A stretch of 64,000 nucleotides of DNA. It comes from Physcia stellaris. Its lineage: Eukaryota; Ascomycota; Lecanoromycetes; Caliciales; Physciaceae. The translations under genes were made by a program, and so were the position numbers. How positions within the stretch are numbered: the stretch's first letter is position 1; each line of letters starts with the position of its first letter. This document shows, in pieces, positions 1 through 64,000 of this stretch. Location of the stretch: the NCBI GenBank assembly GCA_018902385.1, contig JABSSW010000079.1, positions 1 through 64,000 on the forward strand, written 5' to 3'. The notes beneath the pieces are model-generated. The model made no database searches. It was not told where the DNA came from and saw nothing but the letters and a program-made list of their open reading frames with translations.

Positions 1-2260
1 TTTCGACATCGAACGAACGTTAAAATTGATACGTCGAAAATATTATTGATCGAATCAAAATTTTATCGAAATTTTTGAAATGCGATAACAAATCAAAAAA
101 TATTGTGAAACATGCGTCGTTTATAAACGAAACAAAATTGCACGACACAAATTATACGACGAATTTTTTTTTTTCGATTTTTGAATTTAAATGAATTGAT
201 TTTTTCATGAATTTCGTGACAAAACTTTTTTCAAATAAAACATGAAATGAAACGATTTACGATTCGATTTTAATGATTGTGAATCGTTTAACGAAAATGA
301 TTCATTACATATCAATAATTAAAACGATTTTCGCAAAAAATCTGATTGAAATTTTATTTCGCGAAATCATTCGATTTCACGATTTTTTTTCGTCAATCGT
401 TATCGACAAAAATTTCATTTTCACGTTCAAATACAACGATGCATTGTGTTACGTTTTGAAAATCAAACGTAAATTGTCAATCGTTTTTCATTTTTAAATC
501 GATGAACAAATCGAACGAATGAACAACGTCATAAAACAATTTTTTCGCGTTTTTGTCAATTTCGAACAAAATGATTGAATAAAATTGTTGTTTATGATCG
601 AATTCGTTTACAACAACAACAAACATGCATTCACAAATATTTTTCGTTCGAAATTATGTTTGAATATTCATTTCGCATGCTTTTTTTTGAAAAAACATAA
701 AACAAAAAAATTAAATTCAAATTCGGTAAAAAAACACGTTAAACATTTAATTGAATTATTTCGAATATTGAAAAACAATTTATTCATGACACAACAACAA
801 CAAACAATGTACAAAAACGAACGTACAAAATCAATGTCATACAACGTCGAAAGTTACGTGAATTTGAACGATAAAAACATCAAAACTAAACGAAACAAAA
901 ATTGAAATGAAAATTCTTTTGAATCATTTCAAATTTTAAAAATTATAAAAAATCAAATTTATCGTTTAAATTTATTCAAACGTTGACGTATTCACGACGT
1001 TTTTTCACGTTTTTTTAGAAAAATTCAATTTTAAAAGAGAGAAAAAACATACGTCACATTTTTTGAATTTTCGTATCAAATTGAAAATGTTCAATTCGAC
1101 GAAAACATGAAAATAAAAATCACGAAAAATTTTTATGAAATCGAAATTATTAAAAACAACAAAATTTTCAAAACAAATGAAATTTCAAACAAATTTTACA
1201 ACGAATTCGATTTTTATTATTTGATAAAATAAAAAAATTATAAAAACGCGATTTGAAAATTTGATCGTTTGTCAAACATTTTCGAAAAATTTTGTCACAA
1301 TTTCACAACGAAAATTCAAAAAAAATTTGATGTCAATAAAAAAACAAATTATCGAAAATCACGAAAAAATAAATTAAAATATTTATTGCATGTTAACACA
1401 TTTTCGTTTTCAAAATTTTGTGTGTTATTTATTGTCTAAAATTTACAACGCATGAAAAATTGAATTGTGTCAAAAACATTTTCAAAAATTGTTGTTCGAT
1501 TTAATCGAACGATAAATTGTTAAATAAAAATATAAAATAAAATAAAAAAAAATTCGAAATTTGAATATTAATGCGATCGCGATTAATGAACGTTTATCGC
1601 GTTTACACATTTTTTCATGATATCGATATTGATATTCGAAATAAAAAAATAAAAAAATAAAAAAATGTTCGAATTCAAAATTTTTTGTCAACAAATCAAT
1701 TGTCAATTATTATATCGAAAATTGTGAATTATACGAAATCAAACATTCGATCATGAAAACAACAAACAATTGATTTATCAAATTATATTTTTTTTTGAAT
1801 CATTCAAAAAAATGTTTTTTCAAATTTTTAACGCAGATTGATTATTGAATTCGAACAAAAATATTTCGAAATGCGAAAATCACGATCATAATGATTTTTC
1901 AAATCAATGCAAAATCAAAACAAACAAAACACGTCAAAACAAACAAAATACGTCAGAATTTTTGTTAACATGTTGATTTCAAAAAACTTCGATATTTAAA
2001 AAAACGTATATAAGAAATAAAATTCAAAATTTTCGAAAATGCGATTCGCATTTCGTCAAGCAATTCGATTATCGAAATTCGAATGATTTCGAAAAAAATC
2101 AATTTCAATCATTTTACAATTCGATCAACGATAAACTCAACAAACTTTTATTTTCAGTCGAAATCGATCGAATTCGTACGATTGAATAAATAGAATGCAA
2201 ATAAAAAGCAATTGCAAAACGTAATCTGTTTTGTAACGATTAATAAATCAATATATTACA
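1..2260 (+). mobile_element. Ty3/gypsy chromovirus-like fossil, 3' part
   Basis: The window opens inside the pol region of a decayed Ty3/gypsy element. The zinc-binding and core regions of an integrase are recognisable at about 60-900, including the family pattern around DRLTKM-like and EFVYNNNKHA-like stretches. A chromodomain-like stretch follows at about 1,110-1,320, which places it among the chromoviruses. A candidate 3' LTR runs from about 1,963 (starting TGTTAACATG) to 2,260 (ending ATTACA), with a TATA-like motif near 2,007. That LTR call is weak because its 5' partner lies outside the window. The element is broken in several places and heavily mutated. A stretch near 1,440-1,490 matches one near 38,095-38,150 in the other gypsy element, so the two may belong to related families. 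Confidence 0.7.
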
Positions 2261-4300
2261 TTTCAAATTATACATTTCTGATGTCAATAATTCATTAAAT
2301 TATATTATTTTTAGTACGAGTTTTACAAATGTCATTAATGATAAAAATCGATATAATATATTTAAAATTGTCAAATACAATTTGATGTTTTTTGATTAAA
2401 TAAAACATTTTTTTTTGTAATTTTGTGTTTTTTCACAAATAAAATAGTTTTTGTAAAATTTCGTGTTGAAACAATATTTGATCGTTTTTTAAACGATTAC
2501 GTCGTTAATTCATAATATTAACAAAATTTTGTGAAAAATATGTAAATATATCGTTGAAAAAAAAAACATTATTTTTGAACGACGAATTTTTGTTGACGAA
2601 AATATATTTTGTATTTTTCGAAAACGTGAATGATTGTAAATATGTCAATCATTGTAATTATTCAATGTAACAATCACGAAAAATTGTTTTATCGCATGCG
2701 ATATTTTCGATTTTTTTAAATTTTTCGAACGAAAACGTTGTTGATTCGTGAATCGTTTTTTGTTTAACGATATTGAATTTTCGTTGTCGTCATGATGATT
2801 TTGTTACAAACACGTCAATTTCAAATTTCAAATTTTCGATTCAAAAATGTTTGACGTTTTTGAATCGTTTGTTGACATTCGTGTCGATTGTAATTGTCAT
2901 GTTCACGATAAAAAACGAAAAATAATGAAAATAAACAAAAATAAAAAAAAACAAAATATACAAACAGATATTCATGAAAATCGATGTCGAATAACGAACG
3001 AAAACAAAATCAACGTTAAAATGTTAAATGACGAAAAAAAAAAAAAAACGTTCAAACATGAAATCAAAACAACGATTTTAACGCGTTTCGAACGCGTTTC
3101 ATTCGAATGTCAAAAAATTAATTTTATCGACGAATTATCGTCGTTTGTTCATTTCATAATTGAAATACAATTTGATTTTCAAATTGAATTGTCGTGTCGT
3201 CGAATCGATCGAATTTCGTTTATACATATTTATCGCAATATTGAATTTGATTCATATTGCAATCAATTTGAATTTCTATTTAAATATTGCGAATATTTTG
3301 TTTTGTTTGAAATTAAATTTGTCATTCGAAAATGCGTTCGTTTTTTTCTATTATCATTTTTTAATATTTCATTATTTTTCATGTCACGTTTTTTTCATTT
3401 TTATCGCGTTCGCATGCATATCATCAACTGATTGACGAAAAAATCGAAATGAAAAAATTTCGAAACGTGACGTCGTGAATGTGTAAAACGTTTGAAAACA
3501 AATTGTTGAACGAAAATCGAATATGACGAATGATGAATATTCGAATAATCGTTTTAAATTATTGATTTCAATCAAAATCGTCATCGAAATGCGATTTCTC
3601 AATGAATTGATCAATCGATTTGAATTGACATTTTTTCAATTGATTTTTTTTTTGAATAATGATATGTTTGTTTTCATCGAAAATTATTTGTTTATATATG
3701 TGTCGACGACAATTAAATTTTTCGTCAAAAAATCAAAATCGTAAATGATGTTGTATTGATTTCAATTCGCGAATGAATTAACATAATGAAAATTTTTTTT
3801 TTCGTCGACGAATATTACATGCGCATTGCGAATGATTTGTCGAAAATCGAAAAAACGATTTGAATTTATATTTCGCGAAATGACGATTTTTGACGAAAAA
3901 AATTGTTTTAATTCAAACATATCGTGCGTGTCGTTCATTGCATCATCTTTTCGTCATCGATATAATTGAACAAATGCGTTCGTGTATTGTAAAAACGTTT
4001 TTTCGATTGCGACGTTTCATATCAAATATCGTCAAAATTACTCGAAGTCGTGTTATGTTTCGATCGACATTTTTTTCGTTTCGCAAACAACGTTGTCATT
4101 TATTGAATCGTTTTAAATTCATACGTGATTTTTTCGTGTTATATTTTTTTCACGTCAATTGAATGCACAACGAATTAAATTTTTGATTAATTTTTCGTTA
4201 TCGTTGTCATTTTTATCATTTGACATTCAACAAACGATTGAATTATGATAAACGACGTAACAAAATTCGATTCAATTTGAATTTTGTTTTCGTCGAATGA
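2261..4300. other. AT-rich stretch, no recognised gene
   Basis: Several open frames occur on both strands here, the longest at 2,847-3,431 plus. None shows a recognisable domain and all have the Pro/Gly/Trp-free composition of the mutated block. The stretch is probably unrecognised transposon sequence, possibly the flanks or terminal parts of the Plavaka-like element that lies next to it. Confidence 0.5.
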
Positions 4301-4399
4301 CAATATTAATTTTTTTTGTAATGTCATTCATTTTTTTTCGATTTTTTCGCACGAATATCGTCAAAACATGAATGAATTTTGCAAAATCGTTATTAACAC

Positions 4400-7170
4400 G
4401 AACAACAAAATTTTTGATCGATCGTCATGATTTTAAACAAAATTCATGTCGTTTCATGAAAACAATGTCAATATAAACGTCAAAAAAATTGAACAATTGT
4501 ATTATTCGTGTTGATTGTGTCATTTTCGATTTCAATGCTTTTTTTGTTTTGATTTGTCGTCGATTATTTTTATACATTAATAAATCAATCATGACGATTA
4601 TTTTTGTTCGTCGTATATTATGATTCAATATTTGAATTTCATAATTTTCGTTTTTATTAATTCGAAAAAAGAATTTTTTCAGCAAAAATTTATGCGCAAT
4701 TTCGTCGTAACATATATCGTAATTTTGAACACTGTCATAAAAACGAATGAACTGCTCGTAATGTGTAATTGTATGTCATTTTGAAATGTTAAAATTATTT
4801 TTTGTCGAATTTGCGTCATCGTCGTTTTTGTTGAATTTATCGTTTGAAAACGTCGATTGTTTATATTTAACAAACACGTATTTGAATTTGTCGATACGAT
4901 ATATGATTTGTTTTATGTAATTCAAAATCGTTTCGTTATGTACGACGTATTTCGTCAACGTGACGAAATTCAAAATAATTCGAATATAATGAAACGCGTA
5001 CGATGCAATGTTGCGCAATAAAAAAATAACAATAAACATCAATTGTTTCATTATAATTTTTTGTTCGTTGTCGATTCATTGTTTGATTTGATTGAATTTT
5101 TTGAATTTTTTCAATTCGACGAAAAAAATAATTTGTTTGAATCGTTCATTTAATCGAAAAACAAAATTTTGTTTAACATTTTTATTTGATTCACGTTTTT
5201 TTTTTGATCGCGAAAACAACATCGACGATCAAAAATTTAAATCATTGAATCAATTTCATGATAATATTTTTGAAACAATCGTGAAACATATTTATCAACA
5301 TAATGACATGTATATTGATCATCGAATGATTTTAAACAAAATTGTTTTTTCGATGAACGTTCATTATATTTTTGACAATATTGTTATGTTCGTTTTTGTT
5401 TCAATTCGCGATTCGATTTTGATTTTGACGATGTATTTGTTTCGACGTGTATTCGTGCGTTTTAAAAAATCAAATTTTGATTATATGTTTTCGTTGATTC
5501 GAAAACATTTGACATATAAAACAATGTTGATTTTGTTTGACATCAATGATAAAACATTGTTCAAAATAATTCGTCATAATATTCGCAATAACAAAATGAC
5601 AACGTCGAATGTTCGCATTTGCGCATTTGATATTGAATTTCGTTTCGATCAAAATTTCGAACGTTGTCGAAATTCGTCAATGTATGTTCAAACAATTTGT
5701 TTATCGTCAATTCACGTTTTAACATGTGTCGAAACGTCACGTGATACAATTTTGAATTAATGTTTTGCGCGAATTCAATGTCGTTATTTGTTTTTTCGAT
5801 CATTGATATCAAATTTAATAACAACAAATCAAATCGTATTTGATTTTTGCGTGTTGCGCAATTGAAATTGTCAATAATCACGTACATTGATCAAAAATTT
5901 TGATTTTTTCGATGTGCGATTATCAACGTTTTGTTCGATGTTAACAACACGAAAATTATTGTAAATTTTTCGAATAAATTTTTTTGAATTGATTATCATC
6001 AATTTTTTGTATGCATTTCATTGTAAATTCGTTCGTTTTTCGAATTGCATATTCGTATCGAAACGTAAATCAAATCGTTTGCAAAAATTCGATAATCGAA
6101 AAAAAAACGTATTACGTTAATAATGTTTCGTGTGTATATGATGCATTTTATATTCGAAACATTTTTCATTTCGTTTTGAATATTTAAATGTTTCGATCGA
6201 AATGCATCGTTTGAAATATCGTGAAAAATTTTTTCATTTGTTTTTGTCATTTTTTTGCGTTTTTGTATGAAAAACGCTCGAAATTCGAATTTGTGTATAA
6301 ATTTTTCAAAAAAATATTCATTTGTTTTTTATTGATTTTGATTTTGATAAATCATTCGTTATAATCATAATTTTTTCGAAATTTGAAAAATTTGTAAATC
6401 GTGTTTTCATTGATTGAAATCAACAATTCATTGTCGATTTTATTTCGAATTTGATTTTTTTTTTCGACGACGTCATCGACGAAATTTTTCGTCAATTTCT
6501 CGATGATTTTCGTGTATGTTGTCGTAACAAACGAAAAAATTTGCGATATAATATCAAAAATAAAAAATTTGCAAATATTTTTCGTGTTGCTATTATCGTT
6601 TTTTTTTGAGTTTTTTTGTAATGTTTTAAATCAACGTAACACGAAATTAAAACTTGATAACATTGATTTAATACGTATGTTGAAAATTTTCGTATCGATA
6701 TTTGTTCGTGTTTTTTCATAAATTTTCATTCATATTTAAATTCGATGTAACGTCATTCAAATCGATTTCAAAATCGATCAATTTTTTCAACGATGAATTT
6801 TTATAATCATTCGATTTGTCGAATATCGATTGATTGACATTTTTTCGTGTATTTCAATGCGAAAGTTCGCTTGTCAAATTTTGATATATGTCGAATTCAT
6901 ATTTTTCTTTCAGACGAACATCAAGTTCAACGATTTTTTTTTTTTCATTACAGTGTGAAAAGTGACGCGATAAAATCGAATGATTTTCAAATATTTTTTT
7001 GCATTTGTTGCATATGATGTTAATCGACATATTAAAATATATTCGAAACAAATATGTCACGTCGCGATGAACAATTTGAATCAATTTTTTAACAAATGAT
7101 TTCGCGAACGCGTAAAATCGTGTCAATTTGAAATCAATTTGAATGTTGAAAATTTTCAACAAAATATTTT
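4400..7170 (-). mobile_element. Plavaka-like DNA transposon remnant
   Basis: Minus-strand fragments in colinear order resemble a Plavaka (CACTA/KDZ-related) transposase. An N-terminal zinc-finger-like motif (CNKC...H...C) lies at about 7,000-7,060. A stretch like the family's YPEQCL...G.K...CP.C segment lies at about 5,490-5,600. A segment rich in DKFKYVF-like residues lies at about 4,840-5,050. A C-terminal stretch containing FFFRINKNENYEIQILNHN lies at about 4,590-4,685. The coding region is spread over at least six separate frames with stop codons between them, so it is a pseudogene. Terminal inverted repeats were not found by eye. The long plus-strand frame at 5,092-5,760 is a shadow of this coding region. 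Confidence 0.6.
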
Positions 7171-9229
7171 AAAACAAACAAATTTGTTTTCGTATGTTCA
7201 ACGCGTGATGTTTTAAAATTAAAATTACAACATATTGACGCGATCGAATGAATGAATGATCATAATAAAATTGAACGAAAATAAAAACAATCACGATGAT
7301 TTCAAACAAAAAAAATGACGAATCAAAATAACAAATATAAAATAATTATAATGAGCAAATTATTGAATGTAAAAGAAATGAAAATTGAAAATTGATAAAA
7401 CAATAAAATGAAAAACAAATTGAAATGATATTTTGATTGACAAAAATGAAAAAAAATTTGAACGTCGCATAATGTATATATATGCAAATAAAAAATCAAT
7501 ATTTTAATGAAACGAATTTGATTGAATGATTTAACGATTAAAATTGTAAATAAACATTTTTCACGCAAAATTATTTGAGATTTCGAATTCGAATCGCGAT
7601 AATGACAGCAAAAATGAATTGAAAAATCATGATATTCAATTAAATCAATATTGATTGTAAATTTACAATCAATACAATACAAAAAAAAATTGAACGATGA
7701 AAAATTTTCAAAATAATTGCATTGATAATTTGAAATTATCGTTAACATATGAAATATAACAAACAACAAACATAATTTTTTTTATTGTTGTGACAACGTT
7801 GAAAACAAATATCGAACGCAACGCCAAAAAAAACGATTAAAATGTTGACAAAACAACGACGATTGACGATTGCACAAAAAACAAACAAAATAAAATCGTG
7901 ACGAAATGATGTACGAATCGAGAAAAAAATGTTAAAAACGTCGATCGAAAAAATAAAAACGATGTAATGATATTAACGAAACGAATAAAAAAAATCGATC
8001 AAATGTTTCGACAGACTTCTTGAAATAAATTGTAAAAAAAAACGCAACAAATCGCAAAATTGTTAATGATCAGAAAAAATTAATTGAATGTATTGATGTA
8101 AAAAATCATTCATTTTGTCGTTATCGAAAACGCGATCCCGTGAACACAGTTGAACGTGTGTGAAATTTACGACGTAATGAAAATTCAAAAACGCATTGAA
8201 TCGTGTCAAAAACACGTTTTTGAAATTCAAAATTTCGTATTACAATTTATCGTCACGATGTGAAAAAATATACAATCGTGTAATATCGTGAATGCAAAAC
8301 AGAAATTGAAAAAAAATAAATAAATGCAAAAAAAATTGCGAAAACGACGAATAAAAAATTAAACGAACGTTCGAAATTAAATTTTATCGATTTCGTAATA
8401 TCAAATTCACGATATGATGATGAACATTTAAATTCGAACGATTACGAAAAAAATTAATATGATCAAATCAACAACAAATTTTCGATTCAATACAACAAAT
8501 TCATATTATCGAATATGTTTCGAAATGTGTACGAGTGTTTGAAAAACGAATTTCAATTAATTTTTTTCGATTTTTCGAAATATCGATTACTGTTTAACAT
8601 CAATGAATTGCGATTTTTTATTTGCAATGCGATCGAAATTAAAAAAAAAAAATTGCATGTGTATCACGACAATAATCATTAAATTTCAAATGTTTCATGA
8701 ATTCGAACAAAAATTTATGAAACGAAAATTCTACATGTATGTTTATTGATTGATAAAGTCGATTATTTTCAACTAACGAAAAAAAATTGTGTATAATGTG
8801 ACATTTCATTCACATTTGCGTCTTTGTCGATTTACAGCGATTATTTAAATAAAATATGCAAATTTTTCAATTGATGAAATTCGACAATTGCTCGTTATTA
8901 TCATAGTTTGATATAAAGCATTTACGTAAATAAAACATTAAATATAAAATTGAATGTCAATTTCAAATACGAAAAACTTTATATCGAAACGAATAAAAAT
9001 GTCGATTTGTAACGAAAATAAATGACAATACGCAAAAAAATTACATGTTATTAACGTATTTCATATACATATTTCAAATTGATTTTTCAAAATGTCGAAA
9101 TTATTGCAAATTGATTATTCATTTTGATTTCGACAATCATTCGAATCGATAAAACATTATCAATGTTTTCAATGTAAATTTTTCAACGTCATAACATTGT
9201 CGCAATTAAATTTTTCAACATCGTCAAAA
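7171..9229. other. AT-rich stretch, no recognised gene
   Basis: No domain, repeat or structured RNA was recognised here. A 148-codon minus-strand frame at 7,323-7,769 is very rich in Ile, Phe, Leu and Tyr. It is most likely a chance frame in AT-rich DNA. Confidence 0.5.
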
Positions 9230-9610
9230 TGTTTCAAATTGATTTTTCAATAAACGAAACATTTCAAATTCGATTTTCGACAAAAATTCAATTTTTTTAT
9301 ATTGTTTTTTCGACATTCGCAATGTGTTTCAAGTTGATTTTTCAATAAACGAAACATTTCAAATTCGATTTTCGACAAAAATTCAATTTTTTTCATATTG
9401 TTTTTTCGACATTCGCAATGTGTTTCAAGTTGATTTTTCAATAAACGAAACATTTCAAATTCGATTTTCGACAAAAATTCAATTTTTTCATATTGTTTTT
9501 TCGACATTCGCAATGTGTTTCAAATTGATTTTTCAATAAACGAAACATTTCAAATTCGATTTTCGACAAAAATTCATTTGTTTCATTTTGTTTTTTCGAT
9601 ATTTTCAACA
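9230..9610. repeat. Tandem repeat, 95-96 bp unit, four copies
   Basis: Four near-identical units start at about 9,230, 9,325, 9,421 and 9,516. Each begins with TGTTTCAA(A/G)TTGATTTTTC and ends with TTTTTTCGACATTCGCAATG or a close variant. Degenerate units flank the array on both sides (about 9,045-9,230 and 9,610-9,720). Copies differ by very few bases despite the heavy mutation of the surroundings, so the array was probably amplified or homogenised after the mutation. The units are open in both directions, which produces repetitive chance reading frames. Confidence 0.9.
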
Positions 9611-9719
9611 TATTTCAAATTGATTTTTTAATAATCATGTGTTGCAAATTTTTTTCGAACATTATCGATATGTTTCAAATTGTATATTTCGCATCACGAA
9701 AATGTTTTAATACATGCGC

Positions 9720-11029
9720 AATTTGCATACATTGCGACATATTATCGAAACGACAATTCGTCGATTTTTTCATAATCGAAAATTTTTTCGTATTCGTGTT
9801 AAACATAATGAACAACAACATTCGAAAATGTTTTTTTGTTTGATTTTCAACGATTTGAAAAACAACATTGACAATTTTTTTGATGTTATGTTCAAAACAA
9901 CAATTTTATCGTCGCAATTTCGATTTTTTGATCGATCGTATATTTTCATATCGTTTTTTCGAAAATCGCAAATTCGTAATTCAATTTATGTTTTCAAATT
10001 TGTTCGCACAATCGACAATGACGTTGTTTATTGAAATAATTATTTTTTGTGTTGCGATCATAATCGTTTTCAAAATTTCGATTTCATTTTTCAAATTTTC
10101 GATTTTTGTTTTGATTCAAAAAATTCGCATTTCAAATTGCGCGTCGTTTTCGTACAAATTCAATGAATGATTGAACAAACATGAAAAAAAAATCGATTCG
10201 CGAAAATTTTCATATGCATCAAACGATATTGCGAAAAAATTGATGAATTTCGATCGACGAATCATTTGCGACGTGTTAATTATCAATATTCAAAAATGTA
10301 AAAACGTCAAATGTTTATTCGCGATAACAACGAACGTATTTTACATTTTTCAAAATCGCGAAATTGAAAAAACAAAAATATTTCGAAATCAAATGCATTT
10401 TTTATCGATATCATTTTATTCAAAATTCGAATCACGTTGTTGACGAAAAAAAATTTCGTTGAAAAAACAAAAAAAATCAAATCGACGCAAAAAAATTGTC
10501 GAAATTGCGTTAAAAAACATTCGACACAAAATTTTTTGACGATGAAATTGACGATATTGACGATAAACGACGTTTTTTGAAATGCATCAATCGATGATCG
10601 CGATTCAACATAAATGAAAATTTTCGCGACATTTCGCGAAATAAAAAATGTATTGATTGAATCAAAATTTTGAAAAAACAAACAAAATATCAAAAAATAA
10701 AAATCAAATTTATAACATGTTGTTCGTGAACGTATGTCGAATGAAAAATATATTGAAAATTGAAAATATTATGACAAATTTCACGATGTTGACGATGAAC
10801 AATGACGTGTTTGTTACGCGATTTTTTGACGTTGAATTAAATTTGTTTAATTCGTTTAACAAAATGTGATTCAAATTGAATTACAAAATGACGCATTTGA
10901 ATTTCAAACACGATTTTGATCAAACACATTTTTATTTCATTTTGTTGTTATTTTTTTGAACAAATTAACGATCGTTGTTTTTGATGTTTTTTTGTTTGAA
11001 TCAATTTTAAAATTTTTGTTATGATAATC
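9720..11029. other. AT-rich stretch, no recognised gene
   Basis: Overlapping frames of about 70-130 codons occur on both strands (for example 10,171-10,443 plus and 10,307-10,693 minus). No domain was recognised. This is probably decayed transposon sequence. Confidence 0.4.
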
Positions 11030-11191
11030 AACGTTGTCGATTCGAATGACAATGTTTCGAATTACGTAATGCATGTGACGTACAACGTTGTCGATTCGAA
11101 TAACAATGTTTCGAATTACGTAATGCATATGACGTACAACGTTGTCGATTCGAATAACAATGTTTCGAATTACGTAATGCATGTGACGTAC
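11030..11191. repeat. Tandem repeat, 54-bp unit, three copies
   Basis: Three units begin at 11,030, 11,084 and 11,138 with AACGTTGTCGATTCGAAT and end with ATGCAT(A/G)TGACGTAC. The unit length is a multiple of three, so plus- and minus-strand frames read through all copies. The copies differ only by transitions. This could be part of a former repetitive coding region or a young local amplification. Confidence 0.92.
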
Positions 11192-12359
11192 AATGAAAAT
11201 TTTGACGATATTTTCGAATTTTCATTTACAAATTTCGTTCAATTCGAGCGTTATATTTTTTTCAAAAATTTGTTCGACGACAATAAATGTTATTGATATT
11301 TTTCATCAAAATTTTTTTCGTTGATCGATTTTTTTTTTGATTTCGTTCAAACACGACAATTTTGATCATGTTTGTTCGACGAAAATTCAAAATTCATGTT
11401 TTGTATTTCAATCAATTTCAAAAAAAAATTTGAATAATTTGTGAAACGATGACGAATTTTTCGATGAATTTTCATCGAAAACAAAACGAAAATATTAATA
11501 TTGATTTTTGTGAAAATGTCAACAAAATTTTGATTTGCAACGAAAATTACGCAAAAATTTGCAACAACATGTTGCGACAATTCGTGATATTTTTTGTTTA
11601 TCGAATCGAGGATAATGATTGAAATGCGCGCATTTCAACAACATTTAACGAAATGAAAATCGAATACGTCAATCAAAAAATTTTTGTTTCGAAATTGAAA
11701 ATTTTTGTTTTTATAAATGTCAATGATAACGTTGTTTTGTGTTCGAATCGTTTAGAAATTTTTGAAACGATAAAAAATGATTTGTTCGTAAAATTAAAAT
11801 GTAAAAACGTTTTTTTCGTTTGAAAACTTCAATTGAACGATAAAATTTGCATTTGAATCGAACGAAATCGATTTTTCGATAATGAAAATATGCAATTTAA
11901 CAAATGTGAATGAATTTGAAAATTTTGAAAAAGTATGTATATATATATATATGTGTGTTAATTCATTCGAAATTGAAATTTTGTTTTGATTCATAATACG
12001 TTTTAAATTATAAACATTTTTGTCGCGTTTGTTTCGTTTTGTATTCGATGATTCGAACGCAAATACATCGATTAAATTTCTCATTCGAATTCGCGATGTT
12101 CGAAAATTTGTTCAAACAAATTGAAAAAACAAAAAATTATTAATGAAATCAAATGTATTGAATTTTGTTAATATGTAAAATGATTGAATTTCAAACGCAT
12201 TTAAAATTTGATTTTGAACGAAATTTTTTGCGTAAATGTTTAATAGAACATTTTCTATAAAAAAAAGTTCGTTTTTTCTTATCGAGAAGTTTTTTCCCGA
12301 TCGGAACATCAATCGTAAAAATTCAAAAACATCAATTTTCATTGCATTTTCAATCACAA
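11192..12359. other. AT-rich stretch, no recognised gene
   Basis: No domain was recognised. A short AT microsatellite, (TA)n, lies near 11,935-11,951. From about 12,240 onward CT and AG dinucleotides become noticeably more frequent. This marks a less mutated patch that leads into the next element. Confidence 0.4.
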
Positions 12360-14332
12360 CTTTTCACTTTGCACACACATTTATGAAACGATGAAATTGT
12401 AAAGTTAATCGAGCGCATTTCAACGTCGCAACAATGAATCAAAAGTGAATTGTATTGAATATGTTATTTGCTTTGAAAATATTGCGATTTTCAAATCGTC
12501 AAGTTTCAAAATCGAAATTCTGACGCTTTTCAGAATTTTTTGTTAAATTCGATGTTTTCATCAATACTTAATTCACGTTCTCAATCAGAAAGTATATTAT
12601 TGCATTTTGAAATTAGCACGAACATCAAAACGACTTGAATTCATACAGTTGCTGTGCAGTTTGCACATCAAACATCAATCATCAGAAACTTTCATTCATG
12701 AAATTCAAATTATAGAGCAAATCAAGCGCATTTCAACGCATCAACAATGACGAAAATCGTTTCATTATCGGAAAAGTTATGATTTTTGTAAATTATTTGT
12801 TTTGTTGAAAAGTTCGTCAAATAATCAATTTCTCGCAAAATTTCATTTGTTTATCTATTTATTTATTCATTTATTTCATTTATTTATTTTTTCAACATTT
12901 GCACGTTCGTTATGAAAAATTTTTTCGATTTCGATTTGTGTATCAATGTTTATTCGCGAAAACAAATTTTTAAACACGCGAAAAAACGACAAACGCGCGA
13001 AAAACAACAAAAACAATTGTTCGATTCTCGCACTCGATATATTTTCTATTTTTTCTTTTTTTTCTTTTTTTTTTCTATCGACGATTGAAATCATTTGCTC
13101 GAAAAATGAATGTTTCAATCAACAAACAATTTTTTATCGAACATAATGTCGAACAATATATCGACAATTTGTTCGATTTCGTCAAAAATATATTTTATTC
13201 AACTCGACGTTTCACTTTCGATGTTTTTTCATTGAATGAAAAATTAAAAAATCGATCGAAACGATTGATTGAACACGTTCAAACTGAAATTAGACTTGCA
13301 AAAACTGCATGATTAATTCATACAATTTTTGATGTTTTCGAATTCATGAATTTCGATCGAGTTTTCAGAATTCGATACAACATCATTAAAAAAATTTACT
13401 CAAAATCATCGTCAATTCAGAACGTTGCGATGAATTTTACAAACAAACTTTTCACGATGTCGACGACGAAAAAATTGAAATTGCAATTCGTTTTCAAATC
13501 GAATATCATCGAGCGATTATTGAAATCGAATCAGAAAACAACAAAAAAATGCAAAATGATTCGAATTGAATATTTTTAAAACGTTTCAAAAAACGCAAAA
13601 AGTGAATCATGATCGATTTTTTCAAAAAATCATTCGTGTATGAATCGAAATTATTGAAAACGTCTTCAGTCAATTCGATTTTTCTGAACAAAATACGTTC
13701 GTATTTGATCAATATCATCGTTTTTCGTTTTCGTCTTGAGCGAAAACAATTAAATAATTTCAATTTATCAACGTTGTTGAAAATTTGCGAAAAGAAAAAT
13801 CATATTGCAATCTTTAAAAGTCAACATATGTACATAATATTCAGAATGATCGATATCAAAACAAATACATTTTGAAATTTTATTGCGTTATATTCAAACG
13901 AAAATCATGATATGTTTCGAAAATGTGTTCAAATGATTGCAATTTCTGCAATTCAGATTTCATGTTTGACATTGAAACTTTTCAAATTATTTCAGATTTG
14001 CGATCATTTTTTTCGATTTGATTAATTCAAAATCAATTTGACGTTTCATTATCGAACGTATTGCGTTTTACAATTGTTTCGCATTTTGCATTTCAATCAA
14101 CAATCATTTATGATTTTCATTTATTTAATTAAAATTGTAAAGCGAAATGAGCGCATTTCAACGTCGCAAAAATAACAAAAATCGATTCATTATCGCAATA
14201 GTTTTGAAATTTCGAAAATTACGTCGTTGTCAACTTTGTGCTCGTTTCGAATTTTGCAATCTTATCAAATCTGATTCTAATTTTAGAAATTCTCGATAAA
14301 GTTTTTTTAAAAAAACTTTCGAATTTATTTGT
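12360..14332 (+). mobile_element. Mutated copy of the unclassified island element
   Basis: Bases 13,822-14,332 align almost gap-free with the reverse complement of 25,786-26,300, the end of the GC-normal island. The differences are overwhelmingly C-to-T in CpC or CpT, or the complementary change. The match stops at the same base at both copies, which defines a shared element end at 14,332 and 25,786. The coding tail ending near 13,875 matches the tail of the island's minus-strand frame (HMYIxxRMxDIxxNT-like). A roughly 90-bp block containing GCGCATTTCAACG recurs at about 12,363-12,450, 12,655-12,760 and 14,085-14,190, matching the two direct repeat blocks of the island. The 5' limit is uncertain. 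This patch is less mutated than its surroundings. Confidence 0.7.
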
Positions 14333-17300
14333 ATGAAAATGAATTCATTGTCATCGATAAATTTATTGCGATTATTCGTTTGAATGTATGTTTTTTTTTT
14401 TTGTGTTTTTACAAAATTATTCGAAATGATTCGAAATTTTTCGAACGAATAATTGATTTGTGACGATTGCGATGATTCGTTCACAAAAATAATATCGTTT
14501 TCGATCGATTTAATTATCGAAAATTTTTTCGACATTGCATTTTTTGTTATTGCATTTTGAATTTTTTTGTTTTCACGAATCGTTTTTGTTGAAAAATTTT
14601 GATTTGATCATTGTTCATTGAAAAAAAAACACGTTTTTATTTCATTTTGTTTTCACGACAAATTTTTTCGAATCGATTCGATTTTCATTTTCGCAATGCA
14701 ATTTAATTTGTTAAATCGATGAAATTGAAACATTGATATAAAAAAATTTGATTCGAACGTCGATATAATCATTCAAATAATCGTATGTTGTATCATTGAT
14801 TGTTTTTGACAAAATGATTAAATTTTTTTTCAACAAAATTGTTGTTGATCAAAATGTTCTCAATAAACGATAATTTTGTGATTGATAAATAATGTAAAAA
14901 ATTTGAACGATTAAAAAATCGAAATTCAAAAATCATATCGATATTATATTTAGCGACGAATGATCGACATCGCGAATTTGATATAATTTTTCAAATTTTC
15001 AAAATATTTGAATGCGATCAATATTCGTGATATTTCGTTATTCAATTAGCGTGTTTTTCGATTGATTTGTGAATTTTTGTTGAATTTTTTTTTAACGTTC
15101 ATGTCATTATTTCGAATTGTCGCATTGAAATTTCAAAATCACAAAAAATTCATTCGACACGTTTTCAAAATCGAATCACGATTTGAAACAATTGAATTGA
15201 AAATTGATATTTCATTCAATTTATGTTGACATTCGTCAAATCGTTTCATCGTTTATACACGAAACGAACATTGATCATTGTCAATATCATTATGTATGAT
15301 GTTTATCAAATTTTGTGAACAGTTATTTTTTTTAATTTTTGTTCGCATTTTCATCGTTTGAACATTCTTTTCAACAACGATCATTTTTTTTTGAAAATTT
15401 TCGATCAAAATTTTGCAATCGTTTGAAACGAGTTTTCGATAATACATCGCGACGCGCATGAGAAATTTTGCGTGAAAAATGATGTATTAATTCAAAATCG
15501 ATCACAATTTCGTTAATAAATGAAATAACAACAAAATGAAATGAATCAAAACATGTGCGATGATAACATGAAAACATTGTCGTTTATTTTCGTGATGATT
15601 GATGCAATCGATATATAATTTGAAAAAATTCACAAATTGAAATAATATTGAAACATTTCATGTAAAATCGTGTTCGAAAAATCGCATTTGAATATGTTTT
15701 GTGTAATTTTTTAAAATTTTCAATAACGAATTTGATGATAAAAATCGATCAAAAAAATTAAATGATTGATCGCAAAATTTTTAATTCAAAAAATGTTTGA
15801 ATTGATGAAATGTTTTAATCGATAATTAAACATTGATGATATCGACGTTACGATTAAAAATTGTTTGTATAATAATTTTAAAAATCGTCATCAAACAATT
15901 CGATTGTTTTGATCGATTTTTTTTTTTCATCGATTTTTCATTTCATTCGATTTGAAAATTATTTAAATTATCGAACAATTTTTGTTTTCGATAAATCGAA
16001 TTGATGATTAAATGAAAAATTGCGATCATGTGCACATCGAATCAAAAATGATGTTTGAAACGTTTAAAAAAAAAATCACAAATTTTTTTATCGTATTTCA
16101 TTATTAACGAAACAACAATTTTGCGATTGATTGTTTTCGTTTTCAATTTTTTGATCAATTGAATTCATTTCAACTCGAAAATTTCAAAATTTTGAATTGT
16201 TATTTCGTGAAAATCAACATAATGTTTTTTGAAAATTTCGCGTTCATTTTTCAAACACATTAAAAAATCGATGATATTTTTGAATTCGATAATTATTGAC
16301 GTTTTTGACATAAACAAACACGAAAAAATGTAATTTTGCGCATGATGTTTGTGCAATTGTTTAATGTCATGTCAAAATCGTTTGTTTTTCGAAATTCATT
16401 TGTGAATTTCGTCGATCGAAATGAAATCACATATCAAAAAAAAATGTGTTGAATTACATTGTGTGTGAATTTTTTTTTGCGATATATTTTGATTTTCGAA
16501 TATCGATATTGATAATTTGTGAAAACGACACGATAATTGTGAAAACAATTTGAAATTGTTATTATCAAAAATTTATGCGCGTTACGATTGTCGATGAATT
16601 CGTAAACGTATTCGTCAACGTTTAATTTTTCGTTTTTGTCGACGAATACGTGATCGACAAAAAAAATTTTTATATTTGACAAATAAAATTGAAATCGATA
16701 TTTGTTGAATTCGAATTCATGTTTCACAAATAATTTCAAATCAAAATTTGAAAAAACATGTTTTTCGAATTCATTGATTCAATTGTTAACGATCGAATTT
16801 AATATCGATACGATATTAATTTTTTTTCGAAATTTGAAATTTAAAACGAAAAAATCATTCGATTAACAATGTCATTCGAACAATTTTCGTATTCGATTGC
16901 AATGTTTTTTTTCATCAATGTTCAAATGAAAATGTGCGTTACGCGAAAAATTTTTCGATAATTTTCAATGTCATTATGAATTTCGTGTAACAATAAAAAA
17001 AATTAAAACAATTTCAAAACACATAATTGTTTGAATTGCATTCAAAATAAAATCAAATTAATTAAACGATCGAATGAACATGAATTTTAAAACATTGAAT
17101 TGATTTGTTTCATGTCGAATACATTTTCAAAATAACAATCATTTTTATTGTTTAAACATTTGTTCATTAAATGTCATATCGCGTATGTTTGTCAAAAATA
17201 CAATTCACAACGAAATTCGAAAATTTTTCAATTTTTTTCGTTGAAACGATTTGTGATAAATCGTTCAAAAAAATCGCAAAATTTCTCGTGTTTTTTTTGT

Positions 17301-18970
17301 TGAAATGATGTATTTTGACGAAAAAAAATTGATTTTGCATTTTAAAATTTTGTCAATACGTTTGAAATTTACAACGACAACGAAAAAAATTTACAAATTG
17401 TAAAATGTTTTTTCAAATTCGTTTTCAAATGAATGTTCGATATCAATTTGCTCGTCATCATGTAATTCGATGATTTTTTTCGTAACAATTATTTCAACAT
17501 TCGATTCGATTTTCTTTTCGATATTTTTTGTGATTTTTTTTTTGATATTTTTTTCGACATCGACATCATTGATTGCGTTTTTTGAAATAATTGTCGAAAA
17601 TGTTGCATTCAATTCATTTGAATTCAAATCATTTACATGTAATGATTTGAACGATTGTTGAATATCAAAAATTTGTTTTCGATTATGTTTATGTTCGTGT
17701 TGAATTAATTTGAACGATTTGAACGATTTTGAAACGAAAAATATTTGTTTTGATTCATTTTCACGATCACGTTTGAAATTTGATTTATCAAAAAAAAAAA
17801 TTGATCGATTATTTTTGCGTCAATAATACACATCAAAACAAACAACGCACGACATATCGCGACAAACAATAATGAATTTTTGTTTTTCGCGTTTGAAAAT
17901 TCAAATTAATCAATACGTTTGTAAAGATTCGAAATTAGAAAAACAACGACGAGAATTTTTCGATCATGAATAAATAATATCACATAAAAAAGTTGATTTA
18001 ATCTCGAGATATTTATTAAATCACATATTTGACAGATTGAAAATCATAAAAAATTGTTAAAAATAAATTTGATGCTTTTTTTCAAAAAAAATCATTTTGA
18101 CGAAATGTATGTTGTATTGACAACGAATTGTATTATTTGATTCAATTGATTTGCATTTGTCATTTTATAATTTACAATTTTTTATTCGTCGTATTTTGAT
18201 TCGTATTTTATTCAATTTATTAATGAATTATTTCGAAACACATCGCGAAATCAAATTGATTCACAAAATTATTTTTTTCAATCAAAATTTTGAATTTGAC
18301 AAAAAAAATATCGAAAACGTCGACAACGACATTATTTATAATTTGATCGAATGCAATAATCGCAATGACATATTGTTGATAAAAACGATAACAATTTAAA
18401 AAAAAATTTGTCATTCGTATCATCAATAATCGTTCGTTTTTGTTTTTTTTTATCATGTTAATTGTAATCAAACGACATCAAAACGACGTCGTTGACGAAA
18501 CAAACACAAATATTGCGACAAATGATGAGTCGTTAAATTGAAAAAATCGAAAAATTGATGCAAAAAAATTTGTTTCGAATGCGACGAATTTGATTTTCGT
18601 TCGTTCGAAATTATTTTCGATAAATTGAATTGATTGATGAACGAATTGATATGCAAAATTTCGTGCATGAATGTTGTTGAAAATAACACAGAAAATTCGT
18701 TTGTTATGTTTTTTTTCAACGTTTTGATGAAAACGTCATGTTTTCGTTTTTTAAAATTTTTATTTCATAAATTGAAATGTTGATTGAAATGTTTTACAAT
18801 TCGTTCGATAATTTTATCGAAATCGTTGAAAATTATTTTGAAATTCGTTGTAAAATATTTTTTGTTTCATGTTGCAAAAAATGCGTTCGAATCAAAAAAA
18901 TTCATGTTGAACGTAAATTTGAATTCGAATTTTAAATTGTAATAATGAATTAAAATTGTTTCGAAAAATT
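14333..18970. other. AT-rich stretch, no recognised gene
   Basis: Many minus-strand frames of 60-100 codons occur here (for example 16,434-16,739 and 17,391-17,627). They may be fragments of one decayed minus-strand transposon gene, but no diagnostic motif was recognised. The frame at 17,391-17,627 is rich in Lys, Glu and Ile and could be a coiled-coil tail. Confidence 0.4.
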
Positions 18971-18974
18971 GCAA

Positions 18975-19440
18975 ACTCAAAACGATCAAAATTCAAACGA
19001 GAAAAACGACGAAAATTCAAATTGAAAAAAATTCAAACGAGAAAAACGACGCGAAAAAAAAACATGTTCGAAAATGTTAAATTTGTCATCGATGTTGACA
19101 ACGATACGTTTAAACGCGAAATTAAAAAATTGCATTCGCACATCAATCATTATTATCAATTTTTCAAAAATTTTATGCACAATTTAATCGACACGATTTA
19201 CATTCGTCGTCATCATGTCAAAAAAAAATATAATCAATATTCATGATTCGTACATCGAAAAATTTCATGATGATTTGATTTGTCGATAAAACAATCGCGA
19301 AAACTTGAATAAAAAATAAACAATCAAATAATAATTTCATCGAAATTTAGAAATGTTCATCATTGTCAAATTAACAATACGCAAAACTGTTTCGTGCGTT
19401 TGCATTTTCAAAATTGCGTAAAAATTTCAACAATTTTTAT
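18975..19440 (+). repeat. Dispersed repeat copy 1 (end of an unclassified element)
   Basis: Bases 19,240-19,440 are clearly related to 22,775-22,995 in the same orientation. Both share TCGAAAAATTT, AATAAACAATCAA, AACAATACGCAAA and GTTTGCATTTTCAAAAT in the same order. Upstream, 18,975-19,050 encodes a Lys/Arg-rich tail with a loose match near 22,500-22,570. The pair is best read as the 3' coding ends plus untranslated tails of two copies of one transposon family that I cannot name. Confidence 0.65.
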
Positions 19441-22185
19441 TTTGAAATTAAACACATGAAAATCAAAATGATTGCAAAAATAAAAAAAATAAAAATCAAC
19501 AAAAAAACAAAATTAAAATAAAATAAATAAAAAAAAAACAAAAAATGTTGCAAATCATGACGAATGTGAAATCGACAATCGATAATTAAATTCGAAAAAT
19601 GAAAAAATTTCAATTTTTCAACGATTATTCATCAACATTTGATGTTAATTCGAAACAATCAACAATTGAAACGAAAACGTTATTATTGATTGACAAAAAT
19701 TACACATCATGCAAATGTGAAAAAATTTACGAAACAAAATTGAACGATTTCAATCGATTATTTTTTGAACGATTCGAAATTGAATAAAAAACATTTGAAA
19801 AATCATGAAATCGAATTGATTGTTTCGTTGCAAACGTATTTCGAATGAAATATCAAATAAAATTGTTTGTAATTGTTTTCACAAATGAACGATGATATTT
19901 TCAAATTGACGATTCGAAAAATTTTCGACATGTGTCAATAAATATTTTTGCAAACGTTTGCAATCAATTTCAAACATCGATTGATAATTCGAAAAATTTG
20001 ATTTTCAAATTGAATATGCAATTTGTATCATAATTGTGACAAACGTGAAATATTATGTAATTTTCAATTGATAATTTAGAAAATCGTCGAATTCATCGAA
20101 ATATGATTGATTTTCATGACGTCATTAAAATTAACGCATTTTTAATCGATCAATTGCAAATTGAATTCAAATTGTAATTCAAATTGAACGACACATTCGA
20201 ACGCGATTCAAATATCATTGTTATTTGTCAAAAAAAAAATCGAAATATTTTTTTAAAATAGCGAAATTTCACTTTGTTGTAAAATAACATGTTTTGTTTT
20301 TCGATTTGACTGTCAATTAATTCGTATGTTAATTTTTCGACAATTATCGATTTTCAACGCGTTGATCGTAATTTATTTTTTTTCACAATGTTTTTTTTCG
20401 AAACACATATCATTAACATTGATTGATTTTTAAATCACGTTTTTTGTCGACATATCGATTTTTTTTACGCGAAAAAATTCGTATGTCGACATTGTTTTTT
20501 TTTGAAATTTGCGACGATATGAACAATTATTTCGTCGTTTTTCGATCAAAACGTAATTCAATTTGAACATATCGATCGTTGTGTTTTGTGAAAAAAATGA
20601 ACGCGAATCAATACAAATTATCAATCACGTTGATGAACGCGAAATTTGAATCGATACGTTTTTCAACGAAATTTCGAAAAATCAAAAAAATTCGAATTAT
20701 TCGAAACATTTTTTTCGTCATGATATTTTCATGATATGCGATCGTGTAACATTCAAAAATAATATATGTTATTCAACGATGCGAACATGCGATAAATGAT
20801 AACAAATTAATTCGAAATCAACAACAAAATTTTGCAAAACAAAATAACATCGAAATGAACGACAATATAATGTTTGAACAAATGACATGAATTGATTATC
20901 AATTGTTTGCACAACGAGCGACGCGACGACGAAAAAAATAAAAAATATCAAAAACAAAAAACATTTACAATCATTTGTTTGTCATAAATCACGATTGCAC
21001 GAAATCAAAATGATCGAAATTTATTTCAAAATTTTTTCAAAAAAAAAGTTGAACATCAAACGATGCGTCGAAATATAACATATTGTGATGACAATGAACG
21101 TAAAATAATAAAACGAAAATATCGAATTTTGTATTCATATTCGAATGACATATGAATTGAAAAAACAACAAAAAATCGTGCGATGCAACGTCAATTTGTT
21201 TTTTACACGTCGTTTGTTTTGAAATTGATCGAAACACGAACGACAAAAATAACAAAAAATTATCATCAAGTTGTAAAAACATTGATTCGTCAATTTGTCA
21301 AATGTTTTTTCGAATATAAATTGCAAAATTTTGAATTTCATGATTTCATCAACAAATTTCATTCATTTTGTTGAAATTTTGTTTTTTTTCATGTAAATCA
21401 TTATCATTGATTTTTCGAATGTTCGTTGTTTTCATTTGTTCATGCTTTTTGCGTTTGAAAAAAGCAATCGAATGATGTTATTTTTATTGTTGAAAATGAC
21501 ATCGAAAACGACGAATTTTGTGACTGATTCGAACGACGATTTTTGATAAAAAATAACATGAATTTTTTTCGTGTTAACAAAATATCAATATGTGTCGCAA
21601 AATGATTTGAATCATTTCATATTTTTGCATGCAACGACATCGACAAAATTAAATCGTCGATAAAACGTTTGACGCAAATGATTTTGTAATTTTCGATCGA
21701 ATTTCAAAACGATCAAAAACATATAATCGAAAAAATTTCAAAATGAACACGATACAAACAATCAATATCATTCGTTTCGATCAAATCGTTTTCGATCAAT
21801 AATTGTTTCAATTTAACGACAATTACGTCGTCAATCTTGAAAACAACATTGTTGTTAATCATTTTCGAAAAAATTAAAATGTTCATAAAATAAATCTGTT
21901 TGTCGTAAAAAACGTTCAAAAACGAATTGATGATTCGAAATATTAATTCGCGTTCATTTTTGCGAAAATTGATTTGAATCATTGAAAACATTCAACGTCG
22001 AAAAAATTTCGAACGTCGTCGAATTATGAAATTGATTAAAATCGTTGACGAACAAAATTGCGATAACGAATTTTTGAATCGTGCGACGATTACGTTTAAA
22101 CAATTATTTCGAATAAATTGTTAATATCGACATTTAATCAATTTTATCAAATGTTTGATCGTTTTTTCATGAAATATGATATTTG
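19441..22185. other. AT-rich stretch, no recognised gene
   Basis: Short frames on both strands have no recognised domain. It lies between two copies of a dispersed repeat and may be the body of the second copy's element. Confidence 0.4.
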
Positions 22186-22305
22186 AATATCGTTGAAAAC
22201 GCTTTTTAAAAAAAATTTTGAAATATCGAATATTTTGAATGTCGTTGAAAACATTGAGAATAAATTTTCTTAAAAAATTTTGAAATATCGAATATTTTGC
22301 TCAAT
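22186..22305. repeat. Short imperfect tandem duplication
   Basis: Two units of about 60-70 bp each contain GTCGTTGAAAAC or ATCGTTGAAAAC followed by TTTTGAAATATCGAATATTTTG. The copies differ by a few substitutions and small gaps. No function is apparent. Confidence 0.6.
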
Positions 22306-22499
22306 CGCGACATCGTTAAAATTTGTTTTTCTTAATTTTCAAAATGTAAATGTTCGTTTAAATAAATCGTTCACGATCGAAATTAAAATTTCAAATGAAT
22401 TTTCGTTCATTCGAAATCGTTTCGAATGTAAAATTCATTTCAAATCGTTAAAAAAAATTGAAATCAAATTCATTCATATCGAATGAAAAATTGAATTCT

Positions 22500-22995
22500 A
22501 AAAAAACTGAACAGAAAAAAAAAACTGATCGAAAAATTCAAAAGCTGAAAGCGAAAAAAATTCAAAAAAAAAAAATGACGCGTGAAATTGAATCGAACAA
22601 AAAACGCGATTTGATATCATAATGATATTCATCAATGTTGAAAATGAATGATTTGAACGCGAAAATAGAAACTGATTTCGCATGTCAAACATTTAATCAA
22701 CATTGAATAATTTTTACGCATTTGTCATTCGACATCATTGACATTTATGATTGTCATTTCAAAAACGTTCACAACAATGTTCATGACTCGTAAATCGAAA
22801 AATTTTATAATGATTTGATGAATCGATGAAACATTGTCATGAATGTTTTGACGAAAAATAAACAATCAAAAAAAAAATTCATCGAGTTTTGAAAATGTTT
22901 ATTAAAAACAAATTCAATAACAATACGCAAAGTTGTTTTAAACGTTTGCATTTTCAAAATCGAATAAAAATCGCAATAAAATTCACACAAATATC
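22500..22995 (+). repeat. Dispersed repeat copy 2
   Basis: This is the second copy of the repeat at 18,975-19,440. The best match is 22,775-22,995. The upstream Lys/Arg-rich portion is more diverged. It keeps some AG and CT dinucleotides (for example near 22,540 and 22,665), so it is less heavily mutated than average for this block. Confidence 0.6.
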
Positions 22996-23776
22996 GATTA
23001 AAACGTTTCAAAATTCGTTGTCGTCAATTGAATGATAAATTCGAAATGTAATACGATCGACGTAAAAATCGAACAAAAACATATTTATTGACATGTTGAC
23101 GAACGCGATTTTCAATGCAAAATTGTGCAAATATGTATGACAACGATAAATATTACAAATTGAAAATCAAATTGCATTGCAAATTCAAATGACGATGTGA
23201 TGAATTTGCATTGTGTTTTAAAATAAAAATTTTCAAATTTTGATCAATTTGACAATGAATTCAAATTTGACAATATTTGACAATTCAAATTGAAATGAAA
23301 AATCAAATTGATATGTTTTGAAAATATTTTTAAACATTTCAAATATGAAAACATTTGTCAAATTGAAACAATTTTTGATCGAAATTTTCAAATACGTCAA
23401 ATGAATTTTGTACGTCAAAAATTTGTCGATTTTTCGAATCAATTTTCGTTTTGCGAATGATACGTTTGATTTCATCGATTTCGCGTTGCAACAAAAATTC
23501 GTTGAAAACGTTGAAATCGAAATATTTTCGATTTACGCAAACAAAACGTCATGTCGTGATATAAATTTTATTAATTTTCGATTTGAATCGTTGTATGTTC
23601 AACGAATTCATTCAATCGTCGATAACGAAAATGAAAAAAAAAATATTTGAATGTCATCAAATGCGCAAAACTTCACGTATGATTTGATTGCGAAATTGTA
23701 TATTTTGCGAATGTTCGAAATCAAATTTTATCAAAAAAAACGTGTTGTTATTTTGTTCAACGAAATTTGAACGTAT
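22996..23776. other. AT-rich stretch, no recognised gene
   Basis: Only short chance frames are seen here, for example 23,233-23,475 minus and 23,408-23,650 plus. No domain or repeat was recognised. The stretch ends at the target duplication CGTAT (23,772-23,776) of the gypsy element. Confidence 0.4.
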
Positions 23777-24000
23777 TATTACGAACATGTTTGACAAATA
23801 AATTTGACAAATAAATAATTGATATGATATTTGATCGAACAACGAATTATGTTTTAATTTTACGTCGAAATTAATTTGATTTGAAATTTGACGTCGCATA
23901 TTGTTTGCAATTTCAACATTTTGTATTTATTTGTTTTTGCAAATTTATTGTTTTCGTTTAATTAATCAATAATACGTTTATTCAAACACGATTCATGATA
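23777..24000 (+). repeat. 5' LTR of the gypsy fossil
   Basis: This 224-bp sequence is matched without gaps by 38,308-38,531. It ends in GATTCATGATA in both copies and is preceded by the target duplication CGTAT. Confidence 0.88.
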
Positions 24001-25975
24001 TTACAATAAATTTTCAATTTTTATCGCTCGTCGTGATACGCGAACGTTCAAAAATAAAATTTCAAATCGATCAAATTTTTCGTGAAAAACAAACGACGAA
24101 TTTTTTTTTGACGAAACAAACGACGAAAATCGTGTAATTACAAATTCAATTTACACGCAAACGACGAAATTTTCGACGATAAAAAACGACGAAACGACGA
24201 CGATTTTTTTTTTCGAAATGATTTGCAATTATCATGAAACAATTTTATTCAATTCATTTCGTCAAAATTTGAATATCGACGAAATACAAAAAAACGTTGA
24301 ACAAATGTTGAAAAAAATTCACGAAATCGATAAAAAATTCACGATTCGTTACAAATTTCGTCAATTTTTTTTTATTTTAAACGTTGTGTCGAATCAAAAC
24401 GACGATATCACGCATTTTTTGAACATAAAAATCGTTCGTCAATTGAAATATTGAATTCAATATCATTTCGACGATTTTTTAAACGTGTTCAATGATTTAC
24501 GCATCGATCGAAACAAATATTTAATCGTTTTAAAAAATTTTCACGAATTCGTCAAATTGTTCAAAATTCAAAAAAAAATCTGTTCGATATCGATAATATT
24601 TTCGAACAAATACGCGACAAATTTAAAACGTTCGAAAAAAAAAACGAATGATAAATCAATTCATTGACAAACGTATTGAATATGACGATTTGATCAAATC
24701 GAATGAAATTTGTCGTTTCGAACGTGTTTTCAATTTCGATTCAAATGAAAATTCAAACAATATCGATGATGACGAAAAAAATTTGTTAATAACGATTTGA
24801 TCGTTACAAATTTTGTCAAATTTTCGAAAAAAAAAACGCACGAACAAGCATTCGAATTTCGATAAATTCACGAACGATGTGAATTTTGATTGATTCACGT
24901 GAAAAATCAACGTTCACGATAAATTCACGATCAACAACGATTGATACGAAATTGTTCGATTCATGATCACGACAATAATTGATTGAATTGAAAAAAAAAC
25001 AATCAAACATATTCAATTTCGTCGATATAACAATCTGAATTATTTCGAAAATGAAATAATGATAATCAATTTTTTCGAAAACATTTATGAAAATTCAAAT
25101 TATCAACGCAACGTACGTCGAAAATATCGAAATTTGATCATGTTCGACATTCAAAATTTTCAATTTTTTTATTCGAATTTTTATCGTTTGAATATTTAAA
25201 TCAATTTCGATCAATTTATTTTGATGAAAAATTTGATTGACAAATTCATCATGTCGTTGAAACAAATTTTGAACAATTCGTTTCGTCATTATTTTTTTGT
25301 TCGCGTGAAAAAATGACATTCAACAAATGTATAACGATTTGATCAACATTCGAAAAAAAATTCGAATTCGAATTCAAAAATTAAATTTCATGTATTTCAA
25401 ATCGATTTTTGTTATTTCGATTGCAATATCGTTTGTCAAATCAATTACATCGACGATTTTTGTGAAATTCAAAAACGATCATAAACATGATTCGATTATC
25501 GATCAATTGATTGTCACGAACAAATATTTCACGTATGAAAAATTCGATTACGATTGAAAATTTTGTTTTAACGTCAATAAATTTCAAAAACGTCAATGAC
25601 ATAAATTACAAATATATCAATTGAATTTCGATATTGATTCGAACGAATTTGATTCGAAAAATTGACAATTCACGTCAAAAACGCGATTGATGAATGTTTA
25701 AAATTTTTTTTTATTTATGATGATAATATGTTTGATTTTTTTATCAAACGATTTTTAATTATTATTTGTACGTTATCATTCAACGACAAGTAGGCCCGGA
25801 AGTTTTTTAAAAAAACTTTGTCGGGAAATCTCAGGGTTAGGGCCAGATCTGATAAGATTGCAGAATCCGGAGCGGGCACAAAGTTGGCAACGACGTAGTT
25901 TTCGAAGCCTCAGAACTATTGCGATAATGAACCGATTTCTGTTATTTTTGCGACGTTGGAATGCGCTCATTCTGC

Positions 25976-26095
25976 TTTACAATTTTGGCTACATAAGTGA
26001 AAATCATAAGTGGTTGTTGATTGGGGTGCAAGATGCGAAGCAACTGTATGGCGCAATAAGTTCGATGATGGGGCGCCAAGCAGACTTTGAGCTAG
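25976..26095 (+). repeat. Direct repeat block 1 of the island element
   Basis: This block matches 27,868-27,975 in the same orientation. Both contain CTACATAA, AAAATCATA, a GTTG/GTTC-TTG segment, GGTGTGCAA or GGTGCAAG, and CGCCAAG in order. The same block recurs in mutated form near 12,363, 12,655 and 14,085 on the opposite strand. Confidence 0.65.
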
Positions 26096-26397
26096 CCAAA
26101 TCAGGAAAGAGTGCCGCAAATCAACTTGAGGATCTGGATGAGAGTCTCAATGCCAGGCATGGAGTCTGAACTGCAGAAATTGCAGTCATTTGGTCACATC
26201 TTCGAGGCATATCATGGTTCTCGATTGGGTATAGCGCAATAGGGTATCAGGATGTATTTGCCCTGATATCGGCCATTCTGGATACTATGTACATATGCTG
26301 GTCCCAGAATTCTGAATGGCCTGGCCATCTGCGGCGGAGATATCGAGAATATGCCATACAAATCCGGCCTATTTCTCCAGCGAGGTCTTCTGGCTTA

Positions 26398-27756
26398 TTA
26401 AGACCCCAAAAGCTCGAATCTGCAGTCTTTGCATCGGTGTATGCCTGCGGAAGTGATCCGCGCATGGAGGCATTCGGTGAGGCATTCGGTGAGGCATTCG
26501 GTGAGGCATTTGCTGAGGCATTTGGTGGAGCATTTGGTGGAGCATTTGATAAGGCAATTCGTGGAGGTTATATCGACCATGGCATACTCGAGTAAAGCTC
26601 TCTTTTTTTGCTTCCATTTATGCTCGTCTGCTTCGGTTCTCAATTCAACCAATTCGCTCCATTGCACTCCCTCGTCGTCGTCAGAACATGTGTCAGAATC
26701 AACCGATTCGTCTGTGATATATGTATCGTCCGACTCATCAGAATCATTCGACTCGTCTGGCCAAGCTGAATGCCTTTCCCTTTCTATTCTTGCTGCCTCC
26801 GCATCTACTCTTTCGTTCGCCTCTTTCGCCCGCTTCATATCCTTTGCAAGCTGAATTTCTTGGCGAGTTGGAATATTGTGTGGAGGATCAAGTTTCCATC
26901 TCTTTCTTTGCATTGCATTGCAGGCGTATTTCGTCAACGATTTAAGAAGAAAACGGCTGCTATGTCTGACTATTTCCTCCCTCATATGCAAGCGAATTCC
27001 GTCCTCATCGTTGGCTCGAACAGCGGTAGAAAGAGAAGAGTAATACTTCTTGAATTTGCAATGAGCATAACCACTCCATACAGAACGCTCCGTCCAAGGT
27101 TGAAAACGAAAATGCTCTTGAAACAAAGCCCCTCCAGACAGTCCTAACCGATATTCGAGATCCGAAGAAAGTTCTCCATTGATTCGTATGATTTCAGATC
27201 GTTCCAATCGCCAAAAGTATTGAAAGATCTGACCCTCCCAAGCTTCCTGATCCTTTTGCAGCAGTTTTTGCTGTGATTCCACTTGAGAACGCGTATGTGT
27301 CTTAACCTTTGAAACATCGAATGCAACGTCAAACATGGGACGTGCTTTAGTCAATGGATCCTGAATAATAGCTGGCTGTGGGACCGGATAGATTCCAGGC
27401 TCTTGTCTATTCAACGTCATTCCATTTCGGCCATTGATTGTGTAGTGAGGCTCTCGAAACTCGACGGGTGTTTGAGGTGTAACAGTCATTGAATGACATT
27501 CGTAGGGAGCGCTGATTTCGATCGATGCAGAAGTCGAAGTAAAGGTAGAAGTAGGAGTAGGAGTAGGAGTAAGTTTCTGGAGAGCACCCCGTTTCTCTCG
27601 CTCTTTGGCATGGCGATTTGCTGCACCACGCGAACGCGCCGTAGTAGGAAGGCCTAAATCCAACGTCAGCTGCATGATTTGTTGGGATTCGTTGAAATTC
27701 TCGTGGTTGAGTTGATATGGAGTTGAAGTTGATGTTGTTGTTGGTGTTTGGATCAT
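26398..27756 (-). CDS. Hypothetical 452-aa protein of the island element
   Basis: I do not recognise this protein. The N-terminal ~90 residues are low complexity, with Thr/Pro/Ser runs such as TPTPTPTST. Residues ~120-330 look globular and basic, with several Trp/Tyr/Arg-rich helices. An acidic Asp/Ser-rich stretch follows at ~345-375 (ESNDSDESDDTYITDESVDS). The C-terminus is a Cys-Leu-Thr-Glu-rich tail encoded by a 12-bp minisatellite. A second minus frame (26,247-26,465) ends in HMYIVSRMADIRANTS, and this tail is conserved in the mutated relative near 13,822-13,875. The true C-terminus may therefore be reached by splicing or by a shift within the repeat. The protein may be the mobility protein of the island element, or a captured gene. 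Codon use is normal, unlike the flanks. Confidence 0.5.
   Translation of the reverse strand: MIQTPTTTSTSTPYQLNHENFNESQQIMQLTLDLGLPTTARSRGAANRHAKEREKRGALQKLTPTPTPTSTFTSTSASIEISAPYECHSMTVTPQTPVEFREPHYTINGRNGMTLNRQEPGIYPVPQPAIIQDPLTKARPMFDVAFDVSKVKTHTRSQVESQQKLLQKDQEAWEGQIFQYFWRLERSEIIRINGELSSDLEYRLGLSGGALFQEHFRFQPWTERSVWSGYAHCKFKKYYSSLSTAVRANDEDGIRLHMREEIVRHSSRFLLKSLTKYACNAMQRKRWKLDPPHNIPTRQEIQLAKDMKRAKEANERVDAEAARIERERHSAWPDESNDSDESDDTYITDESVDSDTCSDDDEGVQWSELVELRTEADEHKWKQKKRALLEYAMVDITSTNCLIKCSTKCSTKCLSKCLTECLTECLTECLHARITSAGIHRCKDCRFELLGS
26466..26575. repeat. 12-bp minisatellite inside the 452-codon frame
   Basis: About nine copies of a 12-bp unit (GGTGAGGCATTC and variants GGTGGAGCATTT) are in tandem. 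On the minus strand they encode a repeated four-residue motif (ECLT, KCST, KCLS). Such arrays change copy number readily, which could explain the overlapping alternative frames here. Confidence 0.9.
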
Positions 27757-27867
27757 CGAACCCCGAATCCATCAATTTGTATGCGATCAAAACTCCGCAA
27801 TTCAATAACTCGATGCGCCCACGTCAGAATTTAACAAACGCTACAGTATTGGATTCCCCTCATTAAA

Positions 27868-27975
27868 CTCTACAACTTTGACTACATAAACAAAAATCAT
27901 ATCAAGTTCTTGGTTGGTGTGCAAAGTGCGAAAAAGCTGCACCAAAACTTTGATGTTCTTCGCCAAGATTGGTCT
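27868..27975 (+). repeat. Direct repeat block 2 of the island element
   Basis: This is the partner of 25,976-26,095 and more diverged from it. It lies just inside the right edge of the island, so the element carries a sub-terminal direct repeat and not inverted termini. Confidence 0.6.
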
Positions 27976-30900
27976 AACCCAATAAGGAAGTAAACTTTTT
28001 GTAGAGGGAACGATAGATATTTTTTTATAGGTTGTGTTCTATAATAAACATAAATTAAAAATTTTAATAAATATTGATGCAATTGATTATGCGTTCATTG
28101 ATAAAAAAATCGTACAATTTGTATGCAACATGTTGAACATGAAATTCGTATTTTTATTAAAATCGAAATCATTGATTGAATTCGACAATCGTTAATTTTT
28201 TTTTTATAATTCACGCGATATATTTCAAATTGACGATAAAATTACATTTCGAATTGATCGTTTTTGCTAATCATTGATTTCGATAATCATTCGATAATTT
28301 TAAAAAAATCGTGAATGAACAAACATGAAATTATATTGAACATGATTTACGATAAATTGATTTTTAAATCGTTCAAATGCAATCATCACGACAACATATT
28401 CAATCAAACGATGCAAATTCGTCGTTTAAAAATTTTCAAATCAAATCGTCGATAAAATGTATTTAATTGACGTCGCGATACAAAATTATCGCAAAAAAAT
28501 AATACAAAACACATAACGACGATAAAATTTCGATATATCATTTTATCACGTTTCAAAATCAAATCATTATTTTTTGTTGTTGAAAACGAATTCGATATAT
28601 TCGATTTTGAATGTTTCGAATGTTTAATTCATTCAAAAATCGAAAACGACGACGAATCGTCAACAATCGAATCAAATAATTCAAAAATTGATATCACGAC
28701 GATTACGAAAACGACATTCGTCAAAAAAAAATTGAAAAATCAACGTAATAAACGATGAAAAACGAAAAAACAACAATCAAAATTTTCGTTATTTTCAAAG
28801 TTGAATTTTGACGATTCGATAAATATCGCAATAATTGATGCAATTTTTTTTTGTTTGTTGATTGATATCAAAAATCGAAAACAAAAAATTCAATGTTTTT
28901 CATTACGATCAATCAAATCGATTTCGCATTCAAAACATTACAAACGAATTTTGAATTGTTGAAAATTGTCGTTATAATCAAAAAAATTTTGAAACATAAA
29001 CAAATCAAATCGATATTTGAACGCATAATGAAAAAAATATCAAAATATTTTCATCATTTATCAAAAATATTCGATTTTCAAAAAATTATCAAATTATTTT
29101 TTCATAAATTATACGATCATAAAATCGAATTTTTGAACGATAACAATTTTTTATTTCGCAATCGAATGTATTTTTTATTCGAATTCAAATTTAAAAAATT
29201 CAAAAAATATTTGAAAAAAAAATTGCAAAAAAAAAATTCAAACGATATATGTTTCATCAATTTTATTTGCAATCAAATTTAATAATCAATTACGTTTGTG
29301 TGTGAATTATCGTCGATTCAATCATATCACGAAACGTAATCGATATTTTATTTTTTTGATTGAAAAATTTTGATCAAAATTCAAAATTGCAAATATTTGA
29401 TCAAATTGAATATTATATCAATTTTCAATAAATTTCGAATGAGTGAAAAAAATGAAAAACTTATCACGTTTGTCATTTTTATGAAATCGTACAAATATCG
29501 AATATTATTTTTGAATTAATTAACGATTTTGCAAGTTGACAACATTACATGAATGATTTTTGTTCAATTTTCTGAACGAATTTTGTCAAATTTATTTAAA
29601 TGACATATTTATTTACAACAAATTCAAAAAAAAAAAACATATCGTGCACGTTCGAGCGATATTGAAAAAATTCAAAAAAGTCGATTTACAAATAAATATT
29701 GAAAAATGCGAATTTTTCAAAAAAAAAATGATTTTTTTAAACGTTATATTTTCGATAAATGATTTTCGCATGAATTCAAAAAAAATACAAATCATAATTG
29801 ATTGAACACGTTTTATCAATTTCAAAAAAATACAAATTTTCGTGAATTTCGTTAATTTTTATCGACGTTTCATTCGTGATTTTTCGAAAAAAATTAAAAT
29901 TTTCATTCGAATGATCAAAAAATTCGTAAAATTCGAATGAATTACGAAAACAAAAAAAATTTTCAATTTATTCAAAAAAACGATGATCGAAATTTTTATA
30001 TTTCGTTATTACGATAAAATCAAACAAATCATTTTAAAAATCGATTTTTCAAATTACGTCAATGCAAAAATGCTATCGCAATACGATGACGAAAAAATTT
30101 TGCATTTCGTTGTTTTTTACAATCGAAACATGATTTCAATCGAATGCAATTACGAAATTTATAACAAAAAATTATTGATCATTATTCGTTGTTTGAAATA
30201 TTGACGTTCAAAATTCGAAAACATTGACGAATCGATTAAAATTTTCATCGATCACAAAAATTTGAAAATTTTCATAATTTCGAAAAAATTGATTTTTCGT
30301 CAAATTCGTTGAACAAAAATTTTATCGAAATTCAATATCGTCATTCAATTTCAATCAAAAATTCAAAACGTTAAAACAAACGTTTTGATTCGTATGTCAA
30401 ATTCACGATTCAAAAACGATAACGACGAACGATATCAATATAAAAAACAAATGTTATTCATTTCGAAACGATTCGAAATTCATGTTGTCGAATTTGACGA
30501 ATCAATTTACGAACGAATTTTCGTCGTCAACAAAACAAACGACGATTGCAAAACATATCGTGAAACGTTCAATCAAAATTTCATTTTTGTGAATGAAATC
30601 AATTTACGCGATTGTTAAAAAAAACGATATTTTATATTACAAAAATCGATTATGAATGTTCGTCGATGTTTTTTTGTTTGTTAATTTTTTTAAAAAAATT
30701 CATGAATTTTCAACGTCGAATTATTTTGAATTTAATCGCATGAAAAATTTTTTACGTCGTGATTATTATTGATTTAATATGCGCAAAATCGTTCGTCGAT
30801 ACGTACGTAATTGTCACGATTATTAACGAACGAAAATTTTCAAAAATCGCAAAAATGATTTATTCATTTTTTTGATTATATTTTTGCAACGATAAATCGA

Positions 30901-31773
30901 TATATCGATGAATTTCATTACGAAATTGTTTGACGTTCACGATCATAACGTCATTTGCACGATAATCGACAAATTTAACAAAAAACGTTATTATGCATTT
31001 TGCACAACAAAAAACGAAAACACGAATGTTGAAATCACAACGAAAATATTTATTCAATACGTTTTTCGTATTCACGATTTTTTTTTTTTATAACGTTTGA
31101 TCGAAATTTTCAATTCGTGTCGTTCGTATGACAAATTTTTTTGCAAAATTTTCGACATCAAATGTAAATTTTTCACGATTTTTCATTCAGAAATTGATGA
31201 TCAAATCGAAAAAATCAATCAAAATATCGAAAAACAATTGCGACAATATTGCAATTACATGCAAAACGATTGAAACGTTTGATTATTCATGATTGAATTT
31301 GCAAACAACAACGCGATTTTTGTATCAATTAAATTATCATCGTTTTTCGTCAACAAAATTTTCATTTTCGTATGAGTTTTTCATCAAATTTTATTTCGTA
31401 CGTTATTACAAAAAAACGATTGTTGATCGTCAAAACGAAAAATATCACAAACATTATGCAAAACATTTTCAATTACGTGCGAAATCACGTCGACGTAATT
31501 CAAAAACGCATGACAATTCAAATCAACAAATATCGCAAAATTGTGAAATACGTCGAAAAAAATTACGTTTTTTTGAATCGACGAAACATCAAAATCGCTA
31601 AATCATTTGACAAATTCGATGACAAAAAATTGAATTCGTTCAAAATGTTAAAACGTCGAAACAATTTTTATCAATTCGAATTATTTGAAACAATACGAAT
31701 TTACGATGTGTTTCATTGTTGATTTTTTCGCAAAAATTTTTGTAATTTTTTCGAAAATCAAATTAACGAATCA

Positions 31774-31969
31774 TGTTGAAAAATACGATGACAAAAAACT
31801 GAAATATAAACACGAATAGAATCAAAATTTCTGATTGATCAATTAAACGAAACGTGTCAAAATCGATTATTATTAAAAACATTTGCGCAATCAAATTGTA
31901 TTTATTTTTGTATGTAATTTCGATAATATTGCATGCAATGCAATGACAATCATTCATATTCGTTCAATA
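31774..31969 (+). repeat. 5' LTR of the Copia fossil
   Basis: This 196-bp sequence is matched base for base in length by 37,464-37,659. It is preceded by the target duplication AATCA. It contains the palindrome TTGCATGCAATGCAA near 31,929. Confidence 0.92.
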
Positions 31970-33729
31970 AATTATGAAATTCGAATTAACATAAATTTTT
32001 TGTGATTGTCAACGTCAATCGTTTGATCACGAAATCACGAAAATCAAACAATTGTAAGAAAAAAATTCATCGTTCGATCGCGTTAAAACAATAAAAAAAT
32101 TTACACGATTCGATCGACAATTTCACGAAAAAACACACGACAATAAAGAAAATTTACATTCGAATATATATTTACATATCACATTACGTATCAAATGAAC
32201 GATTTCGAATTCAACAAATTTAACGCGCGTCGAATTTGCGATATTTTTATTCGTCAAAATTGCGAAAAATGATTCAAATTAATGAAACAATAATTTATCG
32301 ACGAAAAAATTTGAATAATCGTCGATTCAAATTATGTGTCGAAATTGTTATCGAATAATTTTCGAAAATCAAAATGAAATATCGATTTGAATTTTGATAA
32401 TAAAAATATTGAAAAAAAATTCGACGCAAAAACACAATATCAATTTATCGAATGTATCGATAACGATAATCAAAAATTAATAACGAAATTGAAAATTGTT
32501 TGAAAAATTTGAAAAATTTTTGTTAACAAATACAAACAAAAATTTGTTACAATTGAACGACAATTATTGCAAAAATTCAACATTGAATTACAAAAAATTT
32601 TCAAACGTGATTATTGAAATCGTTTATATCGATATTATCAAAAAAATCGCAAAATTGCAAATATGCAATCAAACATGATAAATTTGTTCAAATCAAAACG
32701 TCGTTTTTAAACATTTTTAACATTTTTGTTTGTCGAATACGATGTTATTTCGTGATACAATCGACGCACAAAACAATTTCGATATCGATAAATTTATTCA
32801 AAAATTGCAAAAAAAAAACACAATTTATTGCAAACAAAATCGTCGAATCGACATTGATAATTAAAAACAATCGTCGTCAATTTTATCGCATATTTCAACG
32901 ACGATTTTTCAATTTCGACGAAAATTTTCGTCGTTTCAAAATTAAAACGAAAAAAACGAAATGTTTTTTTCGCGATGATTCACATCGAATCGCAAAATGT
33001 GATTTTTGAAAAAATTAAAAAATAAACGAAAAAACGAAAAATCAAAAAATTTTCAAACAAAAATAAAAAACACAAAACGTATAACGTCGTCGATTTTTTT
33101 TCGTTCAATAACAATTCAAATTTCGACATCGACATCGATTCAAACAACGAAAAACACATAAAAAAATCGTCGTTCTATTCAAGAAATTGATTAATAAATT
33201 TTTCAAATTCGTTTGAATTGCAAACATTGACGTTTCGTTTTTACATGATTGACGATTTTCGATTTTTTAATAAATTTTTCAAGTCGATTAAAAAACGCAC
33301 GATTAAAATCGAAAAAAAATTGTATTCAAATCAATGTGATTCAATGACGATACGCGTCAAAAACGATGAAAACACGTTGACGAAAATATTTTATGTATTT
33401 GATTTCGACGTCAATTTTCTATTCGACAAATATTTTATCAAAAAAATTTGATAAAAAATTTCAATGACGATAATTTGTTTATGCGCAATAAACAAAACGT
33501 TGAAATATTTCGAACATTCGTTCAAAAAAATGTTTATATAATAAACAAAATCACATCAAAATTTAAAAAATACGTATTGTTAACGAACAACACGATGTTT
33601 GCAATTAAATTTTTTAAAATTTTGTTTGTTTCATTTGCAATGTCAACAATCGTGAACTCGAACGAAATTTTGTTCGATGCAAATATTGATTTTCGAAATG
33701 ATATCGAAATCGATTTTCAATTATCGAAT

Positions 33730-33834
33730 GTTGATTCAAATATTGATTCAAATGTTGATTCAAATATTAATTCAAATGTTAATTCAAATATTGATTCAAA
33801 TGTTGATTCAAATATTGATTCAAATATTAATCAA
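33730..33834 (+). repeat. 12-bp repeat array in the Copia fossil
   Basis: About nine tandem units have the form AAT(G/A)TT(G/A)ATTCA. In the plus frame they read as Asn-Val/Ile-Asp/Asn-Ser repeats between the protease and integrase regions. It is a local expansion within the element. Confidence 0.85.
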
Positions 33835-36800
33835 AAAAAACGTGATTTATACGAATTATGATATCGACGTTTTGATCATATGAAATTTGCAAAATTTCGA
33901 AATTTGCACAAAATCACAATTTTACGCAAATCAATATTCATTGTTGAAAATCGCAACGATTCATGCAAAATATGTGCGATTACGAAAATAATTAATGCAC
34001 ATAATCGTCGTCTAGTCGAACGCAAAATTCATATATTGAAATTGATATCTATCGATATTTGTGAATTTTTATTCGCTTCAAGATTCGATTACGAATACTT
34101 TTTAGAAATCGTGAATAATCATTCTCGACGAACGTGAATTTTATTTCTTCGCAAACGAGTCGATCGATCAGAAATTTTTAACAAATAAAAATTGAAAGTG
34201 AAATTAGAAATTCAACGAAAATTACAAACAATACGTTGTGACAACGTCAAAAACTGAAATTTATATTCGATTTTTGATACGAATTTATCGACATTGTTTC
34301 ACAATACATCGTTTCGTATAATTTCATTCAAAATGACGTAATAGAATGTGTCATAAAAACGATCGAAAATCAAATTCGAACAATAATTCAAAATGCAAAG
34401 TTGTTTATAAAATTTTGATTTGAAACAAAAAAACAAATACATATGTTCGCAATCGTATGAACACGAAATCAATAATTGACGACAATTCAACAAATTTTAT
34501 TGAAATTTGAACAAATATCAAATCGTCAATAAATTACATACGCGTTTGAAAATGCAAATGTTATTCGTTCGTTAATATCAAATCATTGTTTAAAAAAAAA
34601 AAAAAAAAAAATTCGTCAATACAAAAAAATCAAACGTGTTTATGAATTATGACGAAAACATCACGATTCAATACAAAATATGAATTTTCGATCGTCGTGA
34701 TGTCATCAAACATCACAAAATAATGTTTTTTGAACGTGAAAAATGAAAAAACGAATCGTTGAATTTGTTCACGATTACAATAAACGAATTATTTGAAAAA
34801 CGATTTGTCGAAAAATCACGCAAAATAATTTTTGCATTTGCAATCGTTTCGATGACATCGACGTTTATATCAACATTTGTTGCATCAATTTTTGCGAAAT
34901 TTTCGATTTTTATTGCGTTTATGATTTCGAAAAAAAAAAAAAATTCAATCAATGCACATGAAAAAAAACGATAAATTTATCGATACATCAAATGAAAAAA
35001 ATAAAATCAACGAATTTATCGCGAAATCGACAATTCAAACGTGATAAATTAACATTTTTCACGAAATTTTCACGCATGATGCAACAATTTTTTTCACGTG
35101 ACAATTTTTAAACGTAAACAAAATATCACGAACGAAAAAAAACGAAATGAGCATCGCAACAAAATTGTACGCGTTATGATGATTTTTTAATCGAAAATTT
35201 TAATACATACGAACACGATGAATGAATTTTATTTGCAACAACAAAAAAAATAAATCGACAATTCGTTAAAAAATTAATCATATTTGTGTTCGAAAATTAT
35301 CAAAAAACTGTCAATGATTTCATTTGAAATAAATTTTGATTCGAAATTATTTAAATCGAATTGACGACGTTGATAATTAATGAAATTTGAAACGTCGTCG
35401 TTTCATCGAAAAACGTCAATATCGTCATTAATAAATGAATGTTCAAAGTTAAAATGCATATAAATGATACGTTGAACAAATTGAAAATCAAATTCGTTGC
35501 AAAAAATTTTTCGCAAATATATAAAATAAATTATACAAATATTTTTGTTTCAATTGTCAAATTCGATATTTTTCGTTTGTTTCTTGTCATCGTCGCGTTG
35601 AAAAATTTCGAATGTTATCAAATGAACGTTAACAATGTTTTCACGAAATCATTTCTAAAAAAAAAAATAATTTACATGAAATTGTCATTCGACGTGAATT
35701 TATTTTTCGAACAAACATTTCTAATTCGTCGAAATTTTTATGAATTGAAACAAACGACTAGAAATTGACACGAACGTTACGTAAAAAATTTACACAAATT
35801 GAATTTCGAACAGATTTCGATTCATTTTTGCATATTTCGTCATAAAAAACGAAAAATTATATTACTTTTTTACGTGAATGACATTTTTGTTGTCGTCAAA
35901 TTCAACGAACAAATCAATTGATTCAAAAATGAATTCAAAAAGATATTCAAAATCAAAAATCTGAAAAAAATGAAAAAAATTTTTGACATTAGAATCACTC
36001 GCGATCGTAAAAAACGAATTATTCGATTGAATCAAACTCATTATTTGAACGAAATATTGAATGAATTGCATATGAATATCGATAAACACGAACGCACGAA
36101 ATTATTCATGAACGATTACGATTCATTCAAATCAATTGAATCGAACGACGAACAAATTGATTCAAAAAATTATCAACACAAAATTGAAAAATTCATGTAT
36201 GTTGTTATACACATTCGTTCAAATATCGTTTTCGCATTAAAACGATTAAATCAATATTTCAGTGATTTTGCGAAACATCATGACAAAACAATGAAAATTT
36301 TGTTTCGTTACATTCGATCGATCATCGATTTAAATTTTGTATACGACTTGAAATTGAACAACAATGAAAATTTCAAAATCAAAATTTATTCGAATTTTGA
36401 TTACGCAATCGATAAATTGAACAAAAAATCGATTTTCGAATACGTTTACATGTTCGTTGAAAAATCAATATTATAAATAAATCGTAAACAAAAATCGATC
36501 GTTATTTCAATCATTGAAATCGAATATATGATTTTATCGACATGCGTTAAAAAAATTATGAATAACACAATTTTTTCGAAATTTGAATTTCATCAAATAT
36601 TTCGAAATCGAATTGAATTAAATAACAATCATTCAAAACGATAAACATGAAATTTGTTCATCAATGCAATTTTTGAAAAATAATCAAATCGTTAATTTGT
36701 TGATCAAAAACGCACATATTCACGAACGATCAAAACATATTGATGTTATTTATCACAATATCAAAAATTTGCATCAAAAAAATTTGATTCAATTGAATTA

Positions 36801-36934
36801 CGTTTCGAATGCAAACATGATAATCGATGATTTGATTAAATTATTATCAAAAAACAAATTCAAAAAATTCGTAAAACAATTGAAACTGAAAAAATCATAA
36901 ATCAATTAAATTTTTTTCAATAATTATAATTGTT

Positions 36935-37320
36935 TTTTTCATGTTAAAATGCTGACGATTCAATCGTACATATTTGACGAATCATAATCGAAAACAAAAA
37001 TTCGTTAATCGTATTCAAATTTGAATTGCATGATAATTCAAAATGATTTTTTTTTGAAATCGTTCGAATTTAATTTTTGATCAAAAAAATCAATGATTTT
37101 TTTCGTCAATAATCAAGAAAAATCGAATTTGATTGAAATCACGTCATTTTTTTCATTCTAAAACGATGATGATTCGATTGTACGAATTTGACAAATTATG
37201 ATTGAAAATAAAAATTCGTTAATTGTGTTCAAATTCGAATTGCATAATAATTCAAAATGATTTTTTCGAAATCGTTCGAGTTCGATTTTCTGATCAGAAA
37301 AATTCAGTGTTTTTTTATCA
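36935..37320 (+). repeat. Duplicated ~210-bp block in the Copia 3' region
   Basis: Bases ~36,935-37,110 and ~37,147-37,320 are diverged direct copies. Both share GA(C/T)GATTC(A/G)AT(C/T)GTAC, AAAAATTCGTTAAT and AATAATTCAAAATGATTTTTT or close variants. The block lies between the end of the RNase H region and the 3' LTR. Confidence 0.75.
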
Positions 37321-37463
37321 ATGAACGTAAAAATTGAAATTCAATGAAAATTACGTCGTTGCACGAATTAACATTCAATGAAAATTACAATCAATACAAA
37401 AATTGAAATTTAATAAAAATCGCATTCACGAATGCAATCAACATGATTGTCATCGAATGAAAA

Positions 37464-37659
37464 TGTTGAAAAATACGATGACAAAAAATTGAAATATAAA
37501 TACGAATAAAATCAAAATTTCTGATTAATCGATTAAACGAAACGTGTCAAAATCGATTATTATTAAAAACATTTGCGCAATCAAATTGTATTTATTTTTG
37601 TACGTAATTTCGATAATATTGCATGCAATGCAATGACAATTATTCACATTTATTCAATA
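37464..37659 (+). repeat. 3' LTR of the Copia fossil
   Basis: This is the partner of 31,774-31,969, followed directly by the target duplication AATCA at 37,660-37,664. Confidence 0.92.
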
Positions 37660-38307
37660 AATCATTCGATTTTGTCATAATTAACGAAAATTTCGAATGA
37701 AAAATGAACGATATTTTGAAATTTCGATATTATTACAATCGTTTTCAATATCGTGTCAATTGATCGAATTGATTACATAATCGAACGTGATATTACGTCG
37801 ATAACGATAAATTCGATAACGTTCGCGACGTGATAAAAAATTTTTATCGAAATCATTTCATCGTCGCAAATTCAAAATCGTTTAAATCAAATATTTTCGT
37901 CGTCGATATTCAAAATTTTTTTGCAAATCGTCGTCGTTTTCGAAAAAAAATCGTCGTTTTGATTTTTATTGAAATTACATTTGATTAAAATTTGAAAATT
38001 TTAAATTCGATACATTCATTTACGTTTTCATTTTTTCGATTTTTTTCGATTTTCAATTTTTATTATCGTTTCGATGTTGTTTACAATCAAAATTTACATC
38101 GCATAAAAAATTGAATCGTGTCAAAAACATTTTCAAAAATTGTTGTCAAATTTTATCGAACGTTGAAACGATAACAAAACATCAAAAAATAAAATGATAA
38201 TCGTGAAATTTTTGAATTTTGCAAACATTCAAATCAATCAACAAAATTTTCAAAATTTCGAAACAACAACGAATTGTCGAAACGACGTTCGCGAAAAAAA
38301 AAAATAA

Positions 38308-38531
38308 TGTTACGAACATGTTTGACAAATAGATTTGACAAATAAATAATTAATATGATATGTGATCGAACAACGAATTATGCTTTAATTTTACGTCGAA
38401 ATTAACGTGATTTGAAATTTGACGTCGTACATTGTTTGCAATTTCAACATTTTGTATTTATTTGTTTTTGCAAATTTATTGTTTTCGTTTGATTAATTAA
38501 TAATACGTTTATTCAAACACGATTCATGATA
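38308..38531 (+). repeat. 3' LTR of the gypsy fossil
   Basis: It starts with TGTTACGAACATG, ends with CATGATA, and is followed by the target duplication CGTAT at 38,532-38,536. It is the partner of 23,777-24,000. Confidence 0.88.
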
Positions 38532-38536
38532 CGTAT

Positions 38537-41500
38537 CAATATTTTGAAACATCGTCGTTGAATGCAAAATTTAATTCGAGAATTGATCATGACGAATTTG
38601 CAATTGTGAATATTCGTCAACGATTTTATCGTGTTTATCACGTGAAAATAAATCAATCAAATAATTGAATTTCGAGTTTAATCATTTTATTTCGACGATA
38701 ATATCGTGAAAAACAAACAACATGACGACGTTTCGAAACGACGTCATTGTTAAATCGTGTATCGTGTTTTTGATGAATTCAGAACAAACGATTTGATTAT
38801 CGCAATGAATGATAATTTTGTTGTTTTCGAAATGAAATAATTATTGACGCAAAACTTTCAACACGATTTGCATTTTTTTGACTTGAATATCGAACGTGCG
38901 ATTACGATAACGAATTGAATATCGTAAATTGAATTTTTCGAAAAATTTGTTTTGACGATTTCGAAGTCAGAAATTTTCTATGTTTCAATTGTTTGAAACA
39001 TTTGTTCAAATGTGATTCGAAAATTTAAACGAAATCGTTCGCAAAATTTTAAAGTCGTTTCATTGAAATAAAAACGTTTGTTATCATTGCAAATTCAAAC
39101 GCATTGTTTTGATAATTTTGCAAAATTTATTGACGTTTCGAATTCGATTTCGAACGATGTAAAATAAAATAAAAAAACGTTTCGAAACGACGATTCTCGT
39201 GCAAAAAAACAAAAAAATTCACGAAAAATCGATTTCGCGATACGTGAAAAACTTTTTGATGAAAATTTCGTTAACAAATTTCATTGTTTTCGTCAATTTT
39301 GCTGAAAGAAATTTGATTTTCATAGTTTCGCTGTCGAGTTCGATGTCAAGAAATTCGAATTTTGTGTCAAATTTCTTTTTTTTTTTCGTTTGTTTCGAAA
39401 TCGAAATTTTGACAAACATGTTGTCACATTTTTTTGAATGATTTCGAATTCGTGAAAAATTTCATGATGATCAGAAAGTCGTTCAAATAGTGAAAAATTA
39501 TGCGAAATTCGCAAATTTCGATCAAGATTCAATGCAACGTTTTAACAAATAAATCGAATAAAAAAGAACAATACGTAAATCGAACGATAAAAACAATTTC
39601 ATATAATACATTTTCATTTATTCGAAGTCGAATAATGAACGATTCAAAAAGTCATCAAAACGTGTTTGAATGCATTGACGAAATTTTTTTGAACATAACA
39701 ACATCACGTTTTTGAAATATGAATATCGCAATGATTTTATCGAACGTTACGTATTTCAAAATCTTTGCATTTTCAATGATGTTTTCATTGACTGAATCGT
39801 TTTTCGAATACGAAAAATCGTGAATACGTTTTCATTCGTCGTCGTGTTTGAATATCAGATTTAAAAATGAACAAATGTAATGTGAAAAAAAACATTTTTG
39901 ATATGCGTTGAACAATTCGCTGTTTGTTGAAATCGACAATGAATATATTTGAAATTTCGTTGATCGAACGATGATTGATAAACACGAAAAAAATTTTATT
40001 TTCGATATATTCGACGTTCGCGTTTCGTTTAATGATATCAAACAATTTCGAAACAAAATGTTGATCGAAATGTTTGAACAAATAAAATTTTCACGTTTTG
40101 ATTTTCAATGACATTTTGATTTCAAAATCGAAAAAACTGTCGAAAACGACGTTATATAAAAATTTTTTCGACGATCATTCGATTGACGTCGACATAATCA
40201 TTTTGAAAAAAAAATAAAAAAAAAATAAAAAGAAAACGTATCGATCAATTATTTGACGATGATAATATCGAAACATTCGATTTGTTATGATTTGATTGTT
40301 AACATTTGATACAAACATGTTTTCATTTGCAAAATTCAAATTCGTAACGATTGTTGTTATTGAACGCGTGACAAATTTCGTTATTAATTGTCAAACGATC
40401 GAATTTTTTTTTGATCGTGCGTGAAATGAAAAACGATTGCGAATTCGTCGATTTTTGATTGAATTCGATAACGACGATATTTTTAAATATTCATTCGATA
40501 ATATCATGTTTAATAATTCAATTGATTACGATATTTTGATCAATGCGTATAATTCGAATTAAATTTTTTTTATGTCAAATCAAAATCGATAATCACGTTT
40601 TGTAAATATATGTTTTCAAAATGCAAAAACGATATTGATTCATAACGTAATTTAATTCGTATCGCATGTTCGAATGAACGAAATCGAACACGATATTGCA
40701 ATACATTTTCAATGACGTCAACAAAAATGAAAAATTTTTGAAAATTTTTGCACGAAAATCGACAAAACACACTGAACGTTGATTAAAAGAAAAAAATTTC
40801 GAAAAATTTTTGAAATTTAACGTGTCGTTGTACACGTTTTTGAACAAACGCAACGACACGTTGAAAATTTTTTTTTCAATTTTCGAATATTCGAAATTGT
40901 TGTTAAACAAAAAATTCGTGCGAATTTTCGTCGTGAACGCAAAAATGAAAATTCAAAAATTCGATAAATTAAAATATGAATTGATCAAATCGTGCGTAAA
41001 AAACACGTTTTAAAAATAAAAATTTTGAAAATCGAACGCAAAAAGCACGACGAACAAAAAAATGAAAAAATGTAAAAAAAAAAAAACAACATACGTTGAA
41101 TAACGAAATTGATATTCAATTGTTTTTTTGTTTTTTTGATTTTCAATTGACGACGAAAATTAACATGATATTTTTTCAAATTTTGAATTTTTGTCGTTTT
41201 CGAACGTAATCGTCGAATTTAAAATTGATCGAATACGTCGTTGTCGTTTACGTCGATGAATTCGAAATCGTCGTAAATGTCGAAATTGTCGAAATTTTCG
41301 ATTTGATTTTCGAAATGTTCAAACGAAAAAAAAATCTCGCGACGAGAATTGACGAATTTTTGAAAAAACGAACATTTCAAAATGAAACGAAAACGTGTAT
41401 TTTTGTCAATTCGAATACGATTTTTTATTTCGAATGTGATTCGTTTGCGAACAATTTGTTTGAATTTGAATGCATCGTTGTCATTATTTTTTTTTACGAC

Positions 41501-41750
41501 AACGACATTGTTTTTGTTTGAAACGAAATTGAATTTGATGTTCATATTGCGACGACGAAAAAACAATGAAATCGAATTTTAATTATGTCAAACGAAATGT
41601 TACATCAAAAAATGTACGAAAATCGAAAAATTGAAATATGTTACATCAAAAATTGATGTAAAAATTTTTACAATTGATTTTTGCAAATATTTGCAAAAAA
41701 AAAAACGAAAAATGAGAAATGAAATGAAAAAAACAATGATTTTTTATTTA
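38537..41750. other. AT-rich stretch up to the gene-rich region, no recognised gene
   Basis: Short frames occur on both strands (for example 40,593-40,910 minus and the acidic frame 41,219-41,566 minus). No domain was recognised. CT and AG dinucleotides are more frequent near 38,930-39,010 and 39,300-39,540, so these patches are less mutated. The AT-rich composition fades out at about 41,750, roughly 300 bp before the first host gene. Confidence 0.5.
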
Positions 41751-42046
41751 ATTAAAAGATCTGTTTTTTCAAGTCTCTTTCATTTCGTCATTTCTGCATT
41801 AGCATTCATGTCTAGTCTGGACGAATTAAGGTACGGTAGCGTGCACACATCGAATGACGTAACGTACGCAAAGATTTCGGAATTTCGCACATTTTACTTC
41901 AAGTCGCCGTGAACAATTTGAGGATTGAATTGTGGCCGAGAAACGGGAGCACGAGTTAGGAAAGCCACTGACCAAAAAGGCATTGAGAAGTGTGAAGTCT
42001 GCCAGATAGGTCACAGAACTGGTCAGAATCAGCTGGGTGCCATCTC
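41751..42046 (+). promoter_or_regulatory. Upstream region of the hydroxylase gene at the AT-block border
   Basis: Base composition changes here from mutated AT-rich to normal. No clear TATA box was seen near the start codon at 42,047. A gene this close to probable heterochromatin could show position effects (inference). Confidence 0.35.
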
Positions 42047-43036
42047 ATGCCTTTCTCAGTAACCATAGCAAGATGTATTTTCTCGCTGTTTTTAGGTAGC
42101 GCACTGGTTTTACCTTCGATATATCAGCCTTTTCTTGAAGCTCTTTGGGCTTGGCTCTACTCGTCATCCTTATATCAAGCCTCCACATTTGAGACTCTAT
42201 GGACAGTATTCGTATACGCCATCATCGAACCTTCATATACCTACATTCTCGGTCACAACCCGGAACTCCGACTATCCGTTCAGAAGACCGACGATCCGAA
42301 AAAGCCATTGCCCAAGATGCAGAGGCCCAGTAAGCGTCTGGGAGAGGGACTCGTCTACGTCCTGCCATTGCTGGCGATGGACCTGACGATGATCAAGAAA
42401 TTCAGCGGCGTTCCTGTGCACGACATGGCCCTAACCGGCAACTATGACCCAGACACCGTGGGCATGCGAGGAACATTCCTAGCCCCAACGCTGCACCGCT
42501 TCACATGGACTTCTCCCCTACAGACGAAGCGAGCGCTGCCTCTATCGGCACCGACAAGCAGGCAATTGGTGGACCAGCTAGCGGCAAGCATCCTCATCTA
42601 TGATACCGTGTTTTTCCTCTTTCATCTCGCTCTCCACAAGTTGCCTGGTATGAGTAGGATCCATCATGTCCACCACGGTCATGCCGAGATTCATCCGCAG
42701 ATTACGAACCAGCTGGATGTTGTCGAGAGGCTGGGGCTGGTGCTGCTGGCGAATTTCTCCCTTAATATTGTTGGGTCGCACGTGCTTACGAGGACGCTAT
42801 TTGTGCCGATGTTTGTTGGGTTGTTGGTTGATATCCACTCTGGACTGGACCTTCCCTGGAGTTATGATAAGATCTTGCCGAAAGGCTGGGCTGCTGGGAG
42901 TAGAAGGCATAGTCATCACCACCAACATGGCTCGAGATACTATGAGCCTTTCTTCAATTGGTGGGATGATCTGTATGAGCGGATTAGCACTCGGAAGTGC
43001 AGCCAAGTCAAGGAGGAAGTTGCGTACACGATCTGA
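42047..43036 (+). CDS. Fatty acid hydroxylase / sterol desaturase family protein
   Basis: This uninterrupted 329-residue frame belongs to the fatty acid hydroxylase superfamily, which are membrane di-iron enzymes of the endoplasmic reticulum that hydroxylate or desaturate lipids and sterols. The histidine boxes are visible: HLALH (residues 193-197), HHVHH (206-210) with a following H212, and HSHHHQH (288-294), plus D262-H264 between. Hydrophobic segments lie at about 10-30, 50-68, 102-118, 178-195 and 225-262. Its length is typical of the family. The exact substrate cannot be read from the sequence. It converges on the FMO gene, with only 38 bp between the two stop codons, so the 3' ends probably overlap as transcripts. 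Two oxygenases side by side suggest shared use in lipid or secondary metabolism, but this is inference. Confidence 0.88.
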   Translation: MPFSVTIARCIFSLFLGSALVLPSIYQPFLEALWAWLYSSSLYQASTFETLWTVFVYAIIEPSYTYILGHNPELRLSVQKTDDPKKPLPKMQRPSKRLGEGLVYVLPLLAMDLTMIKKFSGVPVHDMALTGNYDPDTVGMRGTFLAPTLHRFTWTSPLQTKRALPLSAPTSRQLVDQLAASILIYDTVFFLFHLALHKLPGMSRIHHVHHGHAEIHPQITNQLDVVERLGLVLLANFSLNIVGSHVLTRTLFVPMFVGLLVDIHSGLDLPWSYDKILPKGWAAGSRRHSHHHQHGSRYYEPFFNWWDDLYERISTRKCSQVKEEVAYTI

Positions 43037-43074
43037 TGATGGTAATGGAATCGGTATTTCCGCAGTAGTGACAC

Positions 43075-45371
43075 TCACGAGTTCTCCTCCCTTGGATACA
43101 GCTTCTTGTACTCGTCTGCCAGATCCTTCATGTCCCTCGCCCTACAAGGCGCAAATAAGTCCCGAAACCACCCAAACCAACCTTTTCCCCGGTGGCTTTT
43201 GAGCCCTACTTGTGCCAACAACATATCTGAGTAACTGATGGCATCGAAAAAGAACCAGCTTCCAAGGCGCCCTTTGTCCAGGTACCTTCGGCGACACCAA
43301 GCCACAGTCTTATTGACTTCCTCTTCGGCTTTGGCCCTGAAGTCGTGGTATTGGTCATTGATATTGGTCACCGCATCGGACGTGGAAGGCGTGATATGGC
43401 CATCCAGATAAGCAACCGCCCACAGCGCCTGTGCTTCTGCTACACGGAAATTGTTGCCCACGACCAGCTTGCCAAGGAAGACAATCGAGTGAGAAAAGAG
43501 ATCTGATAGCGGAGCCATGGCTTTGTATAATCGAAACGGACTGTACAAGGCTGGCTTGGCTGTGAAATTGTGCGGAGGGTCGTCTAAAAGGGGAAATTGT
43601 GCACTAATAAACTGATTTAAGCTTTCATCTGCAGCGTCTGTTTCAAGATTATTGCTTTCCTTAGCATTGTCTGTAGGCAAAGGTTGCGAAAGCCCAAGTT
43701 CGCCAGCTAGCTCGCTCGAAAAGTGCGGACTTGTAGGCTCCCATCCGGTGCAATAGATGATAGCATCCACAGGTAGCGTGTGCTTGTCTTCGCCATCCCC
43801 AATTGAATCGTCAATATCTAGGAACTCGATAGAAGTATCCGTGAGCCGGTCAATGGCTTGTCGGTGAACATGGACTTTGCGTGCGATTGTTTCGAAAAAG
43901 TCGGGGCGCTGATTGATTGCAGAGCTGTCGTTCTGCCAAAATAGCCTACATTCGGATGAGTCTTTGATTATGAATATTCGCGATCTGATCACTTGTATAT
44001 CCGTGGATTGAGCACGAGTGGTGTCTCAAGAACGTAACCGAGAAAGCGAAGAAATCAAGCTTACTGTGTATCAGGTTCTAAATTGCCAAACCCCATTGCT
44101 TTTCCCTCCTGCCGACCGTAATCGGCAATCCGTCGATTCTTCCTATCAACTCCATCCCAGAACATCCGCAAAAGCCGAATTCCCAGAGTCGTCTGCTGCA
44201 GAAATCGGTAAAGCCAAGTCTTTTCGCTGAATGGACTGGGTAAGAAAGTAGAAACAAGCCTAGTATAGAAAGCATCATTTGAATTTCTGTACAGTCCAGT
44301 GCCTTCTGGCGACAAAAATGCAGCAGGTCCTGCTCCACCAGGCCGAATAATCCAATACACATCCTTGCCGACTTTAGCACACGCATATGCTACATCAGCT
44401 GCGGATTTTGCCCCGCCAATGACGGCTACTTTCCGTATCATAGAGCTTTTGAATATCAGATCCTCGTACTGACCAAATTCCTTGTGGTGTATCTGAAGCC
44501 CGCTAAATCCAGTTTGCCCAGGGATCTTTGGAGTATAAGGCAAAGACGTCATTCCAGTGGCGTCGATAAGTTTCCCGGTTCCTACTGCAGTATTCGAGTC
44601 TAGACTGAGGTGCCACAAGCCGTCTTTCCTGGAGACTTGCTGGACTGACGTTGAGAAGCGGATGCGGTCCCTGAGACTCCTGCTATTGTAGATGTGGGAA
44701 TCAATGTACGACTCTAGGTACTCGGTCGTATGTTTGGCTGGGAAGAAGTCGTAGTGTAGGTCACATGTAGGAGGACGGCGCATAGGCTGGTCCGAAAATT
44801 CTGCCATACCAAGGACGGTCTGTGTCCAGAACCCACTGTACATTCGTTCTGCGTTATTAGGTGAGAGATCAGGAATGGTACAGTTTGCAATAATGAAATC
44901 ATGAAAAAAACAAGCACTTTTAGGTTGGGCAACAACACGTTCTGCTGTTAGGAGATACAAATTTGACCATTTTCACGTATTACCATTAGGTTGCGTGCCA
45001 AAATACAGAGCGTGTACCCGCAGGCATTTTGTCAAATGGTACTTGACTCTCGGTTCGATGAGTGGCCGTGTGGCTTACCAGATGTGTGTGACTAACAACA
45101 TGCATACCCTGTCGAGTGCAGATACTTCACTAAAGAAACATTGAGATAGAAAAAATCAAAACCTCACTAGAACTCCACGTTCCGCCGACAACATTGTCCG
45201 ATTCAATGACTATGAGCCTGGCTTCGGGGTGGATGTCAAGGTAGTAACGTGCCGCCTGGATTCCATAAAGGCCTGCCCAAAGCAGTGAGCATGGACTTTG
45301 AATGCTCAATGGATTTTTCCTCGACCTGATCCAATGATGATCGCATCAAATAGCTGCACGCCGTCACTCAT
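43075..45371 (-). CDS. Flavin-containing monooxygenase (FMO-like), four exons
   Basis: My exon model on the minus strand is 45,371-45,326, 45,272-45,168, 44,848-44,065 and 43,945-43,075. The introns have GT-AG ends, and the joined frame gives exactly 601 residues. The FAD-binding GxGxxG motif is GSGLYG (14-19), split by intron 1. The GGTW segment (about 43-46) follows. The FMO fingerprint FxGxxxHxxxF is FSGLQIHHKEF (about 165-175). The second dinucleotide site begins VIGGAKSA (about 193-200), for NADPH. Such enzymes use NADPH and O2 to oxygenate N, S or carbonyl groups of small molecules. Intron 2 is unusually long (319 bp) for this region and could hide an extra small exon. The gene is divergent from the membrane-protein gene at 45,808 and convergent with the hydroxylase gene. 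A Baeyer-Villiger type cannot be excluded. Confidence 0.85.
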
Positions 45372-45807
45372 GGTCAATGGTGATTTGGCGACATTATGTT
45401 TGGCTGGCGAGAGATCTAGTTGCTTTGGCCGACTGCGAAAGAACAAGACCGCAGATTTGGTACGTGTATTTCGAATACAGATCCGCTTTTAGACAAGCGA
45501 GAAGATCTCCTGACAGAATGCGAGCTACTTATTTTTTCCGTTTTACCTACTGAGAGGATTCAATTTGTCTGGCCTAGAAGCGCCAAGAATTGATGCTCGG
45601 GATGAATATCGGCCGTCGGGCCGTCTTTACACCTTGTTCCTTGGTGATCCCGAATCTTGACGTCACCGAAACCAACTCGGGCGATTGAATACTACCTTAT
45701 TCACTCAGCTCTCCCAAAATCGGTGCCTTTGTAGCTCTTGAGTATATAAAAGATCCTCAGAGTTGTTGTCGAAGATATACTCGGTAGACAATCGCCATCC
45801 GTCAAGC
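45372..45807 (+). promoter_or_regulatory. Divergent promoter between the FMO and membrane-protein genes
   Basis: These 436 bp separate two divergent start codons. A TATA box (TATATAAA, 45,743-45,750) lies about 58 bp before the ATG at 45,808 and probably serves the plus-strand gene. A shared regulatory region would allow co-expression of the two genes. Confidence 0.55.
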
Positions 45808-46809
45808 ATGGGTGTTTCTTATTCTACCGCCAAATGGCTGGTAAGTATTCAAAGAAAGGCCAGCTCGGGCGACGACCTCTGACATTCTTCTCAGGCGCCA
45901 GCATCCTTTTTGTTCGATTTCGCGTGCCAGCAGTATGGTCTCTTCTCGAAACCCAACATGTTGGATATCCATAATCAGAACCTCTCTTTCTGGAGTCCAC
46001 AGCCACAATTTATCGGAGCTTTCTTCTTTCCTCAACAACTGTTTCAACTTGCATGGCTATACCGATTGTACAAGCTCGATCCCAAGAAGCCCACCGAGCG
46101 AGCCGAGCTAGATCAAATAGGTACGATCGAGCGACTGTCATGATAAAGAAGTGGCGCTGATCTATGCAGTGGACTTCGTTCCATGGTATGCCGTTGGGAA
46201 CGTGTGCATTGGCAGTATGTGCAAACCCTGCAAGATTTCATAGATCGATTGTCGCTCACATGATATAGCCTGGATGTTCTTCTGGAATCAAAATCGCCTA
46301 GACATCTCAAACATCTTCGTCTGCATCAACAGCTTCAGCCAGGTATTCTATATCGCCACCAAACTCCAGCCGATGAATACTCGCTCTACGAGTTCAGTCC
46401 TCACCCACATAGTCTCGAAGACTTTCGCCGGCATTGGGGTGCTTGATTTCCTTCACAATACCAGTGCTGGGTTCTTCAAAGACGTTGCACCGAGCACGAC
46501 AGTCAAGGTATTGACGGGATTGGGATTCGCTGCTGGTAGCGCCATGAGCGACTGGATATTCGGTGGCTGCCTCGTTTATGACTTGGTGGCTCTTACAGTT
46601 GGCCAGACCGGGGATTGGAGGAAGTTGTTGGGTGCGTACGCTGTAGGCAGCGCAGCGATCGTCACGGCCAAGAATATGGCCAGGTAGGTAAGAGGCTGTT
46701 CCTCAGTGGCTCTTCGCCATCACTGACAGGTTTGTCAAGACCACCGTACAACGGCAAAGGCTCTGGATATCAGGAAGTTGCAATGGACGATGTGCAAGAC
46801 CGAGTCTGA
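45808..46809 (+). CDS. Multi-pass membrane protein of unknown function
   Basis: I do not recognise a named family. The exon model is 45,808-45,840, 45,895-46,120, 46,170-46,214, 46,269-46,683 and 46,740-46,809. The introns are 49-56 bp with GT-AG ends, and the frame joins cleanly into about 262 residues. An alternative last acceptor at 46,729/46,730 gives a different, longer tail ending near 46,835. At least five hydrophobic segments are visible: one around FIGAFFFPQQLFQLAWL, one around VPWYAVGNVCIGTWMFFW, one around IFVCINSFSQVFYIATKL, and two or three in the Gly/Ala-rich C-terminal third. No catalytic motif was seen. It shares a divergent promoter with the FMO gene, so a role in the same pathway is possible but unproven. 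Confidence 0.7.
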
Positions 46810-47509
46810 TATTGGCGAACAGGGAGATGAATTAGCCTGAAAACCACTGTAGATAGCCTGAAACAATCGTGTATGCATAATATCCCACCGTTGCGCGTTG
46901 ACTCTTCATTGAAAAGGAAGTTGACGATGATTCTCTACCTTGCCGTGTGATCACTGATCAGCACAACATTGGGCAAGGTGTTAAGCGAGTGGCTAACCTC
47001 GTTTGACACAAGCGTGATAGAGACCCTTTATCTCGATTGCTTATCGTGGGGGCTTTTACTCCGTCCTCATCCACTCATCCACTACCACCCCCACCAATGA
47101 GTCCTCTTAAGTCTGTGACCTGTCGATTAACTCTGAAAGTGCGCCTGACATGTCCCTACCCTCTGACTACTCTTTCCCGAATAGGCTGACCTCGCAGCCT
47201 TCGAGTCGATCTCGAGAATCTGCCAGCGTGATGGACATCTGTGACCTGTTCTCACCTGGTTGATTATCTGTCTCTTCTTGATTCTTTCTCGCGCCCTTCA
47301 GCATTCTCCTGGTACTAATGGATTAGGGTCTGAGCAACTGAACTTTCAAGAAGCAGTCTTGATTGTTCCAACGTTTATCTCCGATTTACCTTCCAATCGC
47401 GCAGTCGGCTGACTGGAGAATTGGAAGAGCAAGGGAAGAGTTAAAGGCGACATACTATTAGCTCGTTGAGGACCATCCGAATGGGAGATACTTCCACTGG
47501 CGTTCATCG
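46810..47509. other. Intergenic region, no gene seen
   Basis: These 700 bp contain only short chance frames. The pyrimidine-rich, intron-like stretch at 47,050-47,350 may be 5' untranslated sequence of the PQ-loop gene. Confidence 0.5.
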
Positions 47510-48769
47510 ATGTATACTTCGACTCTACCTGATCACTGTACGCCGACGACTGCGTTCTTGACAAGCTTCTCAACCTTCTTCCATACCTGCATTCCCACCC
47601 GGCTAGCTTTTCTCTCTACCCTTCTTGGCTGCCTCAGCATCTTATCCTGGCTGTTCGCTCAGCTTCCTCAGATCTACAAGAATTTCACGCTCAAGTCAGC
47701 ATCCGGACTGTCAATATTCTTCTTGGCCGAGTGGCTGCTGGGTGATATTACAAACCTTCTAGGCGCCTTGTTTACGAAACAGGCAACATGGCAAGTGGTG
47801 GTCGCAGGATACTACGTATCGGTTGACCTATGCTTAGTCTTCCAATATCTCTGGTATTCTCGGCTCAAACCATGGCGACAAAGGAGATTGGAGGATCAGA
47901 GGCTTGAAACAGCAGAGCGCGATGATGAGGATCCAAGAGCAGTGGTTATAGAAGTATCTCCGCCAGAAGGTCCAAGCACAGCTAGTGAACCTGCGGAGGG
48001 CAAGGGCGGAACCATAAGCAGCAAGCCACGGGAAGCAAGGACAAACCCTTTTCGGATGCTCAACTTTTCATTCTCGCCGAAAGAGAAAAATACACCACCA
48101 TCGCCCTACCGAACGGGCAACCCTGCATCTGGGGCTCTTGGACCCTCCCCCAAAACTATCCTTCTCATCTCCATGCTCCTCGCGGTTTTGTCGAACGCTT
48201 CGCCGCTGCATACCGTTGCTACCCCTACCACCACATCACCTTCATCCTTAGAAACCGCAGGTCGTTACCTTTCCTGGACCTCCACGATCCTCTATCTCGG
48301 ATCCCGCCTCCCTCAACTCTATAAGAATCACGTCCGCCGTTCCACAGCTGGACTGTCACCGATCCTCTTCATAGCTGCCTTCTTCGGCAATCTTTTCTAC
48401 AGCACTTCGATTCTCACAAATCCGCTTGCATGGAAGTCATATGAATCTTATGGCCTGAATGGCTGGGCTGGCCCAGAAGGCAGTGACCGCGTGGAATGGG
48501 TTAGCCTCGCAGCGCCCTTCTGGTTAGGAGCAGCAGGAGTGCTGGTTATGGATGCTACCATGGGTGTACAATTCCTCCAGTACGGCGAGGAGAAAAAAGT
48601 TGTAGTCATCAAAGATCAAAGAGGTAGGAGTAGGTGGCGAAGGGTGAGTGGGTGGATGAGAGGCTGGGTGCCAAGTCCGAGCCCCAGAAGGGACGATATC
48701 GAGGAAGAAAACGAGCAACCACTCCTACAGAGGGAGATAGGACGCGATGGAGGCTATGGCGCTGCTTGA
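47510..48769 (+). CDS. PQ-loop repeat protein, Ypq/PQLC2-like vacuolar amino acid transporter
   Basis: This single-exon frame of 419 residues has two PQ-loop repeats. The first is WLFAQLPQIYKN (Pro53-Gln54), followed by a Ser-Gly-Leu-Ser turn. The second is GSRLPQLYKN (Pro268-Gln269), followed by the same kind of turn (STAGLSPILF). About seven membrane segments cluster as three around 35-115 and four around 212-350. They are separated by a charged loop of about 90 residues (~120-210) rich in Glu, Pro and Ser. This is the organisation of the Ypq1-3 / PQLC2 family, which exports basic amino acids from the vacuole or lysosome. The C-terminal tail (~365-419) is Arg-rich and then acidic, and presumably cytosolic. 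The start at 47,510 is the first ATG of the frame and gives a short soluble N-terminus. Confidence 0.88.
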   Translation: MYTSTLPDHCTPTTAFLTSFSTFFHTCIPTRLAFLSTLLGCLSILSWLFAQLPQIYKNFTLKSASGLSIFFLAEWLLGDITNLLGALFTKQATWQVVVAGYYVSVDLCLVFQYLWYSRLKPWRQRRLEDQRLETAERDDEDPRAVVIEVSPPEGPSTASEPAEGKGGTISSKPREARTNPFRMLNFSFSPKEKNTPPSPYRTGNPASGALGPSPKTILLISMLLAVLSNASPLHTVATPTTTSPSSLETAGRYLSWTSTILYLGSRLPQLYKNHVRRSTAGLSPILFIAAFFGNLFYSTSILTNPLAWKSYESYGLNGWAGPEGSDRVEWVSLAAPFWLGAAGVLVMDATMGVQFLQYGEEKKVVVIKDQRGRSRWRRVSGWMRGWVPSPSPRRDDIEEENEQPLLQREIGRDGGYGAA

Positions 48770-49330
48770 TACTCTATCCATGGTCTGGTGTCGTGGTATC
48801 TTACTTCTCATACATCGTCACTGATATAACAAACGCGTACCCGTTCCTGACACAAAGCATATGCATGTAATATGAAAGAGACACTATCTTCTAATGCCGT
48901 CCCAAGTCGGATAATCGTAAGTCCGTCTGGGCTATCCCTTGCACTGGAATGGCTCCCTTTTTTCAGTGAAGGGTCCAGGTGAGCCGGGGCACGAGGCTGC
49001 CTCCCACATACGCCGTGGGGGAGCCCCGGGCGTAACCTTCTAGGCGGCGTCCGGGCGCTAAAAAGGGAGCCAGCCTCCACCAGATAAAGCATTTAGCACC
49101 ACCAAGTACTAGGCCATCGGATATTCACTGGCGGAGTCTGCCATCGGGATAGAGACATGGACTGTCTTTCACTAAGTCTATTGTGTAGAAAAGGGTTCGA
49201 GCGTTCTGTTATGGGACAGCACGGTCCCAGCTACCAACATACAGAAAACCCAGAAAAGACATGGCCTTAGCCTATGTATCGATATTGAGCGCCTTTATAA
49301 AATCAGAAGTCTCATTGCCCCGCTCGGCTG
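48770..49330. other. Intergenic region with a GC-rich structured stretch
   Basis: No gene was seen. Bases about 48,955-49,085 are clearly GC-richer than the surroundings and contain short inverted repeats (GGGGGAGCCCC near 49,014 and GGCGTCCGGGCGC near 49,045). This could be a fragment of a short repeat element, but no second copy was found in the window. Confidence 0.35.
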
Positions 49331-49530
49331 ATGCCTGATGTTTCCCTTATTGGTTTTTGTAGCACCCCACGCCGTGTGGCGCAGCGATTACCTCTGATAC
49401 ATCCCCAGTCTCAACAGTATTTCGTCTTCTTGTTGTCATGGTTGACATTATCGGTCTATTTCTCTGGGTCAGCTAGCTCACACAATTATGTCTGGCAATT
49501 CAAGATAATCCACTGTCAAGACTTTAGTCT

Positions 49531-52159
49531 TGAGCCTTGGCTGCTACTCTATCGACGTAGAAGATACGAGTACCTCGAGAGAGATGAGCCTATTCTTGCA
49601 TACCGTGTCTGGAGGGACCATCGACTTCAATGGAGGCCACATCAAGGTTCTTTCAAGGGATCATTTTACTCCTGCCTGCGATAAACACACTCTTGCACAC
49701 TTCCGAGCCGTTCAGTCAAAATGCATGCTTTGTCAAAGAATCGACCAAACGCTTCGCAAATGGGAATTATCCCGCAGGCGGATAGAATCCTGGGCATTAT
49801 TATCTGACGGCGTCGTTCCTGCCGGCCTGGTGTCCGCTGCTGAAACAGCCCTTGCAAGCTTAGACTATAATCTCCTCAACTTACACGTTAAACGGCGATT
49901 GCACGTTGTCCGTCATGGATGTTCTGAAAGTGAGGAACGCTCGGGTTTTCTAATCGACAAAATCTTCCTAAATCCAAAGGGAGTATCAGAACATCCTTCA
50001 CAATTAGACCTAGAACACGGCGATGCCACGGTCTGGCGTGGCGTACTCATTCAAAGCAACAAAAGGCCTTGCACCCGGCCATGGGATACGAATGATGGTC
50101 ACATTTCGGACGGAGCTCTTGTGCATCCTACAGCGAGCAAGCCCAGAAGACTTCTTTGTCCACCAAAACCAACATCGGCTGCGATAGGAACCAAGCAGAG
50201 TACCCTCAAAATGACTTTAAGAACGCAACAACAAGCTTCCCGCCTCAATGTGTTGCAGCCAATACTACATGATTTTTATTCAGACCCGCTGAGAGGGCTA
50301 ACACTAGGCAGAAGTAGTTTGAAAACATGTGGTACGTGCCCCTGTCCTAATATAGTTGCTCATAGATCATAGACTAATGATCTCAAAGAACGTGTTGCAA
50401 CACGCTACATTAGCAGTACTTATCGCAATTTACAAAACATTCTAGACAGAGTTATTCGTTTCATCAATCGTCTATGTTTGTTGACAGTTACCGAGAGCTT
50501 GTATTGTAAGCGTAAGACCTGGAAGGAGCTTGTCGTGATATTCCAGAGCACCTGGAAATGCCGCCGGGGTACCATACTTGGCGTCCTAAAGTCTCCCTCA
50601 AAAAAGGACCAAAAAGCCCAAAGGACGATTGTTATCGACCTTCTCGAATTTAGAAGCTCCTCCCTGGGGAGCATTATTTTCCAGCGGCTATGCTCACCAA
50701 TATCGGCATCCAAATTTGCCACTGCTCAGACTTCGACCATAGGAGCACCACCAGCCTGTCTAGTACTTCCGCCGCCACCATCGAAAGCATTGCCTCGTGC
50801 GAAGGAGAGAGGGTTTGCCATTCACAAGCAGTTGACTCAATGTTCTGTCGTAGCGCAGGTTCCCGCGAGCCACAATGCTTCTCAGGTGTATGCACCGCAA
50901 GAGATCGGAGCAGCCATATGGCCCAACTTTGATATATACCTGTGGATGTCGCGCCTACATGACGCTGTCTCACATCACTCAAGTATACTAAAGACTTTGA
51001 TGTCTCTAAAGCTACAATGGGTTACTCAAACCTTGGGCATTGGTCAACCGTTGCTTCAACCAGGGAAGACCAGGGTAAAGTGGAGATGTGTATGTATATC
51101 TGGGAAGGTAAATGCGTTGGTAAAAGATTGCAGCAGGTTAACCTTTGTCTAGAAATGTGGGTCTCACTTGTGGGACGACTTCATCGAGGTCAAGCCTGGC
51201 GCAGCAAAAGCTTTGGAAGAGCGTCTCAACAATCACATACACCATGGTCCTACCGAGGAGACAATCCATACAAACAGTCAGAGATCGGAAACACCTCAAG
51301 GTACTGTACCCATACAGCTACCTTTCCAATCAGCCAGGGAAAGCCCTGCCCCAGTTTCTGAGAGATCGAATGTACGCTTCGCTCAACAGCACCACAACCC
51401 AAAATCCTCCAACGTCATCGATATCGGGCCCGAGGGACGTTGGCTTCTAGTTTGCGCCCAAGCTAAAAGGCAACCAACGAGCCTTACGCAAATTGATGTC
51501 TGCTCCGCTAAGTGTGACCGCGAACTCTTCACTGAACTCAAGCAAGCCTATACAGGTCTTCGGGGCAGAGTGGCCAAGTTCTTCTCACTAAGAGCCGTCT
51601 CGAGCATCAAATTTGTACAGGTATGCAGTCCAGTATTGCATTCTTAATATCGAGTCCCATGATCACTAATGCTTTTCAGTTTGAGCTTCACGTTAAGGAC
51701 TTTGTGGACATCCGCAAGGTTCCAGATGTACCACCAGAGACGAAGAAAGACGAATATCTATACCAGCCTTGTGATCTCATCCCGCCGGTGGGGGAGCACC
51801 TGATGACGCACCTTTTCCACCATCCCGAGGATGCCAACGACCAGCGAGCAATCACTTTCCTTCGCACGCCCAAAAAGCGGAAACAGAAGCTGATGGTCTG
51901 TCCCCAACAAGGCACTAGCATTGGATGGGGGATTCATCTGGTCGAAGGCTGGGTGTTGAAGCGCGTCTGGCTCCTCGCTCTTTGCTTTTTCGTCGTCGGT
52001 AGCATGGTCTTTGCGGTCTGCTGGTCGGTTTTGGAAAAGGACCTGCAAGGCGCTTTTGGCGTGAGTGCTTATGTTGTTGCTTTTGTTGGACTGGTACTTG
52101 GGACCATACATGCCTATGTCAGCTTTATTACTAGGACCTTCCAGATGGGCCGTGGTTAA
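49531..52159 (+). pseudogene. Fungal protein with two-TM C-terminus, apparently frame-disrupted
   Basis: The 3' part is convincing. An exon beginning about 51,153 (KCGSHLWDDFIEVKPG) runs to 51,620. A 59-bp GT-AG intron follows, then exon 51,680-52,159. The latter starts FELHVKDFVDIRKVPD, includes DEYLYQPCDLIPPVGEHL, and ends in two membrane helices (roughly the last 65 residues). This matches a widespread uncharacterised Pezizomycotina family that I cannot name. Upstream, related-looking pieces fall in alternating frames: MLTNIGIQICHCSDF at 50,690, EIGAAIWPNFDIYLWMSRLH near 50,900, and GYSNLGHWSTVASTREDQGK near 51,020. The gaps between them are too short for normal introns, and no splice pair I tried restores one frame. 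A third long frame (49,530-50,372) may be its N-terminus or another gene. I therefore favour a decaying gene, though complex splicing or sequence errors remain possible. Confidence 0.5.
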
Positions 52160-52918
52160 ACAAGTTATTGGAGAGCAATCAACGTTTTCATAAGCTGGGA
52201 TCAAATATCTGGCATCATAGACGGTTTGCAGCCTGATTTACGCTGGAGACCAACCCGAGCCTTCGAGATAGCCCACCCTCACTTGAGTGCATCACAGATA
52301 CGCCCATTAACCGTATCCTGTGGCACCTTTACATCTCTCCTGTTTCTGGACGCGTTGTACTGACGATTTTCATCGTACCTTCCATTTTCATCCATGCATG
52401 GTGATGTCGTTATAATCTGGCACATTAGGGCCTTGGCAGCTGACAGCTTTATCTCGACTCTCGAGTCTCTTGGGATGGTTTCAACAGCGTTGTATCAACG
52501 GATCACTCTAGAAAGGCTCTAATTGCTGGCAAATTCAACCACTGTATCGACCACTGTACTCTCCCTACTTTATGAGATTTTTTGGACAGGGCCGGCGGCA
52601 TAATTTCGTGCCCAAGGCTGGGCTGGCTTGTAGCCTTATCAGCATACAATTGAATCGAGCTTTCCGTGTACTCTTAGTGGCGGCATCGCACCTTAGTAGC
52701 TGTGGGTCCATATTCACTCGTCCTGGGCAGAACTGAGCACCGAATCAATATGGATGGTCAGTAGCTCGACCTCGGAACGGAATCATTTCCAAAGATCCCT
52801 TCATATTACATACAACTATTTATTGTCTCAATCCTGGCTACCGTGTTTTCATTCTTATCTATCAATTTTTGGTGCTCGGTTTTGCCTTGGGCAAGGGATA
52901 TATATTCCGAGCCTTGCC
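52160..52918. other. Intergenic region, no gene seen
   Basis: No supported coding frame was found. A TATA-like run (GGATATATATTCC, near 52,897) lies about 20 bp upstream of the NLR start codon and could belong to its promoter or leader. Confidence 0.5.
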
Positions 52919-55900
52919 ATGGATCCAGGCACTGCTATCGCCGTCGGACAAGTATCCGGAAAAATTCTGTCAATCATCTGGAATTACTACTCTGAAGTAA
53001 AAGATGCAAAAGACAAAATCGTGTACCTTGCAAACGAAATTCAGAATCTTCAGCTTGTGCTGCACAAACTCCAAGAAATGATCAAGAAAGACCTGACAAC
53101 TGGAAAGCTTCCGACATCAGCTTCTTTGGACAAAACCATCGAACAGTCGCTCCTGGACATGCAAAAGCTTGAAAAGAAACTGAATCCTGGAACAGGAGAC
53201 AAGGCAATGAAGAAATTCGGAAAGCGCGCATTGAAATGGCCTTTGGCAGCAAAAGAGACCGAAGAATGGATGGCGAGATTGCAGAGGCTCAAGGGAACAC
53301 TTAATCTCGCCTTAAGCACAGACCAATCGTAACAAACTGTTCCCTTCTTCCGGGTCTCAAAGACTGACAAAAACAGATCATTCATCGCAGGTGTTGACGC
53401 AAGTGTTGCTCAACTCAAACTTGGCCAGGAAAGGGCAGAACAGGAGCGTCAACTTGGAAAGTTGCCCGTCGCTGTTGCGGCTGCTTTCAACTCGTACCAC
53501 CGTCAGTATGAGTCTCAATGCGCTACTGATACCAGAAAGGAGCTTTTGGCACAGCTACGAGATTGGGGCAAAAATCATCAACGCCCAATCTTCTGGTTGA
53601 GTGGTATGGCTGGAACTGGAAAGTCCACGATCAGCCGTACCTTTGCCACTGAGTTGAAAGCTCACAAAACCCTTGCAGGTAGCTTCTTTTTCTCGAAAAG
53701 CTCGGGAGAAGCCAACAATGCCGTGAACTTTGTAGGTACACTTGCATGTCATTTAGCGAATGAATTTCCACCGGTCAGGGAATGCATATGCGAAGCAATA
53801 TCGTTGCACAGCGATGTCTTACAGCAAGGTTTGCGAAATCAATGGGACGAGTTCATCCTTGGGCCACTGTCTAAACTTCAATTGACGCCACGGCCAGTGT
53901 GGAATTTTGTCATCGATGCACTGGACGAGTGTGATTCCGACAATGATATCAGGCTTCTCCTTCGACTTCTGGTTGAAATAAAGGGCTTAGATACGGTGGA
54001 TCTAGGCGTCTTTGTAACCAGCAGACCCGAGATCGCCATTCGGCTCGGTTTCAAGGCTATGCCGGATATTTTCCACCAGAATCTTGATCTTCGCGATATT
54101 GATCGGTCAATAGTTGAGGACGACATCATGGTCCTCCTAAAGCGAGAATTTGGTCGGATCAGTGCCCAGAACAAAATCGAAAACTGGCCAAATGAAGACG
54201 AACTAAAAATGCTTGTTCACAATGCTGATGGTCTGTTCATCTATGCTGCTACCGTCTGCCGTTTTGTGGAAAACCCAGACTGGGACCCACAAGAGCGTCT
54301 ATCGATGGTCTTACGCAGTGAGTCTACTGGAGGAGCAACTGAGCATTTAGACAATATGTACACACAGATTCTGAGATCTGCTCTCATAGAAGGTCGCGGG
54401 GAAGAGGATGCTGCAAAGTTGTGTGAACGCTTCACCCAAATCGTAGGGTCCATTGTTGTCTTATCGGATGAGCTTTCCATCTTGTCTCTATCGAAGCTAC
54501 TTTCTATCCCAATTAAAACGATCGAAAAATCGCTGGATAGCTTGCACTCTTTGCTAGACATTCAAGAAGATCCGGAACTACCTGTACGATTACTTCACCC
54601 GTCCTTTCGAGACTTTCTTGTCAACGAGCATAGATGCAAAGATTCGCACTTCTTTGTCAAGGAGACCGTAACACACGAAATGCTGGCCATGCGCTGCTTG
54701 GAATTTTTGTCTGTATCATTGGATCGGAATATATGCAAACTACCAACTCCAGGCTCGTCGCCTCAGGATGTACAGAAAGGCTTTTAAAGGAACAACTACC
54801 AGAGCACGTCCAGTATGCATGTCAATATTGGGTATATCACTTCTCAGCCACAAGTCCTGAATATAAAGCCCACGTTGTAGCGGATGATGAGTGTATTGTC
54901 CGCAAATTTTTTCACGGGGACCTTCTCCATTGGCTTGAGGCTATGAGTTTGATGGGCAAAACGAACCAAGCGGTGCTTATGGTGTCACGATTAGCCAAAA
55001 TGACCGAGGTAAGCGACAGTGAGATGACTTAATATGTACTCGGATACTGACCTTGTGGACTTTAGCTCGAGAGCAATCATGACCTTATCGCTATGATCAA
55101 GGACGCCGAAAGATTTATTCTTACCCACCGGTTTATTATTCAAAAAGCTCCACTGCAGACATACGAGTCTGCTCTCGTATTTAGTCCGATTAATAGCCTT
55201 GTTCGGAAATGCTATACAAATCAGCGTCCGTCATGGGTGACTCACTCGCCTGACTCTAGAGAAAATTGGAGTAACTGTATATTTTCGTTGGAAGGTCATA
55301 GTGACGGGATAACTCAAGTCGCATTCTCACCAGATGGCAAGTATCTAGCATCGTGCTCCAAAGATGAAACAGTGATGGTTTGGGATCTGGCTACGGGAGC
55401 GCTTGTAACTACATTGAAAGGCCATCGCAGCACGGTCGTTGCGATAGAATTTTCTAGTGAAAACTCTCTTGCATCAGCTTCTGATGATGGTACAGTATGC
55501 TTCTGGGATCTAATAACTGGAGGGAATCAAACCTCTCGATTTCTTGATATGGAGGAAAGCTGTACGCTGGACAAATTATCGTTTCTGCCAAAAGCCAAAG
55601 TAGCAGTGGAGAGGAGGGGCAAGGAATCTGCCCGCGTTGAAATCTGGGGTCTGGAACAACGCGTTATGTTGAATCGCATTCTCCCTGAGTTCGGAACTGT
55701 TCACCTGCACGCTGCGTCGTCAGGAGGTTTACTAGCATTAACAGCCTCTAGACAAAAGGGTCATGAGCGCACCGAGTTAATAGTATATGATGTGAACGCC
55801 GGTATGGTAATTCACACAATTGGATCCGCTGGAGTTGCTTTACAAGTAGAGAGACTAGCTTTGTCCTCGAATGGTGAATTGGCTGTGGGGCGTTCTGACG

Positions 55901-57285
55901 GAGTCGTAGAGCTTCACGACCCAGTCACAAAATCTACGAAACAAGTCCATTATTTTCGAGATTCAGTCTGGGCCTTGGCATTCTCTCCTGATGGCAACAT
56001 GTTAGTCTCGGCTTCGATCGAAGGCATTACAAAATTGTGGGATTTGGACACACAACAGTCTCATACTATGGAGAGATGGAGCCTTGCCCCTGTCTGTCCA
56101 GTCTTTTCACCTAATAGCAAGCATATAGCATATTCTGTATCCTTGTCCGGGGAAGTACGATTATGTTCTGCTTCTCCAGGGCCTTCGGAGGATGACGAGA
56201 GGAATCAGATTATCTCGACAGTCATCATATCCCCTGATAGAGATCAGATAGCAGTTTCCTATTCCGATGGAAATATGAAGCTTTATGATGCAGTAAATGG
56301 GGCCCTAAGCTTTATTCTGGTTGGTGACACAAGCATTTACGTGGCGGCGTTTTCACACAAAAGTCATCTACTAGCTGTTGGCACCACGGGACGGATAGCC
56401 CTGTGGAGCACAAAGGATGGGTCCTTGTTGAATGAACTCTCCACTGCTTCGTTAGCGGAGTTCTTCCGATTTAATTTAACAGGGCTCATCTTTTCAACTG
56501 ATGACAGGCTAATAGCAGCGAATGAATTCCGAGGGGGAGAAATACTAATCTGGGACCCTGATACGGGACAGCTCCTTCACCAGCTTGAAGTCTCTGAGCA
56601 GTATGTCGTGGGTATTGCCTTTTCTTCATCTGGTAGGGAGATCGCTTCTACATGGAGCGACGAAACTGCGAGAGTGTGGGATACCATGACGGGACTATTA
56701 CTGTATAAACTCGAAGGTGTCAAATTGAATCACGATGATATGGATAAGAACATATCTGCTATAGCGTTCTCGCCTGATGGACGATCTCTGGCATGCCAGT
56801 CCTTGAGTCGACACATCTGGATAGTTCAGTGGCAGGCCAACGAACTACCTGTAGAGTTCGAGGCGATTGCAATGAAACCGGTAGAGCAACTTATCTATTC
56901 GCACAAAGGTAATATCCTCGCAAGTGCTTCTGATGACAACACCATTACGCTATGGGATGTGTGCACTACACGCCATATTAAAACGATACAAGATGTGTAC
57001 TTAAGTCAGCAGATGTCATTCTCTGCAGATGACTCCTATCTCAACACTGACCGTGGATGTCTCAAGGTTAGTGAGCCGTTCGGACCACCCACTCATCGGA
57101 ATTACTGGAACTGTTTTGACAAGAAATGGATACAAGAAGGTGATAGGAAGATGTTGTGGCTGCCTCCCGAGTTTCGCAATGTGTTGGCGTATCACGATGG
57201 ATTGTTTGTATGCGTTGATAAATTGCAGAAGCTTCACTTCTTAAGATTCACTCAAGACAGAGTGATCACAGAAGTCTTGGACTAG
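52919..57285 (+). CDS. NACHT-WD40 NLR-like protein
   Basis: This is a STAND-type innate immunity or incompatibility receptor. The exon model is 52,919-53,328, 53,377-55,008 and 55,066-57,285, with GT-AG introns of 48 and 57 bp. Residues ~1-150 form a helical N-terminal domain like the fungal STAND N-terminal domains (start MDPGTAIAVGQVSGKIL). The NACHT NTPase follows, with Walker A GMAGTGKS (~212-219), a Walker B-type FVIDALDEC and the downstream VTSRPE segment. The last ~650 residues are about ten WD40 repeats with WD/YD/LW ends (FSPDGKYLASCSKDETVMVWD-like, 20-residue core). The summed exons are not a multiple of three. Near 54,770 the frame passes from one ending NICKLPTPGSS to another starting LPEHVQYACQYW. 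Either a 44-bp intron (GT at 54,708, weak donor) or a one-base frameshift is present. If the latter, the gene is a recent pseudogene. Confidence 0.85.
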
Positions 57286-58197
57286 GCCCACTCGCCCTGG
57301 GCAAAACTGAGTACGGATCTCATCTCTACACAACTGCTCACATGGAAACAACTGTCCATCGGAAAGAGATTGAACAAACGATAGCGCGACATGGGAAATA
57401 CCTCGAGTCTAGGACTCCACTTTTTGTTCCGGATTCCGAGGTCGAGTAACCTTCATTTGGCGAATGATTTATTTCTTATCCGCATTCAATTTTGGCTGGG
57501 GCGAGTGGCCCCCTTGTGCACGGATTTTCTTCAAGTCAGAACAACAGTAGCAGACTCGACTGCTGCTGGGGATCATGGGTTATGGACTCTCAACATGGCG
57601 CTATGTAACTAGCAAATGATTACATAACTCAGCTTTTCTGTCCGGAAATCAACGAGTCGAGCGATGCATCAACCAAATCGCAGCCTGATTAGGCTGTTAA
57701 GACTTAGCACGATATTCATTATTTGATGCCGCAGCTCTATCATAGATATAGAACTCCGAAGCAAGAATGCAACGGCCTATCAAGTACAGCAATTCCATTT
57801 TCTATTTTCTTCCCAGCGTCACCAAAGCTAGAAATACGTCGACATATAATCACCTTCTCAACCAACCCGATGCTTCCTTGGGCCATTCGGACTCTTGCGG
57901 ATATATGAAAAACTTTCGAGATCTTTTGTTGAGTGATAGAGGGTTCAATAGGTATGTATTTAGCTTTGTGGCGTACAATATAATCCCAACAGCTCGCTCA
58001 ACAAATCCTCGTTGAGTACACACATGTATTCAAATACCCTCTCATCCTCCTCCCCTTCCCTTCTCTTTTCTTCTCCAATTTCCAACATCGATTTTCCAAA
58101 TTGCAAAGCTTTCAATCATTCGTGAAATCGTGATTTTAACTGTCTCCCGACTACCCCGTTTCGGAAAATCTATACACTTGATCCATAAACACCCACA
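57286..58197. other. Intergenic region and leader of the repeat-protein gene
   Basis: No supported gene was found. A pyrimidine-rich stretch at 58,035-58,085 (CTCATCCTCCTCC, CCCTTCTCTTTTC) is typical of fungal core promoters and 5' leaders. It fits a transcription start for the gene at 58,198. Confidence 0.5.
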
Positions 58198-59322
58198 ATG
58201 CCCTCAATGCCTCACTCCGTCCTCCTCGCCCTCCTCCTCCTCGCCGGCTTCGCGCACATCTTCGCTCTCGCGGCGCCGGTGCATAAAGTGGCCAGCCTGT
58301 TACCCGACATTGGTAATGGATCGCTGCCAACGCATCACCATCAGTTCCCGCCCCTCGTTCTGGGTAATGAAACCGTGAACACCACTGTGCGGAGCCTGGT
58401 ACCCGACCGTGGAAATGGATCGCTGCCAACGCACCACCACCAATTCCCGCCTTACCTCGCGCCTACTCCGGACGGGCCACGTGGAAATCGGGAGAACGAG
58501 ACCTCCCAATCGCTCCCGACGCACCACCACCAGCTCCCTCCCACCATCAACACGACGCAGCACCCGCACTGGCCAGGCCCCATCCTTCCCCGCGCGGAGA
58601 ACGAGACGGGGACGACGCTGCCGACGCACCACCACCAGCTCCCTCCCTTCGTTGTGTCGGGTAACGGCACCACCACCGCCAACGCGACGAGTCGTAAATT
58701 TCTACCCCTCCTTTTCGGCCTTTTGAAGGCGGAGAATGGGACTACGCTGCCGACTCACCACCACCAGCTCCCGCCCCTCCTCCCCCGCGCTGAGAACGAG
58801 ACGCGGCTGCCGACTCACCACCACCAGCTCCCTCCCCACGTTGTGGGTAACGGCACCACCACCTCCACCACCAACGCAACGCATCGTAAATTTCTGCCGC
58901 TCCTTTTCGGCCTCCTAAAAGCGGAGAACGAGACGCGGCTGCCGACGCACCACCACGTGCTCCCTCCCCACGTTGTGGGTAACGGTACCTCCACCTCCAC
59001 CGCCAACGCGACAAGTCGGAAGTTCCTGCCTCTCCTTTTCGGCCTCCTGAAGGCGGAGAATGGGACTACGCTGCCGACGCACCACCATCAGCTGCCGCCC
59101 CTCCTCCCCCGCGCTGAGAATGGGTCCGTGAATACGACTACCCTCCCAACCCATCACCATCAGGTCCCGCCCTTTGTTGTGGGGAATGATACCACCAACA
59201 CGACGGCGCCGACGTTTCCGTCGTACGTTATACGGACTGGGGAAGGGGAGGGGGAAGGGAAGGAGGGCGAGAAGCTGCCGCCGGCGTATCATCGGTTGCC
59301 GCCTATTCTCCCTCGTGCGTGA
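58198..59322 (+). CDS. Secreted His-rich tandem-repeat protein (possible peptide precursor)
   Basis: This 374-residue single-exon frame starts with a clear signal peptide (MPSMPHSVLLALLLLAGF, cleavage probably near A25/A26). The mature part has nine copies of (S/T/R)LPTHHH(Q/V)(L/F/V)PP, starting near residues 43, 76, 106, 141, 184, 204, 248, 292 and 316, and one degenerate copy (KLPPAYHRLPP, 359). Three copies of RKFLPLLFGLLKAEN (166, 230 and 274) and LLPRAEN-type links (about 131, 196, 305) separate them. Many N-glycosylation sequons (NGT, NET, NAT, NTT) occur. His triplets suggest metal binding. The KFLPLLFGLLK units could form short amphipathic helices. There are no Lys-Arg Kex2 sites, although Arg-Lys precedes each KFLP unit. 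No modifying enzyme of the dikaritin type was seen nearby. I do not know the function. The long minus-strand frames here are shadows. Confidence 0.8.
   Translation: MPSMPHSVLLALLLLAGFAHIFALAAPVHKVASLLPDIGNGSLPTHHHQFPPLVLGNETVNTTVRSLVPDRGNGSLPTHHHQFPPYLAPTPDGPRGNRENETSQSLPTHHHQLPPTINTTQHPHWPGPILPRAENETGTTLPTHHHQLPPFVVSGNGTTTANATSRKFLPLLFGLLKAENGTTLPTHHHQLPPLLPRAENETRLPTHHHQLPPHVVGNGTTTSTTNATHRKFLPLLFGLLKAENETRLPTHHHVLPPHVVGNGTSTSTANATSRKFLPLLFGLLKAENGTTLPTHHHQLPPLLPRAENGSVNTTTLPTHHHQVPPFVVGNDTTNTTAPTFPSYVIRTGEGEGEGKEGEKLPPAYHRLPPILPRA
58679..59107 (+). repeat. Higher-order coding repeats of the His-rich protein
   Basis: Near-identical nucleotide blocks encoding the RKFLPLLFGLLKAEN unit recur at about 58,693, 58,885 and 59,017. 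Each is followed by a THHH unit. The strong DNA identity between copies indicates recent duplication or gene conversion within the gene, so copy number may vary between strains (inference). Confidence 0.75.
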
Positions 59323-60864
59323 GGGAGTGGAGGGGAGGCTTGATTTTGGGGCTTGAGGGGGGAAGGAGGCGTTGATTTTGGGTGTATGAGGGGGAGGGGA
59401 GGGGGAGGAAGAGGAAGGAGAGGGCGGGCGGACTTGGAGCTTGGGTTGAGAGTGGAGTTGGGTAGATTGGATAGAACAGAGTATTTTTAGGAATGCATTG
59501 TTCCCATTTCTCGATAATCGCTTAAAGTTTTGGTGGAGGGAGTGCCGCGGTTGGGATGTGAAGTCCACGGGGATTTTGTTCATAATCTTATCACCATGGC
59601 TTGGCCTGGTACTGGTGTCTTTTTCATGTCGTATTCATGCCATATCCGTATCATTTGTGCCGAAAACGGGTCCGTGTCTTGTGGCGATGGGTATATTAGT
59701 GGGGATGCATGGAGAGCAAAATCGCAATGCACTAGGCTAGGATAGTTGTTGACTTCGGTTTACTTGCCGATGGGTGTATACTCAATAACGGATTGTTGAA
59801 TTCAAATCCGAATTCGAGACTATGTGCCGCACCGAGAAAATGAAATGCGAAAGTTCGAAAGCTAATGCCTTATGTCAAAGAGCCGACCGACAGTGGTAAA
59901 TCAAAAAAATAAAACAAGAAAAAAGAACAGCAAGAGCGTTGCATGCCTCCTAGAAATAAAGTTTTCTGAGATGAGAATGCTAGTTCTAGCACTACAGCCT
60001 TTGCAATGAAAGCAAGAAAAAGGTCTAATCCATGATTTATCCCAGGGACTAGTGTTGCACTTCGGCTCTAGGCGGTACTTACCCAAGGACCAGCTAGAGC
60101 AAGGCCCGGAATCGGCCCTAGAGCGCTCCGGTGCCGGGAACTTCGCGAGCGCGAAGGCCCCTTCACCAACGCTATTTTTTTTTTTTTTTGGAATACATTG
60201 ACAAATCTACGATGATCAACTGAAAATGAAAGTAAAAGTTGATATCTTTTTCATGTGATTTTTACAGGCTCTGTGGCAAACACGTATACGCGTCTCCTCA
60301 TATTGGGTGTATAGGTGGCGATGCATGAAAGGCAGGGTCGCACCACACAAGACCACGGAATGAAAATACGACTTAGAGGAGAGCTCCTAATGCGAGAGAG
60401 CAGATCACGCTAGGAAAGACCTTACTGCGAACGGAATGGGGAGGTAGTAGAGACTGGAAGAAGAGAGTAAAATGACTATCCTGGATCCTTGCCTTTGTAA
60501 TGTGTGTAAAGATTTCGACTGATGCATCCAGCTCGCTCTTCATTTTCCTCCGTTACCATCGCGGTCTGTGATGAAACTGGTTGGTGAGGGCTGCACATGA
60601 TGTTGATGGACTTTACGCTTTGTAGAATCCAATCCTCCACAAGTAGACCACCTTTTTTAATTCTCTTGCGCGACCGCGTCAGAACTTGCGTAACCAATGC
60701 TTAAGTTATCTTCCCAATACAAATTGACGCCTGAACACCAGTCGTAATGGCAAAGCAGCGTCACCAACAACAGCGACAGAGACCGTGATTCGATTTCGTC
60801 ATCCCAAGTACCTGGGAAAGGCAATCAGTCCAATTTTCCCCCATGACGGGAATTTTCCCACTAC
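59323..60864. other. Long intergenic region
   Basis: No supported gene was found in 1.5 kb. It holds a purine-rich stretch just after the stop codon (59,323-59,450, GGGAGGGG-type runs) and the structured GC-rich stretch at 60,085-60,190. Frames of 60-80 codons look like chance. Confidence 0.5.
60085..60190. repeat. GC-rich hairpin stretch ending in a T-run
   Basis: About 90 bp of GC-rich sequence contain a perfect 7-bp stem (CTTCGCG-AG-CGCGAAG, near 60,140-60,155). Other inverted segments (GGCCC...GGCCC, CCGG...CCGG) are also present. A run of about 16 T follows at 60,173-60,189. Read on the minus strand this is a structured body preceded by poly(A), read on the plus strand it could be a small transcript with a terminator-like T-run. 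A SINE or MITE fragment or a Pol III transcript are possible. No copy elsewhere in the window supports either. Confidence 0.35.
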
Positions 60865-61311
60865 TCACAAATCCTCATCCTCGCCCGGATGCAACAATCC
60901 CTCCATCTTCCCCACCCACTCCGCCTCCTTCGCCGCCTCCACGGGCACAATCCTGACAAACTGCAAACACCCCTCCCGCCCCGCCTTATAGGGCCCATGC
61001 CGCATCCCCGGCTTCCGATACGCATACGCGCCCTTCCCAAACATCTTTCTCGAGGTCATATCCTCCAGTCCGCCTTCCAAGAAGATGATTTCTTCAATGT
61101 AGGGATGCGTGATGGAGGTTTGCGTCATGGTCGAGGCGCCGGGGGAGTAGTACTGCAGCACCGATTTCTCGAGGGTATCGCTGGGATCGTGGTTGAGGAG
61201 TAGTTCCCAGATGTCGTGGCGCGGGGAGATGGAGTACCAGGGCTCGGCGCAGTCGGGGGGTGTGCCTGGTGTGGGAGGGGGAGGAGGGGTGGCGAAGGGT
61301 TTTTGTTGCAT
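60865..61311 (-). CDS. Cupin-domain protein, small
   Basis: The start ATG at 61,311 gives 148 residues (MQQKPFATPPPPPTPG...). The frame is open further upstream but without another ATG. The first 20 residues are Pro-rich. A single cupin barrel follows. Motif 1 resembles the family pattern around THPYIEEIIFLEGGLED, with the conserved His and Glu. Motif 2 is around GAYAYRKPGMRHGPY, with Pro, Gly and His in the usual order. This suits a small metal-binding enzyme of the ChrR/anti-sigma cupin or dioxygenase-like type. The substrate is unknown. No signal peptide is present if the chosen start is right. It is transcribed away from the intergenic region shared with the MFS gene. Confidence 0.7.
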   Translation of the reverse strand: MQQKPFATPPPPPTPGTPPDCAEPWYSISPRHDIWELLLNHDPSDTLEKSVLQYYSPGASTMTQTSITHPYIEEIIFLEGGLEDMTSRKMFGKGAYAYRKPGMRHGPYKAGREGCLQFVRIVPVEAAKEAEWVGKMEGLLHPGEDEDL

Positions 61312-62062
61312 GGCTGTGGTGATTATGGAGCAATGAAGCTTTTGGATAGGCTTAATCGATGGGTAGATGATATTTCCAGGCTGTTGGGAGGAAGGGTGAT
61401 GGGGACATTGAAGGAGATTGAGAATTGAAGAGGAGATGGAGAGAAGGCCAAAGATCTTCACGGCAATAATCGAGGTTCCACGAGAAAAGCCCGGATGATG
61501 TCATCGCTATCAACGGCGGCTGTTAGGACTGCCACCAGCCGATCGCTAGAACTAAGCCTTGACGCTCTCAAGACTCGCCAAATTCGATATGCTGTCTCTG
61601 GAGCTCTTGAAGCTCGTAGGATCAGGGATCTTGAGTGGAGAAAGATCAAGAGGGAGGATGAAGCCGCACCGTTGTTGAGCCTCAGCTTCCATCTGTCGGC
61701 AATGTGCCGTGTCTGCTTGGAGCCGCATCCTGCCATGAGATCGACGCTCGACGATCGACATGCAAGATTTCAAGCGCGGACAATCCTTTGAGAGGGGAGG
61801 TCGACTATCTACAAGCTACGATGAGGATGCGCATGGACTTGGTGCGCTCAGTCTCGCTGTTGTGGTGAGTCGCACTGCCATCTTTCTCCACAGCCTTGGT
61901 ATTCTTGGTACGGTACCCTTTCCGTCCGCTCTCGTCTCCAATGCTGTATGCTTTATCCTGCATGGTTGGCAGTGATAAAGAGGAGATCGAGATCGGTGAA
62001 TTTGGCGCTACATCTGATATCGTGAGATCTCCACTGATCGAATTAGTGCTCTATCTCACCTC
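61312..62062. other. Intergenic region with a doubtful short frame
   Basis: A 98-codon plus frame (61,495-61,791, start MMSSLSTAAVRTATS) is rich in Arg, Leu and Glu. It overlaps a minus frame of similar length. Neither shows a domain, so I do not call a gene. Confidence 0.45.
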
Positions 62063-63827
62063 TTATGCTCTATAAACCAAGCTAGCAACAAATAGCCCAA
62101 TCACCAAGCCGCTGATGACAAAAGCAAAAGATCCAAACCCAGCTTTCCTCCCCAGCCCAAGTTTACTCCCCGCAAAATCATTGTTGAGATCCCTCCTGAC
62201 GAGAGCAGGAGCTAACAAGAACCCAATGCCAGCTAACCAATATCCAACGGGAATAATCACTGCAAGCGCAACCCTCGTCCCATCGAGATACTCCTGGCTC
62301 GAGCTATCAACATCTCTCAATGCCAACCCGATGATCTCTGGCCCAGCCGAGTATATGAGGACTTGCGTTGCCGCCCAGATGGATAGCCCGAAAGTCTTGT
62401 ATCGCGGAGGCAGCAGGAGCGCGATGAGGCTATTCAACGCTCCAAGCCAGAGCTCTGCGGTAAGGTACGCTATGGTCATGACTCCGTAAAGAATTGAGAC
62501 GCCTTTGTCCTCATTGCCACCAGCGGCTGACCGTGAGAAAATCATGAGCCACACGAAGATCGATGAGACCATACCACCAATGCCAGTCAGGTACAGAGGC
62601 AACATCTTTGTCCTGGTCCAGAAGGCAGATGTCAAGAACCCACCGAGTAGAACCGCAACTGAGCCGACAACCCCTACAATAATACCGTAACGCGACAATA
62701 GATTCGGATGAGACGGGTAGAGAGTCGATAGGTAAGTCGGCATGTAATACCCAAAAACATTACCACCCAATTGCCGGAAGGCCGCGGACAGTGTGAGGAG
62801 CCAGAAAGATCGCATGCGGAGGAGGTAGTGCAAAGTAGCTGCGATGTCACTGCGTGCTTGTACGAGCTTCTGCTTCGTTGACCAAAGGGTGGAGTGTTGT
62901 CCGAGGTGATTCACGTAGGACGAATTGACAAGGGAGGTTTGACGGCGGGGCTCACGGACGCAGAGTCGTACAAAGAGGCCCACGACGATACCCACGATGC
63001 CGATCGCGATGAGAGCAGTGGACCAGGAGGTGTTCGTACGGGCGAAAGCGACTGCGATTTGAGCGCTGACGGCTTCACCGACGTACACACCTACGTAGAG
63101 AACACTGCAATGTTGTCAGCGGATCAAAGCTACATTTACGATGTGTCGAGTGTGCTTGTAATCGGCATCCAGTCCAGCCGTTGAACATGAAATATCTCCA
63201 AGATGACACTCGCGCAGCTTTCGTGGTTGTCGTAAAAACCTTGTATCATATGCTCCTTGGTAACGACGAAGATAGCCCAGCTGAAAAGTAGGAAATCTCC
63301 TTTTACCTCTCGCCAAAGAAGACATATTCCTTCCCCATCAGATCACTAATTAAGCTCACACTGATAGCTTCTACCGGTGCCTGTCCGATACCCATACCAA
63401 TACGGGCGAGTAGTATCTGCCAGAAGTTGTTGCTCAATCCTTGAAAGATGACGCAAAGACTCCACCACAAGGCAGCCACCATGAGGACCCATACCCTAGC
63501 TCTGGTGTAGTCCGCTATGTAGGCTGTGGGCAGCGCAAGAAGCGCATAGACGATACCTGTAGCATATCCGGAAAGAAGACCATACTCGGACTGAGAGAGA
63601 TGGAGAGAAGTGATCACTTCATCCTGAAAATAGGATAGGACGAACTTGTCGAATTGAGCAAGAAAGTAATTGAGGAACAAGACGACAAGAGATATCGATA
63701 TGCGCCAGATGGGTACATCAGGCCTCGATGTAATCTCGTTATCGTACTCTTGGGGTATGCTATCGTTTGCTGCGTCATGGTCCTCGCTTTCGATCTCCGG
63801 GTCAGTCGCGGTCTTCTCCATACTCAT
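62063..63827 (-). CDS. Spinster-like major facilitator superfamily transporter
   Basis: The exon model on the minus strand is 63,827-63,307 and 63,104-62,063, with a 202-bp GT-AG intron. The joined frame gives 520 residues (start MSMEKTATDPEIESEDHD; the next ATG is two codons later). An acidic N-terminal tail of about 40 residues precedes 12 predicted membrane helices. Features of the Spinster subgroup are a YFLAQFDKFVLSYF-like helix 1, GLLSGYATGIVYALLALP in helix 2, the loop AYIADYTRARVWV (MFS motif A position), and RIGMGIGQAPVEAISVSLISD in helix 4-5. Relatives move small lipids or organic anions across membranes, but the fungal substrate is unknown. The C-terminus ends shortly after the last helix. 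The intron is long and may hide an extra small exon. Confidence 0.83.
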
Positions 63828-64000
63828 GAGGCGGTACAAGTCTCTAGCACGAAATATCTATTTCCGGGTCGAGACAACAAAAATTGACTCCTCTTTAATG
63901 CGATCGACATCTGGCGTCTTGCATCAACGTCCTTGATAGCTTGGCGTGTGGGGTATGCTTGACTAGACCGACGCTTGTGCATGTTCATGGAAATATTTCC
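63828..64000 (-). promoter_or_regulatory. Upstream region of the MFS gene
   Basis: This holds the promoter side of the minus-strand MFS gene. No clear motif was recognised before the window ends. Confidence 0.3.

Follow-up and report, generated by a model that had tools for sequence, protein, structure and literature searches.

Probable RIP-like hypermutation at CpC and CpT in AT-rich transposon blocks of Physcia stellaris

Described contexts of repeat mutation

The contexts of RIP were reportedly surveyed by Clutterbuck in 2011. RIP in Neurospora crassa prefers CpA (PMC8016269), and a survey of 1,239 genomes finds this preference shared by RIP-like defences (PMC12543289). RIP with a CpT signature is described in Botrytis, Sclerotinia and Magnaporthe (PMC4352252), in Colletotrichum, where the CpT-labelled families still pass both usual indices (PMC6180176), and in Anisogramma (PMC10998396); by alignment counts, CpT also comes first in Tad1 of N. 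crassa (PMC2621366) and in the fungi that PMC7882544 used as controls. Repeat mutation of the CpG type is described in Microbotryum and Tuber and weakly in rusts (PMC4352252), and Rhizoctonia solani AG8 shows CpG-biased hypermutation; in the AG8 table the tightest spacing among the four contexts is that of CpC changes (PMC4014442). The open-licence literature that we searched contained no rule that takes CpC first and spares CpA. The initial annotation of the DNA studied here stated that it knew of no description of a CpY context, which is compatible with that literature, where a strong or dominant CpT in RIP-capable fungi is reported.

Composition of the 64-kb window

The window, by which we mean the whole 64,000-nucleotide stretch analysed (contig JABSSW010000079.1 of Physcia stellaris), contains two AT-rich blocks, at positions 1-25,785 (GC 25.3%) and 28,050-41,750 (GC 25.2%). 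Dinucleotide counts agree with the initial annotation that in both of them CpT, CpC, ApG and GpG are nearly erased and CpA, TpG and CpG retained, and its count for bases 1-240, where 29 of 30 plus-strand C residues precede a purine, is exact (17 before G, 12 before A, one before T and none before C). The plus strand of the first block holds 5 CpC, 4 GpG, 109 CpT and 114 ApG, together with 1622 CpA, 1664 TpG and 1497 CpG, and its strand-symmetric observed/expected ratios (O/E) are 0.01 for CpC, 0.09 for CpT, 1.35 for CpA, 3.64 for CpG and 0.40 for TpA. The second block follows the same rule, with no CpC or GpG among its 13,701 bases, 47 CpT, 56 ApG, 876 CpA, 766 TpG and 857 CpG (O/E of 0.00 for CpC, 0.08 for CpT, 1.27 for CpA, 3.93 for CpG and 0.41 for TpA). 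CpY and RpG number 232 in the first block and 103 in the second, against means of 3257 (s.d. 42) and 1727 (s.d. 31) in 200 mononucleotide shuffles of each. The CpY depletion of both blocks is real and very strong. TpA is depleted in both as well (O/E 0.40-0.41). CpG is the best-kept context (O/E 3.6-3.9) and the CpG depletion expected of MIP-like decay is absent; decay of the CpG type was rejected on these values (3.64 and 3.93).

The skew is not present in the gene-rich control segment at 42,000-64,000, whose composition is ordinary (GC 49.2%; O/E 0.72-1.14 for all 16 dinucleotides) and which has Pfam matches to FA hydroxylase, FAD oxidoreductase, PQ-loop, NACHT, WD40, cupin and MFS. The right edge of the mutated block is sharp and lies at 41,701-41,850: in 150-bp bins, CpY plus RpG goes from 0-2 (six bins, 40,801-41,700) to 16, to 26, and to 33-45 from 42,001. 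The mutated span had been given as 1-41,750, which holds for both AT-rich blocks and fails for 25,786-28,049, a 2.26-kb island consisting of an unmutated multi-copy element (GC 44.9%, dinucleotide O/E 0.59-1.19) inside the mutated block. The standard RIP indices had been predicted to fail on these blocks, and they do, with TpA/ApT at 0.40-0.42 and (CpA+TpG)/(ApC+GpT) at 1.36-1.43 in both; the one-kb windows passing both usual thresholds are 0 of 75 within the blocks and 0 of 52 elsewhere. Where C changes to T at CpY and CpA sites are spared, the usual RIP tests therefore overlook mutated repeats.

Genome copy searches covered 1-19,000 of the first block, which is mostly repeat, and 34,500-37,500 of the second. 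Positions 1-2,327 form a mutated repeat family with 34 near full-length relatives of 90-95% identity among the 46 matches listed, which do not include its own place and whose scores are those of the best candidates only. The mutated repeat at 2,328-9,405 has a 7-kb relative of 95% identity at C40:92313-99393 and a partial one on C84 (query 2,564-5,506). A further mutated repeat family, at 12,243-14,333, has about 0.5 kb at one end in common with the island element, as both queries match the same genome places, and the 500-bp bins richest in surviving CpY lie in it. Within 1-19,000, the searches returned no relative for 9,406-11,136 or for several smaller pieces. In the second block, a degenerate Ty1/copia retrotransposon lies on the plus strand at 33,887-37,571, with a PF07727 match at 35,379-36,074 that contains four in-frame TGA; the query 34,500-37,500 gave 43 genome matches, its own place included.

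When the count was extended beyond the window, as had been proposed, the pattern recurred: among 40 sampled points of the 44-Mb genome six are AT-rich and all six are CpY-depleted. Four of these six have a CpY index of 0.01-0.05 and the remaining two, at 0.28 and 0.36, are depleted in part; the 34 other points range from 0.86 to 1.50. Mutation is concentrated in repeats and genes are spared, as seen in the relatives found for most of the block parts searched, in the edge at 41,701-41,850 and in the 34 of 40 points that are ordinary.

Direction and context of change among element copies

From composition, the initial annotation had deduced that C turns into T at the CpY sites of both strands, and the comparison of copies shows this directly. 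Thirty copia loci were fetched, comprising four references, 22 copies, three unmutated controls (L011, L012 and L023) and L014, which is without a relative and was left out; the copia of the window itself is the 23rd copy. Over these 23 pairs in four copia families, each setting a less-mutated reference against a mutated copy (pairs within a family share their reference and hence are not independent), C has become T at 3996 of 4147 CpC (96%), 5576 of 6831 CpT (82%), 730 of 9610 CpA (8%) and 280 of 7908 CpG (4%). Canonical CpA RIP was rejected on the CpA and CpC counts, together with the TpA depletion and the 0 of 75 windows called. In the copies nearest to saturation (that of the window and L037) conversion of CpA climbs to 15-20%, so CpA is not immune. 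T-to-C differences between reference and copy range from 0.4% to 5.3%; the references are therefore not ancestors.

C-to-T change at CpY has been fast relative to other substitutions, and makes up 89-95% of all substitutions in four pairs of less- and more-mutated copies. From L009 to L015, 446 of 461 substitutions are C to T or G to A (440 C to T at CpY and six at CpR, with 15 other changes), and from the island to its mutated relative L040 the figure is 351 of 372 (341 at CpY, 10 at CpR, 21 other). The island has 27 other near full-length relatives, and the six fetched were three CpY-hypermutated copies and three that are not hypermutated (L038, L039 and L043). Since these three and the copia elements L011, L012 and L023 are multi-copy and not hypermutated, some present repeats escape; L038, L039, L011, L012 and L023 are copies of 92-97% identity. 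AT-rich blocks with sharp edges could also be centromere- or satellite-like DNA whose composition is inherent and owes nothing to directed mutation. We give this reading almost no credence and rejected it on the copy comparisons, as the transposon copies in the blocks have relatives of ordinary composition from which they differ mainly by C to T at CpY (the 89-95% of the four pairs).

CpC is lost before CpT, the O/E of the two being 0.11 and 0.71 in L020, 0.01 and 0.48 in L036, and 0.00-0.01 and 0.08-0.09 in the window. The lightly mutated copy L009 has 229 CC and 73 GG, a skew that extends along all of its 3.7 kb. The unmutated copia elements L011, L012 and L023, whose CA/TG skew is the same as that of L009, have 189-196 CC and keep 177-200 GG; GG was therefore lost in L009, as a single one-sided round would leave it. 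In one stretch of L041, CpC is converted on both strands (93 of 93 and 109 of 111). These comparisons also bear on a sequencing or consensus artefact, modified C being read as T in a single-molecule-read assembly. The sequence analysed is a consensus, and modified-base read errors are motif-specific. Opposite-strand reads, however, should outvote such errors where both strands are converted, as in L041; nearby intact relatives of an affected element show a normal sequence; and conversion is graded among copies, one of them being one-sided, so that we hold an artefact to be very improbable.

Two further contexts were rejected: the 5' base, as CpC and CpT rates hardly vary with the -1 base where counts are not tiny, and the second 3' base, as CTA, CTC, CTG and CTT are converted alike (0.80-0.84). 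A DNA cytosine deaminase recruited to repeats, APOBEC-like in action and working without a methyltransferase, would agree with hundreds of C-to-T changes and few others per copy, and we know of no identification of the deaminating step of RIP itself. APOBEC-type enzymes, however, read the -1 base, whereas the rule seen here reads the +1 base and hardly heeds the -1 base, and we consider such an enzyme improbable.

The coding consequences are equally specific. In one family every TGG codon has become a stop (39 of 39), as against 3 of 66 CAA/CAG and 0 of 18 CGA, and the in-frame stops in the 30 best copia rows are 108 TGA, 13 TAA and 2 TAG. A reassigned stop codon was rejected as the source of the TGA excess because, in the family tested, those stops read TGG in the unmutated relative. 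With CAA, CAG and CGA spared, the CpY rule would therefore kill genes almost solely through tryptophan codons (TGG to TGA), and it predicts a distinct fate for genes near repeats, with stops mainly at tryptophan.

We conclude that the AT-rich blocks are probably transposons destroyed by RIP-like, repeat-directed CpY hypermutation whose +1 rule is inverted (CpC > CpT >> CpA, CpG). C is converted to T on both strands of repeats where a pyrimidine follows: CpC goes fastest, CpT is some two to four times slower, and CpA and CpG hardly change. Conversion would recur in rounds until CpY is almost gone. As with RIP in Neurospora, this may happen during the sexual cycle, and the changed +1 specificity would be carried by one or both of two RID/Masc1-like cytosine methyltransferases.

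Methyltransferase genes and comparison with known systems

The search for genes of the RID and DIM-2 types that the initial annotation had suggested found two RID/Masc1-like genes (PF00145) and one DIM-2-like gene. The two RID/Masc1-like genes share 40% identity across 307 residues, and both splice into full frames. They have EET/EQT at the position of ENV in the DIM-2-like one, a replacement that we take to mark the RID/Masc1 class, to which both are putatively assigned. In the PDB the RID-like proteins match DNMT1, Dnmt2-type and bacterial methyltransferases. As regards mating type, the genome gave one alpha-box match. Nine HMG-box matches were also recorded, and a search for the deaminase family PF00383 returned eight exon-level matches.

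The mutation could also come from the DIM-2-like enzyme, which would place 5mC at CpY in heterochromatin, with later deamination, in a mitotic process distinct from premeiotic RIP. Such a gene is in the genome, a CpT preference is stated for N. crassa DIM-2 (PMC13297926, PMC8016269), and Dim2 of Zymoseptoria tritici drives a mitotic C-to-T mutator at CpA (PMC8016269). Against this, the one-sided loss across the 3.7 kb of L009 (CC 229, GG 73) is more in keeping with a single directed round than with deamination at scattered sites, a very high rate is needed to give C-to-T changes in the hundreds beside 15-57 other substitutions, and the context lost first is CpC, not CpT; we regard this origin as unlikely. 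The enzyme responsible is likely to be a RID-class methyltransferase whose target rule has altered. A RIP-class defence with the inverse rule, CpC first and a purine at +1 nearly spared, brought about by a change in a RID/Masc1-class enzyme, perhaps one of the two diverged paralogues, is the reading towards which we lean slightly.

With CpY as its target and CpA nearly spared, this genome is a clear exception to the CpA preference that the survey of 1,239 genomes ascribes to RIP-like defences. The usual indices score zero here, and therefore RIP-absence calls that rest on them need re-checking; if our reading is true, surveys with CpA-based indices score such genomes as RIP-free. Catalysis by RID in vitro is listed as not detected in a review table (PMC13297926), and there is therefore no easy handle on what sets the RID target; two diverged RID-like genes together with an inverted rule would constitute a natural specificity variant.

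The Physcia pattern resembles canonical N. crassa RIP, the work of RID, in C-to-T change on both strands of repeats, in AT-rich blocks and in the presence of RID/Masc1-like and DIM-2-like genes, and differs in that CpC exceeds CpT, CpA and CpG are nearly spared, and TpA, enriched in canonical RIP, is depleted. The CpG-type systems of Microbotryum, Tuber, rusts and R. solani AG8 likewise have a C-to-T bias, in transposons or genome-wide, but CpG is the context best preserved here (O/E 3.6-3.9); AG8 moreover belongs to the basidiomycetes, and what its table records is SNPs and not the decay of repeats (PMC4014442). The Dim2-dependent mitotic mutator of Z. tritici (PMC8016269) is similar in its methyltransferase-linked C-to-T change in transposons, whereas it acts at CpA and the Physcia pattern has CpY, along with a lightly mutated copy in which the loss is one-sided. 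Finally, RIP with a CpT signature (PMC4352252) shares with Physcia CpT as a main target (5576 of 6831 sites here) and a reported RID/Masc1 gene; in the descriptions examined CpA is mutated as well, whereas here CpA is nearly spared (730 of 9610), the indices fail, and CpC leads both.

Composition and repeat content of the CpY-poor blocks

The initial annotation had reported that C before C or T (CpY; RpG on the other strand) is nearly erased from two AT-rich blocks (1-25,785 and 28,050-41,750) while CpA, TpG and CpG remain common, and full counts over the window bear out its numerical claims on dinucleotides. The 39,486 block bases hold five CC and four GG, all nine in the first block, and 156 CT and 170 AG, against 2,498 CA, 2,430 TG and 2,354 CG. 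CpY/RpG was seen 232 times in the first block and 103 times in the second, versus 3,257 (sd 42) and 1,727 (sd 31) in shuffles. Both products expected of C>T at CpY, TpC/GpA (observed/expected, O/E, 1.43-1.46) and TpT/ApA (1.34), are in excess in the blocks, whereas TpA, which mutation at CpA produces, shows no excess (0.40-0.41). Relative to CpR/YpG (C before A or G), CpY/RpG reaches at most 0.17 in block windows versus 0.89-1.26 in 43 gene-rich windows; the usual RIP thresholds called 0/75 one-kb block windows and 0/52 others. Dinucleotides are ordinary in the gene-rich half (42,000-64,000) and in the island at 25,786-28,049.

The genes of the window encode NACHT and WD40 proteins, a fatty acid hydroxylase, an MFS and a PQ-loop protein. 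Together with the methyltransferase genes and the alpha-box mating-type match described below, they suggest a filamentous ascomycete. The adjoining NACHT and WD40 open frames at 53462-57285 are probably a single NLR-like gene broken by introns or damage, and a 374-aa open frame at 58198-59322 begins with a hydrophobic stretch and repeats a His-rich motif (LPTHHHQLPP) many times.

The block parts searched for copies (1-19,000 and 34,500-37,500) are mostly repeats in the genome (43.97 Mb, 147 contigs). At least 34 near full-length relatives were found for 1-2,327, one 7-kb relative for 2,328-9,405, and, own place included, 74 matches for 10,001-19,000 and 43 for 34,500-37,500; the whole-genome query with 10,001-19,000 gave no match over 10,001-11,136 and some shorter stretches. 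Genome-wide, we sampled 1.5 kb at each of 40 points, whose round-number positions were chosen before being read. GC was below 0.40 (0.23-0.34) at six, all depleted in CpY, with a CpY index of 0.01-0.05 at four (L048, L061, L069, L081), 0.28 at L067 and 0.36 at L077, and of 0.86-1.50 at the remaining 34. Both canonical RIP thresholds were passed at 0/40 points. By this sample (6/40, with a wide interval), the affected share of the genome may be about one seventh.

Direction, context and order of the mutations

A copia reverse-transcriptase search of the genome gave 137 matches, four without stops. We fetched 30 loci of about 3.7 kb: 26 in four families with a less-mutated member, an unmutated trio and one alone. 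With the less-mutated member as reference (not an ancestor, T>C being 0.4-5.3%, and shared by pairs inside one family), 23 pairs, one including the window's own copy, gave C>T at 3996/4147 CpC, 5576/6831 CpT, 730/9610 CpA and 280/7908 CpG. The rate is set mainly by the next base: at the second 3' base, CTA, CTC, CTG and CTT were converted at 0.80-0.84 and CCA, CCG and CCT at 0.97-0.98, with CCC at 0.89, and no strong effect of the 5' base was found in the copia comparisons. CpA conversion is higher in two saturated copies, L037 (20%) and window 33887-37571 (15%), than in other copies, which may reflect either weak secondary targeting of CpA or normal ageing. CpG decay was rejected as an explanation.

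In the unmutated trio (L011, L012, L023) C/T differences are distributed across the four contexts, 13-20 each. These copies share 95-97% identity, carry open frames of 1257-1624 codons and have many further relatives at 69-79%; the family either escaped hypermutation or is recent. Not every repeat is affected; the non-hypermutated copies are perhaps young, or sexual reproduction is perhaps infrequent.

The island element is an internal control: it has 27 further relatives, close to full length and 70-96% identical, of which six were fetched (L038-L043). The differences between the island and L038 or L039 show little context bias; L043, of ordinary GC (42.7%), has a small CpT excess (23/240 versus 9/292 at CpA) and perhaps was lightly hit. 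The other three are hypermutated. From island to L040, C>T affected 200/210 CpC, 141/265 CpT, 7/315 CpA and 3/222 CpG, with T>C at 3/1243; C>T at CpY accounts for 341 of the 372 substitutions, and 21 belong to neither the C>T nor the G>A class. The more diverged, less clean L042 gave 167/195, 162/248, 30/302 and 33/207, respectively. The element has a short palindrome at its start and a 12-bp repeat run (26467-26562) within its 452-aa open frame. It and 12243-14333 are different elements with about 0.5 kb in common at one end, both queries matching the same places, and are perhaps a rolling-circle type with differing inner genes.

CpC is lost before CpT (O/E 0.11 and 0.71 in L020, 0.01 and 0.48 in L036). 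Taking minus the logarithm of the fraction left unmutated in L040 gives about 3.0 for CpC, 0.76 for CpT, 0.02 for CpA and 0.01 for CpG. CpC thus mutates four times as fast as CpT there; the ratio is closer to two or three in other copia and island pairs. In L009, the least mutated of its copia family, GG numbers 73 versus 229 CC, evenly along 3.7 kb (CT 223, AG 206). Its plus strand is skewed in untouched contexts too (CA 339, TG 200), but the unmutated trio of another family, with the same CA/TG skew, keeps its GG (177-200, with CC 189-196), so the GG loss is one-sided. A single one-sided round would produce this pattern; scattered decay would not. In L040 the two strands are equally affected.

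Under the CpY rule, one-hit stops are possible only at tryptophan. The 571-codon open frame of locus L008 has 13 TGG, and in three mutated relatives, a single family, 39/39 had become stops (36 TGA, 3 TAA), against 3/66 from CAA/CAG and 0/18 from CGA.

Candidate enzymes and comparison with known systems

A PF00145 profile search of the genome found three genes, two of which we take to be RID/Masc1-like and one DIM-2-like. The first two (L005, G000:C6:789500-796000; L007, G000:C5:496000-505000) have, with introns removed, a frame continuous to the last motif, and share 40% identity over 307 residues; L007 has a long extra N-terminal part (934 aa, versus 512 aa for L005, as spliced here). Their motifs are EET and EQT, versus ENV in the third protein, a 1118-codon open frame with PF25423 and a weak BAH match that looks DIM-2-like. 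The class names rest partly on the description in PMC4352252. With two diverged RID-like enzymes, a specificity shift in one is plausible. The chief rival to the RIP-like reading as a whole is a DIM-2-type mutator coupled to methylation. An alpha-box mating-type match is also present.

By type of transition, location in repeats, action on both strands, edge, speed and gene set, the process works as RIP does. Canonical RIP was rejected, its target rule having been tested and failed, and the nearest known kind is RIP with a CpT signature. CpT predominates with CpA second in Magnaporthe and one Botrytis strain (PMC4352252), is either equal or leading in families of Colletotrichum (PMC6180176), co-dominant in Anisogramma (PMC10998396), and first in alignment counts of N. 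crassa Tad1 (PMC2621366) and of the control fungi in PMC7882544. Frequent mutation at CpT is thus itself not new. RIPCAL defines indices for CpC and CpT (PMC2621366). Badet and Croll describe a CpA preference common to RIP-like defences across 1,239 genomes, and a k-mer screen context-blind by design (PMC12543289). The consulted portions of the open-licence literature yielded no genome with CpC and CpT mutated and CpA spared. Unlike in the cited reports of RIP with a CpT signature, CpC leads here and CpA is nearly spared.
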